Shown here one piece after another: positions 1 to 64,000 of a DNA stretch of 64,000 nucleotides (position 1 is the stretch's first letter; every line of letters begins with the position of its first letter). A program made the translations under genes and the position numbers. Under the pieces are notes generated by a model. That model was not told where the DNA came from and did no database searches. It was given only the letters and a program-made list of their open reading frames with translations. The stretch comes from Frigoribacterium sp. VKM Ac-2836 (GTDB taxonomy: Bacteria > Actinomycetota > Actinomycetes > Actinomycetales > Microbacteriaceae), in contig NZ_JABRPK010000004.1 in the NCBI RefSeq assembly GCF_013248995.1, positions 124,001-188,000 on the forward strand, written 5' to 3'.

Positions 1-299
1 TCCCCAGCTTCACCGCCCGGGTGTTCTCCGGTCCGCGCCTCCTCCGGTGCGAGTCGACACCTCGGCGTGACGGGGCTTCGGGGCACGTGCCGTCGTCGGA
101 CTGCCCGCCACGAAGGTCGCCCGTCACGAAGCCGGTACAGCTGTCCACCGCGCGGCACCCCGCCCCGCACGCATCCGGCGCGACCGTCTCGGTCGCCGTC
201 CGTCCGGGTCACCGAGCCTCTCGGTGCCCCGCGCAGCACCCACCGCCGACATGGCGGCACAGCACCGTCGACGTCCCGCGTCGACCACGAGGAGGAGCC
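1..299. other. Upstream region of the helicase gene, no gene seen
   Basis: The frame of the helicase stays open back to base 21, but its translation here is Arg/Pro/His-rich with no recognisable domain, and a dispersed repeat copy (34-43) lies in it, so I treat this stretch as non-coding leader. A purine-rich ribosome binding site (gaggagga, 288-295) ends it. Nothing else is recognisable. Confidence 0.5.
34..43 (-). repeat. Single copy of the AGGAGGCGCG dispersed repeat
   Basis: Exact CGCGCCTCCT on the + strand, upstream of the helicase gene; one of three unpaired intergenic copies in the window. Confidence 0.7.
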
Positions 300-2432
300 T
301 TGGCTCGACCAGGCCAGCGTCAATCGGGTGGCACCCGCACCGCCCAGCGTCCGAACCGTCGCCGCGAGGTCGACAACGACGGGCTGATCCCCGTCCTCGC
401 CCGCGCCGTGCGCGAGGTCGAGGCCGCCGCCCAACGTGGTCAGGTGAAGCCGTCGAGTCGGACCAAGTTCCAGGTCATCGCGTTGCTCATGCGAGAAGAG
501 CGGGCGCGGGTCAGGGTCGACAAGGCCATCAGCGAGTCCGAGCGAGCCGAGCAGATGAAGCGACTCGACGGGGTCGCCCAGATCCTCGCCAAGACCGCCG
601 CCCGCGACACGTCGCTGATCACCCTGCTGGGTGAGGCGGCGACCGTCAGCGAGGCCGCCCGGACCCTCAAGCGCGACATGCAGATGTCGGCCGGGCTCGA
701 GCTCGAACCCGAGCAGCAGATCATCGTCACCGAGGCCGCACCCGTGGCCGTGGCCTCCGACCGCCAGGTCGTACCGCAGTCGGTCGTCTCTCGTCAGCTC
801 GCGAACCCCTTCCTTCCGCCCGATTTCGCACTCGCCGAGGTCGCTCGCGAGGCGCACCCGCGTCGCCTCGCCAACTGGGAGCTCTTCGGTCCGCTGTTCA
901 AGTCGTTCGAATACGGCGCCGGCGGCGGCTCGGCCTGCATGCCGCTGCCCGAACCGACCACCGTCGACGCGCCCGCGGGCGCGACCCTCATGCACCACCA
1001 GGCTCAGCTCGTCGAGTCCGCCCGCCAGGGTCACCGCACCTACCTGCTCGCCGACGAGCCCGGCCTCGGCAAGACCGCGCAGGCTCTGCTCGCCGCTCAG
1101 GCGGCGGCCGCCTACCCGCTGCTCGTCGTCGTGCCCAACGTCGTCAAGACGAACTGGGCCCGCGAGGTGCAGTTGTGGACGCCGACGCGATCGGCGACCG
1201 TCATCCACGGTGACGGCGAGAAGCTCGACGCGTTCGCCGACGTCGTCATCGTCAACTACGAGGTGCTCGACCGTCACGTCGGCTGGCTCGGCGACCTCGG
1301 CTTCAAGGGCATGATCGTCGACGAGGCGCACTTCATCAAGAACAAAGAGTCGCAGCGCTCGCGCCACGTGCTGCAGCTCGCCCAGCGCATCCGCTCGCGC
1401 ACCGCCCACCCGCTGCTGATGGCGCTGACCGGCACCCCGCTGATCAACGACATCGAGGACTTCCGCGCCATCTGGGAGTTCTTGGGCTGGATCGGCGACA
1501 AGAAGCCGAACGCCGAGCTGATGGAACGCCTCGAAGACGTCGGGCTGACGCCCGCCGACCCCGGATTCTTCTCGTCGGCCCGCGAGATCGTCATCGACCT
1601 CGGCATCGTCCGTCGCAAGAAGGTGGACGTCGCCTCCGACATCCCCGCCCGCCGCATCGCCGACCTGCCCGTCGAACTCGACGACGAGGTGGGCCGCTCG
1701 ATCCGCGACGCCGAGCGCGAGCTCGCCCGCCGCATGGTGCAGAAGTACCGCACCGCGCTCACCACCCGCACGTCGGGCGTCCGGGTCGAGGGCATCGACC
1801 ACGATCTCGTCCGCCAGGTCGCCAAGTGGGAGCTCGAGGACGCCAGCGCGTCGAGCACGGGCGAGAACGTGTTCAGCATGGTGCGCCGCATCGGTCAGGC
1901 CAAGGCCGGCCTCGCCGCCGACTACACGGCGCAGCTGGCCCGCAACGTCGGCAAGGTCGTGTTCTTCGCCAAGCACATCGACGTCATGGACGTCGCCGAG
2001 GCCACGTTCGCCAAGCGAGGCATCAAGTACGCCTCGATCCGCGGCGACCAGACCCCGGCCGTCCGCCAGCGTCAGATCGATGCCTTCGTCAACGATCCCG
2101 ACGTCGAGGTCGTCGTCTGCTCGCTCACCGCGGCGGGTGTCGGGCTCAACCTGCAGGTCGCCTCGAACGTCGTGCTGGCCGAGCTGTCCTGGACCGACGC
2201 CGAGCAGACGCAGGCGATCGACCGCGTGCACCGCATCGGTCAGGCCGAGCCCGTCACCGCGTGGCGCGTCATCGCGGCACAGACGATCGACACGAAGATC
2301 GCCGAGCTGATCGACAGCAAGGCCGGTCTGGCCGCCCGTGCGCTCGACGGTGACGACTCCGAGGTCGTCGACTCCGTGGACGTCCAGCTCTCGGCCCTCG
2401 TCGCCCTGCTCACCGAGGCGCTCGAGGGCTGA
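300..2432 (+). CDS. SNF2-family DEAD/DEAH-box helicase/ATPase
   Basis: Predicted 710-residue ATP-dependent DNA translocase of the SNF2 class. The N-terminal ~200 residues match no domain I know. The helicase core follows: Walker A (DEPGLGKT, residues 252-259), DEAH box (341-344), a motif III-like LTGTP stretch, and a C-terminal helicase half ending in the SNF2 signature DRVHRIGQ (around residues 641-648). I start at TTG 300 because it has a strong ribosome binding site 5 bases upstream (288-295) and the protein becomes coding-like from there; a longer upstream start at 21 is possible but unlikely. It stands alone with no methylase or nuclease partner, so I give it no defence role. The exact function is unknown. 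Confidence 0.85.
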   Translation: MARPGQRQSGGTRTAQRPNRRREVDNDGLIPVLARAVREVEAAAQRGQVKPSSRTKFQVIALLMREERARVRVDKAISESERAEQMKRLDGVAQILAKTAARDTSLITLLGEAATVSEAARTLKRDMQMSAGLELEPEQQIIVTEAAPVAVASDRQVVPQSVVSRQLANPFLPPDFALAEVAREAHPRRLANWELFGPLFKSFEYGAGGGSACMPLPEPTTVDAPAGATLMHHQAQLVESARQGHRTYLLADEPGLGKTAQALLAAQAAAAYPLLVVVPNVVKTNWAREVQLWTPTRSATVIHGDGEKLDAFADVVIVNYEVLDRHVGWLGDLGFKGMIVDEAHFIKNKESQRSRHVLQLAQRIRSRTAHPLLMALTGTPLINDIEDFRAIWEFLGWIGDKKPNAELMERLEDVGLTPADPGFFSSAREIVIDLGIVRRKKVDVASDIPARRIADLPVELDDEVGRSIRDAERELARRMVQKYRTALTTRTSGVRVEGIDHDLVRQVAKWELEDASASSTGENVFSMVRRIGQAKAGLAADYTAQLARNVGKVVFFAKHIDVMDVAEATFAKRGIKYASIRGDQTPAVRQRQIDAFVNDPDVEVVVCSLTAAGVGLNLQVASNVVLAELSWTDAEQTQAIDRVHRIGQAEPVTAWRVIAAQTIDTKIAELIDSKAGLAARALDGDDSEVVDSVDVQLSALVALLTEALEG

Positions 2433-2482
2433 CCCGGCCCCCGTGTCACCCGGTCGACGGAGTCCCTCTCAGTCGAGGCGAG

Positions 2483-2513
2483 TTCGGTGGTCGGAGAACA
2501 CCCGACCACCGAA
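2483..2513. promoter_or_regulatory. Perfect 12-bp inverted repeat overlapping the VOC gene's ribosome binding site
   Basis: Arms 2483-2494 (TTCGGTGGTCGG) and 2502-2513, loop 2495-2501. The right arm runs into the ribosome binding site (GAAGGAG, 2511-2517) of the next gene. It could terminate helicase transcription, be an operator, or fold in the mRNA and mask the binding site; the sequence alone does not decide. Confidence 0.5.
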
Positions 2514-2523
2514 GGAGCACCTC

Positions 2524-2919
2524 ATGCCCGAACTCTCCGGCTACGCCCACGTCGCCATCACCGTCTCCGATCTCGACACCAGCCTCGCCTTCTACGAGAA
2601 GTTGCTCGGTGCCGGCCCCGTCGGCCGCATCGAGCTCGACGGCCTCGACCGCCGCATCTTCTCGGTCGGCAACGGGCAGATCCTCGGGGTCACGGCCTAC
2701 ACCGACGGATCGTCGGCGGTCTTCGACCCGACGGTCCCCGGGCTCGACCACATCGGTCTCGCCGTGACCGACCGCGACGGCGTCGTCGCCTGGCAGGAAC
2801 ACGCCACGTCGCTCGGCATCGAGTCCGACTTGCAGGACGCCGACTTCGGCCACGCCCTGATGATCAAGGACCCCGACGGCAACCAGATCGAGTTCTTCGC
2901 CCCGCCGGCCCAGAGCTGA
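2524..2919 (+). CDS. VOC-superfamily (glyoxalase/bleomycin-resistance-like) protein
   Basis: Small 131-residue protein with the paired beta-alpha-beta-beta-beta pattern of the vicinal oxygen chelate fold. Likely metal ligands are His9 (GYAHVAITV), His76 (GLDHIGLAV) and Glu123 (GNQIEFF), the usual VOC layout. The C-terminal DPDGNQIEFF stretch is typical of glyoxalase/dioxygenase-like members. The start has a good ribosome binding site (gaaggag). Family assignment is secure; the substrate (methylglyoxal adduct, antibiotic or aromatic compound) cannot be read from sequence. Confidence 0.85.
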   Translation: MPELSGYAHVAITVSDLDTSLAFYEKLLGAGPVGRIELDGLDRRIFSVGNGQILGVTAYTDGSSAVFDPTVPGLDHIGLAVTDRDGVVAWQEHATSLGIESDLQDADFGHALMIKDPDGNQIEFFAPPAQS

Positions 2920-3013
2920 CACGGGCCGCCCGACGGCATCACCGGGAGTTTCGTGCACCGCGCCCCGACGAGATCGGGTGTGCTGCACGACACGCGGTGA
3001 CGTGGTTCACCGC

Positions 3014-3040
3014 CTGAGGCCGCGGCCCGGGCGGCCTCAG
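3014..3040 (-). terminator. Possible terminator hairpin after the epimerase gene
   Basis: Inverted repeat with 9-bp arms CTGAGGCCG (3014-3022) and its complement (3032-3040), loop 3023-3031. The proximal arm overlaps the stop codon of the minus-strand epimerase gene. There is no T-run, as often in high-GC actinobacteria. Confidence 0.45.
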
Positions 3041-4077
3041 CGGTCGCGGGCGGCGGCGATCAGGTCGCGTTCGTCGCCTGGCGTCAACCCCGCACCGTGG
3101 GGGCCGACCGGGCCGGGACGCGAGAGCTCCCAGGCGAGGACGTCGCGCAACGTCTCGTGCACGGGGCGCGGAACGAGGCCCGCGGCCCGACCCGCGCCTC
3201 CTGCCCGGGCACCGAAGCCCGCGTGCGTGGTGACGGGCACCCAGAGCGGCAGCGACCGGGGCCCCGCCCAGGGCGCCACCTCGTGTGCCTCGAGCCAGGT
3301 CTCGTCGACGGGGACGACCTCGCCCGTGTGGCCGGTGATCTGTCGAGCAGCCGCCAGGTGATCGGTCAGGGACTGCCGGTCGCCCACGGCGTCGTATGTG
3401 CCCGAGAGGCCTCTCTCGACCGACGCCACGATCCAGGCCGACAGATCGCGCACGTCGACGGGCTGCACCTCGAGGCCCGGAACGTCGGGCACGAGCACGG
3501 GATCGGCGCCGGACGACCCGGCGCCCCCGGCGAAGCGGAGCGGCCACCACCCCGTGCGACCCGTGTGGTCACCCGGGCCGCCGATCAGCCCTGCCCGCAC
3601 GACCAGGGATCGGTCGACACCGAAGGTCTCGACGACGGCACGCTCACCGGCGACCTTGGACCCGCCGTAGTCCGACTCGTCGGCGTCGACGAGGGCGGCC
3701 GACTCGTCGGCCCCGGTCGTCGCGGTGTCGGCGTAGACGCTGACGCTCGACACGAACACGAAGGAGGCGCTGGCCGGCTCGAGCACCGCGACGGCCTCGC
3801 GGACGTGCGAGGCGTCGCGGCTCAGGTCGACCACCGCGTCCCAGCGCTGCCCGGTGGCCAGCACGGCGTCGTAGGCGCTGGGCGTGCCCCGGTCGGAGGC
3901 GACGAACCGTGCACCGTCGGGGACGGTGCCGGACGACCCGCGGGCGAGGCAGGTGACCTCGTGGCCCCGCGCGAGGGCGGCCGAGACGATCTCACCACCG
4001 AGCCACGCGGTCCCACCCAGCACGAGCAGGCGAAGGGCCGGGGGTGTCGCAGCGGACGAGACCGTCGCATCCGCCAC
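3037..4077 (-). CDS. NAD-dependent epimerase/dehydratase family protein
   Basis: 346-residue extended short-chain dehydrogenase. The N-terminal nucleotide-binding loop reads LVLGGTAWLGGE (GGTxxLG type), and a catalytic Tyr-Lys pair is visible in DYGGSKVAGE. The remainder resembles atypical extended SDRs acting on nucleotide sugars or isoflavone-like substrates; the substrate is not assignable. Start GTG 4077 lies 5 bases downstream of the mycoredoxin stop codon, so the two genes are almost certainly co-transcribed, mycoredoxin first. A dispersed repeat copy (3193-3202) sits inside the gene. Confidence 0.8.
   Translation of the reverse strand: MADATVSSAATPPALRLLVLGGTAWLGGEIVSAALARGHEVTCLARGSSGTVPDGARFVASDRGTPSAYDAVLATGQRWDAVVDLSRDASHVREAVAVLEPASASFVFVSSVSVYADTATTGADESAALVDADESDYGGSKVAGERAVVETFGVDRSLVVRAGLIGGPGDHTGRTGWWPLRFAGGAGSSGADPVLVPDVPGLEVQPVDVRDLSAWIVASVERGLSGTYDAVGDRQSLTDHLAAARQITGHTGEVVPVDETWLEAHEVAPWAGPRSLPLWVPVTTHAGFGARAGGAGRAAGLVPRPVHETLRDVLAWELSRPGPVGPHGAGLTPGDERDLIAAARDR
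3193..3202 (-). repeat. Dispersed repeat copy inside the epimerase gene
   Basis: Exact CGCGCCTCCT on the + strand, extended to the 12-mer CCGCGCCTCCTG (3192-3203). Read on the coding strand it encodes part of a Gly/Ala-rich C-terminal segment (AGGAGRA). Confidence 0.7.
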
Positions 4078-4082
4078 GATCG

Positions 4083-4355
4083 TCAGAGGCCCAGCTTCGC
4101 CTGCACGTCGGCGAGCGACGGGTTCGTCGCCGTCGAGCCGTCGGGGTAGATGATCGTCGGCACGGTCTGGTTGCCGCCGTTGGCCTTCTCGACGATCTCG
4201 GCCGTGCCGGGCACCTCTTCGATGTTGACCTCGGTGAAGGCGATGCCCTGCTTGCCGAGCTGTTGCTTGAGCCGGGCGCAGTAGCCGCACCACGAGGTGC
4301 TGAACATGGTGATGCTGCCGGACTCGGGGACGTACGTGCTCGCGATGTCGCTCAT
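4083..4355 (-). CDS. mrx1: Mycoredoxin-type glutaredoxin
   Basis: 90-residue cytosolic thioredoxin-fold protein. The active site is CGYC (Cys23-Cys26) in the context STSWCGYCARLK, followed by the TVPTI cis-proline loop and a C-terminal glutaredoxin helix. CGYC is the signature of actinobacterial mycoredoxin-1, which reduces mycothiol mixed disulfides on proteins using mycothiol. The length matches the family. It is the first gene of a short minus-strand unit with the epimerase and is divergent from poxB, sharing an 83-bp intergenic region. The symbol follows the mycobacterial homologue and is an assignment by similarity. Confidence 0.85.
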   Translation of the reverse strand: MSDIASTYVPESGSITMFSTSWCGYCARLKQQLGKQGIAFTEVNIEEVPGTAEIVEKANGGNQTVPTIIYPDGSTATNPSLADVQAKLGL

Positions 4356-4438
4356 GCACCCAGGCTAAGCCCGGTCGTCGGTGAGCGCCGGGGGAGTTGG
4401 CTGGGAGGCGTACCAGCACGCACCACGAAGGGAACACC

Positions 4439-6196
4439 ATGGCAGACACGGTCGCGGACCAGATCATCGCCCAGCTCGTCACCGCCGGGGTCCGGCGCAT
4501 CTACGGCATCGTCGGCGACAGCTTGAACCCGATCGTCGACGCCGTGCGTCGCACCGGTGGGTCGGCGAAGGGCGGGATCGACTGGATCCACGTCCGCAAC
4601 GAGGAGGCCGCGGCGTTCATGGCCTCGGGTGACGCCCAGATGAGCGGCGAGCTCGCCGTCTGTGCCGGGTCGTGCGGGCCGGGCAACCTGCACCTGATCA
4701 ACGGCCTCTACGACGCGAACCGCAGTCGCGCGAAGGTGCTGGCCATCGCGAGCCACATCCCGAGCACGATGATCGGCTCGGACTACTTCCAAGAGACGCA
4801 CCCCGACCGCCTCTTCGTCGAGTGCTCGGGCTACAGCGAGATGATCTCGACGGCCGAACAGTCACCGATGGTCGTCGCGAGCGCGATCCGGCACACCCTG
4901 GCGGGTGAGGGCGTCAGCGTCATCACGTTGCCGGGTGACATCGCCGAGCTCGACGCGGGCGGCAAGGTACCTGCCTACGTCAGCGTCCGCCCGCCCGAGC
5001 TCGTGCCCGACCGGCACGACGTCCAGGCCCTGGCCGACGCGATCAACGAAGCCGACACCGTCGCGTTCTTCGTCGGTGAAGGCGGACGCGGCTCGCACGA
5101 CGAGATCATCGCGCTGGCCGACCTCGTGGGGGCCCCGATCGGGCACAGTCTGCGCGGCAAGGACGTCATCCAGTACGACAACCCGTTCGACGTCGGCATG
5201 ACCGGTCTGCTCGGCTACGGCGCCGCCCACGCCGGCATCCACGACGCCGACCTGCTCGTGTTGCTCGGAACCGACTTCCCGTACCCGCAGTTCCTGCCGG
5301 ACGCCTCGAAGGTGACCATCGCGCAGGTCGACGTCGACGCCGCCGTCATCGGTCGTCGCGCCGACGTGCAGGTGCCCGTCCACGGCGCGATCGCCCCGAC
5401 CCTCCGGGCGCTCATGCCGCTGGTGACCCGCAAGAAGAACCGCAGGTTCCTCGAGAAGACGCTCAAGAAGCACGACAAGCTGATGAGCGGTGCCGTCGGG
5501 GCCTACACGAAGAACGTCGAGAAGATGCGGCCGATCCACCCCGAGTACGCGGCCTCGCTGCTCGACGAGGTCGCCGCCGACAACGCGATCTTCACCGCCG
5601 ACACGGGCATGGGCAACGTCTGGGCCGCCCGGTACGTCACGCCGACCCCGCGCCGTCGCATCTTCGGGTCGTACCTGCACGGTTCGATGGCCAACGCCCT
5701 GCCGCACGCGCTCGGCGCGCAGATGGCGTACCCCGACCGCCAGGTGGTCTCGATCTCGGGCGACGGCGGGCTCTCGATGCTGATGGGCGAGCTCGTCACG
5801 GCGCAGATGTACCAGCTGCCCGTCAAGATCGTGGTGTTCAACAACTCGACGCTCGGTCTCGTGAAGCTCGAGATGCTCGTCGACGGGTTCCCCGACTTCG
5901 GCGTCGACGTGCCGTACACGGACTACGCGGCGGTCGCGCGCGCCATCGGCATCCACGCCGTCCACGTCGACGATCCCCGCGACCTCCGAGCCGCGTACGA
6001 GGCGGCGTTCGAGCACCCCGGCCCGGCGCTCGTCGACATCGCGACCGACCCTCAGGCGTTGTCGCTGCCGCCCACGATCACGGGCGCCCAGGTGAAGGGC
6101 TTCTCCCTGGCCATGTCGAAGATCGTCATGAACGGCGGGGCGGGCGAGGCCGTGGCCATGGCTCGATCGAACCTGCGGAACGTCCCGCGCCCCTGA
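4439..6196 (+). CDS. poxB: Pyruvate dehydrogenase (quinone) / pyruvate oxidase, thiamine diphosphate-dependent
   Basis: 585-residue flavin- and ThDP-dependent enzyme that oxidatively decarboxylates pyruvate to acetate and CO2, passing electrons to membrane quinone. The N-terminal PYR domain carries RNEEAAAF with the cofactor-activating Glu, then GSCGPGNLHLINGLYDA. The central FAD-binding-type domain follows. The C-terminal PP domain shows the ThDP motif GDGG...NNSTLG (starting near residue 440). Length matches PoxB (about 570-590). Acetolactate synthase relatives share the fold, but YFQETHP and the TLGLVKLEM stretch are PoxB-like. Start ATG 4439 follows a cgaaggga ribosome binding site. Confidence 0.9.
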   Translation: MADTVADQIIAQLVTAGVRRIYGIVGDSLNPIVDAVRRTGGSAKGGIDWIHVRNEEAAAFMASGDAQMSGELAVCAGSCGPGNLHLINGLYDANRSRAKVLAIASHIPSTMIGSDYFQETHPDRLFVECSGYSEMISTAEQSPMVVASAIRHTLAGEGVSVITLPGDIAELDAGGKVPAYVSVRPPELVPDRHDVQALADAINEADTVAFFVGEGGRGSHDEIIALADLVGAPIGHSLRGKDVIQYDNPFDVGMTGLLGYGAAHAGIHDADLLVLLGTDFPYPQFLPDASKVTIAQVDVDAAVIGRRADVQVPVHGAIAPTLRALMPLVTRKKNRRFLEKTLKKHDKLMSGAVGAYTKNVEKMRPIHPEYAASLLDEVAADNAIFTADTGMGNVWAARYVTPTPRRRIFGSYLHGSMANALPHALGAQMAYPDRQVVSISGDGGLSMLMGELVTAQMYQLPVKIVVFNNSTLGLVKLEMLVDGFPDFGVDVPYTDYAAVARAIGIHAVHVDDPRDLRAAYEAAFEHPGPALVDIATDPQALSLPPTITGAQVKGFSLAMSKIVMNGGAGEAVAMARSNLRNVPRP

Positions 6197-6204
6197 GTCG
6201 GCGG

Positions 6205-6247
6205 CCGCGCCTCCTGGTCCTCGCCCTCGGGGGATCAGGAGGCGCGG
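6205..6247. terminator. Inverted pair of the dispersed repeat, convergent gene end
   Basis: CCGCGCCTCCTG (6205-6216) and CAGGAGGCGCGG (6236-6247), a perfect 12-bp inverted repeat with a 19-base spacer. It lies 8 bases after the poxB stop and 40 bases before the end of the convergent maltokinase gene, where a bidirectional terminator is expected. Confidence 0.65.
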
Positions 6248-6287
6248 TGCCGGACGGCAGGGAGGAGCGGCCCCCTGCTCCGTCGGT

Positions 6288-7643
6288 TCAGCCGGCGGTG
6301 GGTGCGCTACGGGCCGCGAGGCGGGCGACGGCCGCGAGCGGGATGTCGATCCAGTCGGGCCGGTTGCGGCTCTCGTAGATGGCCTCGTACACGGCCTTGT
6401 CGATCTCGAACGCGTCGAGCAGCGCGCGGGCGGCGCGCACGTCGACGCCGGACGAGGCCACGTAGCCGTCGACGAACGCCCGACGCGCATCGTGTGCCCA
6501 GGACTTCGCGTCGACCGGAACCGCCTCTTGCGCCAGCGACCCGGCCACGTAATCGAACGACCTCAGCATGCCGGCGATGTCACGGATCGGCAGATCGGGG
6601 CGTGATCGCTCGGGCATGGGCCGCAGGGGCTCGCCCTCGAAGTCGATCAGCATCCAGCCGCGCTCGGGCGAGAGCAGGGCCTGACCGAGGTGCAGGTCGC
6701 CGTGGATGCGTTGCAGGTCGGGCCAGTGCAGGTGCTCGGCCGCGTCGTAGACGGCCTCGATCGCGGCGGCGTGTTCGGCGATCTGCGGCACCTCCCGCGC
6801 AGCCGTCGTGATGCGGCGGCGCATGCTCGTGAGGGCACCGGCGATCTCGTCGTCTCCGGCCGGGACCGTGCCGAGGTCGGCGGCGAGGGTCGCGTGCACC
6901 TCGGCCACGGCCACGCCGAGCGCGTGGGCCTCGGCGGTGAAGTCGGTACCGTCGGCCGCAGCGGTCAGGGCCACGCGCCAGGCGTCCTCGAGACCGGGCA
7001 GGAACTCCTGCGAGAAGGCGAGGTGCCCGGTGGCCGTGCCGCCCTCACGTCCCACGTCGGGCCAGGTGGCGCGCAGCGAGCCGAACGACGAGGGGACGTG
7101 CGTCGAGCCGCCCCGGGTGAGGGCGGCCTGGGTGGTGACGTCGGGGTTGTCACCGTGGTGCAGCACCCGGAAGACCTTCGCGATGACCTGGTCGACGGGG
7201 CCGCCCTCGACGTCGTACACGATGGACGTGTTCGACTGCTCGCCCGAGAGCACGCGCGATCGGCGCACCCGCCCGGGGTCGACGATGCGCGTGCCGTCGA
7301 CCGTCACGTCGGCACCGACGACGTGGGACTCGTCGGTCATCGTGCGCAGCAGCTCACGGGCGTACGCCGGGTCGTGCGGTCCGTCGTAGAGGTAGCGACC
7401 GTCGGCCGAACCGATGAAGGCCGCGTCGCCGCCGGGCAGGGGAGTCGACCGGCTGACGAGCGGCACCTGGTAGAGGACGGGGACGTCCGCGGCCTCGTCG
7501 ATGATCAGCAGCGTCATGGCGAGGGCGTCGTCCACCTCCGCCTCGAAGGAACCGATCACCCGCAGGGCGGGCGTACGACCCTTCGTCGCGTACCAGCGCT
7601 GACGCGCCATCCATCCGGCAAGACTCGGGGCCACGTCGCTCAT
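6288..7643 (-). CDS. mak: Maltokinase
   Basis: 451-residue aminoglycoside-phosphotransferase-like kinase. The N-terminal cap starts MARQRWYATKGR, and the catalytic site is HGDLH (residues 314-318) followed by IDFEG (333-337), as in Mak/Pep2 maltokinases that phosphorylate maltose to maltose-1-phosphate with ATP for the GlgE alpha-glucan route. Length matches actinobacterial maltokinases. No treS, glgE or glgB neighbour is in view, so the pathway link is from family knowledge; a trehalose- or glucosamine-active relative cannot be excluded. It is divergent from the CYTH-CHAD gene. Confidence 0.8.
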   Translation of the reverse strand: MSDVAPSLAGWMARQRWYATKGRTPALRVIGSFEAEVDDALAMTLLIIDEAADVPVLYQVPLVSRSTPLPGGDAAFIGSADGRYLYDGPHDPAYARELLRTMTDESHVVGADVTVDGTRIVDPGRVRRSRVLSGEQSNTSIVYDVEGGPVDQVIAKVFRVLHHGDNPDVTTQAALTRGGSTHVPSSFGSLRATWPDVGREGGTATGHLAFSQEFLPGLEDAWRVALTAAADGTDFTAEAHALGVAVAEVHATLAADLGTVPAGDDEIAGALTSMRRRITTAAREVPQIAEHAAAIEAVYDAAEHLHWPDLQRIHGDLHLGQALLSPERGWMLIDFEGEPLRPMPERSRPDLPIRDIAGMLRSFDYVAGSLAQEAVPVDAKSWAHDARRAFVDGYVASSGVDVRAARALLDAFEIDKAVYEAIYESRNRPDWIDIPLAAVARLAARSAPTAG

Positions 7644-7718
7644 GCGACGACCCTACGCCGGGCCGATCCGCGAGGCCCGGGAGGCGGCCCACCAGCCCCC
7701 TCGACTAGAACGGAGGAC

Positions 7719-9329
7719 ATGAGCACCGCATCCCCCCGCCGCACCGAACAGACCGAGATCGAGCGCAAGTACGACGTCCACGAGAGCGCCCGCGTGCCCG
7801 ATCTGGTCGGTGCCGGCGGTGACGGCCACACCGAGGGGCTCGTCGTGGCCGCGGTCGAGCAGGACGACCCCGTCGAGCTCTCCGCGACCTACTGGGACAC
7901 CGTCGACCACGCCCTGCTCGGGGCCCGGACGACCCTCCGGAGGCGCGAGGGCGGTGGCGACGCCGGTTGGCACCTAAAGCTGCCGCCGTCGGTCGGCACG
8001 TCCGGTCGTCGCGAGGTGCACTGGCCGCTCGGCGAACCGGACGAGAGGGTGCCGGACTCCCTTCGTCGGCTGGTCGAGGCCCGGTTGCGTGGCCGGTCCG
8101 TGCATCCCGTCCTCCGTCTGGAGACGACACGCACGACCACCCGGCTGATCGACGGCTCGGGTCGCGACATGGCCGAGCTGGCCGACGACGTCGTGCGGGC
8201 GTCGAACCCCGACACCGCCGTGTTGCGCACCTGGCGCGAGTGGGAGGTCGAGCTGGCGCCAGGAGTCGACGGTGTCGAGGGCGAACGACTGCTCGACGCG
8301 GTCGCCGAGAGACTCGAGGCCGTCGGGGCGTCCGTGTCGTCGTCGAAGTCGAAGCTGGCCCGCGGGCTGGGCTCGGAGCCGGCCGGCGACGGTACCCCGG
8401 CGGACGGCGGCACGGACGGGCTCGACGCGTCCACGTCCTCGTCCGCCATCGCCCCGAAGAAGAGCTCGGCCGCGGCCTTCGTCGCGTCCGCCGCGGCGGG
8501 CCTGCGTGACGAGCTGCTGGCGGTCGACGCCGCCGTACGCGACGACGAGCCGGACGCGGTACGCCGGCTCCGGACGGCGATGCGCCGTCTGCGCGCTCTG
8601 CTGACGGTGTGGGACGGTGTCCTCGACCCCGGGCTGGCCGCGACCGTCGTGGCGGGTGCCGCCCACGTCGGCCACGTGTCGGGGGCCGCTCGCGACGTCG
8701 AGGTGGGCCGGGGCCGGGTGGCGACCCGCGCCTCCTCGGCTCCGGCGGGCTTCGTGGCCGTCCAGGCCACGGGGCGGCTCGACGCCTGGCTCGGCGAACG
8801 CCTCGGCGAGGCCGTCGGTGACCTGCGGCGCCTGCTCGATTCGGGGGCCTGGTTCGACCTGCTGGACGCAGTGGACGCGCTCGTCGCGGCTCCGGCGACG
8901 GGGGAGCATGCGGCGGATCCGGCGGCCGAGCTCTCGGCGGCGAGGCTGCGGGCAGAGCGGAAGCGGACGAAGCGGGCCGTCCGGGCGGGGCTCGCGGCCC
9001 TCGACGCAACGGATCTCCAGAGCGGAGCGGACGCGGTCCCGGCCCTCGACGACGCCAGGAAGGCCGCGCGGCGGCTGCGGTACGCCCTCGAGGCCGACCG
9101 GCCCCGCGGCGGGTCCGGTCGCGGCCGTGCACGCCGGGCCGAGGCTGTGCAGGACGCCCTCGGCGAGCACCGGGACGCCCTGGCCGCGGTGCGGACGGTG
9201 CGCGAGGTCGCGGCGTTCGCCCACCGGTCCGGCGAGGACTCGTTCGGCTACGGCGTGCTGGCGACCCTCGAGACGAGGCGGGCCGAGAAGGCCCTCCGCC
9301 GCTTCCGCCGGGCTGCCCGACGACTCTGA
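7719..9329 (+). CDS. CYTH and CHAD domain-containing protein
   Basis: 536-residue protein with an N-terminal CYTH domain (EIERKY, residues 13-18, the metal/triphosphate-binding signature; followed by YWDTVDHALL and TTLRRREGG) and a C-terminal CHAD domain (from about residue 265, rich in Arg/His helices such as VRRLRTAMRRLRALL and DARKAARRLRYALE). CYTH proteins hydrolyse inorganic or organic triphosphates and CHAD helices bind polyphosphate, so a role in polyphosphate metabolism or granule association is likely. Start ATG 7719 has GGAGG only 2 bases away, an unusually short spacing. A dispersed repeat copy (8727-8736) encodes Thr-Arg-Ala-Ser-Ser at the domain junction side. Confidence 0.85.
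   Translation: MSTASPRRTEQTEIERKYDVHESARVPDLVGAGGDGHTEGLVVAAVEQDDPVELSATYWDTVDHALLGARTTLRRREGGGDAGWHLKLPPSVGTSGRREVHWPLGEPDERVPDSLRRLVEARLRGRSVHPVLRLETTRTTTRLIDGSGRDMAELADDVVRASNPDTAVLRTWREWEVELAPGVDGVEGERLLDAVAERLEAVGASVSSSKSKLARGLGSEPAGDGTPADGGTDGLDASTSSSAIAPKKSSAAAFVASAAAGLRDELLAVDAAVRDDEPDAVRRLRTAMRRLRALLTVWDGVLDPGLAATVVAGAAHVGHVSGAARDVEVGRGRVATRASSAPAGFVAVQATGRLDAWLGERLGEAVGDLRRLLDSGAWFDLLDAVDALVAAPATGEHAADPAAELSAARLRAERKRTKRAVRAGLAALDATDLQSGADAVPALDDARKAARRLRYALEADRPRGGSGRGRARRAEAVQDALGEHRDALAAVRTVREVAAFAHRSGEDSFGYGVLATLETRRAEKALRRFRRAARRL
8727..8736 (-). repeat. Dispersed repeat copy inside the CYTH-CHAD gene
   Basis: Exact CGCGCCTCCT on the + strand, read as Thr-Arg-Ala-Ser-Ser, the same peptide and frame as the copy inside miaB. 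Confidence 0.7.
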
Positions 9330-9410
9330 CCGCGCCGGACGCCGAACACGGGCGTGTCCGTGGCGGACGGTCGATGGCGCCCGCCCGCATCCGCCGGACT
9401 CGCCCGTCCT

Positions 9411-9458
9411 CGGGCGGGCCCTCCGACGCCGGGCGGGCCCTCCGACGCCGGGCGGGCC
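9411..9458. repeat. 19-bp tandem repeat, 2.5 copies
   Basis: Two identical 19-bp units (9411-9429, 9430-9448) and a 10-base partial third (9449-9458). The unit begins CGGGCGGGCC. It lies in the 277-bp gap between the CYTH-CHAD gene and the convergent DUF1697 gene. Confidence 0.75.
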
Positions 9459-9510
9459 TGACCCGACCGTGCGTCCCTCCGGCGGCGGGCCGAACCCGAC
9501 ATCGGCCGCC

Positions 9511-9548
9511 CGACACGCCGCACCCAGGGAGACATGAGCGGCGTGTCG
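9511..9548. terminator. 11-bp inverted repeat between convergent genes
   Basis: CGACACGCCGC (9511-9521) and its exact complement (9538-9548), loop of 16. It lies between the ends of the CYTH-CHAD gene and the minus-strand DUF1697 gene and may terminate either transcript. No other function is visible in this gap. Confidence 0.45.
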
Positions 9549-9606
9549 ACGCCCGGTGGTCGCGATGTGCACAGGGAGTGCAGGCAGGGCAGGGCAGAGC
9601 TGGGGG

Positions 9607-9999
9607 TCAGGGGGCTCGGCGGGCGAGCAGTGCTTGCAGCTTGCGGACGGTGGCGTCGTTGCGGGCCGTGACCGGGGTCGGCAGTCCGCGCCACCAGGCG
9701 GCGGGCACCCGCGAGGAGAGGACGCCCGCCGGGAGCCACTGGTAGACGACGTCGGGCGAGACGACCAGTTCTTCGTCGCCCAGGTCGACGTCAGGAGGCG
9801 CGACCCCGCCGAGTGCGCCTGGCACCTCGGCGAACGCCACCGACAGCAGCTTCGGCTCGCGACCCCCGCGGCCGTCGGGCGCGTCGTCGCGGAGCGGGTT
9901 CTCGTCGGCCAGACGGGCGGCCACCTGACGCAGGTCGGCCATGGCCACGCGCTTGGCCGTGCCGACGTTGACGCCCCGCAGCAGCGCGACGTGGTCCAC
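9607..9999 (-). CDS. DUF1697 family protein, apparently shortened internally
   Basis: 130 residues. It opens with the family's conserved HVALLRGVNVGT...VAMADLRQV and closes with the family's C-terminal pattern (LYxWxPxGV.. then TPVTARNDATVRKLQALL). Family members I know are about 175-180 residues and carry a conserved middle around TYIQSGNVVF that is absent here: MADLRQV is followed almost at once by AARLADENPLRDD, which in relatives lies some 50-60 residues later. This looks like an in-frame internal deletion. Function of the family is unknown. Start GTG 9999 is 5 bases after the upstream protease stop, so the gene is probably last in a minus-strand operon. Confidence 0.7.
   Translation of the reverse strand: MDHVALLRGVNVGTAKRVAMADLRQVAARLADENPLRDDAPDGRGGREPKLLSVAFAEVPGALGGVAPPDVDLGDEELVVSPDVVYQWLPAGVLSSRVPAAWWRGLPTPVTARNDATVRKLQALLARRAP
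9793..9802 (+). repeat. Dispersed repeat copy inside the DUF1697 gene
   Basis: Exact AGGAGGCGCG on the + strand in the context TCAGGAGGCGCGACC, identical over 15 bases to the copy in the antiporter gene; coding strand reads Val-Ala-Pro-Pro-Asp. Confidence 0.7.
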
Positions 10000-10004
10000 G
10001 ACGG

Positions 10005-12113
10005 TCAGGCTCGCCCGAGCACGTCGAGCATCCAGGCGATCTCGAACGCCCGCTCCCGCCAGGACTCGTACCGCCCGCTGACGCCGCCGTGCCCGGCTGA
10101 CATCTCGGTCTTGAGCAGCACCGGCGCGCCGACCTCTCGCAGTCTCGCCACCCACTTGGCGGGCTCGACGTACAGCACGCGGGTGTCGTTGATCGAGGTC
10201 ACCGCGAGGATGCGCGGATACGACACGTCGTCCCGGACGTTCTCGTACGGGCTGTAGCCGCGCATGTACTCGTAGACCTCGGCGTCGTGCAGCGGATCGC
10301 CCCACTCGTCCCACTCGATCACCGTGAGGGGCAGGTCGGGGTCGAGGATGCTCGTCAGGGCGTCGACGAACGGCACGGCCGCGACGATGCCCGCGAACCG
10401 GTCGGGGGCGATGTTGGCGACCGCACCCATCAGCAGCCCGCCCGCGCTGCCCCCCTCGGCCACCATGAGCTCCGGAGTCGTGCGCCCCTCGGCGATCAGG
10501 TGGTCGGCCACCGCGACGAAGTCGGTGAAGGTGTTCTTCTTCGTCAAGGTCTTGCCGTCCTCGTACCACGAGCGGCCCAGTTCGCCCCCGCCGCGGACGT
10601 GTGCCACGGCGAACACGACACCACGGTCGAGCAGCGACAGCCGGGCCACGCTGAAGCCCGGGTCGATGCTGTGCTCGTACGAGCCGTAGCCGTAGAGGTG
10701 CAGCGGGGACGGTCCCTCGGTGGGGACGGCGTCCCGACGCCAGACGAGCGAGACGGGTATGCGCGTGCCGTCGGCCGCCGTGGCCCACTCCCGGGCCTGG
10801 TCGTAGTCGGCCGGGTCGTAGCCGCCGAGCACGTTCTGCCGTTTCAGCAGGTGACGCTCGCCCGTGCGCACGTCGAGGTCGTAGACCGTCGACGGCGTGA
10901 CGAACGAGGTGTAGCCGAAGCGGACGGTCGGCTGCCCGAACTCGGGGTTGCCGCCCACACCGGCGGCGAACAGCGGCTCGTCGAAGCCGATCTCGGCGAC
11001 CTCGCCGTAGCCGTCGGGGCCGAGCGGCACGACCGCGAACCGCGGCAGGGCGTCGCGGCGGTACTCGATCACGAGGTGGCCGGCGAACGCGTCGACCGTT
11101 TCGAGCCGGACGGAGGCGCGGTGCTCGACGATCACACGGCGGTCGGTGGTCGAGGTGGGGTCGTCGGCCGGCACGTCGACCAGCTCGAAGTTCTCGGCTC
11201 CGTCGTTGTGGACGATCAGCAGGCGGTCGCTGCCCGCGACGATCGCGTGCTCGACGTCGTACTCGACGCCCTCGCGCCGCGGCCAGACCACCCGGAACTC
11301 GCCGGTGGGGTCGGTCGCGTCGAGCAGCCACGTCTCGCTGGTGATCTTCGAGCCGACGTCGATGACGAGGTACTGACGGCTCCGGGTGAGGCCGACACCG
11401 ATCCAGTAGCGGTCGTCGGTCTCGGTGAAGACCGTGACGTCGTCGCCGGGCTGCCCGACCTCGTGTCGCCAGATGGTGTCCGGCCGCCAGGACTCGTCGA
11501 CGGTGGGGTAGAAGACGTAGCGGCCGGTGGCGTCGAACAGGGCGCCGGCGGCCGTCCCGGTGACCACGTCGTCGAGGTCGCGACCGGTCGCCAGGTCGCG
11601 GATGCGCAGCGTGTACCGCTCGTCGCCCTCGACGTCGACCGCGTAGGCGAGCAGCGAGCCGTCGGGGGAGACGTCGAAGCTGCCGATCGAGAAGAAGTCG
11701 TGGCCGTCGGCCTCGATGTTGCCGTCGAGGAGGACCTGCTCGGACTCGGCGGCCTCGCCCGCCTCGATCGACGGGGGCGTCCAGTCGTCGCGCCCCGAGA
11801 TCGGGGCGCGGCAGTGGATGCCGTACTGCTGCCCTTCGGCCGTTCGCGAGTAGTACCACCACGAACCCTCACGGACGGGGACGCCGAGGTCGGTCTCTTG
11901 CACCCGGCCCTTGATCTCGTCGAAGACGGTCTGACGCAGCTCGGCGAGGTGCGCGGTCTCGGCCTCGGTGTGCGCGTTCTCGGCCTCGAGGTGTGCCACG
12001 ACCTCGGGGTCGTCCTTCGCACGGAGCCACTCGTAGTCGTCGACGAAGTCGTGACCGTGGTGCGAGCGGGTGGCGGGCTTCTGGGGGGCGCGGGGAGCGG
12101 GAACGGAGGCCAT
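10005..12113 (-). CDS. ptrB: S9 family serine peptidase, oligopeptidase B-like
   Basis: 702-residue cytosolic peptidase with an N-terminal beta-propeller (about residues 70-410) and a C-terminal alpha/beta-hydrolase domain. The triad is visible: nucleophile Ser556 in GGSAGGLL, Asp643 in SINDTRVLY and His675 in SAGHGGVSGRYE. N-terminal DDYEWLRAKDDPEV is typical of oligopeptidase B, which cleaves short peptides after basic residues. An in-frame GTG directly precedes the ATG. The gene follows a small disordered-protein gene by 20 bases and overlaps no other gene; the DUF1697 gene follows by 5 bases. Confidence 0.88.
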   Translation of the reverse strand: MASVPAPRAPQKPATRSHHGHDFVDDYEWLRAKDDPEVVAHLEAENAHTEAETAHLAELRQTVFDEIKGRVQETDLGVPVREGSWWYYSRTAEGQQYGIHCRAPISGRDDWTPPSIEAGEAAESEQVLLDGNIEADGHDFFSIGSFDVSPDGSLLAYAVDVEGDERYTLRIRDLATGRDLDDVVTGTAAGALFDATGRYVFYPTVDESWRPDTIWRHEVGQPGDDVTVFTETDDRYWIGVGLTRSRQYLVIDVGSKITSETWLLDATDPTGEFRVVWPRREGVEYDVEHAIVAGSDRLLIVHNDGAENFELVDVPADDPTSTTDRRVIVEHRASVRLETVDAFAGHLVIEYRRDALPRFAVVPLGPDGYGEVAEIGFDEPLFAAGVGGNPEFGQPTVRFGYTSFVTPSTVYDLDVRTGERHLLKRQNVLGGYDPADYDQAREWATAADGTRIPVSLVWRRDAVPTEGPSPLHLYGYGSYEHSIDPGFSVARLSLLDRGVVFAVAHVRGGGELGRSWYEDGKTLTKKNTFTDFVAVADHLIAEGRTTPELMVAEGGSAGGLLMGAVANIAPDRFAGIVAAVPFVDALTSILDPDLPLTVIEWDEWGDPLHDAEVYEYMRGYSPYENVRDDVSYPRILAVTSINDTRVLYVEPAKWVARLREVGAPVLLKTEMSAGHGGVSGRYESWRERAFEIAWMLDVLGRA

Positions 12114-12133
12114 CACCCGAGCCTAACGGCGGC

Positions 12134-12412
12134 TCAGATCGAGCGGTCGCTCGCCGTGATGCCGCCGAAGGCCGGCACCTCGGGGTACTCGTCCGACGCC
12201 ACGTGCACGTCGGCCGGGTCGGGGGCCTCGCCCTCGCGGGCCTCGTCGATCGCCTGTTCGGGCGTGCCGGCCTTCTCGGCGGCCGATTCGGAGTGCGTTC
12301 CGGGGACGGTGTGGGTCGCGTCGACGTCGTGCCCGGCGGGGTCGGTCGCCGTGGACGTCTCGTCGCGGGGTGGCGTGCGGTCGGATGCCGGGGTCTCGTG
12401 GCGGTCGCTCAT
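12134..12412 (-). CDS. Small disordered hypothetical protein
   Basis: 92 residues, almost all polar (Asp, Glu, Thr, Ser, Pro, Ala), with no predicted helix core, membrane segment or signal peptide. I do not recognise a family. It lies 20 bases upstream of the oligopeptidase B gene on the same strand and is probably co-transcribed with it. Confidence 0.6.
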   Translation of the reverse strand: MSDRHETPASDRTPPRDETSTATDPAGHDVDATHTVPGTHSESAAEKAGTPEQAIDEAREGEAPDPADVHVASDEYPEVPAFGGITASDRSI

Positions 12413-12427
12413 GTCGAGGACGTTACC

Positions 12428-12437
12428 CGCGCCTCCT
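12428..12437 (-). repeat. Single intergenic copy of the dispersed repeat
   Basis: Exact CGCGCCTCCT on the + strand in the 61-bp gap between two minus-strand genes. Confidence 0.7.
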
Positions 12438-12473
12438 CGGCGTCGTCCGACCCGACGGGCGGTCTACTCACGG

Positions 12474-13004
12474 TCAGTCGTCGACCGGCAAGGCCGTGGT
12501 CGGCGCGGTCAGCCCCTGGACGGTTGCTCCGAGGTGCGCCTCGCCCGGCTCGAGGTCGGAGATCGAGCGGCGGTCGGACCGCAGCCGCCGGACCGAGGCG
12601 TTCAGCCGCGCGTGCAGTTGCATGAGGTGCAGCCGGTAGCGCTCGGGGGCGTCGTCGCTGTCGTCGAGGAAGGTGTTGCAGGCGAGGGTCATCTCGTTGA
12701 GCACGGGCAGGGCCGACGAGCGCGGACGGAGGGCTCGCCGAGCACGACGGATCTCACCCCGCAGAGCCGAGATGGAATGGCGGGCCTGCTCGTAGACCGG
12801 GTCGAGCGCTCGGGGATTGGGACTGAGGCGTGGGGCCACCCGGCGCAGCACGCGCCGGAAGTGGATCTCGGTGATGAGCTCGTTCAGGGCCGACGCCTCA
12901 CGGCGCCGCGACTCGATCAGTCGCACGAGCAGGTTCGACGCGAACGCCGCCCCGGCACCCACGAAGGCACCCACGGTCACGGTCACGACGTCCCACCAAC
13001 TCAT
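12474..13004 (-). CDS. Hypothetical membrane-anchored protein
   Basis: 176 residues. One N-terminal membrane segment (VVTVTVGAFVGAGAAFASNLLV, split here only by reading: residues 6-27) is followed by a long Arg-rich helical cytoplasmic part (RRREASALNELITEIHFRRVL onward). No domain is recognised; the topology resembles small membrane-tethered regulatory or scaffold proteins, but that is only a shape. Start ATG 13004. Confidence 0.6.
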   Translation of the reverse strand: MSWWDVVTVTVGAFVGAGAAFASNLLVRLIESRRREASALNELITEIHFRRVLRRVAPRLSPNPRALDPVYEQARHSISALRGEIRRARRALRPRSSALPVLNEMTLACNTFLDDSDDAPERYRLHLMQLHARLNASVRRLRSDRRSISDLEPGEAHLGATVQGLTAPTTALPVDD

Positions 13005-13052
13005 GGGGTCACGCTACGGCTCACCACCGACAACCGGGTCGGGGTGCGACGG

Positions 13053-13406
13053 TCAGCGCGAGGCGTCGTCGAGGCGCCCCATGAGCGACCAGACGGCACG
13101 CGACAACTCGGGGTGCCAGAGCGCGATGGTTCGCAGGTAGCCGAGCTCGTCGGCGAGCCCGAGCCCCGTCGCGGTCGGCACGCCGTCGGTGCCGAGGGCG
13201 TCGGCCCGCAACGAGATGACGACCTGTTCGTCGACCGTGGGTAACCCGGGGATGACGTCCCAGGGGTCCTCTCCGTTGCGGCACCGCAGTTCGATGAGCG
13301 CGGAGAGCTCGTCGTGGGCCTCGGCGCGCAGCACCTCGAGACTGCGACCGGCACCACGGAACTCGGGCCCGGGGCGTCGCTTCCCGCTCGATCGTGCTTC
13401 GGACAT
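13053..13406 (-). CDS. Hypothetical protein
   Basis: 117 residues with a basic disordered N-terminus (SGKRRPGPEFR) and a helical body (SLEVLRAEAHDELSALIELR ... ELGYLRTIALWHPELSRAVWSL). No signal peptide or membrane segment and no family recognised. I start at ATG 13406 because upstream codons are not protein-like. It is divergent from the NUDIX gene across 103 bases. Confidence 0.55.
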   Translation of the reverse strand: MSEARSSGKRRPGPEFRGAGRSLEVLRAEAHDELSALIELRCRNGEDPWDVIPGLPTVDEQVVISLRADALGTDGVPTATGLGLADELGYLRTIALWHPELSRAVWSLMGRLDDASR

Positions 13407-13497
13407 GACGACGAGCCTACGCGCGAGCTGCCGAGCCGTGCCCGGGGACGCGACCCGTGCCTCCTGAGGGCCGCCTCGAGGGCGAGACGGCAGCCGA

Positions 13498-13503
13498 TAG
13501 CCT
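13498..13503 (+). promoter_or_regulatory. Leaderless-type -10 box of the NUDIX gene
   Basis: TAGCCT, 6 bases before ATG 13510; transcription would begin at or next to the start codon. Confidence 0.5.
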
Positions 13504-13509
13504 TCCGGC

Positions 13510-14007
13510 ATGTCGGTCTACCGCGTCTGCGTCACCTACCTGTTGCGTGAGAACGAGGGGCGCCTCGAGGTGCTGTTGGGTCGGAAGAAGCGTGGACTCG
13601 GCACGGGCCACTGGGTCGGGCTCGGCGGCAAGCTCGAGCCGGGAGAACGGGTCGAGGAGGCGGCGGTCCGCGAGATCGCGGAGGAGAGCGGGGTCGAGGT
13701 GGTCGCCTCCGACCTCGACCGACGGGGCGATCTGCTCTACCTCTTTCCGCACCGTGAGAGCTGGAGCCAGCGGTCGACGGTGTTCGTGGCCACGCGGTGG
13801 CAGGGCGAGCCGGCCGAGAGCGACGAACTCGCGCCGCGCTGGTTCGGCCTGGACGAGCTGCCCCTCGACGAGATGTGGGACGACGCCTCGCGCTGGCTCC
13901 CCGGGGTGCTCACCGGGGGACAGATCGCCCGGACGTTCGTGTTCGCCGCGGACCTCGCGACGGTCGCCTCCGAGGGGCCGCTACCCGACGGACACGCTGG
14001 TCCCTGA
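13510..14007 (+). CDS. NUDIX hydrolase, 8-oxo-dGTPase-like
   Basis: 165-residue NUDIX protein. The catalytic NUDIX box spans about residues 39-61 (GGKLEPGERVEEAAVREIAE then ESGVE), with the metal-binding REIAEESG core intact. The opening RVCVTYLLRENEG and the later FPHRESW resemble MTH1-type hydrolases that clear oxidised purine nucleoside triphosphates; a different nucleotide or dinucleotide substrate is possible. A -10 box 6 bases upstream implies a leaderless message. Confidence 0.85.
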   Translation: MSVYRVCVTYLLRENEGRLEVLLGRKKRGLGTGHWVGLGGKLEPGERVEEAAVREIAEESGVEVVASDLDRRGDLLYLFPHRESWSQRSTVFVATRWQGEPAESDELAPRWFGLDELPLDEMWDDASRWLPGVLTGGQIARTFVFAADLATVASEGPLPDGHAGP

Positions 14008-14135
14008 GGCGTTCACGACTAGACGGTGCCCCTCGCAGAGGGGGGCGCGGCCGACGCGCGTTCCCTTTATCGTCGGACTCGAGACGGATTCCGGGGGACA
14101 CCCCGCCGTCCGACAGGACTTCACGGGGGAACGAC

Positions 14136-14435
14136 ATGACCAGCTACGACGGCCTCACGACGACCTCGTTCACGGCGCTGGACGGGACCTCCCGGGCCGT
14201 TCGTGCCCGTGCGATGCCCGTGTGGCTGCCGGCCGTCGCCTGGGCCCTCGGCCTCGTCGTGGTCGTCGTGGCCGCGGCCTTCGGAGGCGCGCTGCTCGCC
14301 CTGTCGAGCCTGGGCGTCGTCGCACTCGTCGCCGGGATGGCCGCTACGGCCGCCCGGTGGCACCGCATCGAGCGACTCGCAGCCGTCGAGCTGGCCGAAC
14401 GACGTGCCTCGGCCGCCGAGACACGTCTCGTCTGA
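14136..14435 (+). CDS. Small hypothetical membrane protein
   Basis: 99 residues with two likely membrane segments (about residues 30-47 and 50-66) and a charged C-terminal helix (RWHRIERLAAVELAERRAS). No family recognised. The start ATG 14136 follows ggggga at 14125-14130. Confidence 0.6.
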   Translation: MTSYDGLTTTSFTALDGTSRAVRARAMPVWLPAVAWALGLVVVVVAAAFGGALLALSSLGVVALVAGMAATAARWHRIERLAAVELAERRASAAETRLV

Positions 14436-14498
14436 CCGTCCCTCGGTCAGGGGGCCGGCCTCTCGTCGAGGAGGCCAGTGCCCGGCAACGGCCCCGGC

Positions 14499-14732
14499 TC
14501 AGCGTCCGCGTCGAGCCCTGGTGCGGTTCAGTCCCGCGCGGACGAAGAAGTCGACGACGCCCGTGAGCACGGCACCGACCACCGCGATCCAGGCGTACCC
14601 CACGAAGCGCGCCGCGACGTCGGGACCACCCTGCGGCGCCAGCGTCACCGAGAGGACGTAGAGCGAACCGGCGGTGATCAGCAGCAGGACGACGAGGGCG
14701 ACGAGCAGACGGTGCAGGGTGTTCGTGTTCAC
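14499..14732 (-). CDS. Small hypothetical membrane protein
   Basis: 77 residues with two membrane segments (LLVALVVLLLITAGSLYVL and FVGYAWIAVVGAVLTGVVDF) and a basic C-terminus. I use GTG 14732, which lies 19 bases after the stop of the ABC-2-like gene; an ATG at 14774 would add 14 residues and overlap that gene. It is the last gene of the antiporter/ABC-2-like minus-strand cluster. Function unknown. Confidence 0.55.
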   Translation of the reverse strand: MNTNTLHRLLVALVVLLLITAGSLYVLSVTLAPQGGPDVAARFVGYAWIAVVGAVLTGVVDFFVRAGLNRTRARRGR

Positions 14733-14751
14733 GAGGGTCGAGGGTACCGCG

Positions 14752-16101
14752 TCAGCCCTCGGCGCCGTGGTCACGACCGGGGTGCGCCACCTCGGCCCGG
14801 TCGGTCGAGACGACCCGGACGGGTCGCGTCGTGAGCTCCTCGTTCTCGAGTCCGCCGGGTGCGCCGAGGAACATGTCGCCTCGTTCCTCGGGGTCGCCGA
14901 GATCGTCGCGCTCGGCGGCCGGGATCGTGTTGATCGTGCCCGTGTCGGTGGCCACCAGGCCGTGCCGGGCGAGCACCTCGTCGCGCTCGGCCGTCAGGAA
15001 CTCGCGGTTGGCGTTCTGGGCGTCGGCGAACATCGTGGTGCGGCCCGACACGATGCGGGCGATGCGTCGGTTCTCCCACCACCGCTTGCCGACGACCATC
15101 AGGACGATGCCGAGCGCGGCATAAGAAAGCATCATCGTGATGCCGCGGCCGTATCCGGGGCCCACGCCGTAGAGCACGCGCTTGAGCATCTCGGTGATGC
15201 CGCTGCCGACCACGACGGCGTTGAGCCACGCGAACGGTTGGGGCATGAACCATGCGGGGTAGGCGGCGCCCGAGGACGGCATGGACAGGAAGACGAACAC
15301 GATCATCGCGGGCAGGGCGACGAATCGTCCGACGAAGTAGCTGATGCCGTTGACCGCGAGACCGATCGCGATGATCCAGGCCCAGGCGATGAAGAAGAGT
15401 GGCACGAAGTGCCCGTCGACTGCTCCGATCACCGGCCCGGCGAGCACGTTCGTCACGAGCGAGATGACGCCGCCGCCGACGCCGATGACGGTCATCCGGG
15501 TGCGGTGACGGAGCGGGGCGCCCATCAGACCGATGAACATGGCGACCATGTAGCCGCCGATGCACCACGACAGCATCAGGTACATCGACACCGTGCCGTA
15601 CTCGTCGTTGGCGGGAAGGGGGGCCAGGTCGGTGACGGTGGGCGTGACACCCTGTGCCTCGAGCACCGGCGTGATCGTCGCGGGGATGAGGGCGGCGACC
15701 TGGTACTGGTGGGCGCTCGCGGTGTAGATCGTGGTGTCGCCCGGATCGTAGGCCACGGCGACGTGACCGGCGAGCACCGCCTGCTCGGCCTCGTCGGCCG
15801 AGCGGTAGGCGCGGACGTCGATCACACCGGGGCGGGCGTCGTCGAGGCCCGTCTGGAGGTCGGCGGCGGCCGAGGAGGATCCGACCACCGCCACGGGGAC
15901 GTCGTGTGGGTGGGGCGCGTGGAAGGCCGCGATGTAGCAGAGGCAGAAGCCGACGATGAAGAAGAGCGGCAGCCAGAGCTGCAGACCGATCAACTGCAAC
16001 GACGGGTGGAGGGTCGAGTACCACCGGCGGTAGCGACCGGGCTCGGGCTTCGGCGGTCCGCCCACGCCGCCGGTCGTCGCCTGGTTCGTCGTGGTCGCCA
16101 C
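14752..16101 (-). CDS. ABC-2/YhgE-like multi-spanning membrane protein
   Basis: 449 residues. One N-terminal membrane helix (LWLPLFFIVGFCLCYIAAF) is followed by an extracytoplasmic domain of ~130 residues (DVPVAVVGSSSAAADLQTGL ...), then five or six more helices and a ~100-residue soluble tail. This is the layout of ABC-2 type permeases and YhgE/Pip-like secretion-accessory proteins. Start GTG 16101 has a good aggagg site 10 bases upstream. No ATPase gene adjoins it; transported substrate unknown. Confidence 0.7.
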   Translation of the reverse strand: MATTTNQATTGGVGGPPKPEPGRYRRWYSTLHPSLQLIGLQLWLPLFFIVGFCLCYIAAFHAPHPHDVPVAVVGSSSAAADLQTGLDDARPGVIDVRAYRSADEAEQAVLAGHVAVAYDPGDTTIYTASAHQYQVAALIPATITPVLEAQGVTPTVTDLAPLPANDEYGTVSMYLMLSWCIGGYMVAMFIGLMGAPLRHRTRMTVIGVGGGVISLVTNVLAGPVIGAVDGHFVPLFFIAWAWIIAIGLAVNGISYFVGRFVALPAMIVFVFLSMPSSGAAYPAWFMPQPFAWLNAVVVGSGITEMLKRVLYGVGPGYGRGITMMLSYAALGIVLMVVGKRWWENRRIARIVSGRTTMFADAQNANREFLTAERDEVLARHGLVATDTGTINTIPAAERDDLGDPEERGDMFLGAPGGLENEELTTRPVRVVSTDRAEVAHPGRDHGAEG

Positions 16102-16183
16102 CGTCCCGTGCCCTCCTGCTGTCGCTCGTCTCACCGGGTCACCGTCTCGCCACCGGTGCGGGTCACGATACGCCGCGGCGGCG

Positions 16184-17932
16184 TCACGACCTCGTGCTCG
16201 TGAAGGCCGAGGTGTCCATGGCGAGCTCTTCGGCGTCCAGGCCGAGCAGCACGCGTCTCATGACCTCTTCGTCGAGGGCGCCGGCATCACGCTCGCGCAG
16301 CACCACCTCGCGTCGTTTGGCGAGCAGTTCGCGCCGGATCGAGCCGAGGGCCTGGGGTGCGGCACGACGGCGCGCGCGCTGGGCGGCGGTCGCCCCCGAG
16401 ACGTCCCGTTCGTCGGCGTCGTCGAGGGCCGTGCGCTGCAGCGCCTCGTTCTGGCGCAACAGCCTCGTCGTCGAGAGCTGGACGGCGCGCTCGGTGAGCT
16501 CCGGCCCCCAGCGCTTCTCCCAGTCGGCACGACGCTCGTCGACGTACGCCATGGTCTCGTCGGTGCTCGTCGCGAAGATCGCCAGCTCGGCGGCGAGGTC
16601 GCGATCGTGTTGGGTGTCGTCGCGGACGCCGAGCACCCTGATGACGAACGGCAGCGTGAGCCCCTGCAGCAACAGGGTGCCGACCGTGACGATGAACGCG
16701 ATGAGGAACATGGTGTCGCGCGCCGGCACGGGGATGCTCGACTCGGTGATCGCCGGGATCGACACGGCGGCGGCGAGGGTGACCACGCCCCTCATGCCGG
16801 TCCACGAGATGACGCTCAGCTGTCGCCAGTCCATGCGAGGCTGCGGGTGGTAGCGCACCGTCCGCAGGGCCGGTGCCCTGCGGAGTCGGCGGAGGACGGG
16901 CACGCGCCGGAGCTTCCTCAGCACCGGCGAGAGGAACAGGTACCGGCCGGCCCGGGCCGCGTAGTACGTGCCGAACACGAAGACCGGCCGCACGAGGACG
17001 ACCACGGCCAGGACCGCGAGGGCGACGCCGACGCTCTGCCCGAGGCCGCGCTCGCTCTCGCTGACGTCGAGGACGACGGCTCGCAGCTGCAGGCCGATCA
17101 GCGCGAAGACGAAGCCCTCGAGCACGACGTCGGCGGCGGACCAGAACGGACGCTCCTGCAGGCGGGTCGCGTAGCCCGTCCGGGGTGAGTTGAAGCCGAC
17201 GTACAACCCGGCGGCCACGACCGCGAGCACCCCGGAGCCGTTCAGCTCTTCTGCGGCGATGTAGGCGATGAACGGCAACAGCAGACCGATGACGTTCTCG
17301 ACGACGGGGTCGTCGATGCGAATGCGCACACGGTGGGCGACGAAGCCGAGGGCCAGACCCACTGCCACGCCGACACCGATCGCGAGGCCGAAGATGCCGA
17401 GGTCGTCCCACAGTGTGAGGCTCGCGCCGCCCACGATCGCCAGGAACACCTTGACCAGGGTGAGCGACGCGGCGTCGTTGATCAGGCTCTCGCCCGACAG
17501 CACGGTCATCACCTTGCGCGGCAGCCCGAGCTTGCGGCCGATGGCGGCTGCCGACACGGCGTCAGGAGGCGCGACCACCGCCCCGACGAGCAGTGCGGCC
17601 GGCAGGGTCATGTCGGGGATCATCACGTAGGCGACGGCCCCGACGGCGAACGCCGTGACGACCACGGCCCCCACGCCCAGTCGTGCGATCTGGACCCGGC
17701 TCTCGCGGAAGTTCAGCAGGGAGACGTCGAGCGCCGCCGAGTAGAGCAGTGGCGGGAGGACGACGGTCAGGATGACCTCGGAGTCGATCTCGATGTCGGG
17801 CACGCCGGGGATCAGCGAGACGAGCAGGGCGACGCCCACCGTCAGGAGCGGGGCGGGCAGCCCGCGCCACCGGGCGAAGGCGGTCACGACGAGCGACCCG
17901 GTCAGGATGATCAGCAGCTCGCCGAGGTTCAT
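16184..17932 (-). CDS. CPA1-family Na+/H+ antiporter
   Basis: 582-residue cation:proton antiporter with about 12 membrane helices (residues 4-420). The conserved VVAPPDAVSAAAIGRKLGLP and GESLINDAASL motifs, carrying the ion-translocating acidic residues, identify it. A basic cytoplasmic loop between helices holds three imperfect 9-residue repeats (VLRKLRRVP, VLRRLRRAP, ALRTVRYHP; 16844-16924). The C-terminal ~140 residues are a helical soluble tail. Start ATG 17932 is chosen over an upstream GTG-initiated extension because it begins the first helix. Na+, K+ or Li+ preference cannot be told. Confidence 0.85.
   Translation of the reverse strand: MNLGELLIILTGSLVVTAFARWRGLPAPLLTVGVALLVSLIPGVPDIEIDSEVILTVVLPPLLYSAALDVSLLNFRESRVQIARLGVGAVVVTAFAVGAVAYVMIPDMTLPAALLVGAVVAPPDAVSAAAIGRKLGLPRKVMTVLSGESLINDAASLTLVKVFLAIVGGASLTLWDDLGIFGLAIGVGVAVGLALGFVAHRVRIRIDDPVVENVIGLLLPFIAYIAAEELNGSGVLAVVAAGLYVGFNSPRTGYATRLQERPFWSAADVVLEGFVFALIGLQLRAVVLDVSESERGLGQSVGVALAVLAVVVLVRPVFVFGTYYAARAGRYLFLSPVLRKLRRVPVLRRLRRAPALRTVRYHPQPRMDWRQLSVISWTGMRGVVTLAAAVSIPAITESSIPVPARDTMFLIAFIVTVGTLLLQGLTLPFVIRVLGVRDDTQHDRDLAAELAIFATSTDETMAYVDERRADWEKRWGPELTERAVQLSTTRLLRQNEALQRTALDDADERDVSGATAAQRARRRAAPQALGSIRRELLAKRREVVLRERDAGALDEEVMRRVLLGLDAEELAMDTSAFTSTRS
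17564..17573 (+). repeat. Dispersed repeat copy inside the antiporter gene
   Basis: Exact AGGAGGCGCG on the + strand; on the coding strand it encodes the conserved Val-Ala-Pro-Pro-Asp of the CPA1 signature. Confidence 0.7.
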
Positions 17933-18064
17933 GTGAGCAGGGCTCCGTCCAGTCGTCGCGGGCAGACGGGTGACGTGCACCCACTGCAAAGTTCACCCCA
18001 TCTTCTCAGGCACCCCCTAGGAGAACGTCGGGTGAACGGCCCCGGTCCGTCGTCGGACCGGCCG

Positions 18065-18070
18065 TAGCAT
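18065..18070 (+). promoter_or_regulatory. Leaderless-type -10 box of the carboxylesterase gene
   Basis: TAGCAT, 6 bases before GTG 18077. Confidence 0.45.
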
Positions 18071-18076
18071 CGCTGC

Positions 18077-19636
18077 GTGACCGCACAGCTCCGGGCGACC
18101 GTCCCGGCCCCCGACCTCGTCCGCTCCACCCGCTCGGGCGAGGTCCGAGGCGTGCGGGAGCGCGGCGTCCTCGCCTGGCGTGGCATCCCCTTCGCGGCGC
18201 CACCCGTGGGGCGCCTCCGGTTCCGGGCCCCCGAGGCTCCCGCGTCCTGGACGGGCATCCGCGACGCCGGCCGATTCGGGCCGGCCGCCCCGCAGGACCG
18301 CGTGCAGTTCGTCGGCGTCGACGCGACCACCCCGCTCAGCGAGGACTGCCTCACCGTCAACGTGACGGCGCCGGACGGGACGACGCCGGGCGACGGACTA
18401 CCCGTCCTCGTCTTCATCCACGGAGGCGCGTACAGCGTGGGGTCGTCCCGCGAGTTCCCGAGACAGGGCGAGACGCTCGTCCGCGAGGGCGGCATCGTCT
18501 ACGTCAGCCTCAACTACCGGCTGGGCGCCTTCGGCTACCTGGATTTCAGCCACTGGGCGACCGAAGACCGTCCGTTCGAGTCGAACCTCGGACTGCGCGA
18601 TCAGGTCGCGGCCCTCGAATGGGTCCGTGACAACGTCGCCGCGTTCGGCGGTGACCCCGATCGCGTCACCGTGTCGGGCGAGAGCTCGGGTGGCAACGCG
18701 GTGACGACCCTCATGACCGTGCCTCGCGCTCGCGGCCTGTTCCGCGGTGTCATCGCACAGAGTGCGCCGCCCAACGCGATCTACCCGCCGGACGTGACGC
18801 AGCGGTGGGCGGGGGAGTTCCTCGAACTGCTGACCCACGACCTGCACGACGACGACCTCGAGGCCACGAGCGTCGACGATGCGGCCGCGTTGCTCGCCGA
18901 GGCTCCGACGACGGCCATCGTCCGGGCAGCGAGTCGGCTGCAACTGCGCACCCCGGACGAGGACCCGGGCACGATCTGCTTCAGCCCGGTCATCGACGGC
19001 ACCTTCCTGCCCGAACGACCGTTGGACGCCTTCAAGGCCGGCCGGGCCCACCCGGTGCCGTTGATCATCGGCACCAACGACCGCGAGGGGTCGGTGTTCA
19101 CCGGTCGCCGCGACATCCTCGCGACCACCAAGCCGCGCATCCGGGCCATCTTCGCCGCCACCGAGAAGAAGGCCCGGAAGGCGATCAAGAAGCACTACCC
19201 GGGGCTGCCCGCCCGACCTGCGGCCCTCGACTTCGGAGGCGACTACGCGTTCTGGTTCCCGAGCGTCAAGGTCGCCGAACGGCACGCGCTCCACCAACCC
19301 GTGCGTTTCTACCGCTTCGACGCCACGACGCGCATCCTGCGCGTGGCCGGGGTCGATGCGTTCCACGGCCTCGAGCTCTGGGCCGTCTACGACCGCATGG
19401 GGTCCGCCTTCGGGTGGGCGATGAGCCTGCTGGGTGGCCGTCGGGCCTTCTTGCGCACGGCGGCACGGACCCGCTCGCGCTGGCTCGAGTTCGTCCGCAC
19501 GGGAGCGGTGGCCGACTGGCCGACCTACGACCCGCACCGACGACGCACCCTGATCATCGACGCCCGCGACCGTGTCGAGCACGACCCACGGGGCGAGCGA
19601 CGACGGGCGTGGCAGGACTTCGTGCCCCACGTCTGA
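18077..19636 (+). CDS. Type-B carboxylesterase/lipase family protein
   Basis: 519-residue alpha/beta hydrolase of the para-nitrobenzyl esterase/cholinesterase family. The oxyanion-hole motif HGGAY (residues 115-119) and the nucleophile Ser203 in GESSGG are clear; EDCLTVNV (89-96) is the family's second signature. No signal peptide, so it is probably cytosolic. It hydrolyses carboxylic esters; the natural substrate is unknown. It is divergent from the antiporter gene. Confidence 0.87.
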   Translation: MTAQLRATVPAPDLVRSTRSGEVRGVRERGVLAWRGIPFAAPPVGRLRFRAPEAPASWTGIRDAGRFGPAAPQDRVQFVGVDATTPLSEDCLTVNVTAPDGTTPGDGLPVLVFIHGGAYSVGSSREFPRQGETLVREGGIVYVSLNYRLGAFGYLDFSHWATEDRPFESNLGLRDQVAALEWVRDNVAAFGGDPDRVTVSGESSGGNAVTTLMTVPRARGLFRGVIAQSAPPNAIYPPDVTQRWAGEFLELLTHDLHDDDLEATSVDDAAALLAEAPTTAIVRAASRLQLRTPDEDPGTICFSPVIDGTFLPERPLDAFKAGRAHPVPLIIGTNDREGSVFTGRRDILATTKPRIRAIFAATEKKARKAIKKHYPGLPARPAALDFGGDYAFWFPSVKVAERHALHQPVRFYRFDATTRILRVAGVDAFHGLELWAVYDRMGSAFGWAMSLLGGRRAFLRTAARTRSRWLEFVRTGAVADWPTYDPHRRRTLIIDARDRVEHDPRGERRRAWQDFVPHV

Positions 19637-19748
19637 TCGGTGGTGCCACGGCGGCGTCGGGGCGGGCGTCACCTGTCGTCCACCGGGATGTACCCCGCTG
19701 GTCACCGTCGAGTTGACCCGCGTTCACCCACCTGTGACACTCAGGCCG

Positions 19749-21029
19749 GTGGACATCACACTCATCGTCGTCCTGGTCATCGCGCTGGCGCTCTTCTTCG
19801 ACTTCACGAACGGGTTCCACGACACGGCCAATGCCATGGCGACCCCGATCGCGACCGGCGCGATGAAACCCAAGGTCGCCGTCACGGTGGCCGCGATCCT
19901 CAACCTGGTCGGGGCCTTCCTCAGCACCGAGGTCGCCAAGACCGTCTCGGGCGGCATCATCCGCGAGGGCGACGGCGGGGTGCAGATCACCCCCGAGATG
20001 ATCTTCGCCGGCCTGATCGGCGCCGTCGTCTGGAACATGTTCACCTGGCTGCGGGGTCTCCCGTCGAGCTCGTCGCACGCCCTCTTCGGCGGGTTGATCG
20101 GCGCGGCCATCGTCGGCGCCGGCATGGGGTCGGTCGACTTCGGGGTCGTTCTGTCGAAGGTGGTGCTGCCCGCCCTGCTCGCCCCCTTGATCGCCGGGGT
20201 GGTCGGGTACACCGCCACGCGGCTCGCGTACACGATCACCCGACGCCGGGACGACAAGAGCGAGCGCGGCGGTTTCCGGTACGGCCAGATCTTCACGTCG
20301 TCGCTGGTCGCCCTCGCACACGGCACGAACGACGCGCAGAAGACCATGGGGGTCATCACGCTCACGCTGATCGCGGGCGGCCTGCTCACGCCCGACTCCG
20401 GCCCGCCCTTCTGGGTGGTCGTCGTCTGCGCTCTCGCCATCGCCCTGGGGACGTACACGGGTGGCTGGCGCATCATCCAGACGATGGGCGGCGGCCTGAC
20501 CGAGGTCAAGCCCACGCAGGGCTTCTCGGCCGAGGCGTCGACCACGGCGACGGTCCTCGCGTCGAGCCACCTGGGCTTCGCGCTCTCGACCACGCAGGTC
20601 GCGAGCGGGTCGATCATCGGCGCCGGCCTCGGACGTCGAGGCTCGAAGATCCAGTGGGGCACGGCCGGCAAGATCGTCGTCGCCTGGTTCATCACCCTCC
20701 CCGCTTCGGCAGCCGTCGGTGCCGCGGCAGCCCTCGTCGCCACGCTCGGCGTCACGGGCCTCGTGATCGACGCCGCCGTCGGCGCGGCCGTCATCGCCGG
20801 CATCTTCGTCCTCTCGCGCCGCCGCCCGCACGACCAGGGGGCGGCCATCGAGGTCGACGTCGCCGCCACCTCGGTGCTCTCGCGTCGTCGTGCCCGGCGG
20901 GCCATCCGCAAGGGCCGGGTCGACACCCCGGCCTCCGGGATCGAGGCCCCCTTCGTCCGCATGGACGACCCACCCGAGCCCGTCCCCGCCCCCCGCGGCA
21001 CGGCGCCGATCGACGACGAGGTGCGCTGA
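19749..21029 (+). CDS. pit: Pit-family inorganic phosphate permease
   Basis: 426-residue PiT/PHO4 transporter with about 10 membrane helices. Both internally duplicated signatures are present: FDFTNGFHDTANAMAT (residues 16-31) and SLVALAHGTNDAQKTMG (around 185-200). It imports phosphate with a cation, probably as a metal-phosphate complex. A ~70-residue polar C-terminal tail follows the last helix. Start GTG 19749 begins the first helix. A TTGACC -35-like element at 19713-19718 precedes it without a convincing -10. Confidence 0.88.
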   Translation: MDITLIVVLVIALALFFDFTNGFHDTANAMATPIATGAMKPKVAVTVAAILNLVGAFLSTEVAKTVSGGIIREGDGGVQITPEMIFAGLIGAVVWNMFTWLRGLPSSSSHALFGGLIGAAIVGAGMGSVDFGVVLSKVVLPALLAPLIAGVVGYTATRLAYTITRRRDDKSERGGFRYGQIFTSSLVALAHGTNDAQKTMGVITLTLIAGGLLTPDSGPPFWVVVVCALAIALGTYTGGWRIIQTMGGGLTEVKPTQGFSAEASTTATVLASSHLGFALSTTQVASGSIIGAGLGRRGSKIQWGTAGKIVVAWFITLPASAAVGAAAALVATLGVTGLVIDAAVGAAVIAGIFVLSRRRPHDQGAAIEVDVAATSVLSRRRARRAIRKGRVDTPASGIEAPFVRMDDPPEPVPAPRGTAPIDDEVR

Positions 21030-21238
21030 TGATCGACTGGTCCGCGTTCGTCGTGGTGGCTCTCGTGGCGCTCTTCTCCGCAGCTGCCCTCGTGTCGCTC
21101 TACTCCCTCGGCCTGCGCCTCCTGACGGTCGAGGGACGGACGACCGTTCGCACCGCCGCCGGGTACGCCTGCTTCGTCGTCTGCGCGCTCGGGGTGCTGT
21201 ACGGCATCTACCTGATCATCCCGGGCTTCCACCGCTGA
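21029..21238 (+). CDS. Small membrane protein coupled to the phosphate permease
   Basis: 69 residues, two membrane segments (AFVVVALVALFSAAALVSLY and YACFVVCALGVLYGIYLIIP). Its ATG overlaps the pit stop codon by one base (TGATG), implying translational coupling. Similar small membrane proteins often follow pit in actinobacteria; function unknown. Confidence 0.75.
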   Translation: MIDWSAFVVVALVALFSAAALVSLYSLGLRLLTVEGRTTVRTAAGYACFVVCALGVLYGIYLIIPGFHR

Positions 21239-21296
21239 TCCGGCCCTGGCGCCTCGTCTCGTCCCCACGAACGGGACCGTCTCGGTCCGCCCCGAC

Positions 21297-21306
21297 CGCG
21301 CCTCCT
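21297..21306 (-). repeat. Single intergenic copy of the dispersed repeat
   Basis: Exact CGCGCCTCCT on the + strand, in the longer match ACCGCGCCTCCTG (21295-21307), between the small membrane protein gene and aspA. Confidence 0.7.
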
Positions 21307-21400
21307 GCGCGTGCCCGGCCCGCGACCCCGCCGGTAGGCTCGACGGAAGCGTCCGGTCGACGACGACCGGGCCCCGACTGACGACGGAGGCTCACCACAC

Positions 21401-22918
21401 GTGACGACCGAGACAGCAGCACCGACCCGCACCGAGACCGATTCGCTGGGCAGCCGAGAGGTGCCCGCCGAGGTCTACTGGGGCATCCACACCGCCCGGG
21501 CGCTCGAGAACTTCCCCATCTCGCAGCGGCCGATCTCGGTCTACCCCGACCTCGTCACGGCCCTCGCGCTCGTGAAGCAGGCGGCGGCCCGGGCCAACGT
21601 CGAGATCGGCGTCCTCGATCCGGTCAAGGCCGAGGCCATCGAACGGGCCTGCGAAGAGATCCGCGGTGGCGCGCTGCACGACCAGTTCGCCGTCGGGGTC
21701 ATCCAGGGCGGGGCCGGCACGTCGACCAACATGAACAGCAACGAGGTCATCGCCAACCGCGCCCTCGAGTTGCTCGGCCACGCCAAGGGCGAGTATCGCC
21801 ACCTGCACCCGATCGACGACGTCAACCGCAGCCAGAGCACCAACGACACCTACCCCACGTCGATCAAGATCGGGATGGTGCTCACCCTGCGTCGACTGCT
21901 GGTCGAACTCGACCTGCTCGCCGACTCGTTCGCCGCCAAGGGCGCCGAGTTCCACGACGTGCTGAAGGTCGGTCGCACCCAGCTGCAGGACGCCGTGCCG
22001 ATGACCCTCGGTCAAGAGTTCACCGGATTCGCGCACACCCTCGCCGAGGACGTCCAGCGTCTCCGCGACGTCGTGCCGCTGCTGGGCGAGATCAACCTCG
22101 GGGCCACCGCCATCGGCACGGGCATCACGGCCGATCCGCTCTACGCCGACGCCGTCCGTCGGCACCTCAGCACGCTCTCGGGCATGGACCTCGTCACGGC
22201 CCCCGACCTCATCGAGGCCACGAGCGACACGGGCGTCTTCATGACCCTGAGCGGGGCCCTCAAACGCAGCGCCATCAAGCTCGCGAAGATCTGCAACGAC
22301 CTGCGACTGCTGTCTTCCGGCCCCCAGGCAGGCATCAGCGAGATCACGCTGCCGCCGCGGCAGGCCGGGTCGTCGATCATGCCGGGCAAGGTGAACCCCG
22401 TGATCCCCGAGGTCGTGAACCAGGTCGCGTTCTCCGTCGCCGGGGCCGACGTCACGGTGACCATGGCCGCCGAGGCCGGGCAACTGCAGCTCAACGCCTT
22501 CGAGCCCGTCATCACGCATTCGGTCATGCAGAGCCTGCAGTGGATGACCTACGCCTGTCAGACCCTGCGGGTCAACTGCGTCGACGGCATCGAGGCGAAC
22601 CGTGCCCGCCTGACCCAGCAGGTCGAGACGAACGTCGGCAGCGTGACGGCGCTCACGCCCTACATCGGCTACACGGCGGCGGCGGCCATCGCGCACACGG
22701 CCCTCACGACCAACGCGGCGATCGCACCCCTCGTGGTCGCCGCCGGTCTGATGACCGACGAGCAGGTGCGCAAGGTGCTCTCTCCCGCCCGTCTCTCCGG
22801 GCTCTCTCCGATCACCAGCGCGATCACCGTCATCGACGTCGACGACCCCGCCGCGGCCGTGGCCCGGGCGGCCAACACGACGGGCGCCCGCAACCCGGGC
22901 GACGAGACCGCCGGCTGA
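21401..22918 (+). CDS. aspA: Aspartate ammonia-lyase (aspartase)
   Basis: 505-residue member of the aspartase/fumarase superfamily; converts L-aspartate to fumarate and ammonia as a cytosolic homotetramer. The superfamily signature GSSIMPGKVNPV, carrying the catalytic Ser on a mobile loop, is present near residue 327, as is the substrate-binding GGAGTSTNMNSNE (around 107). Length slightly exceeds the usual ~470-480 because of short terminal extensions. Class II fumarase is the main alternative; GAGTSTNMN fits aspartase. Start GTG 21401 follows ggagg by ten bases. Confidence 0.88.
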   Translation: MTTETAAPTRTETDSLGSREVPAEVYWGIHTARALENFPISQRPISVYPDLVTALALVKQAAARANVEIGVLDPVKAEAIERACEEIRGGALHDQFAVGVIQGGAGTSTNMNSNEVIANRALELLGHAKGEYRHLHPIDDVNRSQSTNDTYPTSIKIGMVLTLRRLLVELDLLADSFAAKGAEFHDVLKVGRTQLQDAVPMTLGQEFTGFAHTLAEDVQRLRDVVPLLGEINLGATAIGTGITADPLYADAVRRHLSTLSGMDLVTAPDLIEATSDTGVFMTLSGALKRSAIKLAKICNDLRLLSSGPQAGISEITLPPRQAGSSIMPGKVNPVIPEVVNQVAFSVAGADVTVTMAAEAGQLQLNAFEPVITHSVMQSLQWMTYACQTLRVNCVDGIEANRARLTQQVETNVGSVTALTPYIGYTAAAAIAHTALTTNAAIAPLVVAAGLMTDEQVRKVLSPARLSGLSPITSAITVIDVDDPAAAVARAANTTGARNPGDETAG

Positions 22919-22930
22919 CGCGACCACACG

Positions 22931-22970
22931 CAGGAGGCGCGGTGCCGGTCGACCGGCACCGCGCCTCCTG
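22931..22970. terminator. 40-bp perfect palindrome built from two dispersed repeat copies
   Basis: Two 20-base arms (22931-22950 and 22951-22970) are exact complements with no spacer, each beginning or ending with the repeat core CAGGAGGCGCGG. It lies between the convergent ends of aspA and the brkB-like gene, so bidirectional termination is plausible. Confidence 0.7.
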
Positions 22971-22993
22971 TGTGTCGGTGACGTCGAGGGCGC

Positions 22994-24127
22994 CTAAGAG
23001 GTCGAGGGGGCGTGGGTGTTCGGGTCGACTTGCTCGGCGCGCTGTGCGGCCTGCGGTCGCTCGTCGGCGGGCCGGTCGCGATCGCCCCTCAGGTGGACGC
23101 GCCGCAGGTCGTCCGGCTCGAGCACGCCACCGTTCTCGCGCAGGGCCCGCTCGCGGATGGCGCGGCCCACGCGGACGTCCCACGCGAGGTTGCGCGCCAG
23201 GATGTGGTTGCGCGCCGTGTCACGCAACGGCAGGGGGATGACCTCCTCGGCCTGCACCCCTCGACGCAGCTGGCGCATGCGTAAGATCTCGCTGTCGAGC
23301 TCGCCGCCGATCACGAGCACGAAGTTGCTGATGTAGGCGTAGAGCAGCACGACCACCACGCCGCCGACCCACCCGTAGAAGCGGTCGTAGTTCGACACCG
23401 TCGCGACGTAGACCGCGAAGCCCACCGTCGCGATCGCCCAGCCGCCGAGCGCGACCATGGCGCCGTACGACACCCAGCGCAGGCGGGGTGGCCGCACGTT
23501 GGGGGTGAAGAAGTAGAGCATCGCGACCGAGAGCACGGCCAGGGCGACGAGCACCGGCCATTTGAAGACGTTGTAGAGGTCGGTCCAGGGGCGGCCGATG
23601 CCGAACCGGGCGGCGACGGCGTCGCTCAGCGTGGGCGTCACGAGCAGGATCACGGCGATGACGGCGAACGACACCATCAACACGAGCGTGACGATCATCA
23701 TGTGGCCACGGAACTTCCAGATGCGACGCCCCTCCTCGACCTCGTAGGCCGTGTTCATGGCCCGCCCGAAGGCCGTCGTGTACGCCGACAGCGACCACAG
23801 GGTGAGCCACAGGCCGATGCCGAAGGCGACGCCCGGGTTCGACAGGCTGAGCATCTGCTCGAGCGGCCAGCGAAGGGTGTCGATCGCGGCAGGGGTCAGG
23901 ACGTACCGGGCCACCGAGAGGATCTCGTCCACGGCGTCACCGTCGTCGACGAAGAGCGCGACCCCCGAGACGAGGGCGAGGGCTCCGGGCACCAGCGCCA
24001 ACATCGCGAAGAAGGTGAGTGATCCGGCGGCGTCGATGGTGCGGTGGCGCAGGAAATCGTGCCAGACCCGCATGATCACGTACCGGAACAGCGACGGGTC
24101 CTCGGGCAGGGAACGCGTCGGGGCCAT
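22994..24127 (-). CDS. YihY/BrkB family inner-membrane protein
   Basis: 377 residues with six membrane helices in the N-terminal 280 residues. The family pattern is clear: AAGSLTFFAMLALVPG, SLSAYTTAFGRAMNTAYEVEEGR and GGVVVVLLYAYISNFVLVIGGELD. The C-terminal ~90 residues are polar and extended. The family was once called ribonuclease BN or BrkB serum-resistance factor; its actual function is uncertain. It is divergent from the PrsW gene. Confidence 0.85.
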   Translation of the reverse strand: MAPTRSLPEDPSLFRYVIMRVWHDFLRHRTIDAAGSLTFFAMLALVPGALALVSGVALFVDDGDAVDEILSVARYVLTPAAIDTLRWPLEQMLSLSNPGVAFGIGLWLTLWSLSAYTTAFGRAMNTAYEVEEGRRIWKFRGHMMIVTLVLMVSFAVIAVILLVTPTLSDAVAARFGIGRPWTDLYNVFKWPVLVALAVLSVAMLYFFTPNVRPPRLRWVSYGAMVALGGWAIATVGFAVYVATVSNYDRFYGWVGGVVVVLLYAYISNFVLVIGGELDSEILRMRQLRRGVQAEEVIPLPLRDTARNHILARNLAWDVRVGRAIRERALRENGGVLEPDDLRRVHLRGDRDRPADERPQAAQRAEQVDPNTHAPSTS

Positions 24128-24194
24128 GCTGCGAGATTACCGGCTGCCCGCGCCGGCACGGGCCTCGCACCGCGCCGACCTCGGTGCCAGCCCG

Positions 24195-24200
24195 TAGGGT
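24195..24200 (+). promoter_or_regulatory. Leaderless-type -10 box of the PrsW gene
   Basis: TAGGGT, 6 bases before ATG 24207. Confidence 0.45.
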
Positions 24201-24206
24201 CGGGGC

Positions 24207-25583
24207 ATGACCTGGTCCGATCCCCACGGCGTCGGACACGACGCGTACGGGCGCCCGTTGACGCCCTACGCCGACCCGTACTCGGCGGGGCCGGCGGTGG
24301 GGGGCCGGTGGCCGGCCCACGGCCCGGCGGTCAACCCCGAGCCGGTCTGGTATCCGGTGCAGCCGGTCTTCGCGCAACCGGCCCCACGCCGTCGCGTCGC
24401 CAGTGCGGTGGCGCTCGCGGTCGGGTTCACCGTGATCGGCACCTTCGCCGCGGCCGTCGGCCTGTACTTCGCGATCTTCGTGCAGCCCGCCGTGCTGCTC
24501 GCGGGCAGCCTTCTCGCCTTCGTGCCGTTGGCGATCGTGTTGGTCGGCATCTGGCTGGTCGACCGGTGGGAGCCCGAACCGCGTGTGGCCCTGCTCTTCG
24601 CCTTCCTCTGGGGCGCGGCGGTGGCAGTCGGCACCGCGCTGATCGTCGACATCGCCCTGACGACGGCGAGATCGGTGCTCGGGGTCCGGTCGAGCGGACT
24701 CGACGACGTGCTCGGCGCGGTCGTCCAGGCGCCTCTCGTCGAAGAGGGTGCGAAGGGGCTCGGCGTCCTGTTGGTCCTGTGGATCTTCCGGCGACACTTC
24801 GACGGCCCGGTCGACGGCATCGTCTACGCGGCGACCGTGGCGGCGGGCTTCGCCTTCGTCGAGAACATCCAGTACTTCGCCCTGCAGGTCGGTGAGGACC
24901 TCGCGACCGGCAGTCGGGGCCTCGCGTACGTCTTCTTCGTCCGCGCGCTCATGTCCCCCTTCGCCCACGTGATGTACACGGCGTGCACGGGGTTCGCCCT
25001 CGGCCTCGCGGCTCGGAGGACCGGCCCCTACGGTGCGATCGGCTGGTTCTTCGTGGGGCTCGTTCCCGCAGCGGGTCTGCACGCGCTCTGGAACGGGGCG
25101 TTGTTCGTCGTCGGGGACGGCTTCTTCGTCTACTACCTGCTCGTGCAGGTGCCGATCTTCGCGGCGATGGTCCTGCTCGTGGTGTTCCTCCGGCGCAACG
25201 AGCGGAGGGTCACCCACGACCGGCTCGCCGAGTACGCCGCCGTGGGCTGGTTCAGTGCCGACGAGGTCGGCATGCTCTCGTCGAGCGCCGGCCGGCGACG
25301 TGCGAGGTCGTGGGCCGCGTCCCGCGGCATCCGACCCGCCATGACGGTCTTCATCTCGAACGCGACGCGTCTGGCCTTCACCCGTCAGCGGCTCGTCAAA
25401 GGGCGTCGTGCGCTCGACGAGGCGGTCCAGCGTGACGAGGCGGAGCTGCTCGACGCCCTCACGGCGAGCCGCGTCGCCCTGCAGGCCCCGCCGACCGCGT
25501 TCGTCGGCTACCCGCAGCACCCGGGCTGGCCGCCCCCGCTGCCCGGTCACGCCGGTCCGCCCCACTCGGGCCCCGGGTGGTGA
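24207..25583 (+). CDS. PrsW family intramembrane metalloprotease
   Basis: 458 residues with a Pro/Tyr-rich cytoplasmic N-terminus (~65 residues), eight or so membrane helices and a ~120-residue polar tail. PrsW motifs are present: EEGAKGL, the glutamate-bearing FAFVENIQYF, and His-containing helices (SPFAHVMYTA, AAGLHALWNG). In Bacillus PrsW cleaves an anti-sigma factor; here no anti-sigma gene is adjacent, so the substrate is unknown. A -10 box lies 6 bases upstream. Confidence 0.85.
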   Translation: MTWSDPHGVGHDAYGRPLTPYADPYSAGPAVGGRWPAHGPAVNPEPVWYPVQPVFAQPAPRRRVASAVALAVGFTVIGTFAAAVGLYFAIFVQPAVLLAGSLLAFVPLAIVLVGIWLVDRWEPEPRVALLFAFLWGAAVAVGTALIVDIALTTARSVLGVRSSGLDDVLGAVVQAPLVEEGAKGLGVLLVLWIFRRHFDGPVDGIVYAATVAAGFAFVENIQYFALQVGEDLATGSRGLAYVFFVRALMSPFAHVMYTACTGFALGLAARRTGPYGAIGWFFVGLVPAAGLHALWNGALFVVGDGFFVYYLLVQVPIFAAMVLLVVFLRRNERRVTHDRLAEYAAVGWFSADEVGMLSSSAGRRRARSWAASRGIRPAMTVFISNATRLAFTRQRLVKGRRALDEAVQRDEAELLDALTASRVALQAPPTAFVGYPQHPGWPPPLPGHAGPPHSGPGW

Positions 25584-25643
25584 CGACCGCCACCGCGACG
25601 ACCGCCACCGCGACGTTCGCCACCGCGACGACCGCCGTCGCCA
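25584..25643. repeat. 15-bp tandem repeat, four copies
   Basis: Units CGACCGCCACCGCGA at 25584-25598 and 25599-25613, a two-base variant at 25614-25628 and a diverged fourth at 25629-25643. The array begins right after the PrsW stop codon and ends 13 bases before the convergent MFS gene. Confidence 0.8.
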
Positions 25644-25656
25644 CCGCGGACGCGGG

Positions 25657-27000
25657 TCAGGGCGTCGGCGCCTCGGCGTCGTAGCGTCCGAACGCGGGGG
25701 TCAGCCGGGCCACGAGTGCGACGAGCGCCACGACGAGCAGCCCGCCCAGCAGGGGAGGCCAGAACACCGCGATCCCGGCGACGAGCCCGACGAACAGGTC
25801 GCCCACCCGGGGCCCGCCCGTGACCACCACGATGAAGATGCCCTGCAGGCGCCCCCGCATCGCGTCCGGTGCGGCCGATTGGAGGATGGTGGAGCGGAAG
25901 ATCGAGCTGACGTTGTCGCTCGCACCGGCTCCGGCCAGGGCGAGGGCCGCCCCGCCGAGGGCGACGAGGTTCGCCTGGTCGAGGCCTGCCGTGACGGCGC
26001 CGCCGTGGGCCGGCGTCACGAGCAGCACCACGCCGAACGCCGCGATGCAGAGTCCGTAGGCGGTGATCGCCCACCGCACGGCGACACCTTGTCGCCGGAC
26101 GTGGCCGAGGCGGCCCGAGAAGACGCTGCTCAACAGCGCCCCGACCGCGAACGAGGCGGAGAGGACGCCGACCGTCACCGCGCCTCCTCCGATGACGAGC
26201 GTGCCGACCACCGGGTAGAGCACGCGGGGCATCCCGAAGGTCATGGCGACGATGTCCATGACGAAGGTGGTCCGGATGTTCGGTGACCGCTTCAGGAACG
26301 CCAGCCCGAAGCGCAACGACTCCAGCCCCGGACGCTGTGTCTCGCCCTCCGGCCGGATCGGGGGCAGGGTGACGATGCCGAGGAACGCCGTCGAGAACAG
26401 CACCACGTCGACCGTGTAGGTCAGCGGGAACCCCACGCTCGCGACCAGCACGCCTGCCAGCGCGGGTCCGACGGTCAGCATCAGGCCCATGCTGATGCCG
26501 CTCAGCGCGGAGGCGGCCGGCAACAGCTCGCGGGGCAGGAGGCGCGGCACGATCGAGGCGCGCGAGGTCGCGATCATCGTGCCCGCCACGGCGTTGACCG
26601 TGGTCAGCAGGTAGAGCAGCCACACCTCGTGCAGCCCGAGGTAGGCGTGCAGCGCGATCGCCGCCGTCGAGAGCCAGGCGAAGACCGCGGCGACGAGCGC
26701 GACCTTCCGTCGGTCGAAGGCGTCGGCGAGCATGCCGCCGTAGAGCCCGGCCAGGATCATCGGCACGAGCGACACGACACCGACCAGGGCGACGGCGAAG
26801 GTCGAGCGGGTGATCTCGAAGATCTCGAGACCGACGGCGACGAGCGTCAGCTGCGTCCCGATGCCGCTGATCGCGCTGCCCGCGAACAGGCGGGCGAAGG
26901 CGGGGCTGGTGCGGAGCGGGGTGACGTCGACGAACAGCGGGCGACGGACCGGCGGCGCAGGGCGGGGCGACGGCGGTGGCGGAGGCGGGGTGGCGGTCAA
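25657..27000 (-). CDS. MFS transporter, EntS/MFS_3-like
   Basis: 447-residue major facilitator with 12 predicted helices. GMLADAFDRRKV between helices 2 and 3 is the MFS loop signature, and PLRTSPAFARLFAGSAISGIG and RASIVPRLLPRELLPAASAL are typical of the EntS-type group that exports siderophores or drugs. The start is uncertain: TTG 27000 gives a normal-length protein, whereas ATG 27132 would add 44 low-complexity residues. Two dispersed repeat copies lie inside. It is divergent from the FKBP gene. Confidence 0.8.
   Translation of the reverse strand: MTATPPPPPPSPRPAPPVRRPLFVDVTPLRTSPAFARLFAGSAISGIGTQLTLVAVGLEIFEITRSTFAVALVGVVSLVPMILAGLYGGMLADAFDRRKVALVAAVFAWLSTAAIALHAYLGLHEVWLLYLLTTVNAVAGTMIATSRASIVPRLLPRELLPAASALSGISMGLMLTVGPALAGVLVASVGFPLTYTVDVVLFSTAFLGIVTLPPIRPEGETQRPGLESLRFGLAFLKRSPNIRTTFVMDIVAMTFGMPRVLYPVVGTLVIGGGAVTVGVLSASFAVGALLSSVFSGRLGHVRRQGVAVRWAITAYGLCIAAFGVVLLVTPAHGGAVTAGLDQANLVALGGAALALAGAGASDNVSSIFRSTILQSAAPDAMRGRLQGIFIVVVTGGPRVGDLFVGLVAGIAVFWPPLLGGLLVVALVALVARLTPAFGRYDAEAPTP
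26179..26188 (-). repeat. Dispersed repeat copy inside the MFS gene
   Basis: Exact CGCGCCTCCT on the + strand; coding strand reads Gly-Gly-Gly-Ala. Confidence 0.7.
26537..26546 (+). repeat. Dispersed repeat copy inside the MFS gene
   Basis: Exact AGGAGGCGCG, part of the 12-mer CAGGAGGCGCGG (26536-26547); coding strand reads Pro-Arg-Leu-Leu, a different frame from the other copy in this gene. Confidence 0.7.
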
Positions 27001-27239
27001 GCTGCCATTCTTGCCGATCGTGCAGAATCCCGCAGGCTCGCGCGACCCGGCCGTCCCACTCGTCGCGGGGTGGGTGTCCGCCGGCCGATTTGGTGTCGCG
27101 GCACCGCCGGAGTAGCGTCCATGTGTTCGCATCGATGACGTGTTCTCGGTGCGGACGTCGGGTCGGCTTCTCGAGCCTCGCAGGGAGGACGCGAGCGGCC
27201 GGCCCGCCCCCTCGGCCCGGGGGTGGTTGGATGGTTCGC

Positions 27240-27614
27240 ATGACTCACGACCCCCAGACCAAGCCCGAGATCGACGCCCCGACCGGCCCCGCCCCCACCG
27301 AGCTCGAGGTCACCGACGTGACCACCGGTGACGGCGCCGAGGCCCAGTCCGGCTCCACCGTCAACGTCCACTACCTCGGCGTCGAATACGACTCCGGCGA
27401 GGAGTTCGACTCGTCGTGGAGCCGCGGCGAGGCGATCAACTTCCCGCTGCAGGCCCTGGTCCGCGGCTGGCAGGAGGGCATCCCGGGCATGAAGGTCGGC
27501 GGACGCCGCCAGCTCGTCGTGCCGCCCCACCTGGCCTACGGCCCCGCCGGTGGCGGACACCCGCTCTCGGGCAAGACCCTCATCTTCGTCATCGACCTGC
27601 TCGGCGTCAGCTGA
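27240..27614 (+). CDS. FKBP-type peptidyl-prolyl cis-trans isomerase
   Basis: 124-residue cytosolic single-domain FKBP. Catalytic-pocket residues are visible: VNVHYLGVEYDSGEEFDSSW, FPLQALVRGWQEGIPGMKVGGRR and PPHLAYGP. It speeds proline isomerisation in folding proteins. An in-frame ATG three codons earlier (27231) is an alternative start. The aldo/keto reductase gene overlaps its stop by one base. Confidence 0.88.
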   Translation: MTHDPQTKPEIDAPTGPAPTELEVTDVTTGDGAEAQSGSTVNVHYLGVEYDSGEEFDSSWSRGEAINFPLQALVRGWQEGIPGMKVGGRRQLVVPPHLAYGPAGGGHPLSGKTLIFVIDLLGVS

Positions 27615-28447
27615 TGTCGGCCGCCCCCTCGGTCGGCCTCAACGACGGGCGCACGCTGCCCCAGCTCGGCCTCGGCACCTACGGGCTGAACGGCGACGAG
27701 GGCACGGCGCAGGTCGTCCAGGCGATCTCGTCGGGTTACCGTCTGCTCGACACGGCGCTGAACTACGGCAACGAGGCGGCGGTCGGGGCGGCGATCCGTC
27801 AGAGCGAGGTGCCGCGCGAGGACCTGGTCGTCACGACGAAGCTCCCGGGCCGGCACCACGGCTACGACGCGACCTTGTCGAGCTTCGACGAGAGCCGGGC
27901 GAACCTCGGCCTCGACTTCGTCGACCTGTACCTGATCCACTGGCCCTTGCCCCGCGTCGACAAGTACGTCGAGACGTTCAAGGCATTCGTCAGGCTGCAA
28001 GAAGACGGGCTCGTCGGGTCGGTCGGCGTCTCGAACTTCACGGCCGAGCACCTGCAGCGAGTCGCCGATGAGACGGGCGTGGTGCCGGCGGTCAACCAGA
28101 TCGAGCTGCACCCGTACTTCCCCCAGGCCGAGCTGCGCGCCGTGCACGAGAGCATGGGCGTCGTCACCGAGAGCTGGAGCCCCCTCGCGAAGCAGAGTGA
28201 ACTGCTCCAGGAGGCGCGGGTCACCGAGATCGCGCGCGCCCACGGCAAGACGCCCACCCAGGTCGTCCTGCGCTGGCACGTGCAGCTCGGTGCGGTGCCC
28301 GTGCCGAAGTCGGCCGACGCAGGCCGTCAGCGGGAGAACCTCGACGTCTTCGACTTCGAGCTCACACCCGACGAGGTCGAGTCGCTCAGCGGCCTCGAGC
28401 GCGGTCGCCTGTGGGACGGCGACCCGCTGACCCACGAGGAGTTCTAG
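27614..28447 (+). CDS. Aldo/keto reductase (2,5-diketo-D-gluconate reductase-like)
   Basis: 277-residue NADPH-dependent reductase with the TIM-barrel catalytic tetrad: Asp in LLDTALNYGNE with the Tyr, Lys in VTTKLPG and His in LIHWPLP. The cofactor region VPKSADAGRQRENLDVFDFEL is standard. Its ATG overlaps the FKBP stop codon (TGATG), so the two are translationally coupled. Substrates of this class are broad aldehydes and ketones. A dispersed repeat copy (28209-28218) encodes Gln-Glu-Ala-Arg. Confidence 0.88.
   Translation: MSAAPSVGLNDGRTLPQLGLGTYGLNGDEGTAQVVQAISSGYRLLDTALNYGNEAAVGAAIRQSEVPREDLVVTTKLPGRHHGYDATLSSFDESRANLGLDFVDLYLIHWPLPRVDKYVETFKAFVRLQEDGLVGSVGVSNFTAEHLQRVADETGVVPAVNQIELHPYFPQAELRAVHESMGVVTESWSPLAKQSELLQEARVTEIARAHGKTPTQVVLRWHVQLGAVPVPKSADAGRQRENLDVFDFELTPDEVESLSGLERGRLWDGDPLTHEEF
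28209..28218 (+). repeat. Dispersed repeat copy inside the aldo/keto reductase gene
   Basis: Exact AGGAGGCGCG in CAGGAGGCGCGG (28208-28219), read as Gln-Glu-Ala-Arg. Confidence 0.7.
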
Positions 28448-28470
28448 ACCCGGCTCCGCCGCGACCACCC

Positions 28471-28512
28471 CAGGAGGCGCGCCCGTCCCGCCGAGGACGG
28501 GCGCGCCTCCTG
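28471..28512 (+). terminator. Inverted pair of the dispersed repeat, 18-bp perfect stem
   Basis: Arms 28471-28488 and 28495-28512 are exact complements with a 6-base loop (CGCCGA). It lies 24 bases after the aldo/keto reductase stop and before the co-oriented HelD-like gene. A strong GC hairpin, without T-run. Confidence 0.7.
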
Positions 28513-28555
28513 CGTTCTCGTACGATTCCGGCCCTCGCCGTCGGTGGTCGGAAGG

Positions 28556-28561
28556 TAGACT
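28556..28561 (+). promoter_or_regulatory. -10 box before the HelD-like gene
   Basis: TAGACT only 3 bases before GTG 28565. At this spacing transcription would start inside the first codons, which favours the in-frame TTG at 28598 as the true start. Confidence 0.4.
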
Positions 28562-28564
28562 GGC

Positions 28565-30886
28565 GTGCCGACTTTTCCCGAAGGGTACGAACACCTGTTG
28601 TCATCCGAGATCGACCGCGAACGCGCCTACGTGGGCACCCTGTACGACCGCCTCGACGAGTTGAAGGCCGATGCCCGCGTCCGCCTCGAACGCACCCGCC
28701 GCGAGACCGTCGGCGGCAACCACCAGAGCCGCAGCGAGCGTGACGCCTACGCGCGCCTGTACGAAGACACCATCGTCCAGCTGGGCTCGGTCGACGAGCG
28801 GCTCGCGTTCGGTCGACTCGAGCTCGAGACGCCCGACCTGCTCGGCCAGACCGGCGACGTCGACCGTCCGGCCGAGCCGGGCGAGGGCGGGCGCTACCGC
28901 TACATCGGCCGCATCGGCCTGCGCGACGAGGCCCACCACCCGATCCTGCTCGACTGGCGCGTACCGGGGGCCAGCGCCTTCTACCAGGCGACCGCCGCGA
29001 CGCCCATGGGCGCCAGGGCTCGTCGTCACCTGACGCTCGACGGGCGGATCGTCACCCGTCTCGAAGACGAGGTGTTCGACCCCGACCTGCTCGACCGCGA
29101 CGACGTGCAGCTGCAGGGCGAGGGCGCGCTCATGGCCGCGCTGACCGCCCAGCGCACCGGCCGCATGACCGACATCGTCGCCACGATCCAGGGCGAACAA
29201 GACCGCATCATCCGCTCGCAACTCGACGGCGTGCTCGTCGTGCAGGGCGGCCCCGGCACGGGCAAGACGGCCGTCGCCCTGCACCGGGCGGCGTACCTGC
29301 TCTACTCGCACCGCGACCGGCTCAAGGGTTCGGGCGTGCTGGTCGTCGGTCCGTCGCGGTCGTTCCTGCGCTACATCGAGCAGGTGCTGCCGTCGCTCGG
29401 CGAGAGCGGAGTCGTCCTGTCCAGCCTCGGCGGCCTCTACCCGGGCGTCGAAGCGCAGACCGACGACGCGCCCGACGTGGCCGCCCTCAAGGGGTCCGCC
29501 GAGATGGCGGAGCTCATGCGTCGTGCCGTCCGGTCGCGTCAGATCCGCCCGGCCGAGCCGACGACCATCGACATCAACGGCGAACGGCTCGTGGTGCGCC
29601 CCGAGCTCGTCGGCGAGGCGATGCGCAAGGCCCAAGAGCGCGGCAAGCCGCACAACGTGGCCCGGGTGACGTTCAACAAGGCGGCCCTCTCGGCTCTCAC
29701 ACGCCAGCTCGTCGAGCAGATGCGCGAGCACGGCACGACGGTCGACGAGTCCGACGAGGCCGTCCTGCGAGAAGACATCCGGCAGTCCCACGACGTGCGC
29801 GTGCTGCTCAACACGGCCTGGCTGCCGCTCAGCGCCGAGAAGCTCGTCGAGGACCTCTACGCCCGACCGAACTGGCTCGCTTCGATCACCCCGCGGTGGA
29901 CGCCCGAGCAGCGTGCCCTGCTGCGGCGCGAGCGCGGGGCCGGGTTCACCATCTCCGACGTGCCGCTGCTCGACGAGGCGGCCGAATTGCTCGGCGAGTT
30001 CCAGGCGGGTGTCGACCCCGAGCGGCTGGCGCGCAAGGCCCAGCGCAAACGTGACATCGAGAACGCCGAGCGCGCCATCGAGAACATGGGCGTCGAAGGC
30101 ATGGTCAGCGCCGAGCAGATCGCCGGCGGCTTCGCCGAGCGCGCCGCATCGATGACCACGGCCGAGCGGGCCGCGGGCGACCGCACCTGGGCGTTCGGGC
30201 ACGTGGTCGTCGACGAGGCGCAAGAGCTCTCGCCCATGCAGTGGCGACTGCTCTCGCGTCGGTGCCCGCTGCGGTCGTTCACCGTCGTCGGTGACATCGC
30301 GCAGGCGTCGAGCCCGGCGTCGGCCTCCTCGTGGGACCGTGCCCTCCAGGCCCTGCTCGGTCGTCGTCGCGGCGGTGGCGCCCAAGGCACGTCGGCTCCC
30401 TGGCGGCTCGAAGAGCTGACCGTCAACTACCGCACCCCGGCGCAGATCGTGACCTACGCCGAGGGCGTCGCGACGGCGACCGGGCTGCAGATCACCCCGA
30501 GCCGATCGGTGCGCTCGAGTGAGTGGCCGGTGCGCGAGGTGACCGGCGCCTCCTCGAAGGACGACTTCGTCCGGGCCACGGTCGAGGCCGTCCGGGACGA
30601 CCGGGCGATCGACTCCGAGGGAACCCTCGCGGTGATCGCGCCCGAACAGGCCGTCCTGACACTGGTCGAGGCGCTGTCCGCCGCGTTCGAGGGTCTGGTG
30701 GCTGCCGGTACGGCGTCGCTCACCAAGCCGATCTCGGTGCTGAGCCCCGCGACGTCGAAGGGGCTCGAGTTCGACTCGGTCGTCGTGGTCGACCCCGAGC
30801 GAGTGCGCCAGGCCGGCCGACGCGGCAACGCCAGCCTCTACGTGGCCATGACCCGACCCACGCAACGCCTCACGGTCGTCTCGTAG
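28565..30886 (+). CDS. HelD/HelR-like RNA polymerase-associated ATPase
   Basis: 773-residue superfamily-1 helicase-like protein. An N-terminal coiled-coil arm (about residues 12-55), Walker A (GGPGTGKT, 228-235), the DEAQELSPMQW Walker B/motif II and late motifs (TSKGLEFDSVVVV, LYVAMTRPTQRL) match the HelD group, which removes stalled RNA polymerase from DNA; the actinobacterial branch HelR can displace rifamycins. UvrD/PcrA-type DNA helicases are the alternative but lack this N-terminal arm. Start may be TTG 28598 (see the -10 box), giving 762 residues. Confidence 0.82.
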   Translation: MPTFPEGYEHLLSSEIDRERAYVGTLYDRLDELKADARVRLERTRRETVGGNHQSRSERDAYARLYEDTIVQLGSVDERLAFGRLELETPDLLGQTGDVDRPAEPGEGGRYRYIGRIGLRDEAHHPILLDWRVPGASAFYQATAATPMGARARRHLTLDGRIVTRLEDEVFDPDLLDRDDVQLQGEGALMAALTAQRTGRMTDIVATIQGEQDRIIRSQLDGVLVVQGGPGTGKTAVALHRAAYLLYSHRDRLKGSGVLVVGPSRSFLRYIEQVLPSLGESGVVLSSLGGLYPGVEAQTDDAPDVAALKGSAEMAELMRRAVRSRQIRPAEPTTIDINGERLVVRPELVGEAMRKAQERGKPHNVARVTFNKAALSALTRQLVEQMREHGTTVDESDEAVLREDIRQSHDVRVLLNTAWLPLSAEKLVEDLYARPNWLASITPRWTPEQRALLRRERGAGFTISDVPLLDEAAELLGEFQAGVDPERLARKAQRKRDIENAERAIENMGVEGMVSAEQIAGGFAERAASMTTAERAAGDRTWAFGHVVVDEAQELSPMQWRLLSRRCPLRSFTVVGDIAQASSPASASSWDRALQALLGRRRGGGAQGTSAPWRLEELTVNYRTPAQIVTYAEGVATATGLQITPSRSVRSSEWPVREVTGASSKDDFVRATVEAVRDDRAIDSEGTLAVIAPEQAVLTLVEALSAAFEGLVAAGTASLTKPISVLSPATSKGLEFDSVVVVDPERVRQAGRRGNASLYVAMTRPTQRLTVVS

Positions 30887-30931
30887 GCCGGGTCGCGGCA
30901 TCCGGCGCTGCGTACCCGAGAATCGGGGGGC

Positions 30932-31561
30932 TCAGCGGTAGTCGGCCGGCCAGGTGAAGGCCGCGGGCGCGGTGACGGTCTCCCCGATCGGCGCGAGCAC
31001 GAGGTCGATGCGCTCGAAGTCCCGCAGGGGGAGGCCGGCCGGGTCGGCCGTGTACGGGCTGCCCCCGACGAAGGTGTGCAGCTCGAGACCGTCGCCCTGC
31101 CCGAGCGACCCCACGCCCCGGCCGTCGAGTGCGACGTCCCATTCGCTGAAGAGTTGACCCAGCACGAACGTCTCGCGCGTGGGCGATTCGACGTGCACGA
31201 TGCCGCTGGTGTCGTGGGTGTGGATCTCGGCGGCGAACTTCGTGGCTGAGTCGTGCCCGATGTCGCCGGGCACCGTCACCGCTCGTCCGTCCACGGTGAT
31301 CGAGAGGTGCGTGTGCACGTGCATCGCGAGGTCCTGGCCCCAGACGTTCTCGAGGCCGGCGGCTGCCGCCCGGGTCTCGAGCTGGTCGGTCGAGGGGCGA
31401 CCCCACGGAGGCGCGGTGGCGGCCCCGCGGACGTTCAGCGGGTTGCCGCTCTGCACCACGGCCACGCCGACCCCGCCCGCCACGAGGACGACGAGTGCGA
31501 GCAGCCCCGCCAGCACTTCGCCCGAGAGTCGACGCCGAGGTCGGCGCGCTCGGTCGCTCAT
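30932..31561 (-). CDS. Membrane-anchored His-rich protein coupled to emfourin
   Basis: 209 residues: basic N-terminus, one membrane helix (residues 15-36), then an extracytoplasmic domain with clustered histidines, HVHTH (81-85), IGHD (103) and EIHTHD (114, 116) plus His123 and His162, suggesting metal binding. I do not recognise a named family. Its ATG overlaps the emfourin stop codon (ATGA at 31561-31558), so it is translationally coupled to the protease inhibitor and is the third gene of the protealysin cassette. Function is unknown. Confidence 0.7.
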   Translation of the reverse strand: MSDRARRPRRRLSGEVLAGLLALVVLVAGGVGVAVVQSGNPLNVRGAATAPPWGRPSTDQLETRAAAAGLENVWGQDLAMHVHTHLSITVDGRAVTVPGDIGHDSATKFAAEIHTHDTSGIVHVESPTRETFVLGQLFSEWDVALDGRGVGSLGQGDGLELHTFVGGSPYTADPAGLPLRDFERIDLVLAPIGETVTAPAAFTWPADYR

Positions 31562-31863
31562 CGCGTCGGACCGGCCTTCGCCTCGGCCTCGGAGGTGTCG
31601 CGGACACGGTCGACGAGCTCGCGCCACGGCCCCGTCACCTGCTGCTCGGGCAGCTTGGCCTTGCGGGTGGGGCGGGTCTCCGCCGTGATGACCCAGACGA
31701 ATCGATCGGGCTGCACGGCCTGGGCGGCCGTCTGGGCCTGGGACCAGGGCACCTGGTCGATGAGGACGAGCCACGACTCGGTGTCGGGCTCGGAGTCGAC
31801 GTCGACCGACCAGCTGCGGGTGAGGCCGGCGAACCCACCGGAGCGCGACACGGTGACCTTCAT
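31558..31863 (-). CDS. Emfourin-type protealysin inhibitor
   Basis: 101-residue cytosolic protein. The opening KVTVSRSGGFAGLTRSWSV and the overall length match emfourin, the proteinaceous inhibitor of M4 protealysin-like metalloproteases. It lies 56 bases downstream of an M4 protease gene on the same strand, the genomic arrangement described for the protealysin-emfourin pair. Start ATG 31863. The assignment rests on recognition of the N-terminal pattern plus this neighbour. Confidence 0.8.
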   Translation of the reverse strand: MKVTVSRSGGFAGLTRSWSVDVDSEPDTESWLVLIDQVPWSQAQTAAQAVQPDRFVWVITAETRPTRKAKLPEQQVTGPWRELVDRVRDTSEAEAKAGPTR

Positions 31864-31919
31864 GGGCGAGATGCTACCCCTGCGATGTGCGGGGCAGCAG
31901 GGTCTCGCGCCGGCCGGCG

Positions 31920-32957
31920 TCAGAACGCCGGGGTGACCCCGACGCCCTCCCACCCGGCCGAGGTCGCCCGGGTCTCGTCGGAGTCCGCTCCGTACCGTGC
32001 CGTGGCCGCCTCCACGGTCGCCGCCGCGAACTGCGCGAAGGTCGCCTCGGTCGACAAGGTGCCTCCGGTCAGCGTGTCGTACCAGACCTGCCCGGCCCGC
32101 AGCCAGGCCTCGCCGCCCAGCGCCTCGGCGACGAGGTAGAAGGCCCGGTTGGGGATGCCCGAGTTGAGGTGCACCCCACCGTTGTCGTCGGTGGTCTCGA
32201 CGTAGTCGTCCAGGTGCCCGGGTTGGGGGTCCTTGCCGAGGACGTCGTCGTCGTACGCGGTGCCCGGGGCCTTCATCGACCGCAGGGCCCGACCCTGCAC
32301 CTCGGGCGTGAAGAGCCCCTCGCCGATCAGCCAGGTGGCCTGATCGGCAGTCTGACCGAACAGGTGCTGTTCGACGAGTGCCCCGAACACGTCGCTGACC
32401 GACTCGTTGAGCGCGCCTGACTGCCCCTGGTACGTAAGGTTCGCGGTGTACTGCGTGACGCCGTGGGTGAGCTCGTGCCCGATGACGCTGACCGAGGCCG
32501 TGAAGCGCTCGAACACCTCGCCGTCGCCATCGCCGAACACCATGCGCTCACCGTTCCAGAAGGCGTTGTCGTAGTCCTGGCCGTAGTGGATCGTCGCGTC
32601 GAGGGGCAGCCCGGCGCCGTCGATCGACGACCGCCCGTACACCTCGCGGAACAGGGCGTAGGTGGCGCCGAGGGCGTCGTAGGCCTCGGTCGCGGCGACG
32701 TCGTCGGTGGCGGGCTCGCCTTCACCCCGCACGCGGACACCCGGCAGCTCTTCGCTGCCCTGCGCGTCGAAGATCGTCCGTTCGAGCACGGCCCCGCCGC
32801 CGAGCGCCCCTTGGACCACCGGGGGAGTGGCGTTGCGGTCGACGGCCTCCATCGCGAGCAGACCGTTGCGCGCGGCCTGCGGCGCCCGGTGCAGACGGGG
32901 CGAGTCGGCCTCGGCGAGGTGAGCGAGCAGGTACGGGGGGACGATGAACCGCGACAT
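31920..32957 (-). CDS. M4 family metallopeptidase, protealysin-like
   Basis: 345-residue thermolysin-type zinc protease. The zinc site is HELTH (161-165) with third ligand Glu185 in ALNESVSDVFG, and the catalytic His lies in VHLNSGIPNRAFY. No signal peptide is present; instead the short N-terminal propeptide carries PPYLL (residues 7-11), the PPY motif of protealysin precursors. Length fits protealysin (about 340) rather than secreted thermolysins (>500). Emfourin follows downstream, so activity is probably held in check inside the cell. Confidence 0.88.
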   Translation of the reverse strand: MSRFIVPPYLLAHLAEADSPRLHRAPQAARNGLLAMEAVDRNATPPVVQGALGGGAVLERTIFDAQGSEELPGVRVRGEGEPATDDVAATEAYDALGATYALFREVYGRSSIDGAGLPLDATIHYGQDYDNAFWNGERMVFGDGDGEVFERFTASVSVIGHELTHGVTQYTANLTYQGQSGALNESVSDVFGALVEQHLFGQTADQATWLIGEGLFTPEVQGRALRSMKAPGTAYDDDVLGKDPQPGHLDDYVETTDDNGGVHLNSGIPNRAFYLVAEALGGEAWLRAGQVWYDTLTGGTLSTEATFAQFAAATVEAATARYGADSDETRATSAGWEGVGVTPAF

Positions 32958-33043
32958 GCGTGCACTCTCGCACGGGCCTCCGACATCGGTCCGGACTGTT
33001 CACACGATCGTGACGTGGACCCGGGGTGGGCCGTCCGCGCGAC

Positions 33044-33049
33044 TACCGT
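33044..33049 (+). promoter_or_regulatory. Leaderless-type -10 box of apt
   Basis: TACCGT, 7 bases before ATG 33057. A 10-bp palindrome CACGATCGTG (33003-33012) lies upstream, between apt and the divergent M4 protease gene. Confidence 0.5.
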
Positions 33050-33056
33050 TGACCCC

Positions 33057-33596
33057 ATGACCGTCACCGATGCCTCCTCGTTCGTCGACAGCAAGATCGC
33101 CGTCGTCCCCGACTTCCCCAAGCCCGGCATCCTCTTCCGTGACGTCACGCCGCTCTTCTCCGACGCGGACGCCTTCGCCACCGTGACCACGGCCCTCTCC
33201 GAGCCGTTCGACGGCGGGTTCGTCGCCGTCGCCGGCATCGAGGCGCGGGGCTTCGCGCTCGCCGGGGCCATCGCGATCGAGCAGGGCGTCGGCGTGCTCA
33301 CGGTGCGCAAGGCGGGCAAGCTCCCCGGCGAGGTGCTCAGCGAGAGCTACGCCCTCGAGTACGGCGAGGCCACGCTCGAACTGCGTCCGAACCAGATCCC
33401 CGCGGGGTCGAGCGTCCTCATCGTCGACGACGTGCTCGCGACCGGCGGCACGGTCGAGGCGACCATCACCCTGCTCGAACGAGCAGGTTACGTCGTGGCC
33501 GGCGTCGCGGTGCTGCTCGAACTCGACGGTCTCGACGGCCGGGCCCGCCTCGAGGGTCATGTCCCCGTGCACGCCCTCTCGTCCGCCCCCGCCTGA
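33057..33596 (+). CDS. apt: Adenine phosphoribosyltransferase
   Basis: 179-residue type I phosphoribosyltransferase: adenine + PRPP to AMP + PPi, purine salvage in the cytosol. The PRPP-binding loop VLIVDDVLATGGT and the family N-terminus VPDFPKPGILFRDVTPL are intact, as is GIEARGFALAGA. Length matches the family. The usual actinobacterial neighbours relA/secDF are not in view. Confidence 0.93.
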   Translation: MTVTDASSFVDSKIAVVPDFPKPGILFRDVTPLFSDADAFATVTTALSEPFDGGFVAVAGIEARGFALAGAIAIEQGVGVLTVRKAGKLPGEVLSESYALEYGEATLELRPNQIPAGSSVLIVDDVLATGGTVEATITLLERAGYVVAGVAVLLELDGLDGRARLEGHVPVHALSSAPA

Positions 33597-33609
33597 GCGC
33601 CCGCCCGTT

Positions 33610-33846
33610 CTAGCCGGCGGCGCGAGGCCTCTGGGTCCCTCCGACGATGATGATGACCACGCCCGCGACAAAGGTGACGACCGGCGCGTAGAGGGCCAGC
33701 CACGCCGTCCGGCTCATGTCGGATGTCACCTCGGCGCCTTCGTCGGCCGCGATACCCAGATTCACGAGGTGCACCGCAGCCCACACGCCACCGACCATGC
33801 TCATGAGCGTCAGCGCCGCGCCGAGCCAGATCAGGTTCTTCACCAT
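33610..33846 (-). CDS. Small hypothetical membrane protein
   Basis: 78 residues with two membrane segments (LIWLGAALTLMSMVGGVWAA and WLALYAPVVTFVAGVVIIIV) joined by an acidic loop. No family recognised. Base composition here is lower in GC than the neighbours. A reverse TACACT box (33885-33880) could drive it. It directly follows a possible gene remnant (stop at 33853). Confidence 0.6.
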   Translation of the reverse strand: MVKNLIWLGAALTLMSMVGGVWAAVHLVNLGIAADEGAEVTSDMSRTAWLALYAPVVTFVAGVVIIIVGGTQRPRAAG

Positions 33847-33852
33847 CGCCTC

Positions 33853-33969
33853 TCAGTTGCACCGGTGGTTGACGACGTCAGTGTAATTCGCTCGACGCCA
33901 CCACGTGTCGAGGTCGTACGTGGCTTTCACGAACGCCAACTGCTCTCGGTAGATGCAGCGGCATCGCAA
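33853..33969 (-). pseudogene. Possible gene remnant or small protein ending 6 bases before the membrane-protein gene
   Basis: An open minus-strand frame encodes ~38 residues from TTG 33969 with ordinary protein character (IYREQLAFVKATYDLDTWW and NYTDVVNHRCN) and a stop placed like an upstream operon partner of the 78-residue membrane protein. The frame stays open to about 34017 without ATG or GTG. The surrounding 33850-34040 stretch is less GC-rich than the rest. It may be the 3' end of a lost gene; a real short gene is possible. No family recognised. Confidence 0.3.
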
Positions 33970-34115
33970 CTGCTGTGTGGAACATGTGGTATGAAAAACT
34001 CTGTCAGACGGTTGTGGTCACGTCAAGGGCGGCACTCGGCGGTCGGTGGTCGGCACCTTCGTGTCGCCGCTGCTGATCGAACCGGGCTCTGCGGGGCAGA
34101 ACACCATCCGACTGT

Positions 34116-34850
34116 TCAGGCGAACGAGCGCGCGGCCTCAAGCGCCCCGGGGAAGAGCAGCCCCGCCCCGCCCAGCAGGCAGGCGAGGGCGACGAGCACG
34201 AACACCCCGACCCAGACCACGCCCGGCACCCGGGTCAGCCCGGCGAGCTGGTCGGCGTCCGATGCCGTAGAGCGAGAGCGACGTCGGCTGCGTTGCAGTT
34301 CGAGCGAGGCGCGCAGCGCCCCGAACCCCAGCACCGAGGTCACGACCAGCCCGAACACGGCCTGCCAGGTCGGCGACGCGAAGAACGTGACGACGACCAC
34401 GAGGGCGGCGCCCAGCAGCACCACCCAGAGTCCGAACCAGTTGCGAATCTGCACGAGCATCAGCGCGAGCAGCAGAAGCAGCGCCCAGAGCAGCCCGGCC
34501 GCGTACCCCGCCGACAGCAACCACGCGGCGCCCAGGGCGGCGATCGCCGGAGCCGTGTAGCCGGCGAGCAGCGTGATGATCATGCCCGGCCCGGTCCGCG
34601 GCCCCTTCGACACCGTCAGTCCCGAGGTGTCCGAGTGCAGTCGGATGCCCGTCAGTCGTCGTCCGGTCAGCACCGCGGCGAGACCGTGCCCGCCCTCGTG
34701 CACGACGGTGACGGCGTGCCGCACCGTGTGCCAGGTGCCCGGCAGCAGCACGAGCAGCAGGCCGGCGGCCACGCTGGCGAGCAGCCACGAGCCGGGCAGG
34801 GGAGCGGCGAGTTGGCTGATGCGGGCCCAGAGGTCGGTGAGTGCGTCCAC
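34116..34850 (-). CDS. M50-like membrane metalloprotease family protein
   Basis: 244 residues with six or so membrane helices. HEGGH (around residues 51-55) in VVHEGGHGLAAVL is an HExxH zinc motif at the end of a membrane helix, as in the M50B-like site-2 protease relatives. The substrate is unknown, and the second ligand motif is not obvious, so catalytic activity is inferred only. Start GTG 34850; divergent from the VanZ-like gene. Confidence 0.75.
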   Translation of the reverse strand: MDALTDLWARISQLAAPLPGSWLLASVAAGLLLVLLPGTWHTVRHAVTVVHEGGHGLAAVLTGRRLTGIRLHSDTSGLTVSKGPRTGPGMIITLLAGYTAPAIAALGAAWLLSAGYAAGLLWALLLLLALMLVQIRNWFGLWVVLLGAALVVVVTFFASPTWQAVFGLVVTSVLGFGALRASLELQRSRRRSRSTASDADQLAGLTRVPGVVWVGVFVLVALACLLGGAGLLFPGALEAARSFA

Positions 34851-34861
34851 GCGACGAGCCT

Positions 34862-34899
34862 AGGAGGCGCGGTGTACGCGGTCGCGCACCGCGCCTCCT
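34862..34899. repeat. Inverted pair of the dispersed repeat between divergent genes
   Basis: AGGAGGCGCGGTG (34862-34874) and its exact complement (34887-34899), spacer of 12. Unlike the other three pairs it lies between the starts of two divergent genes (34850 on minus, 34998 on plus), where no transcript should end. Confidence 0.75.
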
Positions 34900-34997
34900 C
34901 GGCTCTGCCGCGGTCGCCCGCGGGGTGGGTCGTCCTCGAGGTTGATCTTCGGCCGTTCCGGGCGTCCTCCCACCGACCGGTGCCGCACGATGGACGG

Positions 34998-35453
34998 ATG
35001 CGTCGCGCCGTGCTCCTCCTGCTCACCCTCGTCTACCTCGCCGGGGTCGCCTGGATGACCCTGCGCCCCAGCGTCTACGACGCGAACACGGGGGCGCTGC
35101 TCTGGCGGGCGCTCGACGTGTTCGCGCGGCACGACGAGACCGCGTGGATCACCTTCGCCCGGGTCGAGGCGGCCGCCAACGTGGCCATGTTCGTGCCGAT
35201 GGGCATGTTCCCGGCGCTGCTGCTGCCCAAGCGGTTCTGGTGGGTGGGCATCCTGGTGGGCTTCGCCGCGACGGTGGGCATCGAGACCTACCAGGCGACG
35301 TACCTGTCGGCGACCCGCTTCTCCGACCCGCAGGACCTCGTGATGAACACCTTGGGGGCGGCGATCGGCGCGGCCTTCGTCGGACTCGTGCTTCCTCGGC
35401 GGCGGCGGGGGCGGGCCCGATCACGACAGGGCTCGACGTCGCCCGTCTGGTAG
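34998..35453 (+). CDS. VanZ family membrane protein
   Basis: 151 residues with four membrane helices; the VanZ pattern is visible in NVAMFVPMGMFPALLL, GIETYQ and DPQDLVMNTLGAAIGAA. VanZ-like proteins are linked to low-level teicoplanin tolerance in one case, but most are of unknown function. A basic tail ([13 protein letters not shown]) ends it. The stop codon overlaps the -10 box of rpsO. Confidence 0.85.
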   Translation: MRRAVLLLLTLVYLAGVAWMTLRPSVYDANTGALLWRALDVFARHDETAWITFARVEAAANVAMFVPMGMFPALLLPKRFWWVGILVGFAATVGIETYQATYLSATRFSDPQDLVMNTLGAAIGAAFVGLVLPRRRRGRARSRQGSTSPVW

Positions 35454-35456
35454 GCT
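35451..35456 (+). promoter_or_regulatory. -10 box of rpsO
   Basis: TAGGCT, overlapping the VanZ stop codon. Implies a leader of about 85 bases before rpsO ATG 35547; such leaders often carry S15 autoregulatory structures. Confidence 0.45.
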
Positions 35457-35546
35457 CCTCAGGTTGCCGTCTGAACGGCCGCGGAGAAAGAGAGCTCGCA
35501 CATCCGGTGACGAGCACCGCGCAACGAACTGAAAGGGGATCCACCT

Positions 35547-35816
35547 ATGGCACTCGCACCTGACGTCAAGACCCGGATCATCGAAGAATACGCGACCCAC
35601 CCCGGCGACACCGGATCCCCCGAGGTCCAGATCGCCGTGATGACGCAGCGCATCCTCGACCTCACCGAGCACCTCAAAGAGCACAAGCACGACCACCACT
35701 CGCGTCGTGGTCTGCTGCTGCTCGTCGGCCAGCGCCGTCGCCTCCTGGGCTACCTGTCCAGGGTCGACATCGAGCGCTACCGTACGCTCATCGGTCGTCT
35801 CGGCCTGCGCCGCTAG
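35547..35816 (+). CDS. rpsO: Small ribosomal subunit protein uS15
   Basis: 89 residues, the canonical S15 length. It binds 16S rRNA early in 30S assembly. Conserved elements include [30 protein letters not shown] and [19 protein letters not shown]-type ribosome binding site (aaagggga) precedes ATG. It has its own terminator, so pnp downstream is transcribed separately across an inserted reverse gene. Confidence 0.97.
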
Positions 35817-35841
35817 TCTTCGCGCTCCGAACGTCTCGACG

Positions 35842-35871
35842 ACGGCCTCCTCTGTTCGCAGAGGGGGCCGT
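35842..35871 (+). terminator. rpsO terminator with UUCG tetraloop
   Basis: 13-base arms (35842-35854 and 35859-35871, one T-G wobble) closing a TTCG loop, followed by TCTCTCGT. A textbook intrinsic terminator 25 bases after the rpsO stop. Confidence 0.85.
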
Positions 35872-35933
35872 TCTCTCGTCCCCGGCGACACGGTCCGCCC
35901 GTCGCCCGTCGCCCGTGGCCCGACGGCCGGGAC

Positions 35934-37202
35934 TCAGTACCAGTTGTTCGCGACCGAGTGCGCCCAGGCGGCGCACATCGTGCCGTAGCGGCCCTGGATG
36001 TAGCCGATGCCCCAGTTCACCTGGGTGCGGTAGTTCGTCTGCCAGTCGAGCCCGCTCGAGACCATCTTGTTGCCGGGCAGGGCCTGAGGGATGCCGTAGG
36101 CCCCTCCCGAAGGGTTGGTCGCGTTGGTGCGCCAGCCCGACTCCTTGTTCCAGAGCTGGACGAGGCAGGTGTACTCGGCGCCGCTGCCGACCTTCGTCGC
36201 GGCATAGGCCTTGGCGCCGGCCGGGTCGTTGACGGCACCGACCGGGGGAGTCGTGCCCCCGCCGCCCGCGCCGCCTGAGCCTCCGCTGCCCGAGCCTCCG
36301 CTGCCCGAGCCTCCGCCGCCGGCCACGGGCGCCGTGCCCCCAGACGATCCGCCGCCCCCGGACGGGCCAGAGGGTGTCTTCGCGCTGGTCGCGGCCTGCG
36401 CCTTCGCCGCCGCCTGCTGGGCCGCGTAGGCCTGCTGTGCGGCCACGCCGGCTCGGTACTGCTGTTCGAGATCGGCAGTCGAGTCCTTGAGCGCGGCGAG
36501 TTGGGCGTAGAGGTCGGTCGAGCGCTGCGTGGCAGTCGTGACCTCGGCGTCGGCGCTCGCCTGGGCGGAGGCCGCCTCGTCGGCCGTGGCCTGGGCATCG
36601 CGGGCGAGGGAGTCACGGCGGTCGGCGGCGGTCGTCGCCTGTTCACTGAGTGACGACACCGTGTTGCTCGCCGTCGTGGCGTCGGCCAGCACCGTCTGCC
36701 ATCGATCGCCGAGCTGCGTCAGCGAGCCCAGCTGGTAGAGCGCGGCCCCGGGGTCGGGCGACGTGAAGAGGTCGGTGCCCATCGTCCGTGTGCCACCGGT
36801 TCGGAACAGGGTTCCGGCCAACTGGCCGGCCTCCTGCTTCGCGGTCTCGGCGCCGGCCCTGGCACGCTCCGCATCGGCGGCGAGTTCGTCCGCCCGCTGC
36901 GAGGCGGCCGCCAGGTCGGCTTGCGCCGCCGCGTTCGCCTGGTCTGCGAGCACGGCCTCGTCACTGCGGTCGGACGCGGTCTTCTCGAGGCTGTCGAGTG
37001 ACGCCTCGATCAGGTCGACCTGCGCCTGGGTCGCCGCGGCGTTGCCCTTCGCGGCCTCGACCTGTGCCCAGGTCGGGTACCCCGCGGCGGTTGCGGCGGA
37101 CGGCGCCACGAGCGCCGTCAGGACGAGAGCCAAGGAGGCGCCGGTCGCCACCGCGAGACGACTCGCGCGACGATCCCGGCCGGACCTGTCGTGAGCACGC
37201 AT
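35934..37202 (-). CDS. Secreted coiled-coil protein with C-terminal transglycosylase-like domain
   Basis: 422 residues. A signal peptide (basic RRASRLAVATG, hydrophobic ASLALVLTALVA, cut near ATAA-GY around residue 39), a long Ala/Gln/Asp-rich coiled coil (about 45-250), a Gly/Ser linker with repeated GGSGS units (about 275-310), and a C-terminal ~90-residue domain with NKESGWRTNATNPSGGAYGIPQ, whose Glu fits the catalytic acid of lytic-transglycosylase-like folds. It probably acts on peptidoglycan outside the cell. Start ATG 37202. Divergent from pnp. Confidence 0.8.
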   Translation of the reverse strand: MRAHDRSGRDRRASRLAVATGASLALVLTALVAPSAATAAGYPTWAQVEAAKGNAAATQAQVDLIEASLDSLEKTASDRSDEAVLADQANAAAQADLAAASQRADELAADAERARAGAETAKQEAGQLAGTLFRTGGTRTMGTDLFTSPDPGAALYQLGSLTQLGDRWQTVLADATTASNTVSSLSEQATTAADRRDSLARDAQATADEAASAQASADAEVTTATQRSTDLYAQLAALKDSTADLEQQYRAGVAAQQAYAAQQAAAKAQAATSAKTPSGPSGGGGSSGGTAPVAGGGGSGSGGSGSGGSGGAGGGGTTPPVGAVNDPAGAKAYAATKVGSGAEYTCLVQLWNKESGWRTNATNPSGGAYGIPQALPGNKMVSSGLDWQTNYRTQVNWGIGYIQGRYGTMCAAWAHSVANNWY

Positions 37203-37540
37203 GGAGACGACCCTAACGCCGTCCTCCCGGCACCGCGCCTCCCCGTCCGGGCGACACCCGCTCTCCGCACCCGGCCGGAAGGGTGCGAGTGCTAGAGTCG
37301 CGCTCGGAGCAGGCCGGTACGGCTGCTGGTCACCGGTGGTGACAGGCGGAATGCCCCGACCGACGCCGAGCGTCCCGGTCGGGTGCGGGGTCCGACCGTT
37401 TCTACTGTTGGCCAGACGTGCCACCGCCTCCGTCGCGTTGTCGCACGTGCATGTCGCCATGCCGTCCACGCCGCCCGCTCCCGGTACACATCGATGCCCA
37501 CACGGGGCCTCGATGCAAAACAAAGAGGAGTAGCCCCCAC
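37203..37540. other. 338-bp divergent region and long pnp leader
   Basis: No gene. It holds a TAGAGT -10 box (37293-37298), a second possible one TACTGT (37403-37408) and a small hairpin GTCACC-GGT-GGTGAC near 37328-37342. The leader from the first box is about 235 bases; a purine-rich aaagaggag ribosome binding site (37522-37530) closes it. A diverged repeat copy CACCGCGCCTCC lies at 37231-37242. Confidence 0.5.
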
Positions 37541-39814
37541 ATGGAGGGTCCAGAGATCAAGTTCGGCGAAGCCGTCCTCGACAACGGCAAGTTCGGCAAG
37601 CGCACCATCCGATTCGAGACCGGTCGTCTCGCCCAGCAGGCTCAGGGAGCCGTCGCTGCCTACCTCGACGAAGACACCATGCTTCTGTCGGCCACGAGCG
37701 CCAGCAAGAAGCCGAAGGACAACTTCGACTTCTTCCCGCTCACCATCGACGTCGAAGAGCGTTCGTACGCCGCGGGCAAGATCCCCGGCTCGTTCTTCCG
37801 TCGCGAGGGTCGCCCCTCGACCGAGGCCATCCTGGTCTGCCGTCTGATCGACCGGCCGCTGCGTCCCTCGTTCGTCGAGGGCCTGCGCAACGAGGTCCAG
37901 GTCGTCATCACGGTGCTCAGCATCGCCCCCGACGAGTTCTACGACGCCCTGGCGATCAACGCCGCCAGTGCCTCCACCCAGATCTCGGGGCTGCCGTTCT
38001 CGGGCCCGATCGCCGGTGTGCGTCTCGCCCTGATCGGTGACCAGTGGGTCGCCTTCCCCAAGGCCAGCCAGCTCGCCGACGCCGTCTTCGACCTGACCGT
38101 CGCGGGCCGTGTCGTCACCGACGCCGCCGGCAACGAGGACGTCGCGATCATGATGGTCGAGGCCGAGGCCACCGAGCACGCCTGGGGTCTCATCCAGGGC
38201 GGCGCCACGAAGCCCGACGAGGCCGTCGTGGCCCAGGGCCTCGAGGCCGCCAAGCCGTTCCTCAAGCAGCTCGTCGACGCCCAGGCCGCCATGGCCGCGC
38301 AGGCCTCGAAAGAGATCGCCGACTACCCGGTCTTCCTGCCTTACACCGACGAGGTGCTCGAGGCCGTCACCGGCGCCGTCGGCACCGAGCTCGCCGAGGT
38401 CTACAAGATCGCCGGCAAGATCGAGCGCCAGGACGCCGACGACGCCCTCAAGTCCCGTGTGAAGGACGCCATCGCCGCCAAGGTCGACGCGGGCGAGCTG
38501 CCCGACACGGCCCTCGGCCAGGTCGGCGCCGCCTACAAGTCGGCGACGAAGAAGGTCGTCCGCGACCGCATCCTCACCGAGCAGATCCGCATGGACGGCC
38601 GTGGCCTCGCCGACATCCGTCCGCTCGACGCCGAGGTGCAGGTCATCCCGCGCGTCCACGGCTCCGCCATCTTCCAGCGTGGCGAGACCCAGATCATGGG
38701 CGTCACCACCTTGAACATGCTCAAGATGGAGCAGCAGATCGACTCGCTGAGCCCGGTCACCAAGAAGCGTTACCTGCACCACTACAACTTCCCGCCCTAC
38801 TCGACCGGTGAGACCGGTCGTGTGGGTTCGCCGAAGCGTCGCGAGATCGGGCACGGCTTCCTCGCCGAGCGCGCCCTCGTGCCGGTGCTGCCCAGCCGTG
38901 ACGAGTTCCCCTACGCCATCCGCCAGGTGTCCGAGGCCCTCGGGTCGAACGGCTCGACGTCGATGGGTTCGGTCTGCGCGTCGACCTTGTCGCTGCTCAA
39001 CGCGGGTGTGCCCCTCAAGGCCCCCGTGGCCGGGATCGCGATGGGTCTCGTCTCCGACACGGTCGACGGTCAGACCCGCTACGCGGCCCTCACCGACATC
39101 CTCGGCGCCGAGGACGCGCTCGGCGACATGGACTTCAAGGTCGCCGGCACGAGCGAGTTCGTCACGGCGATCCAGCTCGACACCAAGCTCGACGGTCTGC
39201 CGACCGCCGTGCTCGACGCCGCACTCAAGCAGGCCAAAGAGGCACGCACCGCCATCCTCGGCGTGCTCAACTCGGCGATCGACGCCCCCGACGAGATGGC
39301 CCCGACCGCGCCCCGCGTGATCTCGGTCCAGATCCCGCAGGACAAGATCGGCGAACTGATCGGCCCCAAGGGCAAGACGATCAACGCCATCCAGGACGAG
39401 ACCGGCGCCGACATCAGCATCGAGGAGGACGGCACCGTCTACATCGGTGCCGTCGACGGGCCGTCGGCCGAGGCCGCTCGCGCTCAGGTGAACGCGATCG
39501 CCAACCCGACCAACCCCGAGATCGGCGAGCAGTTCCTCGGCACGGTCGTCAAGATCGCGTCCTTCGGTGCGTTCGTCTCGCTCCTCCCCGGCAAGGACGG
39601 CCTGCTGCACATCAGCGAGGTCCGCAAGCTCGCCGGTGGCAAGCGGGTCGAGAACGTCGAGGACGTCCTCGGCGTCGGCCAGAAGATCCTCGTCGAGATC
39701 ACCAAGATCGACGACCGTGGCAAGCTCTCGCTCGCTCCGGTCGTGGCCGACGAGGCCGACACCGACTCGAGCGGGGCGACCGAGCAGTCGTCCGACGAGT
39801 CGGTCGACGCGTAG
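37541..39814 (+). CDS. pnp: Polyribonucleotide nucleotidyltransferase (PNPase)
   Basis: 757-residue 3'-5' phosphorolytic exoribonuclease, trimeric, central to mRNA decay. Order of domains: first RNase PH-like core (residues 10-150), helical linker (250-330), second RNase PH core with the catalytic region ([23 protein letters not shown], around 465-490), KH domain ([20 protein letters not shown], around 590-610) and S1 domain ([20 protein letters not shown], from ~665). An acidic tail ends it. Length matches actinobacterial PNPase. Start ATG 37541 follows aaagaggag. Confidence 0.97.
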
Positions 39815-39825
39815 TCACCACGCCA

Positions 39826-39865
39826 CGAAGGGCCCGCTCCGACCTCGGTCGGCGCGGGCCCTTCG
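39826..39865 (+). terminator. pnp terminator
   Basis: Perfect 12-base arms CGAAGGGCCCGC (39826-39837) and its complement (39854-39865), 16-base loop, 12 bases after the pnp stop. Confidence 0.75.
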
Positions 39866-39981
39866 CCGTCGGTGCCTTTGCTCGGTCGGCGCGGGCCGAC
39901 GAAGGGGCTCGCCCTCGGATCGGGGTGGCGACACGGCGTAACGATTGGGTGCGCCGGCGCGGGAAACCGGTCGCGTGGTCG

Positions 39982-39987
39982 TATTCT
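39982..39987 (+). promoter_or_regulatory. -10 box upstream of the second aldo/keto reductase gene
   Basis: TATTCT in a locally AT-richer stretch; implies a ~70-base leader that contains a loose inverted repeat (GCGAAC 40000-40005 / GTTCGC 40041-40046). Confidence 0.4.
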
Positions 39988-40063
39988 TGACCGTGGAGAG
40001 CGAACCATACCCCATGCGGTCGCACAGAGGCGCATCGGGGGTTCGCGACGAGAAGGGGACGGC

Positions 40064-41146
40064 GTGACCGAGACGACGGCGGAGCTCGCCCGTTCAGCCA
40101 CGTCCGACTTCGCCGGTGCCGCAGCCGTCGCTGCTGCTGCTGCCCGTGCCGCGGCCGTGGCTGCTGCTGCCGCTGCCCGCGCCTCCGCCGCTCAGCCCAC
40201 CGTGCCCGTCGACCTCGGCATCATCCAGCCTCGGCGGCGTCTCGGCGTCTCCGATCTCAAGGTCTTCCCCCTGGCCCTCGGTGGCAACGTCTTCGGGTGG
40301 ACGGCCGACCAGGCCGAGACGACCTCTGTGCTCGACGCCTATTTCGACCTCGGGGGCAACTTCGTCGACACCGCCGACTCGTACGCAGGCGGCCGCAGCG
40401 AGATCATGATCGGTTCCTGGATGCGTACCCGTCGATCACGCGACGACATGGTCGTGTCCACCAAGGTGGGCAAGAGCGCCGACAACCCCGGCCTGACCCC
40501 GCGGGCGATCGAGCGGGCCGTCGATGCCTCGCTCGAACGCCTCGGCACCGACCGCATCGACCTGCTGTACCTCCACGTGGACGACACCGAGGTGGCGTTC
40601 GAGCGCACCCTCCTGGCGGTGGATCATCTCATCAGGGTCGGGAAGGTCCGCTGGTTCGGGGGGTCCCACCACTCGGGCAATCGCCTCTACGAGGCGCGCA
40701 TCGCGGCGGGCATGCTCGGCATCGCCCCGATGGTGGCACTGCAGAACCAGTACAACCTGCTCGACCGTGTCGAGTACGAGAAGGGCCTGTCGCACGTCGC
40801 CGCACAGCAGCGTCTCGCCGTCATGCCGCGCTTCGCCCTCGCCAGCGGATTCCTCACGGGCAAGTACCGTTCGCGCTCCGACCTCGCGCACAGCCCGAGG
40901 CGTCGGGTGCTGGCGAAGTACCTGTCCAAGAGGGGCCTGAAGGTCGTGCACGAACTCGACCGCATCGCGTCCGTCCACGAGGTATCGAGCGCCGCCATCG
41001 CGCTCGCCTGGCTGCTCGCCAAGCCGAACGTCGTCGCGCCGGTGGCCAGCGCCACGAACGCGAAGCAGGTCTACGAGCTCGCCCAGGCCGCGCGGGTCCA
41101 GCTCACTCGAAACCAGGTACTCGACCTCGATCGCGCTTCGGCCTGA
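40064..41146 (+). CDS. Aldo/keto reductase with Ala-rich N-terminal extension
   Basis: 360 residues. The catalytic core starts near residue 57 (RRRLGVSDLKVFPLALGGNVFGW) with Asp/Tyr in VDTADSYAGGRSE, Lys in STKVG and His in LYLHVDD, the AKR tetrad of the potassium-channel-beta/YajO-like branch. The first ~45 residues are unusual: residues 17-43 are almost all Ala with a few Val and Arg, encoded by runs of GCT/GCC codons. Start GTG 40064 follows agaagggga; a start beyond the Ala run would need a codon I do not see. Substrate unknown. Confidence 0.82.
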   Translation: MTETTAELARSATSDFAGAAAVAAAAARAAAVAAAAAARASAAQPTVPVDLGIIQPRRRLGVSDLKVFPLALGGNVFGWTADQAETTSVLDAYFDLGGNFVDTADSYAGGRSEIMIGSWMRTRRSRDDMVVSTKVGKSADNPGLTPRAIERAVDASLERLGTDRIDLLYLHVDDTEVAFERTLLAVDHLIRVGKVRWFGGSHHSGNRLYEARIAAGMLGIAPMVALQNQYNLLDRVEYEKGLSHVAAQQRLAVMPRFALASGFLTGKYRSRSDLAHSPRRRVLAKYLSKRGLKVVHELDRIASVHEVSSAAIALAWLLAKPNVVAPVASATNAKQVYELAQAARVQLTRNQVLDLDRASA

Positions 41147-41239
41147 TCGCCGGGCGAAGGGGCCGTCCGGTCGCCGGTCGCCCGTAGGGCTCCGCCGAGG
41201 CGGTGGTGACCTCTGCCTCCGATGTGCTCGCTCGGTGAC

Positions 41240-41854
41240 TCAGGCGGCGAGCAGGCGTTCGGCCGTCCTTCGCAGGGAGGCTGCCGAGGCGATCGCGTCG
41301 CCGGCGTACGCGCCCACCTGGGCGCCGTCGAGGGCCAGCACGAGATCGTCGGCGGCATCGCCCGGCAGGGGATGACCCGCCGCCTTGAAGAGGGAGACCA
41401 TCTCGCCCGTCAGCCACTCACGGTGCTCCGAGATGGCGAGGCGCACGGGGTGGGTCGGGTCGCTGAACTCCGACGCCGCGTTCGCGAAGGCCGAGCCTCG
41501 GAACGACACCGACTGCAGGCGACCGACCACGGCGTCGAGGTAGGCGACGAGGGTTGCTCGACCCCCGTCGTGGGCTTCGGCCAAGGCCGCCAGCTCGGAG
41601 GCCTCCAGGTCGTGGCGACCGGCGAGGTACTCGAGCACGAGTGTGTCCTTGGCGCCGAAGTGCTTGTAGAACGTCGCCTTGGTCACCGAGGACTCGGCGA
41701 TCAGGCGATCGACACCCACGACGCGAACGCCTTCGTCGTAGAAGAGGCGATCGGCGGTCGTGAGGACACGGGACCGAGCACCGGGAACGGGTGAGTCGGC
41801 ACGGGGGCGGCCAGGGAGACGCTGGACGGCCGGTTGGGGGGAATCGACCGTCAC
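41240..41854 (-). CDS. TetR family transcriptional regulator
   Basis: 204 residues. N-terminal helix-turn-helix at about residues 28-75 (LTTADRLFYDEGVRVVGVDRLIAESSVTKATFYKHFGAKDTLV, read in pieces), followed by a helical ligand-binding domain. Start GTG 41854. A 30-bp palindrome (41995-42024) lies 140 bases upstream, between it and the divergent M16 gene, and is the probable operator. Ligand and targets unknown. Confidence 0.87.
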   Translation of the reverse strand: MTVDSPQPAVQRLPGRPRADSPVPGARSRVLTTADRLFYDEGVRVVGVDRLIAESSVTKATFYKHFGAKDTLVLEYLAGRHDLEASELAALAEAHDGGRATLVAYLDAVVGRLQSVSFRGSAFANAASEFSDPTHPVRLAISEHREWLTGEMVSLFKAAGHPLPGDAADDLVLALDGAQVGAYAGDAIASAASLRRTAERLLAA

Positions 41855-41994
41855 AGCGTGGCTCCTTGGGACGTCTCGGCTTGAAGCCGCGTGGGGGGAC
41901 GCGCGCTCCGGACCTTCTGGCGACGTCCGATCAGCCGCCGACGACGACCGTCAGGGGGTCGAGTCGACGTCGGTGAGTACAGACTAACATCGAT

Positions 41995-42024
41995 GAGGAC
42001 AAACAGAGTTGTCTGTTTGTCCTC
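41995..42024. promoter_or_regulatory. Palindromic operator candidate for the TetR regulator
   Basis: Perfect 12-base arms GAGGACAAACAG (41995-42006) and its complement (42013-42024) around AGTTGT, unusually AT-rich for this genome. Position in the 250-bp divergent TetR/M16 region and symmetry fit a TetR-type operator. The rest of that region (41855-41994) shows nothing else. Confidence 0.6.
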
Positions 42025-42093
42025 CTGATCGTCCCCCAGTTCGGGTGGCAGTCCCCCTGGAGCGACTCACGGACGACTGCAGGGGAGGTCGCC

Positions 42094-42099
42094 TAGGCT
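42094..42099 (+). promoter_or_regulatory. Leaderless-type -10 box of the M16 peptidase gene
   Basis: TAGGCT, 7 bases before ATG 42107 (4 before GTG 42104), which favours the ATG as start. Confidence 0.5.
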
Positions 42100-42106
42100 C
42101 GACGTG

Positions 42107-43465
42107 ATGAACGGCCCTGTCTCCTTCCCCCTCGACGAGGTCGAGATCTCATTCCGCGCCACGGGCGACGCGCTCGTGAGGCGCACCGTCCTGCCCTTTG
42201 GCGTCCGAGTCCTGAGCGAGCGCATGCCCGGGGCTCGCAGCACGACCATCGGTCTCTGGGTGGCGGTCGGTTCTCGCGACGAGTCCGACGCCGAACGTGG
42301 CTCGACGCACTTCCTCGAACACCTCCTCTTCAAGGGCACGTCGATGCGCTCAGCCCTCGACATCGCGGTGTCGTTCGAGTCGGTGGGCGGCGAGCACAAC
42401 GCGGCCACCGCCAAGGAGTACACCTGCTACTACGCCAGGGTGCGCGACGTCGACCTCGATGACGCGATCGACGTGCTCACCGACATGGTGACCTCCTCGA
42501 CCCTCGATCCGCTCGAGTTCGAGACCGAGCGTGGCGTCATCCTCGAAGAGCTCGCCATGGCCGACGACGATCCCGCCGACATGGCCGGGGAGCGCCTCTT
42601 CGAGTCGGTCTTCGGCGATCACCCGCTCGGGCGTCCGATCGGCGGCTCGCCCGACAGCATCCGTGCTGCGACCCGTGACGACGTCGACCGGCACTACCGG
42701 GCGAACTACCGTCCCCAAGACCTCGTCGTGTCGATCGCCGGTGCCGTCGACCACGATCGTGCCCTCGACCGGTTGACGGCGGCACTCGATCGGGCCGGAT
42801 GGCCCACCGCCGCGGCGGCGCCCGTGCCTCGTCGCGACGACACGCCCGTCGAACTGGTCGCGGGCGAACCGCTGCAGGTGATCCGGCGACCCCTCGAGCA
42901 GGCCACCGTGCTCCTCGGCCTGCCGGGCATTTCCGTCGGCGACGACGCCCGACCCGCATTGGCCGTCCTCAACTCGGTGCTCGGCGGCGGAATGTCGTCC
43001 CGGCTGTTCCAAGAGATCCGTGAGCGCCGTGGTCTCGCCTACTCGGTCTACTCCTTCGCCCCGAGCTACTCGGACGCCGGTCTCTTCGGCCTCTACGCCG
43101 GGTGCACCCCTGCCAACGCCGGTGACGTCGCGCGTCTCATGCTCGACGAGCTCACCCGTCTCGCCACCGACGGCATCACCGACGACGAGCGCCGCCGGGC
43201 TCTCGGCCAACTCGGGGGCGCTGCGGCCCTCGCCCTCGAGGACAGCGACACCCGCATGAACCGCCTCGGTCGAGCCGAGATCTCGACGGGCGAGTTCGTC
43301 GACCTCGACACCTCACTCGGTCGGGTCGAGGCGGTGACGTCCGACGACGTGCGCTCGTTGGCCACCCGGCTGCTCTCCGGCCCGCTGTCCACCGTCGTCG
43401 TCGGCGAGGTCGACGAGACGACCTTCCCCGTCCCGACGGCGACGTCGGGTGCGATCCCTCGATGA
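42107..43465 (+). CDS. M16 family zinc metallopeptidase
   Basis: 452-residue insulinase/mitochondrial-processing-peptidase-like protease. The inverted zinc motif HxxEH is at His68-Glu71-His72 (HFLEHLLFKGT), with the distal Glu in the following helix (GVILEELAMADDD). Both half-domains are present. A homologue usually follows pnp in actinobacteria. A GTG directly before the ATG is an alternative start. Its last four bases overlap the next gene (ATGA). Confidence 0.9.
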   Translation: MNGPVSFPLDEVEISFRATGDALVRRTVLPFGVRVLSERMPGARSTTIGLWVAVGSRDESDAERGSTHFLEHLLFKGTSMRSALDIAVSFESVGGEHNAATAKEYTCYYARVRDVDLDDAIDVLTDMVTSSTLDPLEFETERGVILEELAMADDDPADMAGERLFESVFGDHPLGRPIGGSPDSIRAATRDDVDRHYRANYRPQDLVVSIAGAVDHDRALDRLTAALDRAGWPTAAAAPVPRRDDTPVELVAGEPLQVIRRPLEQATVLLGLPGISVGDDARPALAVLNSVLGGGMSSRLFQEIRERRGLAYSVYSFAPSYSDAGLFGLYAGCTPANAGDVARLMLDELTRLATDGITDDERRRALGQLGGAAALALEDSDTRMNRLGRAEISTGEFVDLDTSLGRVEAVTSDDVRSLATRLLSGPLSTVVVGEVDETTFPVPTATSGAIPR

Positions 43466-44082
43466 ACCAGGAGACGACGGTGTCCCACTACCTCTACCTC
43501 GTCCGGCACGGCGAACAGCAGGACGCCGAGCACGGGCTGCCCGACGGTCCCCTCAGCGAACGGGGCAAGCGCCAGGTGCGCCTCCTCGCCGAGCGCCTCG
43601 GCGGCGTCCCGTTCGACGCGGCCTGGCATTCCCCGCTCGAGCGTGCCGAAGAGACGGCTGCCATCATGACCGAGCGCATGCCGGCGCTCGAGTCGCAACC
43701 GTCGACCCTGTTGTTCGACTGCGTGCCGTCCGGGCCGACGCCCGACATGCCGTCGTCCTACAAGCCGTTCTTCGGCGGTGTGACCGACGAGCAGATCGAG
43801 GCCGGACAGGCACAGATGGCCGACGCCGTCGCCGAGTGGCTCACCCCGGCCCGAGAGGATCGTCACGACCTGCTCATGACGCACAACTTCGTGATCGGCT
43901 GGTTCGTCCGCGAGGTGTTCGGAGCTCCCGACTGGCGCTGGATGGGCGTCAACCAGGCCAACGCCGGGCTGACCATCATCCGGGTGCGATCGGCCAAACC
44001 GCCCGAACTCGTGACGCACAACGACCTCGGTCACCTTCCGGTCGAGCTCCGTACGGGGTTGCCCGTCGAACAGCCCTTCTGA
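43462..44082 (+). CDS. Histidine phosphatase family protein
   Basis: 206 residues, phosphoglycerate-mutase-like fold. The catalytic RHG is in YLVRHGEQQDAEHG (residues 14-16 region), with the second Arg in HSPLERAEETA and the second His in LLMTHNFVIGW. Translationally coupled to the M16 peptidase by a 4-base overlap. Substrate unknown; a co-factor-dependent mutase is unlikely given the sequence length and context. Confidence 0.85.
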   Translation: MNQETTVSHYLYLVRHGEQQDAEHGLPDGPLSERGKRQVRLLAERLGGVPFDAAWHSPLERAEETAAIMTERMPALESQPSTLLFDCVPSGPTPDMPSSYKPFFGGVTDEQIEAGQAQMADAVAEWLTPAREDRHDLLMTHNFVIGWFVREVFGAPDWRWMGVNQANAGLTIIRVRSAKPPELVTHNDLGHLPVELRTGLPVEQPF

Positions 44083-44104
44083 CGCCGACTGCCCCCCGGC
44101 CGGC

Positions 44105-44638
44105 TCATCGCCCGGCCGTGCCGGTCTCCGTTCCACCCGTGACGGCCTTGCCGTACCAGGTCGTGGCGTTGGGGTTCGCGTTGTAGGGCTCGATCGTCGT
44201 GTACCCCGCGCTGCGATAGAGGCCTCCGGCCGCCGCCAGGCTGTCGTTGGTGTCGAGCACGATCTCGTCGGCGCCGAACGCGGCCGCCCGGCGTTCGAGC
44301 TCGTCGAGCAATGCCCGGCCGAGCCCCTGTGCCCGACCGGTGGGACGCACGTAGAGGTGCTTGACCTCGTACCGCACCGCGCCCGAGGCCGAGGGCGCGA
44401 TGAGTCGGATGCCTCCGCACGCGCGAGGTCCGGACGCGGCGCCGGAGTCCGGGCCCGCCGGACCGTCGTCGACGACGACGAACACCCCGGTCGGTGGCAC
44501 GAACGCCGTCGCGTCGGGCAGGGTCGTCGTGTACCTGCCCTGGGCCGAGGGGAACGTGCTCTCACGCTCGGCGAAGTACTCGGTCAAAAGGGCAGCGGCG
44601 TCAGGGGAGGAGACGTCCGTCTCGCGGAACCGGGGCAT
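44105..44638 (-). CDS. GNAT family N-acetyltransferase
   Basis: 177 residues. The acetyl-CoA binding motif is in VKHLYVRPTGRAQGLGRALLDELERRA (R/Q-x-x-G-x-G/A type: RAQGLG). C-terminal YRSAGYTTIEPYNANPN completes the GNAT fold. Substrate unknown. Start ATG 44638 is chosen; ATG 44647 and GTG 44662 are in frame upstream. Convergent with the phosphatase, divergent from dapB. Confidence 0.82.
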   Translation of the reverse strand: MPRFRETDVSSPDAAALLTEYFAERESTFPSAQGRYTTTLPDATAFVPPTGVFVVVDDGPAGPDSGAASGPRACGGIRLIAPSASGAVRYEVKHLYVRPTGRAQGLGRALLDELERRAAAFGADEIVLDTNDSLAAAGGLYRSAGYTTIEPYNANPNATTWYGKAVTGGTETGTAGR

Positions 44639-44684
44639 GCCCACCATGGTAGGTCGCGGCACCGCCCCCGTCCGGTCGCCCCGG

Positions 44685-44690
44685 TAGGTT
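44685..44690 (+). promoter_or_regulatory. Leaderless-type -10 box of dapB
   Basis: TAGGTT, 7 bases before ATG 44698. Confidence 0.5.
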
Positions 44691-44697
44691 GGACGAC

Positions 44698-45432
44698 ATG
44701 ACTTCCCGCATCGCCGTGGTGGGAGCCACCGGCACCCTCGGCTCGTTCATCGTCGATCTCGTCGAGCGCACGCCGGGGCTCGAACTGCACGCCGGTCTGT
44801 CGTCGCGCGACGACCTGGACGACGTCCTCGGGGCCGACCTGGTCATCGACGTCACGCATCCCGCGGTCAGTCCTCGGATCGTCGAGCACGTCGTCCGCGC
44901 GGGCATCCCGGTCCTCGTCGGCACCTCGGGATACAACGCCGAGCGGCTGGCCCGGCTCTCGACGGTGGTCGCCGACGCGGCCGGTCCCGGAGTCCTGGTG
45001 GTGCCGAACTTCTCGATCGGTTCGGTGCTCGCGACGAGGTTCGCGACCCTGGCGGCTCGTTTCTACGAGTCGGTCGAGATCGTCGAGGCCCACCACGAGG
45101 GCAAGGTCGATTCGCCCTCGGGAACGGCGGTACGCACGGCCGAGCTCATCGCCGAGGCTCGTCGTGACCTCGGACCGGTGTCGGCTCCGCACGCCGACCA
45201 GCGGGCCAGGGGGCAGCAGGTGGCGAGCGTGCCGGTGCACAGCATGCGTCTCCGTGGCGTCGTCGCCAAGCAAGAGGTCGTGTTCGGGGGCGAAGGCGAG
45301 ACCCTCACGCTCACACACGACACGCTGTCGCAGCGTGCCTACGAGCAGGGCCTCCGCGTCGCGATAGCGGCTGCTCCACACATCACCGGGGTCGTCGTGG
45401 GCCTCGACGCCGTGCTCCCCCTCGAACCGTGA
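44698..45432 (+). CDS. dapB: 4-hydroxy-tetrahydrodipicolinate reductase
   Basis: 244 residues; NAD(P)H-dependent step in lysine/meso-diaminopimelate synthesis. N-terminal Rossmann loop VVGATGTLG, and the catalytic/substrate motif EAHHEGKVDSPSGTA with the His-His pair and Lys. Length matches actinobacterial DapB. dapA and dapF are also in this window, supporting the pathway. The next gene overlaps its stop (GTGA). Confidence 0.95.
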   Translation: MTSRIAVVGATGTLGSFIVDLVERTPGLELHAGLSSRDDLDDVLGADLVIDVTHPAVSPRIVEHVVRAGIPVLVGTSGYNAERLARLSTVVADAAGPGVLVVPNFSIGSVLATRFATLAARFYESVEIVEAHHEGKVDSPSGTAVRTAELIAEARRDLGPVSAPHADQRARGQQVASVPVHSMRLRGVVAKQEVVFGGEGETLTLTHDTLSQRAYEQGLRVAIAAAPHITGVVVGLDAVLPLEP

Positions 45433-45872
45433 AGGGGCGCACCGCGGCGCTGGTGATGGCGCTCCTGCTGCTGCTCTACGTCGCTCTGGTCGGCCAGAGG
45501 GCCGTCTTGTTCATGTCGACCGGCGAGCCCGTGGCGATCGCGCTCGGTGTCGCACTGCTCGTGCTTCCCCTCCTGGGTCTCTTCGCTCTGGTGGTCGAAC
45601 TGCGCTTCGGTCTGCGCACCCAAGAGATCGTCCGTCAGCTCACGGCCGAGGGCGGATTGCCGGTGGACGACGTGCCGCGCCGCGCCTCCGGTCGGTACGA
45701 CCGCGAGGCGGCGGACGCCGCGTTCCCTGCGTACAAAGAGGCCGTCGAGTCCGCCCCCGACGACTGGCGCGCATGGTTCCGGCTCGGTCTGGCCTACGAC
45801 GCCTGCGGCGATCGTCGGCGGGCCCGGCAGGCCCTCCGCTGGGCCGTCAAGCTGCGGCGCGAGACGACCTGA
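45429..45872 (+). CDS. Membrane protein with TPR-like C-terminus
   Basis: 147 residues: two membrane helices (residues 5-25 and 35-58) then a soluble tail with a single tetratricopeptide-like repeat (DWRAWFRLGLAYDACGDRRRARQALRWAVKL). Start GTG 45429 overlaps the dapB stop by four bases, so it is co-expressed with dapB. A protein of this kind often follows dapB in related genera; role unknown. Confidence 0.75.
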   Translation: MKGRTAALVMALLLLLYVALVGQRAVLFMSTGEPVAIALGVALLVLPLLGLFALVVELRFGLRTQEIVRQLTAEGGLPVDDVPRRASGRYDREAADAAFPAYKEAVESAPDDWRAWFRLGLAYDACGDRRRARQALRWAVKLRRETT

Positions 45873-45899
45873 ATCGACGGGGTCGGGTGCGGCGGACGG

Positions 45900-46805
45900 T
45901 CAGAGGGCGTCGACGAACGCCGACAGGGCGTCCTCGACCGTCCGGTGTCGGAACACGAAGCCGTCGCGTTCGAGGGCCTCGGGCACGACCTGCTGACTGG
46001 GCAGCAGCATCTCCCGGCCGGCTTCTTGCATGGCCGTCGAGATGACGACCTCGGGCACGCCCAACAAGTAGGGGCGGTGCAGGTCAGAGGCCAGGGTCCG
46101 CGTGACGAGGTCGCTCGTCGCCGGTGTGGGCCCGACCAGGTTCACGGGTCCCGCCACGGACGACGTGAGAAGATGCACGATCGCGGCGGCTTCGTCATGC
46201 AGGCTGATCCAGGGCCAGAACTGGTCGCCGGTGCCGAGTCGTGAACCGAACCCCAGCTTGGTCAGGGGCAGCAGCGGCTTGAGCGCGCCTCCTCCGGGTC
46301 CGATCACGATCCCGGTCCGCAGCGTGACCACGCGTGTGGCCTCCGGGGCCTTGTCGGCGGCGGCCTCCCAGGCGACGACGACGTCGCTGAGGAACCCCTC
46401 GCCCCGGCCGCTCGCCTCGGTCAACCGCTCGCCGGGACGGTCGCCGTAGACGCCGACGGCCGAGCCGCTGAGGAACGTCGCGGGTGCCTTCGAAGCCGCC
46501 CTCATGCCGTCGACCAGCGTCGACGTCGCGGCCAGGCGTGACTCGAGGATGTCGCGCTTGTACCCGGCCGTCCACGGCAGACGACCCAAGGAGGCGCCGG
46601 CCAGGTTCACGACGGCGTCCGCGCGGGCGATCAGGTCGTGGTCGACGATGCCGGCACTCGGGACCCAGGTGTACTCGTCCTCGGCGCGGGGTTCGTGACG
46701 GACCAGGGAGAGCGGACGGTGGCCGGCCGCACGCAGCTGGCGGGTCAGTTCGGACCCGATCATGCCGCTGGCGCCGGAGATCAGGACGGTGAGTGCGTCG
46801 GTCAT
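45900..46805 (-). CDS. TIGR01777-type epimerase (DUF1731)
   Basis: 301-residue short-chain-dehydrogenase-like protein. N-terminal ISGASGMIGSEL is the dinucleotide-binding loop; DAVVNLAGASLGRLPWTAGYKRDILESR and LSGSAVGVYGDR are hallmarks of the TIGR01777 family, with the DUF1731 helical C-terminus (PEVVISTAMQEAGREMLLPSQQVVPEAL, in parts). Substrate unknown; distantly linked to cell-division inhibitor SulA-annotated proteins in older databases, which is not a proven role. A dispersed repeat copy lies inside. Confidence 0.85.
   Translation of the reverse strand: MTDALTVLISGASGMIGSELTRQLRAAGHRPLSLVRHEPRAEDEYTWVPSAGIVDHDLIARADAVVNLAGASLGRLPWTAGYKRDILESRLAATSTLVDGMRAASKAPATFLSGSAVGVYGDRPGERLTEASGRGEGFLSDVVVAWEAAADKAPEATRVVTLRTGIVIGPGGGALKPLLPLTKLGFGSRLGTGDQFWPWISLHDEAAAIVHLLTSSVAGPVNLVGPTPATSDLVTRTLASDLHRPYLLGVPEVVISTAMQEAGREMLLPSQQVVPEALERDGFVFRHRTVEDALSAFVDAL
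46284..46293 (-). repeat. Dispersed repeat copy inside the TIGR01777 epimerase gene
   Basis: Exact CGCGCCTCCT on the + strand; coding strand reads Gly-Gly-Gly-Ala. One of only two exact copies beyond 35 kb. Confidence 0.7.
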
Positions 46806-46883
46806 GGGGACACCGTATTCCGGCCCGCTGGGGGAGCGGCCGCCGGACCGTCGCGGTCTTCTCCTCGACCTGGCCTGCCGAGG

Positions 46884-46889
46884 TAGAGT
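46884..46889 (+). promoter_or_regulatory. Leaderless-type -10 box of thyX
   Basis: TAGAGT, 7 bases before GTG 46897. Confidence 0.5.
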
Positions 46890-46896
46890 CGACGCC

Positions 46897-47664
46897 GTGT
46901 CCGAGACCGAAGCCAACCCCGCCGTGACCTCCTCCAAGACCCCCGAGTTCCGCTCCGACGTCACCGTCGAGCTCGTCCGCTCGAGTGCCCACGACTCCGA
47001 CGTGTTGTTCGCGGCGCGCGTCTCGACCATGGGCGAGTTGACCCTCGACGGCGCGCAGGCGTCGGCCGACGGTGCCCAGGCGACCAAGGGCGCCGGTCTG
47101 ATCAACTACCTGATGCGCGACCGCCACGGCTCGCCGTTCGAGCACAACTCGATGACCTTCTACGTGCAGGCGCCGATCTTCGTGTTCCGCGAGTTCATGC
47201 GGCATCGCATGGCCAGCTACAACGAAGAAAGCGGGCGCTACCGCGAGCTCAACCCCGTCTTCTACGTACCCGCCGCGACCCGCAACCTGCAGCAGGTCGG
47301 CAAGCCCGGCGCCTACGACTTCCTGCCCGGCACGCCCGAGCAGTCCGCTCTCGTCGACGAGGCCACCCGAGCCGCCTCGACCCAGGCGTTCGAGGCCTAC
47401 CAGCGCATGCTCGACGCCGGCATCGCGCGCGAGGTCGCCCGCATCGTCCTGCCGTTGAACATCTACTCGTCCATGTACGTGACGGTCAACGCCCGGTCGT
47501 TGATGAACTTCCTCAGTCTGAGGACGAAGCGTGAGGGCACGCACTTCCCGTCGTTCCCGCAGCGCGAGATCGAGATGTGCGCCGAGAAGATGGAAGACCT
47601 CTGGGCCGAGCTCATGCCCCTGACCTACGCGGCCTTCGGGGCGAACGGGCGCGTCGCCCCCTGA
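46897..47664 (+). CDS. thyX: Flavin-dependent thymidylate synthase
   Basis: 255 residues; FAD-dependent methylation of dUMP to dTMP using methylenetetrahydrofolate and NADPH. The ThyX motif RHRMASYNEESGRY (from residue 102) is intact. Length matches mycobacterial ThyX (about 250). It is followed by dapA as in many actinobacteria. Start GTG 46897 with a leaderless-type promoter. Confidence 0.95.
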   Translation: MSETEANPAVTSSKTPEFRSDVTVELVRSSAHDSDVLFAARVSTMGELTLDGAQASADGAQATKGAGLINYLMRDRHGSPFEHNSMTFYVQAPIFVFREFMRHRMASYNEESGRYRELNPVFYVPAATRNLQQVGKPGAYDFLPGTPEQSALVDEATRAASTQAFEAYQRMLDAGIAREVARIVLPLNIYSSMYVTVNARSLMNFLSLRTKREGTHFPSFPQREIEMCAEKMEDLWAELMPLTYAAFGANGRVAP

Positions 47665-47744
47665 CGCCCGTCCTCGGGAGGGCCCCCGCGCCTCCCGGCC
47701 GGGGTGTCGAAGGCCCTTCGGGGGGCCGGCCCGACGCGAGACAG

Positions 47745-47750
47745 TACGCT
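47745..47750 (+). promoter_or_regulatory. Leaderless-type -10 box of dapA
   Basis: TACGCT, 7 bases before GTG 47758. A weak repeat-like CGCGCCTCCCGG sits upstream near 47688-47699. Confidence 0.5.
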
Positions 47751-47757
47751 GGAGGGC

Positions 47758-48735
47758 GTGTCGAACATCAACAACCCCTTCGGTCAGGTCCTCGTCGCCC
47801 TCGTGACGCCGTTCACCGCTGACGGCGAGGTCGACTGGCCGGCCGTCGAGAAGCACATCGACGACTGCATCAGCGCAGGGGCCGACGGCATCGTCGTCAC
47901 CGGAACCACCGGCGAGACCAGCACGCTCACCGACCCCGAGAAGCTCCGTCTGGTCGAGGTGGGCAAGTCGGTTGCCGCCGGTCGGGCCAAGATCATCACG
48001 GGCGGCGGGTCGAACGAGACCGCACACGCCATCCAGCTCTACAAGGCGAGCGAGAAGGCCGGCGCCGATGGCGTCATGATCGTCACGCCGTACTACAACA
48101 AGCCCACGCAGGCCGGTGTGCTGACCCACTTCCGCATGATCGCCGACGCGACCGACCTGCCGGTCATCCTGTACGACATCCCCGGCCGCACCGGCATCCC
48201 GATCAAGTACGAGACGTTGCTGCGTGCCGCCAAGCACCCGAACATCGTCGCCGTGAAGGACGCCAAGGGCGACTTCGCCGAAGTCAGCCGCGTCCTCAAC
48301 CAGACCGACCTGCTCTACTTCTCGGGCGACGACGCGAACGTGCTGCCGCACCTCGCCATCGGCGCCTCGGGCCTGATCGGCGTCACCGCGAACATCGCCG
48401 CGGCGCCCTACCGAACCATCGTCGACGCCGTGAACGCGGGCGACCTGCACACGGCGACCGAGGCGCACCAGATGCTCGAGCCTCTCGTCCGCGCTGTCAT
48501 GACCCACGTGCCCGGCACCGTCGCGGCGAAGTACATCCTGCACGGCCTCGGTCGCATCTCGAGCCCGCGGGTCCGCCTTCCGCTGGTGGGCCCCGAAGAC
48601 AGCGAGGCCGCCCTGATCGAAGACGAGCTGTCGCACGTCGGCTCCATCCCCGGTCTCGACCTCGGCCGCTTCCGGCCCGACCGCAACGCCGCTGCCGGTG
48701 GTGCACTGCCCAAGGTGCACGGCACGACACGCTGA
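47758..48735 (+). CDS. dapA: 4-hydroxy-tetrahydrodipicolinate synthase
   Basis: 325 residues; condenses pyruvate with aspartate semialdehyde in lysine/DAP synthesis. TIM-barrel markers: VTGTTGETSTL, TPYYNKPTQAG with the catalytic Tyr, YDIPGRTGIP, and the Schiff-base Lys in VAVKDAKGD. C-terminus slightly longer than usual (GRFRPDRNAAAGG). rnj follows 83 bases later, the standard dapA-rnj order of actinobacteria. Confidence 0.95.
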   Translation: MSNINNPFGQVLVALVTPFTADGEVDWPAVEKHIDDCISAGADGIVVTGTTGETSTLTDPEKLRLVEVGKSVAAGRAKIITGGGSNETAHAIQLYKASEKAGADGVMIVTPYYNKPTQAGVLTHFRMIADATDLPVILYDIPGRTGIPIKYETLLRAAKHPNIVAVKDAKGDFAEVSRVLNQTDLLYFSGDDANVLPHLAIGASGLIGVTANIAAAPYRTIVDAVNAGDLHTATEAHQMLEPLVRAVMTHVPGTVAAKYILHGLGRISSPRVRLPLVGPEDSEAALIEDELSHVGSIPGLDLGRFRPDRNAAAGGALPKVHGTTR

Positions 48736-48818
48736 CCTCCTGATTCCCGCCGACGACGACGCCGGCCACAGACCTCCCGCACACCGGGGCACGAGCCCCA
48801 CCTCAACCGAAGGACCAG

Positions 48819-50495
48819 ATGCCCACGACAATCCACGCTCCCCGAGATCTCGCCCCCGGCACGCTCCGCGTGATCCCCGTCGGCGGACTCGGCGAGATCG
48901 GCCGCAACATGACGGTCTACGAGATCGACGGCAAGCTGCTGATCGTCGACTGCGGCGTGCTCTTCCCCGAAGAGCACCAGCCCGGAGTCGACCTGATCCT
49001 GCCCGACTTCTCACCGATCCGCGATCGCCTCGACGACATCCTGGCCGTCGTGCTCACGCACGGTCACGAAGACCACATCGGCGCCGTGCCCTACCTGCTG
49101 CGTCTGCGCAAGGACATCCCGCTGATCGGTTCGCAGCTGACGCTCGCGCTCATCGAGGCGAAGCTCAAAGAGCACCGGATCACCCCCTACACGCTCGCCG
49201 TGAAAGAGGGCGGGCGTGAGTCCCTCGGGCCGTACGACCTCGAGTTCATCGCGGTGAACCACTCGATCCCGGACGCCCTCGCGGTCGCCATCCGCACCTC
49301 GGCGGGCACCGTTCTGCACACCGGCGACTTCAAGATGGACCAGTTGCCGCTCGACGACCGCATCACCGACCTGCGTGCGTTCGCTCGCCTCGGTGAAGAG
49401 GGCGTCGACCTGTTCCTGCCCGACTCGACGAACGCCGACGTGCCCGGGTTCACGGCACTCGAACGTGACATCGGGCCCGTGCTCGACGACGTCATCCGCC
49501 GGGCTCCCCGCCGCGTGGTCGTCGCGAGCTTCTCCAGCCACGTGCACCGCGTCCAGCAGGTGCTCGACGCCGCGCACGCCAACGGGCGTCGCGTCGCGTT
49601 CATGGGGCGCTCGATGGTCCGCAACATGGGTATCGCGGCCGACCTGGGCTACCTCAAGGTGCCGGACGGGGTCCTGATCGACGCCAAGAAGGCCAAAGAC
49701 CTGCCCGACGACCGCATCGTGTACATGAGCACGGGATCACAGGGCGAGCCGATGGCCGTCCTCGCCCGCATGGCGAACCTCGAACACCAGATCGAGATCG
49801 GCGCCGACGACACGATCATCCTCGCGTCGAGCTTGATCCCCGGCAACGAGAACGCGGTCTACCGAGTCATCGACGGTCTCACGAAGCTCGGGGCCAAGGT
49901 CGTCCACAAGGGCAATGCCAAGGTGCACGTCTCGGGCCACGCCTCGGCCGGCGAGTTGCTCTACTGCTACAACATCCTCCGGCCGAAGAACGTCATGCCC
50001 GTCCACGGCGAGCACCGTCACCTCTATGCGAACGCGGCGCTGGCCGTTCGGACCGGCGTGCCGCAGAAGAACACCATCCTGGGTGAGGACGGCATCGTCG
50101 TCGATCTGCGCGACGGCGTCGCGAAGGTCGTCGGGCAGCTCGACATCGGCTACGTCTACGTCGACGGCTCGACCGTCGGCGAGATCACCGACGCCGACCT
50201 GAAGGACCGTCGCATCCTCAGCGAAGAAGGCTTCATCTCGGTCTTCATCGCCATGGACGCGTCCACGGGCCGTGTCGTCGTCGGGCCCGAGATCCAGTCG
50301 CGCGGATTCGCCGAGGACGAGAGGGTCTTCGACGCCGTCAAACCGAAGATCATCGCCGCCCTCACCGAGGCCGCCGAGAACGGCACGCGCGACACGCACG
50401 CCTTCAGCCAGGTCGTACGTCGCACGGTCGGCCGCTGGGTCAACACGCAGCACCGTCGTCGTCCGATGATCGTGCCGGTGGTCATCAGCGCCTGA
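48819..50495 (+). CDS. rnj: Ribonuclease J
   Basis: 558-residue metallo-beta-lactamase/beta-CASP ribonuclease with 5'-3' exo- and endonuclease activity. Zinc motif HGHEDH (81-86), further ligand His in NHSIPDA and Asp/His in LHTGDFKMD; beta-CASP motifs FSSHVHR and SGHAS. C-terminal domain completes the protein. Length matches actinobacterial RNase J (about 558). It acts with pnp in mRNA turnover. Confidence 0.95.
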   Translation: MPTTIHAPRDLAPGTLRVIPVGGLGEIGRNMTVYEIDGKLLIVDCGVLFPEEHQPGVDLILPDFSPIRDRLDDILAVVLTHGHEDHIGAVPYLLRLRKDIPLIGSQLTLALIEAKLKEHRITPYTLAVKEGGRESLGPYDLEFIAVNHSIPDALAVAIRTSAGTVLHTGDFKMDQLPLDDRITDLRAFARLGEEGVDLFLPDSTNADVPGFTALERDIGPVLDDVIRRAPRRVVVASFSSHVHRVQQVLDAAHANGRRVAFMGRSMVRNMGIAADLGYLKVPDGVLIDAKKAKDLPDDRIVYMSTGSQGEPMAVLARMANLEHQIEIGADDTIILASSLIPGNENAVYRVIDGLTKLGAKVVHKGNAKVHVSGHASAGELLYCYNILRPKNVMPVHGEHRHLYANAALAVRTGVPQKNTILGEDGIVVDLRDGVAKVVGQLDIGYVYVDGSTVGEITDADLKDRRILSEEGFISVFIAMDASTGRVVVGPEIQSRGFAEDERVFDAVKPKIIAALTEAAENGTRDTHAFSQVVRRTVGRWVNTQHRRRPMIVPVVISA

Positions 50496-50507
50496 GACAC
50501 GCAGGCT

Positions 50508-50551
50508 CACGACGACGGCCCGCGGGGGAGACTCCGCGGGCCGTCGTCGTG
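50508..50551 (+). terminator. rnj terminator
   Basis: Perfect 18-base arms (50508-50525 and 50534-50551) with an 8-base loop, 12 bases after the rnj stop. A strong hairpin separating rnj from the MacAB-like operon. Confidence 0.85.
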
Positions 50552-50644
50552 TCCGTCCGGATGGGCGGCTCCGCGGAGCGCGGCGAGAAGAAATACGGCT
50601 CCCGGTCATCCTCAGGGGTGAGGCGGCGGTGTCCGGGGTCTCAC

Positions 50645-50650
50645 TACGCT
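50645..50650 (+). promoter_or_regulatory. -10 box of the MacAB-like operon
   Basis: TACGCT. The palindrome at 50651-50673 starts at the next base, so a bound repressor would cover the transcription start. Confidence 0.5.
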
Positions 50651-50673
50651 GATGTCTGACACGTCAGTACATC
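50651..50673. promoter_or_regulatory. Operator-like inverted repeat in the MacAB-operon promoter
   Basis: GATGTCTGAC, AC centre, then GTCAG-T-ACATC: a 10-bp stem with a one-base bulge (arms 50651-50660 and 50663-50673). Directly after the -10 box; suits a repressor site or a 5' mRNA hairpin. No regulator gene is adjacent. Confidence 0.5.
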
Positions 50674-50687
50674 GACCGGGGGTAGCC

Positions 50688-51712
50688 GTGCGCATCGCCA
50701 AAGTCTGGGTCTTCCCGATCCTCCGCATCCTGATCTTCGTCGCCATCGCGGCGGCACTCGTAAAGCTCGCGTTCTTCGCGGTACCTGCGGCCGGCGATGA
50801 CACGGTCGCCGTCCCGACCGGCGAACTCGTCGAACCGCAGGTCGCCGTCGCCGTCGGCACGATCACCAACGACGTGGTCGTCGACGCCACGGTTGTGGCC
50901 GACCCCGCGACACCCGTACCCGCGACGCTCGCGGGCACGGTCACCGGCGTAGACGTCGTCAAAGGGCAGGCGGTCGCTGCGGGGGACCGGCTCGCCACCC
51001 TCCGGTCCGAGACACCGCAAGAGCCGCTCGTGGCCGCCGACGGCACGGTGACAGAACGCAAGCCGATCGTCAAGACGGCAGTCATCACGGCACCCGTCGC
51101 AGGGACTGTCACATCGGTGGCCGTCATCAAAGACCAGACGGTCGTCGTGGGCGACGCGGTCGCGCAGGTCGCGCCTCCCACGTTCCACGTGACGGGCTCC
51201 CTCGCCGCGGCCCAGCTGTATCGGCTCGTCAGTCGGCCGACCGAGGGTTCCGTCTCGATCACCGGAGGGCCGGCACCCTTCCCGTGCACGGCGCTCAGCG
51301 TCGGGGGCAGCCCCGCCGCGCCCACCGGAACGGACGGCGGCGCGGACGCCACCTCCACCCCGGCGGGGGACTCCTCGGGTCAGAGCGTCTCCTGCGTCGT
51401 CCCGGGCGACGTCACCGTGTTCGGCGGTCTCGCCGCCAAGCTGACGATCCCGGCAGGAGTAGCCACCGACGTGCTCACCGTGCCCCTCACCGCCGTCGAG
51501 GGCGCCGCGGGCAAGGGTGTCGTCTCGGTCGTCGGGGCCGACGGTTCCGCCGAGAAACGCGAGGTCACGCTCGGCATCAACGACGGCACGACCGTCGAGG
51601 TCACGGACGGTCTGGCCGAGGGCGACCTGGTGCTCGAGTTCGTCCCGGGGGCCGCCGCGGCGCCGCAGGGCGACTGCGTCGACCCCGCCACGGGTGCGGA
51701 CCTCTGCAGCTG

Positions 51713-51713
<1 letters not shown>
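50688..51713 (+). CDS. MacA-like efflux adaptor subunit
   Basis: 341 residues. One N-terminal membrane anchor (VFPILRILIFVAIAAALVKLAFF, residues 7-29 by reading) followed by an extracytoplasmic domain with biotinyl-lipoyl-like beta motifs (VPATLAGTVTGVDVVKGQAVAAGDRL and ITAPVAGTVTSV) and a C-terminal beta-barrel. This is the adaptor of a MacAB-type ABC efflux system, adapted to a single-membrane cell. GTG 50688 is preferred to ATG 50652 because the promoter -10 box would place transcription start after 50652. The ATPase gene overlaps its stop by one base. Confidence 0.8.
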
Positions 51714-52470
<757 letters not shown>

Positions 52471-52474
<4 letters not shown>

Positions 52475-53688
52475 GGCGCGCGCTGGCCGACGTGGTGGGT
52501 GCCTTCGCCGAGGCCTGGGCCGAACTGCGGGTCAACAAGCTCCGGGTGTTGCTCAGCCTGATCGGGGTGGCCGTCGCCGTCGCGGCCCTGACCGGCGTGG
52601 TCGCCCTCGGCGGGCTCGCCGAGCAGTCGTCTCGCGAGAACGCCGAACGGTTCGGCGGGCGTCCCGCGAACTACTCCGTCAGCGCGTACTCGAACGGTGC
52701 CACCTCACCGAGCGCCCAGGCGATCCAGGACGCCTTCACCACGACGACGGCGCGTTACGGCATCGAGCAGACGAGTCGGGTGGTCTACGGCAACCGTGCC
52801 GTCCAGCTGCCCGACGGCGTGACCGAGGTCGCAGCCGTCACGGTCGACGTCCCCTATGGCGAGATGCACCGGGTGGTGATGACCGAGGGGTCGTGGTTCA
52901 GCGATGCCGACGCGTTGCGGCTCGCACCGCCCGTCATCGTCAACGAGGTGCTCTGGCGGCAGCTCGGCTCGCCACCGTTGTCGTCGCATCCGACCGTGCT
53001 CGTGCGCGGGTCCGACTCCGTGACGCTCGTCGTCACGGGCGTCTCGGCCTCGTCCGAGTACGACGGCCCGCAGATGTACCTGCTGCCGATACCCGAGTAC
53101 GACCTCGCCTTGGCGACGTACGGCGTCGAGACCCCGCAGTACGAGATGTGGCTTCCACCCGAGACCAGCGACGCCTTGAGTGCCCAGGTGGCATCCGACA
53201 TGAGCGCCTCTCTCGGTGACGACGTGCAGGTCGATGTCTCACGGCAGGACTACGCGGCAGGCGGCGATGCCGACCCGTTCGGCCCCATCAAGCTGATCAT
53301 CACCGGAGTCGGCGTGTTGGTGTTGCTTCTCGGCGGTCTCGGCTTGGTCAACATCGCCCTCGTCACCGTCCGTCAACGCATCCGCGAGATCGGCGTGCGT
53401 CGATCGTTCGGGGCCACGGCCCCTCGGGTCTTCTTCTCCGTCATGCTCGAGAGCGTCGTCGGCACGGTCGTGGCGGGGGTCGTCGGTGTCATGGTGGCCG
53501 TCCTCGTCGTCGAGAATCCGACGGTGCAGGGCTACATCGCCCAGGGTGCCGTCAGCGACCTTCCACCGTTCCCCGTCGAAGCGGCACTGATCGGTCTGGC
53601 GTCGGCCACGATGATCGGGGCCGTGGCCGGTCTCCTGCCGGCGCTCGTGGCGATTCGTGTGAAGGTGATCGACGCCATCCGCTACTGA
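52471..53688 (+). CDS. ABC transporter permease, MacB/FtsX type
   Basis: 405 residues: N-terminal membrane helix (LLSLIGVAVAVAALTGVVAL), a ~210-residue extracytoplasmic MacB-PCD-like domain, then three membrane helices with the FtsX signature (VRQRIREIGVRRSFGAT). Together with the preceding genes it would export a macrolide, peptide or lipid; substrate unknown. Start GTG 52471. Confidence 0.88.
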
Positions 53689-53729
53689 CACACACCGGAC
53701 GGCCTCCGGCCACTGTCGGTGCTGAGAGG

Positions 53730-53735
53730 TACCTT
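53730..53735 (+). promoter_or_regulatory. Leaderless-type -10 box of ftsK
   Basis: TACCTT, 7 bases before ATG 53743. Confidence 0.45.
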
Positions 53736-53742
53736 GGAGCCC

Positions 53743-56601
53743 ATGGCCACGCCCACCAAGTCGACTGCGCGCGCGCGTTCGTCGTCGCGAGCGTCGCAGA
53801 CCTCCGGCGCCACGAAGGCGACCAAGAAGCTGCCCGCACCCCGCCAGCCCGACCCGGTCCGCGAGGGCCCCGGTCCGTTCGTCGCGGCATGGATGGGCCT
53901 CGCGCACCTCACCGGTGGCGCATTCCGCCTGCTCGGCAAAGAGTCGCTCGCCAAGGACGAGCGACGGGACGGCGTGCCGTTCCTGCTCGTGCTGCTCGCG
54001 ATCGCCGGTGCCGTGGTCGAATGGCTGAACCCGACCAGCCCCGTCGCCGTCGGGTTCGACGCATACACGTTCGGCGGGCTCGTGGGGCGTGTCGCCTACG
54101 CCCTGCCCGTCATAATGATCCTCTTCGCGGGCTGGCTCTTCCGGCACCCGGCGTCCGTTCACGACAACACCCGCATCGGCATCGGACTCGGGCTCTCCAT
54201 CGTCTCCATCAGTGCCCTGTGCCACATCTTCGGCGGACAACCCGACGCCGCGGCCGGGCTCCGAGCCCTCGCCACGGGTGGCGGCGTGCTGGGGTGGGTC
54301 GTCGCCTCCTGGCTGCTCGCCCTCGCCACCGAGTGGGTCGCGGTCCCACTGGTCGTCGTCCTGTTGGCCTTCTCGCTGCTCATCATCACCAAGACCCCGC
54401 CGAACCGCATCCACCGACGGCTCGGCGAGCTCTACGCGTACCTGTTCGGTGAGACGACCTCGGCCTCGGCCGGGGCCGAGGCCGATCCTGACCTGGTGGA
54501 CGTCGCCGAGTCCGACTCGTTGCCCTGGTGGCGTCGCAACAAAGACCAGCGCGAAGACGACCCGGCGTACGACACCCCGTTGGTGAGCGCGGGCGAGACC
54601 TCACCGACCGAGACGCTCGGTCGCCGGCGCCGCAAGAAGCCCGTGTTCGAGGCAGGCGTCCACGACTCGGACACCGGTGCCGCCGAGGCCGGGTCCGCCG
54701 GGTTCGGTGCCACCGGGAGCGGTGTGCCACAGACCGCTCCGACCGACATCTTCTCAGCCGACCTCCTCGGCGAGCTCGATCGGGCCGAGGACGCCGTGCG
54801 GGCTCAGGGATTCGAGGTCCCGCCCGTCCAGCCGACCGCGTCGACCACGGTCATCCCGGCCGTGCCGGCAGAACCCGTGGGCGAGAGCGACGCGGCCGCC
54901 GACTTCCTCGCGGTCGACCCCGACGAACCCGCACCGCCCTCGCTCGACGCGGTCGACGACGGCGTCGAGAGTGCTCCGTACCGTCTTCCCGCTGTCTCGA
55001 GCCTGTCGGTGGGAGAACCCGCCAAGGCGCGCAGCGAGGCAAACGACGCGATCGTGGCCGCGATCAGCCTGGTCCTCGATCAGTTCAACGTCGACGCCAA
55101 GGTGACCGGCCTCAAGCGCGGTCCGACCGTCACGCGCTACGAGATCGAGCTCGGCCCCGGCGTCAAGGTCGAGCGGGTCACCGCCCTGACCAAGAACCTG
55201 GCCTACGCGGTGGCCTCCAACGAGGTCCGCATCCTGTCGCCGATCCCCGGCAAGAGTGCGATCGGCGTCGAGATCCCCAACACCGACAAAGAGATCGTCG
55301 CGCTGGGCGACGTGCTGCGATCCTCGGCGGCGAGCAAGAGCGTCCACCCGCTCACGATCGGCGTCGGCAAAGACGTCGAAGGTGGTTACGTCGTGGCCAA
55401 CCTGGCCAAGATGCCTCACCTCCTCGTGGCCGGCGCGACCGGTTCGGGTAAGTCGAGCTTCATCAACTCGATGATCACCTCGTTGTTGATGCGGGCCAAG
55501 CCCACCGACGTGCGCATGGTGCTCATCGATCCCAAGCGCGTCGAACTCTCGATCTACGCCGGCGTCCCGCATCTCATCACACCCATCATCACCAATCCCA
55601 AGAAGGCCGCCGAAGCCCTGCAGTGGGTCGTCAAAGAGATGGACATGAGGTACGACGACCTCGCCAGCTTCGGCTTCCGCCACATCGACGACTTCAACCG
55701 CGCCGTCGTCGGCGGAGAGATCGTGCTCCCGCAGGGCAGCCAGCGAAAGCTCAAGCCCTACCCCTACCTGCTCGTGGTGGTCGACGAGCTGGCCGACCTC
55801 ATGATGGTGGCGCCTCGCGACGTCGAGGACAGCATCGTCCGCATCACCCAGCTCGCCCGGGCCTCCGGAATCCACCTCGTCCTCGCGACACAACGGCCGT
55901 CGGTCGATGTCGTCACGGGGCTCATCAAGGCCAACGTGCCCTCGCGCTTCGCCTTCGCCGTCTCGAGCGTCACCGACTCCCGGGTCATCCTCGACCAGCC
56001 CGGGGCCGACAAGCTCATCGGTCAGGGCGACGGGCTCTTCCTGCCCATGGGGGCCTCCAAGGCCATGCGCGTGCAGGGGGCCTGGGTTCAAGAGAACGAG
56101 ATCGCCCAGGTCGTCGCCCACGTCACGCGTCAGGCACGTCCCGACTACCGCCCCGACGTCGCCGCAGTGGTCGAGAAGCGAGAGATCGACGGCGACATCG
56201 GTGACGATCTCGAGTTGCTGCTCGCCGCCGCCGAGCTGGTCGTCAGCACGCAGTTCGGCTCGACGTCGATGCTGCAGCGCAAGCTCCGGGTGGGCTTCGC
56301 CAAAGCGGGCCGCCTCATGGACCTCATGGAGTCCCGAGACATCGTCGGCCCCTCCGAGGGATCCAAGGCTCGCGACGTGCTCGTCACCACCGAGCAGCTA
56401 CCGGGCGTGCTGGCCAAGCTGCGCGGAGGCGACGCAGCGACCGAGTCCGCCGCTGGTCGTGCCTCCTCGGGTGCTGCCTCCGCCCAGCGGGTCGAGTCGG
56501 GGGACTACGACGACGATCCTGTCGAGGCCATGACCCGCGGCTACGCGGAAGACGACGACGCCGGCAGCGAAGACGCCTGGCACCTGACGGGCAGGGACTA
56601 G
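53743..56601 (+). CDS. ftsK: DNA translocase FtsK
   Basis: 952 residues; septum-anchored DNA pump that clears the chromosome terminus at division. Four or five N-terminal membrane helices (about residues 80-215), a variable acidic/Pro linker (220-420), then the motor: Walker [10 protein letters not shown] (around 564-572), Walker [14 protein letters not shown], and the C-terminal winged-helix gamma domain ([21 protein letters not shown]) that reads KOPS sites. Length is typical. Start ATG 53743 with a leaderless-type -10 box; a GTG/ATG 24 bases upstream is less likely. Confidence 0.95.
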
Positions 56602-56604
56602 ACC

Positions 56605-57252
56605 ATGAGCCATCACGAGGCCTCCGACCCCGTCGCCCCACGCCCGGCCTCCTCGTTCCGCGGTCGCTTCGCGTCGAAGGGTCCGGGTCCCGCCAGCACG
56701 GCGAACATCGCGAACGTGATCACGGTGGTGCGCATCCTGATGGCGCCGGTGTTCATCGCCTGGCTGCTGATCGACGACGGGGCGGACGGCTCGCTCCGCG
56801 TCTGGGCCGCGGCACTCTTCGTCGTGGCGATCCTCACTGACAGCCTGGACGGCATGCTCGCGCGTGGTCTCGACCTCGTCACCGACTTCGGCAAGATCGT
56901 CGACCCGATCGCCGACAAGGTGTTGATCGGCGGGGCACTCGTGTCGCTGACCATCCTCGGCGAGCTGCCGTGGTGGGTCACCGCTTTGATCCTCGTCCGT
57001 GAGATCGGCATCACCGTCTACCGGTTCGCCGTCCTGCGCGACCGCGTGATCCCGGCGTCCCGCGGCGGCAAGATCAAGACCGTGCTGCAGGCCGTCGCGG
57101 TGACGTCGGCACTCTTCCCTCTCTGGAACGTCTTCGGCGAGGGCATGCACTGGGTCAACGGCGTGCTCATGACAGCGGCCACGGTCGCCACCCTCCTCTC
57201 CGGCGCGGACTACATGCGCGTGGCGCTCAGGCACGGCAAGGCCGACGCGTGA
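56605..57252 (+). CDS. pgsA: CDP-diacylglycerol-glycerol-3-phosphate phosphatidyltransferase family enzyme
   Basis: 215-residue integral membrane CDP-alcohol phosphatidyltransferase. The catalytic motif is complete: Asp79, Asp82-Gly83, Ala86-Arg87, Gly96, Asp100, Asp104. It makes phosphatidylglycerol phosphate from CDP-diacylglycerol. The disordered N-terminal 30 residues precede the first helix. The gene lies three bases after ftsK and overlaps cinA (GTGA). Confidence 0.92.
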   Translation: MSHHEASDPVAPRPASSFRGRFASKGPGPASTANIANVITVVRILMAPVFIAWLLIDDGADGSLRVWAAALFVVAILTDSLDGMLARGLDLVTDFGKIVDPIADKVLIGGALVSLTILGELPWWVTALILVREIGITVYRFAVLRDRVIPASRGGKIKTVLQAVAVTSALFPLWNVFGEGMHWVNGVLMTAATVATLLSGADYMRVALRHGKADA

Positions 57253-57740
57253 CGCTGGCGGCGGACGTCGTGGCCCAGCTGACGCGCCGACGTCTGACGA
57301 TCGCCGTGGCGGAGTCCCTCACCGGGGGTGCCCTGGTCTCCGAGCTCGTGTCCGTGCCGGGTGCCTCGGCCGTCGTCCGGGGCGGGGTGGTCGCCTACCA
57401 GACCGAGCTCAAGCACACCCTGCTCGGGGTCGACGCGAATCTGCTCGCGCGCCATGGACCGGTGCATCCCGACGTGGCGGCGTCCATGGCTACCGGGGTC
57501 CGCGACCGGCTCGCAGTCGACGGGCACCCCGTCGACATCGGTCTCGCCACCACCGGCGTCGCCGGCCCCGACCCGCAGGGCGGGCACGGTCCCGGCACCG
57601 TCTTCGTCGGTCTGGCGGTCCCCGGCGAGGTCCGTGTCGTCGAGCTCGCTCTCTCCGGTGACCGGCAAGCCATCCGATCCGGCACGGTCTCCGAATCCCT
57701 GGCGATGCTCGACCGGTGGCTCGCCGAGGCACGGGAATAG
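57249..57740 (+). CDS. cinA: CinA C-terminal-type nicotinamide-nucleotide amidase
   Basis: 163 residues corresponding to the CinA C-terminal (PncC-like) domain alone; the N-terminal MoaB-like domain is absent, as in other actinobacteria. Motifs VAESLTGGALVSELVSVPGAS (parts), GGVVAYQTELK and ATTGVAGPDPQ identify it. It deamidates nicotinamide mononucleotide in NAD recycling. Order pgsA-cinA-clgR is conserved in the phylum. Confidence 0.9.
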   Translation: MTLAADVVAQLTRRRLTIAVAESLTGGALVSELVSVPGASAVVRGGVVAYQTELKHTLLGVDANLLARHGPVHPDVAASMATGVRDRLAVDGHPVDIGLATTGVAGPDPQGGHGPGTVFVGLAVPGEVRVVELALSGDRQAIRSGTVSESLAMLDRWLAEARE

Positions 57741-57800
57741 CCCGGGTTTCGGTCTCGTTACAACTCTCGAGTTCACAACAGGTGCACAGTCCCCGATGGC

Positions 57801-57806
57801 TACAGT
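57801..57806 (+). promoter_or_regulatory. -10 box of clgR
   Basis: TACAGT in an AT-richer stretch after cinA; implies an ~80-base leader containing the inverted repeat at 57841-57868. Confidence 0.5.
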
Positions 57807-57840
57807 CGTGGTCAGTCGGTCCGAGCACCACTCGTCGTCC

Positions 57841-57868
57841 CCCATCTGAAACCATCCCGTCAGATGGG
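57841..57868 (+). promoter_or_regulatory. Inverted repeat in the clgR leader
   Basis: CCCATCTGA (57841-57849) and its exact complement (57860-57868), 10-base spacer. Two helical turns between centres of the arms; may bind a dimeric regulator or form a leader hairpin before the ggaggg ribosome binding site. Confidence 0.5.
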
Positions 57869-57891
57869 TCGTCCCCGAAGGAGGGTCCCCC

Positions 57892-58200
57892 ATGGTCCTG
57901 GTACGTCAAGAAATCGGCGACGTCCTTCGTGACTTCCGCCTGCAGAAGGGTCGTACGCTCCGCCAGGTCGCGAGCAAGGCGAGCGTCGCCCTCGGCTACC
58001 TCAGCGAGGTCGAACGGGGCCAGAAAGAGGCGAGCTCCGAGATCCTGGCCTCCGTCGCCGATGCCCTCGAGACCCCCATCTCGGTCATCATGCGAGAGGT
58101 CGGCGACCGCATGGCCGTCATCGAGGGGCTCAACCCCATCCCCGACACCCTGCCGGACGACCTCGTCGCCGAGTTCGACTCCGACCTCGCGGTCCGCTGA
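57892..58200 (+). CDS. clgR: ClgR-type helix-turn-helix transcriptional regulator
   Basis: 102 residues. XRE-type helix-turn-helix (LRDFRLQKGRTLRQVASKA then GYLSEVERGQKEAS) as in ClgR, the activator of clp protease, clgR and stress genes. Position after cinA is conserved. The C-terminus lacks the Ala-Ala-type degron common in Clp-degraded ClgR, ending instead in SDLAVR. A 12-bp terminator follows. Confidence 0.9.
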   Translation: MVLVRQEIGDVLRDFRLQKGRTLRQVASKASVALGYLSEVERGQKEASSEILASVADALETPISVIMREVGDRMAVIEGLNPIPDTLPDDLVAEFDSDLAVR

Positions 58201-58218
58201 GCGGCCCGCATCGCTCCG

Positions 58219-58246
58219 AACGCCCCCGGCTCACGCCGGGGGCGTT
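58219..58246 (+). terminator. clgR terminator
   Basis: Perfect arms AACGCCCCCGGC (58219-58230) and complement (58235-58246) with TCAC loop, followed by CCTCGTT. Confidence 0.85.
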
Positions 58247-58258
58247 CCTCGTTCGAGG

Positions 58259-58264
58259 TACCCT
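58259..58264 (+). promoter_or_regulatory. Leaderless-type -10 box of the DUF3046 gene
   Basis: TACCCT, 6 bases before ATG 58271 and only 13 bases after the clgR terminator hairpin. Confidence 0.5.
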
Positions 58265-58270
58265 CGTCTG

Positions 58271-58495
58271 ATGCGAAAGAGCGAGTTCGCCCGAGCCGTC
58301 GAGGACGAGTTCGGAGAAGCTTACGGCCGGGTGCTCATCCGAGACCTGGTCATCCAGTCGCTCGGTGACCGGACCGCCGACCAAGCCATCGCCCAGGGCG
58401 AGTCGCCTCGCGACGTGTGGCTGGCGCTCTGCGAGGCCGAGGGCGTCCCGGTCTCCCGTCGTCACGGTGTCGGGCTGCCCGAACCGACGAGCTGA
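58271..58495 (+). CDS. DUF3046 family protein
   Basis: 74 residues. The family pattern SEFxxxVEDEFGEAYGRVL...GDRTADQAI...PRDVWLALCEAEGVP is clear. DUF3046 genes sit between clgR and recA across actinobacteria; function unknown. Not part of the recA transcript, since an SOS box and promoter follow. Confidence 0.85.
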   Translation: MRKSEFARAVEDEFGEAYGRVLIRDLVIQSLGDRTADQAIAQGESPRDVWLALCEAEGVPVSRRHGVGLPEPTS

Positions 58496-58789
58496 GGCGT
58501 CGCTCGCTCGCGTGTGTGTTCGACACGCCGAGACCGATGGGTCGAACACGTGTTCGGACGGATGGTAGCGTCCTCCACAAGGACGTAGACGATCGAGTTC
58601 TGCACGTCGGGCCGCCACCGCCACCGCGATGTCGGAGGTGGCCCGTAGCGTTTCTCGCATCGACGTCCCGCGTCACCGGCACATGCCGGCGACACCAGCC
58701 TTGTCGTAGCGACGACGACCCTGCACCACCGGTCGGCGTCGACGCGACAGCCTATAGGCGCACGGACGACCACCACGAAGGAGAACGAC
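58496..58789 (+). promoter_or_regulatory. recA control region and long leader
   Basis: 294 bases without a gene. It holds the SOS box (58543-58556), a TAGCGT -10 box (58566-58571) and then a ~210-base leader that ends with a cgaaggaga ribosome binding site. No stable long hairpin is evident by eye in the leader. Confidence 0.6.
58543..58556. promoter_or_regulatory. LexA (SOS) box of recA
   Basis: CGAACACGTGTTCG, a perfect palindrome fitting the actinobacterial/Gram-positive consensus CGAACRNNYGTTCG. It overlaps the -35 position of the TAGCGT promoter, so LexA would block polymerase binding. Confidence 0.85.
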
Positions 58790-59847
<1,058 letters not shown>

Positions 59848-59851
<4 letters not shown>

Positions 59852-60669
59852 CCTCGCACGACGACGACGCCCCGGTGTCGGGTCCGTCCGATGAGGACGC
59901 CGACACCGGGCGACTCGCGCCCGTCACGCGCCTGTTCGGCGGCGAACGTGATTCACGGGACGCCGAGGCGACGGGCAGGTCGTCATCGCCTGATGGTTTG
60001 GCTCAGGGTGCCGAGGCCGTACTGACGGCCATCAGTGCCCATTGGGGCGAGCGATCAGCAGTCTCGGCTTCCGAGGCCGGCCATCCTTCCGTTCGGGCTT
60101 CACGGGCCGGGGCCGCTGGCCGACCCAAGGCGTCCGGTCTGGGCGATGAGCCGGACGACGGGCCCGAAGACCTCGAGGCGCAGCAGCGGCGCGCCGAGAA
60201 CGTCAGTCTGCATGCCCTCTCGCGTCGAGGCGTGTCCTCTCACGAGATGGAGAAGCTCCTGCTCTCACGCGACCTCGACGCGTCGGTCGTGGCCGACGAG
60301 ATCGCGCGACTCGAGAGGGTCGGTCTGCTCGACGACACCGAACTGGCCGCCATGCTGATCCGATCGAAGCAAGAGCGCAAAGGTCTCGGCCGGGGTGCCG
60401 TGACGTCCGAACTACGGGCCCGGGGCATCGACCCGTCGGTCATCGACGAGGCCCTGTCCGACACCGACGACGACGAAGAGCAAGAACGGGCCGACGAGTG
60501 GGCACGCAAGCGGGCCGGCTCGTTGCGCGGCCTCGACCGCGAGACCGCCGAGCGCCGTCTCAACGGGTACCTGATGCGTCGGGGGTACCGTTCCGAGGTC
60601 GTGCGCCGTGCGATCGAGAAGGCCCTACCCCGTGGGGGCAGCGGCCGAGGCGGTGTGCGCTTCGAGTGA
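59848..60669 (+). CDS. recX: Regulatory protein RecX
   Basis: 273 residues; binds and restrains RecA filaments. The RecX three-helix repeats are in the C-terminal half ([68 protein letters not shown]). The N-terminal ~110 residues are disordered and acidic/Ser-rich, longer than in most RecX proteins. Translationally coupled to recA. Confidence 0.93.
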
Positions 60670-60692
60670 CCGTCTCATGGGTGGTGTCGATC

Positions 60693-60698
60693 TACACT
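60693..60698 (+). promoter_or_regulatory. Leaderless-type -10 box of miaB
   Basis: TACACT, 8 bases before ATG 60707. Confidence 0.5.
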
Positions 60699-60706
60699 GA
60701 ATCACC

Positions 60707-62284
60707 ATGACGACGGTCGCCACCCCTCCTGACCTCTCGCCCGTCGATGACCGGGCCCGTACCTACGAAGTGCGCACCTTCGGGTGTCAGATGAACGTCC
60801 ACGACTCGGAGCGTCTCAGTGGTTCGCTCGAGGCGGCCGGTTACGTCCCCGCCGACGGGGCCGAGGCAGACATCGTCGTCATCAACACCTGTGCGGTCCG
60901 AGAGAACGCCGACAAGAAGTTGTACGGGACGCTGGGCACGCTCGCGGGTCGGAAGAAGAAGCACGAAGGTATGCAGATCGCCGTCGGCGGGTGCCTGGCC
61001 CAGAAAGACAAGGCCGTCATCCTCGACAAGGCTCCCTGGGTCGACGTGGTCTTCGGCACGCACAACATGGGTGCCCTGCCCACACTGCTCGAACGAGCAC
61101 GCCACAACGACGAGGCCCAGCTCGAGATCCTCGAGTCCCTCGACGTGTTCCCCTCGACCCTGCCGACCAAACGCGACTCGACCCACAGCGGTTGGGTCTC
61201 CATCTCGGTCGGCTGCAACAACACCTGCACCTTCTGCATCGTGCCGTCACTCCGGGGCAAGGAGAAAGACCGCCGACCCGGCGACATCCTGGCCGAGGTT
61301 CAGGCATTGGTCGACGACGGTGCCGTCGAGGTGACGCTGCTGGGGCAGAACGTCAACTCGTACGGTGTCGAGTTCGGTGACCGCTTCGCCTTCGGCAAGT
61401 TGCTGCGTGCCGTCGGAACGATCTCCGGGCTCGAACGGATTCGGTTCACGAGCCCCCACCCGGCGTCCTTCACCGATGACGTCATCGCCGCGATGGCCGA
61501 GACCCCCGCGGTCATGCCGCAGTTGCACATGCCCCTGCAGTCGGGTTCCGACCGAGTGCTGCGAGCCATGCGGCGCAGCTACCGTAGCGAGAGATTCCTC
61601 GGCATCATCGACCGTGTGCGTTCGGCCATGCCAGAGGCCGCCATCAGCACGGACATCATCGTCGGTTTCCCTGGCGAGACCGAAGAGGACTTCGCCGAGA
61701 CCCTCCGGGTGGTGGAGCAATCGCGGTTCGCGTCCGCGTTCACCTTCCAGTACTCGGTACGCCCCGGGACGCCCGCGGGCGAGATGGCCGACCAGATCCC
61801 GAAGGCCGTCGTGCAAGAACGGTTCGAGCGGCTCACGGCCCTGCAGGACCGCATCTCCGCCGAAGAGAACCGTCGGCAGATCGGCCGGACGGTCGAGGTT
61901 CTCGTGGCCACCGACGAGGGCAGGAAGGACGCCTCCACCCACCGTCTGTCGGGGCGTGCGGAAGACAGTCGTCTCGTCCACTTCGAGGTCCCGACGGCGC
62001 GCCCGGTTCCGCGCCCCGGCGATGTCGTCCGCGTGCGGGTCACCGACGCCGCGCCGTTCTACCTCCTCGCCGATGCGGTCGACGGCCTGGAGCCCGTGTA
62101 CGAAGTCCGTCGCACGCGCGCGGGTGACGCCTGGGACGCCGCGCAGGCCACCTCGTGCGGGGCGCCGTCCGAGTCCGGCGCGACCCGCGCCTCCTCGGGT
62201 CGACCCTCGAGGGTGAGCCTCGGTCTGCCCACGCTGCGGGTGGCGACGACTCCCATCTACAGCACGACCGACGACCTCCGCTGA
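60707..62284 (+). CDS. miaB: tRNA-2-methylthio-N6-dimethylallyladenosine synthase
   Basis: 525 residues; radical-SAM methylthiotransferase modifying A37 of tRNAs. N-terminal UPF0004 domain with Cys in [29 protein letters not shown] and GGCLAQ; radical-SAM cluster Cys170-Cys174-Cys177 in [16 protein letters not shown]-terminal TRAM domain (about 385-450). The last ~70 residues are an extension rich in Ala/Ser/Arg that holds a dispersed repeat copy. miaA starts one base after the stop. Confidence 0.95.
62186..62195 (-). repeat. Dispersed repeat copy in the miaB C-terminal extension
   Basis: Exact CGCGCCTCCT on the + strand, within a 14-base match ACCCGCGCCTCCTC shared with the CYTH-CHAD gene copy; encodes Thr-Arg-Ala-Ser-Ser. 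Confidence 0.7.
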
Positions 62285-62285
62285 C

Positions 62286-63197
62286 GTGCTGGTCGCTGTC
62301 GTCGGGGCGACCGGCACGGGCAAGTCGGCGTTCTCGCTCGACCTCGCCGAGGCGCTGGCCACCCGAGGTGAGGCCGTCGAAATCGTCAACGCGGACGCCA
62401 TGCAGCTCTACCGCGGCATGGACGTCGGCACCGCCAAGCTCGCCACTGCCGAGCGGCGAGGTGTCCCGCACCACCTCCTCGACGTCCTCGACGTCACCGA
62501 CGAGGCGAGCGTCGAGTGGTACCAACGCGCGGCCAGGGCGCTGATCGACGACATCGCGGCGCGGGGAGCCGTGGCGGTCCTCGTCGGCGGGTCGGGGCTC
62601 TACGTCTCGAGCGTGTTGTTCGACTTCCGGTTCCCCGGTACCGATCCCGTGATCCGGGCGCGGTACGAGGCGATCGCCGACGAACGCGGGCCCGGGGCCC
62701 TGCACGATCTCTTGGCGGAGCGCGATCCAGCGTCCGCCACGTCGATCGGGCGTCACAATGTGAGGCGCCTCGTCCGGGCACTCGAGGTCGGAGACCTGAC
62801 CGGACGCCCCTTCTCGGGCACGTTGCCCGAGAAGTCGTCGCCGTGGCGGCCGTCGACCGTCTTCGGCGTGGCGGAAGAGCGCCCCGTGCTCGTCGAACGT
62901 CTCGATCGTCGCGTCGAGCAGATGTGGCGGTCCGGTCTCGTCGACGAGGTGCGGGGCCTCCTCCCGCTGGGGCTCGAGCGGGGGATTACGGCCGGCCGGG
63001 CGATCGGATACGCCCAGGCCGCGGCCCAGATCCGGGGCGAGCTCACCGAGGCCGACGCGATCGACGCCACGGCGTCCCTCACCCGCCGTTACGCGCGCCG
63101 TCAGGCCAGCTGGTTCCGTCGGTACGACGGCGTGGAGTGGTCCCGCTCGGGCGATGCCCAGGCCATCGACCGGGCCGTGGCTAGACTTCTCGAGTGA
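62286..63197 (+). CDS. miaA: tRNA dimethylallyltransferase
   Basis: 303 residues; transfers dimethylallyl to A37 of tRNAs reading U-first codons, the step before MiaB. P-loop GATGTGKS (7-14), [17 protein letters not shown] and [12 protein letters not shown] are family motifs. Start GTG 62286. The C-terminal end carries the promoter of dapF, and the stop overlaps the dapF start (GTGA). Confidence 0.94.
63182..63187 (+). promoter_or_regulatory. Leaderless-type -10 box of dapF inside miaA
   Basis: TAGACT, 6 bases before GTG 63194, inside the last miaA codons; dapF may have its own start of transcription besides read-through. Confidence 0.45.
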
Positions 63198-64000
63198 CCA
63201 CCACGCTGCAGTTCACCAAGGGTCAGGGCACCGGAAACGACTTCGTCCTGTTCACCGATCCCGACGCGAGCACCGACCTGTCGCCCGCGATGATCAGGGC
63301 TCTGGCGGACCGTCGCTTCGGGGTGGGTGCCGACGGTGTGATCCGCGCGGTCCGGACGGCGGCGCTGTCCACCGAGGCGGCCCTGCTGCAGGTCGAGCCG
63401 CGGGCCGAGTGGTTCATGGACTACCACAACGCCGACGGCAGTCCGGCAGAGATGTGCGGCAACGGAATCCGAGTCTTCGCGCGGTACCTCGTCGAACGGG
63501 GTCTGGTCCAGTTGGGCGACGACGACGTCCTCGTCGTCGGTACCCGAGCCGGCGCACGAGAAGTACGACGTGACGGCACGGGGTTCCGAGTCGACCTGGG
63601 GCCTTGGCGTCTCGGCGATGACGACCCGGTCGTCCGGGCACGCGAACTGCACGCCGCCCGTCCGGGCCTGCCGATCTCCGTCGGCAACCCCCACGTGGTG
63701 GTGGCCCTCGCCGGCGACGACGAACTCGACGGTCTCGACCTGACGTACGTGCCGATCATCGACCCGGCTCCGGCCGACGGGGCGAACGTCGAGTTCGTGG
63801 TGCCCGCCGACCCGCTCGTGGTCGACGGCCTCGGTCGCATCCGCATGCGCGTTCACGAGCGCGGCAGCGGCGAGACCCTCTCGTGCGGTACCGGTGCGGC
63901 AGCGGCCGCCCTCGCCACCCGCCACTGGGCCGGGGCCTCGGCACCCGAGGCCTGGCTGGTCGACGTCCCCGGTGGGGTCGTCGGCGTCTCGATCAGCCAC
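63194..64000 (+). CDS. dapF: Diaminopimelate epimerase, 3' end beyond the window
   Basis: 269 codons visible, running off the window edge. Converts LL- to meso-diaminopimelate for lysine and cell wall. The paired catalytic cysteines are present: Cys88 in [10 protein letters not shown] and Cys231 in [24 protein letters not shown] at the N-terminus is typical. Start GTG 63194 overlaps the miaA stop. Probably only ~15-25 residues are missing. Confidence 0.93.

What the first reader, a model, noticed from the sequence alone, without database searches (positions are those of the whole stretch)
34..62195. A dispersed 10-12 bp repeat (core AGGAGGCGCG) strongly over-represented in the window
By eye I count 20 exact copies of AGGAGGCGCG or its complement (starts 34, 3193, 6206, 6237, 8727, 9793, 12428, 17564, 21297, 22932, 22960, 26179, 26537, 28209, 28472, 28502, 34862, 34890, 46284, 62186). 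Assuming about 71% GC, random sequence of this length would give about one. Many extend to CAGGAGGCGCGG. Three more match 9 of 10 bases (30546, 37133, 46589). Nine lie in genes and are read in different frames and on both strands, so amino-acid constraint does not explain them. The size, copy density and mixed gene/intergenic placement resemble DNA uptake sequences of Pasteurellaceae and Neisseriaceae, but a nucleoid-protein, methylation or chromosome-organisation signal is equally possible. I know of no described element of this kind in Microbacteriaceae.
Basis: partly seen in the sequence, partly recalled or inferred. Interest (0 to 1): 0.82.

Follow-up and report, generated by a model that had tools for sequence, protein, structure and literature searches.

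The report
Candidate DNA-uptake signal in Frigoribacterium
A ten-letter DNA word is scattered hundreds to more than a thousand times through the genomes of one genus of leaf bacteria, laid out much like the 'self' tags by which some other bacteria recognise DNA of their own kind when they take it up.

Summary
The repeat is real and genome-wide. The host genome (Frigoribacterium by its FumC neighbours) has 1214 copies against 18 of the reversed control; the 16 genus genomes held have 513-1570. Outside the genus the maximum was 216 among 194 family genomes and 122 among 247 phylum genomes. Copies are strand-balanced, lie in and between genes, and are spaced more evenly than chance. Close pairs are inverted in 23 of 23 cases; the window's four form hairpins. 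Copies are conserved well beyond matched 10-mers, even at third codon positions. A 263-kb low-GC stretch of a sister genome has none, about 102 expected. These are genomic hallmarks of DNA uptake sequences of Neisseriaceae. ComEC and a Tad ATPase occur in 16 of 16 genomes, type IV PilC in 13. Best reading: a self-DNA uptake signal in an actinobacterium, perhaps read by a Tad-type pilus. Uptake itself and the receptor are untested.

The parts
34..43 (-). motif copy, outside called genes (window edge)
3193..3202 (-). motif copy inside the epimerase-family gene 3037-4023 (-)
6206..6215 (-). motif copy, left arm of hairpin between convergent genes
6237..6246 (+). motif copy, right arm of the same hairpin
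8727..8736 (-). motif copy inside CYTH/CHAD gene 7719-9329 (+), antisense
9793..9802 (+). motif copy inside called gene 9607-9999 (-), antisense
12428..12437 (-). motif copy, intergenic
17564..17573 (+). motif copy inside Na/H exchanger gene 16184-17932 (-), antisense; base 1 varies among sisters
21297..21306 (-). motif copy, intergenic upstream of fumC
22932..22941 (+). motif copy, left arm of a near-perfect palindrome between fumC and a BrkB-family gene
22960..22969 (-). motif copy, right arm of the same palindrome
26179..26188 (-). motif copy inside MFS gene 25657-27000 (-); exact in 11 of 14 aligned genomes, one mismatch in the other three
26537..26546 (+). motif copy inside the same MFS gene, other strand
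28209..28218 (+). motif copy inside aldo/keto reductase gene 27614-28447 (+)
28472..28481 (+). motif copy, left arm of hairpin 24 nt after a called gene end
28502..28511 (-). motif copy, right arm of the same hairpin
34862..34871 (+). motif copy, left arm of hairpin between divergently called genes
34890..34899 (-). motif copy, right arm of the same hairpin
46284..46293 (-). motif copy inside called gene 45900-46805 (-)
62186..62195 (-). motif copy inside called gene 60791-62284 (+), antisense

Best explanation
AGGAGGCGCG (core [A, less often C/G]GGAGGCGCG, followed by G in 111 of 152 copies of C1) is a self-DNA uptake sequence of Frigoribacterium. Proposed working: competent cells bind double-stranded DNA that carries the word through a surface pilus component, most likely of the Tad/Flp pilus whose ATPase is in all 16 genomes held. 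They pass one strand through ComEA/ComEC and recombine it. Because tagged fragments are taken up more often, the word accumulates and is kept over the core genome by biased uptake plus recombination, in either orientation, where coding allows, and as inverted pairs in hairpins between genes. Shown: abundance, distribution, conservation, genus restriction within the genomes sampled, absence of the exact word from one large low-GC stretch, presence of ComEC and TadA. Inferred: that the stretch was acquired, competence, preferential uptake, the receptor.
For: 1214 copies against 18 reversed; 16 of 16 genus genomes with 513-1570; low counts elsewhere. Near-even strands in each of eight 50-kb bins. 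95 genic and 57 intergenic of 152 in C1, five of six frame/strand classes used; spacing CV 0.77 against 0.99 random, P 0.001. Close pairs 23 of 23 inverted, against 6.7 close pairs of any kind expected; spacers look unrelated by eye; four window hairpins at -42.7 to -56.5 kcal/mol. Exact conservation in genes 29/37, 27/36, 28/34 against 0.35, 0.32, 0.43 for matched 10-mers; between genes 29/34, 32/37, 33/33 against 0.35, 0.34, 0.41. Third codon positions 340/363 (0.937) against 2784/3471 (0.802) in flanks. 0 exact copies in 263 kb of G203, about 102 expected. Two genomes favour C/G at base 1. ComEC and TadA in 16 of 16. Published DUS behave alike: inverted pairs, 97% identity against about 85%, absent from recently acquired genes (abstract and passages of PMC2397512; passages of PMC3630211).
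Against: No competence, uptake or receptor data. Of 9 papers holding 'Frigoribacterium' and 'competence', none concerns DNA uptake by title and abstract start; none holds 'Microbacteriaceae' and 'uptake sequence'. Type IV pili, the known or proposed readers of DUS/USS, appear to be missing in G200, G204 and G209: no PilC match and none of the weak PilB/PilT matches seen in the other 13; these three still carry 1204, 1249 and 1492 copies. The machinery found is not specific: the ComEC profile also matches 10 of 14 control genomes, E. coli included, tad plus comEA/EC is frequent in actinobacteria (passage of PMC4322843), and a type IV pilin motif is in 52 of 90 family genomes. No 1-kb window of at least 99% identity between G000 and three sisters; motif-bearing windows are not more similar (0.910, n 59, against 0.915, n 155). 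The G203 stretch holds 14 copies of the C/G form. A 15.9-kb stretch of the window (46284-62186) has no exact copy though it aligns fully to G203; it has two GGGAGGCGCG.
Confidence: 0.7

Rival explanations
1. Site of a genus-specific DNA-binding protein acting inside the cell (nucleoid-associated or chromosome-organising protein), spread over the chromosome for packing or segregation.
For: High, rather even density; conservation of the word itself; genus restriction in the genomes sampled.
Against: No strand polarity in the 50-kb bins, unlike segregation-orienting words (recalled); no evident reason for inverted hairpin pairs with unrelated spacers; no exact copy in a 263-kb stretch of G203, which would leave that DNA unorganised.
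Confidence: 0.12
2. Chi-like recombination signal read by a RecBCD/AddAB/AdnAB-type nuclease during break repair.
For: Short asymmetric word, about one exact copy per 2.7 kb, conserved in the core and absent from one probably acquired stretch.
Against: Chi words known to me (recalled) are polarised along replichores; here 79 plus and 73 minus over 400 kb with every 50-kb bin near even; the replication origin was not located. All 23 close pairs are inverted, which Chi does not predict.
Confidence: 0.08
3. Only transcription terminators or a REP-like mobile palindrome.
For: 4 hairpins in the window, 14 close inverted pairs in C1; intergenic enrichment 3.2-fold in C1 and 5.3-fold in C5.
Against: 95 of 152 C1 copies and 38 of 76 C5 copies are in genes; hairpins share the word, spacers look unrelated; in genes, gain and loss is by substitution in place. 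REP-like words of other genera were 10 of 10, 11 of 11 and 7 of 7 intergenic in 20-kb stretches.
Confidence: 0.03
4. Compositional or coding by-product: Shine-Dalgarno AGGAGG, Arg/Ala codons, mutation bias.
For: AGGAGG is the ideal Shine-Dalgarno word; the window is 70% GC.
Against: Only 3 of 152 and 3 of 76 copies sit in ribosome-binding position; Markov expectation 2.9 against 152 in 400 kb; low counts in high-GC relatives and none in a 263-kb stretch of a sister genome.
Confidence: 0.01
5. Target of a DNA methylase or restriction system.
For: Nothing specific; methylation was not testable.
Against: A 10-base asymmetric word kept at high copy is not how restriction sites usually behave (general knowledge).
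Confidence: 0.03

Closest known systems
DNA uptake sequence (DUS) of Neisseriaceae, read by minor pilin ComP
   Same: 10-base word in high copy, genic and intergenic, inverted pairs as hairpins, about 97-99% conserved in the core, missing from acquired DNA, base variants between species (passages seen).
   Different: Different word, different phylum (actinobacterium), type IV pili apparently dispensable for keeping the motif, no ComP-like reader identified, no uptake assay.
Uptake signal sequence (USS) of Pasteurellaceae
   Same: High density in the genome, even spacing, terminator-like pairs (recalled for USS).
   Different: No AT-rich flanking tracts, only a weak extension (G at base 11, C at base 14); different phylum.
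Tad/Flp pilus-dependent transformation of Micrococcus luteus
   Same: Same phylum; TadA plus ComEA/ComEC present here, with Flp- and TadE-like neighbours.
   Different: The term 'uptake sequence' does not occur in the M. luteus paper (term search of PMC4322843; passages only were seen).
Chi sites
   Same: Short abundant asymmetric word in the core genome.
   Different: No strand polarity; inverted hairpin pairs.
REP/BIME palindromes
   Same: Intergenic hairpins.
   Different: Half or more of the copies are inside genes; spacers look unrelated.

Membership tests
DUS/USS | extreme genome-wide over-representation restricted to a clade | tested here: met
   1214 copies against 18 control; 16 of 16 genus genomes held; maximum outside 216 of 194 family genomes and 122 of 247 phylum genomes
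DUS/USS | both orientations, no replichore polarity | tested here: met
   50-kb bins on 400 kb, 30-kb bins on C5; replication origin not located
DUS/USS | present inside genes in several frames and between genes | tested here: met
DUS/USS | frequent inverted pairs able to form hairpins | tested here: met
   23 of 23 close pairs inverted in C1 and C5; four window hairpins folded
DUS/USS | spacing more even than random | tested here: met
   CV 0.77 against 0.99, P 0.001, C1 only
DUS/USS | word conserved above its surroundings in the core genome | tested here: met
   three sisters, not independent of each other
DUS/USS | missing from recently acquired DNA | tested here: inconclusive
   one 263-kb low-GC stretch of G203 has 0 exact copies, and 14 of the C/G form; that it was acquired is inferred from GC, size and gene content; no other island tested
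DUS/USS | dialects between related species | tested here: inconclusive
   G199 and G032 have more C/G than A at base 1 (1154 against 513; 1219 against 730); both forms coexist in all 16
DUS/USS | DNA uptake machinery present | tested here: met
   ComEC and TadA 16 of 16; type IV PilC 13 of 16; not specific, see evidence against; dprA not searched
DUS/USS | sequence-specific receptor | not tested
   none singled out; the one minor pilin tried is 35-72% identical among 12 sisters and missing in 3 of 16
DUS/USS | enhances uptake or transformation | not testable with these tools
   needs a bench assay
Chi site | polarity relative to replication | tested here: not met
   origin not located
Chi site | recognised by the resident recombination nuclease | not testable with these tools
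   needs a bench assay
REP/BIME | intergenic, copies share the whole palindrome | tested here: not met
Shine-Dalgarno | sits 3-14 nt upstream of start codons | tested here: not met
   3 of 152 and 3 of 76

The most novel reading that the evidence does not exclude
Sequence-specific self-DNA uptake has evolved a further time, in a monoderm actinobacterium, with a Tad/Flp pilus rather than a type IVa pilus as reader, and has shaped the genomes of the whole genus.
Probability: 0.55. Interest if true: 0.93.

Novelty: new variant of a known kind. Interest (0 to 1): 0.85.

Why it matters
To my knowledge (recalled) genomic uptake words are established only for Neisseriaceae and Pasteurellaceae. In the listings of my literature searches on uptake words or competence I saw none for an actinobacterium; long hit lists were seen only in part. 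A further, independent case in Gram-positives would let the old question be tested whether such words arise by selection for conspecific DNA or as a by-product of receptor bias, and would predict natural competence in a leaf-dwelling genus.

Tried and rejected
Rejected: Shine-Dalgarno, composition, REP, strand-polar words. Type IV pili as sole reader: at first the obvious candidate (locus in L188), dropped when PilC proved absent from G200, G204 and G209. Minor pilin as conserved receptor: too variable. Net charges of pilus and Com proteins gave no candidate. G051 (216 genome-wide copies against 75) as a neighbour dialect: 3 copies in 140 kb, 2.0 expected; rejected. Recent recombination tracts: no 1-kb window of at least 99% identity. 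Site patterns of four genomes support three topologies (2804, 1358, 1246 sites), with agreement between neighbouring sites near baseline beyond about 100-300 bp; this fits frequent recombination but also homoplasy, so it is weak. A survey of 17 stretches of 20 kb from 16 other family genomes plus four loci of named relatives, looking at the top four words of each, showed no genic 10-mer of like enrichment; some have intergenic arrays, and the 8-mer CGGCATCC (9-mer GCGGCATCC 13 against 1.0 in L194) is raised, mostly in genes, in four of them. Weaker signals would be missed. Gene calls are from my own small gene finder, with approximate starts. In one search G201 was left out of the alignment (broken contig), and several intergenic sites fell into alignment gaps and could not be judged. 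In one search copies without a full gap-free alignment were dropped: per sister 1, 2, 4 genic and 4, 1, 5 intergenic of 38 each (G203, G205, G206); of sister copies 8 of 83, 10 of 83 and 10 of 88 were unaligned in G000, and 2 of 83 in G203 fell on an indel. The three sisters are not independent. Searches were made under a wrong first guess of the genus (Curtobacterium).
Full report
Observation. A third-order Markov model expects 0.43, and it is the top 10-mer of the window by z-score. Nine copies lie in called genes.

Whole genome. The window is G000:C5:124001-188000 of a 3.27-Mb assembly. The genome has 595 forward and 619 reverse copies; the reversed word has 18. So the genus is Frigoribacterium (Microbacteriaceae).

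Who has it. In 199 family genomes the five Frigoribacterium had 730-1214 copies, and none of the 194 others more than 216 (G051, control 75). In 248 genomes of the phylum, none of the 247 others exceeded 122 (five of them are also in the family set). All 16 genus genomes held have 513-1570 exact copies, reversed control 10-51, plus 454-1219 copies with C or G at base 1. G199 and G032 have more of the C/G form than of the A form, which recalls the dialects of Neisseriaceae (passages of PMC3630211). In 400 kb of contig C1 single-base variants are strongly raised at base 1 and at base 10; at the other eight positions they are near or below chance.

Anatomy. In C1 there are 152 copies, 79 plus and 73 minus, near even in each 50-kb bin. 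95 are in genes, sense and antisense, in five of six frame and strand classes (1 copy in the sixth); 57 are between genes, a 3.2-fold enrichment, 5.3-fold in C5. After merging close pairs the spacing has CV 0.77, against 0.99 for random placement (P 0.001). Close pairs (under 80 bp) number 14 in C1 and 9 in C5, where 4.6 and 2.1 are expected, and all 23 are inverted. Stems share the word, spacers look unrelated by eye. The four in the window fold at -42.7 to -56.5 kcal/mol, z -5.2 to -9.6. Three lie just after genes, but one (34862/34890) lies 11 nt upstream of a called start, so not all can be terminators unless that gene call is wrong.

Evolution. On a 214-kb block compared with three sisters (0.895-0.915 identity), exact conservation in genes was 29/37, 27/36 and 28/34, against 0.35, 0.32 and 0.43 for nearby 10-mers of the same GC content and codon phase. 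Between genes it was 29/34, 32/37 and 33/33, against 0.35, 0.34 and 0.41. Identity inside the word is 0.966 in genes and 0.989 between genes, flanks 0.892 and 0.868. At third codon positions it is 0.937 (340/363) against 0.802 (2784/3471). In genes copies come and go by substitution in place; several intergenic sites fall into alignment gaps and cannot be judged. At window 33108 seven genomes read GGAAGTCGGG and five AGGAGGCGCG; the five fall into two groups by overall similarity. A four-base change shared by two groups looks like transfer by recombination, as proposed for DUS (abstract of PMC2397512), but shared retention is possible.

Motif-free stretch. G203, a one-contig genome, carries at least 263 kb at GC 0.68 without one exact copy, directly beside DNA with normal density. 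About 102 would be expected at the genome's mean. The C/G form is not absent: 14 copies, where the genome mean would give about 49 and its reversed control about 7 (arithmetic). I read this as acquired DNA: low GC, the largest genome of the genus set (3.7 Mb, yet 1435 copies against 1422 in the 3.3 Mb of G202), and genes that by eye resemble a single-strand binding protein, a DNA polymerase III alpha subunit and a second pilus cluster. It was not aligned against a sister.

Machinery. The ComEC profile matches in 16 of 16 genus genomes, but also in 10 of 14 controls. A Tad pilus ATPase above the family cut-off is in 16 of 16. In G000 it is followed by genes that I read by eye as TadB/C-, Flp- and TadE-like; these are recognisable in the 14 sisters fetched, except that the last one was not found in two. 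comEA precedes comEC. A type IVa pilus locus follows rpoC in G000 and G032. In G000 it has PilB/PilT/PilC/PilM, pilin and prepilin peptidase by profile, PilN/PilO by place only, and is followed by rpsL by eye. Its PilC is missing in G200, G204 and G209, which also lack the PilB/PilT side matches and keep 1204, 1249 and 1492 copies.

Reading. Most of the genomic features of DUS/USS are met one by one; two are inconclusive, and uptake and receptor are not shown. A nucleoid or recombination role remains possible at lower weight. Literature: no uptake word of an actinobacterium appeared in the listings (several lists were cut; titles and abstract starts only); one search concerned Chi. The library lacks most subscription journals, and a key review (Mell and Redfield 2014) was not held.

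Noticed in passing
L189:10797-14267 (G000:C1): The comEC reading frame continues without a stop into a HolA (DNA polymerase III delta) domain, one 1156-aa frame as called; a fusion or an artefact of my gene call.
   Followed up: no
L188 (G000:C3:478001-498000): Type IVa pilus locus between rpoC and rpsL, absent (by PilC) from three of 16 genus genomes; minor pilin very variable (35-72% identity).
   Followed up: partly
G203:C1:2200001-2463234 (L311-L324): Stretch of at least 263 kb, GC 0.68, no exact motif copy, with replication-type genes by eye and a second pilus-like cluster at 2393200-2398589.
   Followed up: partly
L195 (G008): GGTTTCGAGAC word, 10 of 10 intergenic, in clusters with shared longer sequence; REP-like.
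   Followed up: partly
L106 (Frondihabitans sp. PhB188): GCCGAWTCGGC palindrome, 11 of 11 intergenic, clustered.
   Followed up: partly
L191, L194, L202, L205: 8-mer CGGCATCC raised in four other genera, mostly inside genes in both orientations; unexplained.
   Followed up: partly
window 46284-62186: 15.9-kb stretch without an exact motif copy although it aligns fully to G203; it holds two GGGAGGCGCG.
   Followed up: partly
G051: 216 genome-wide copies against 75 control, yet 3 in 140 kb sampled; presumably concentrated elsewhere.
   Followed up: partly
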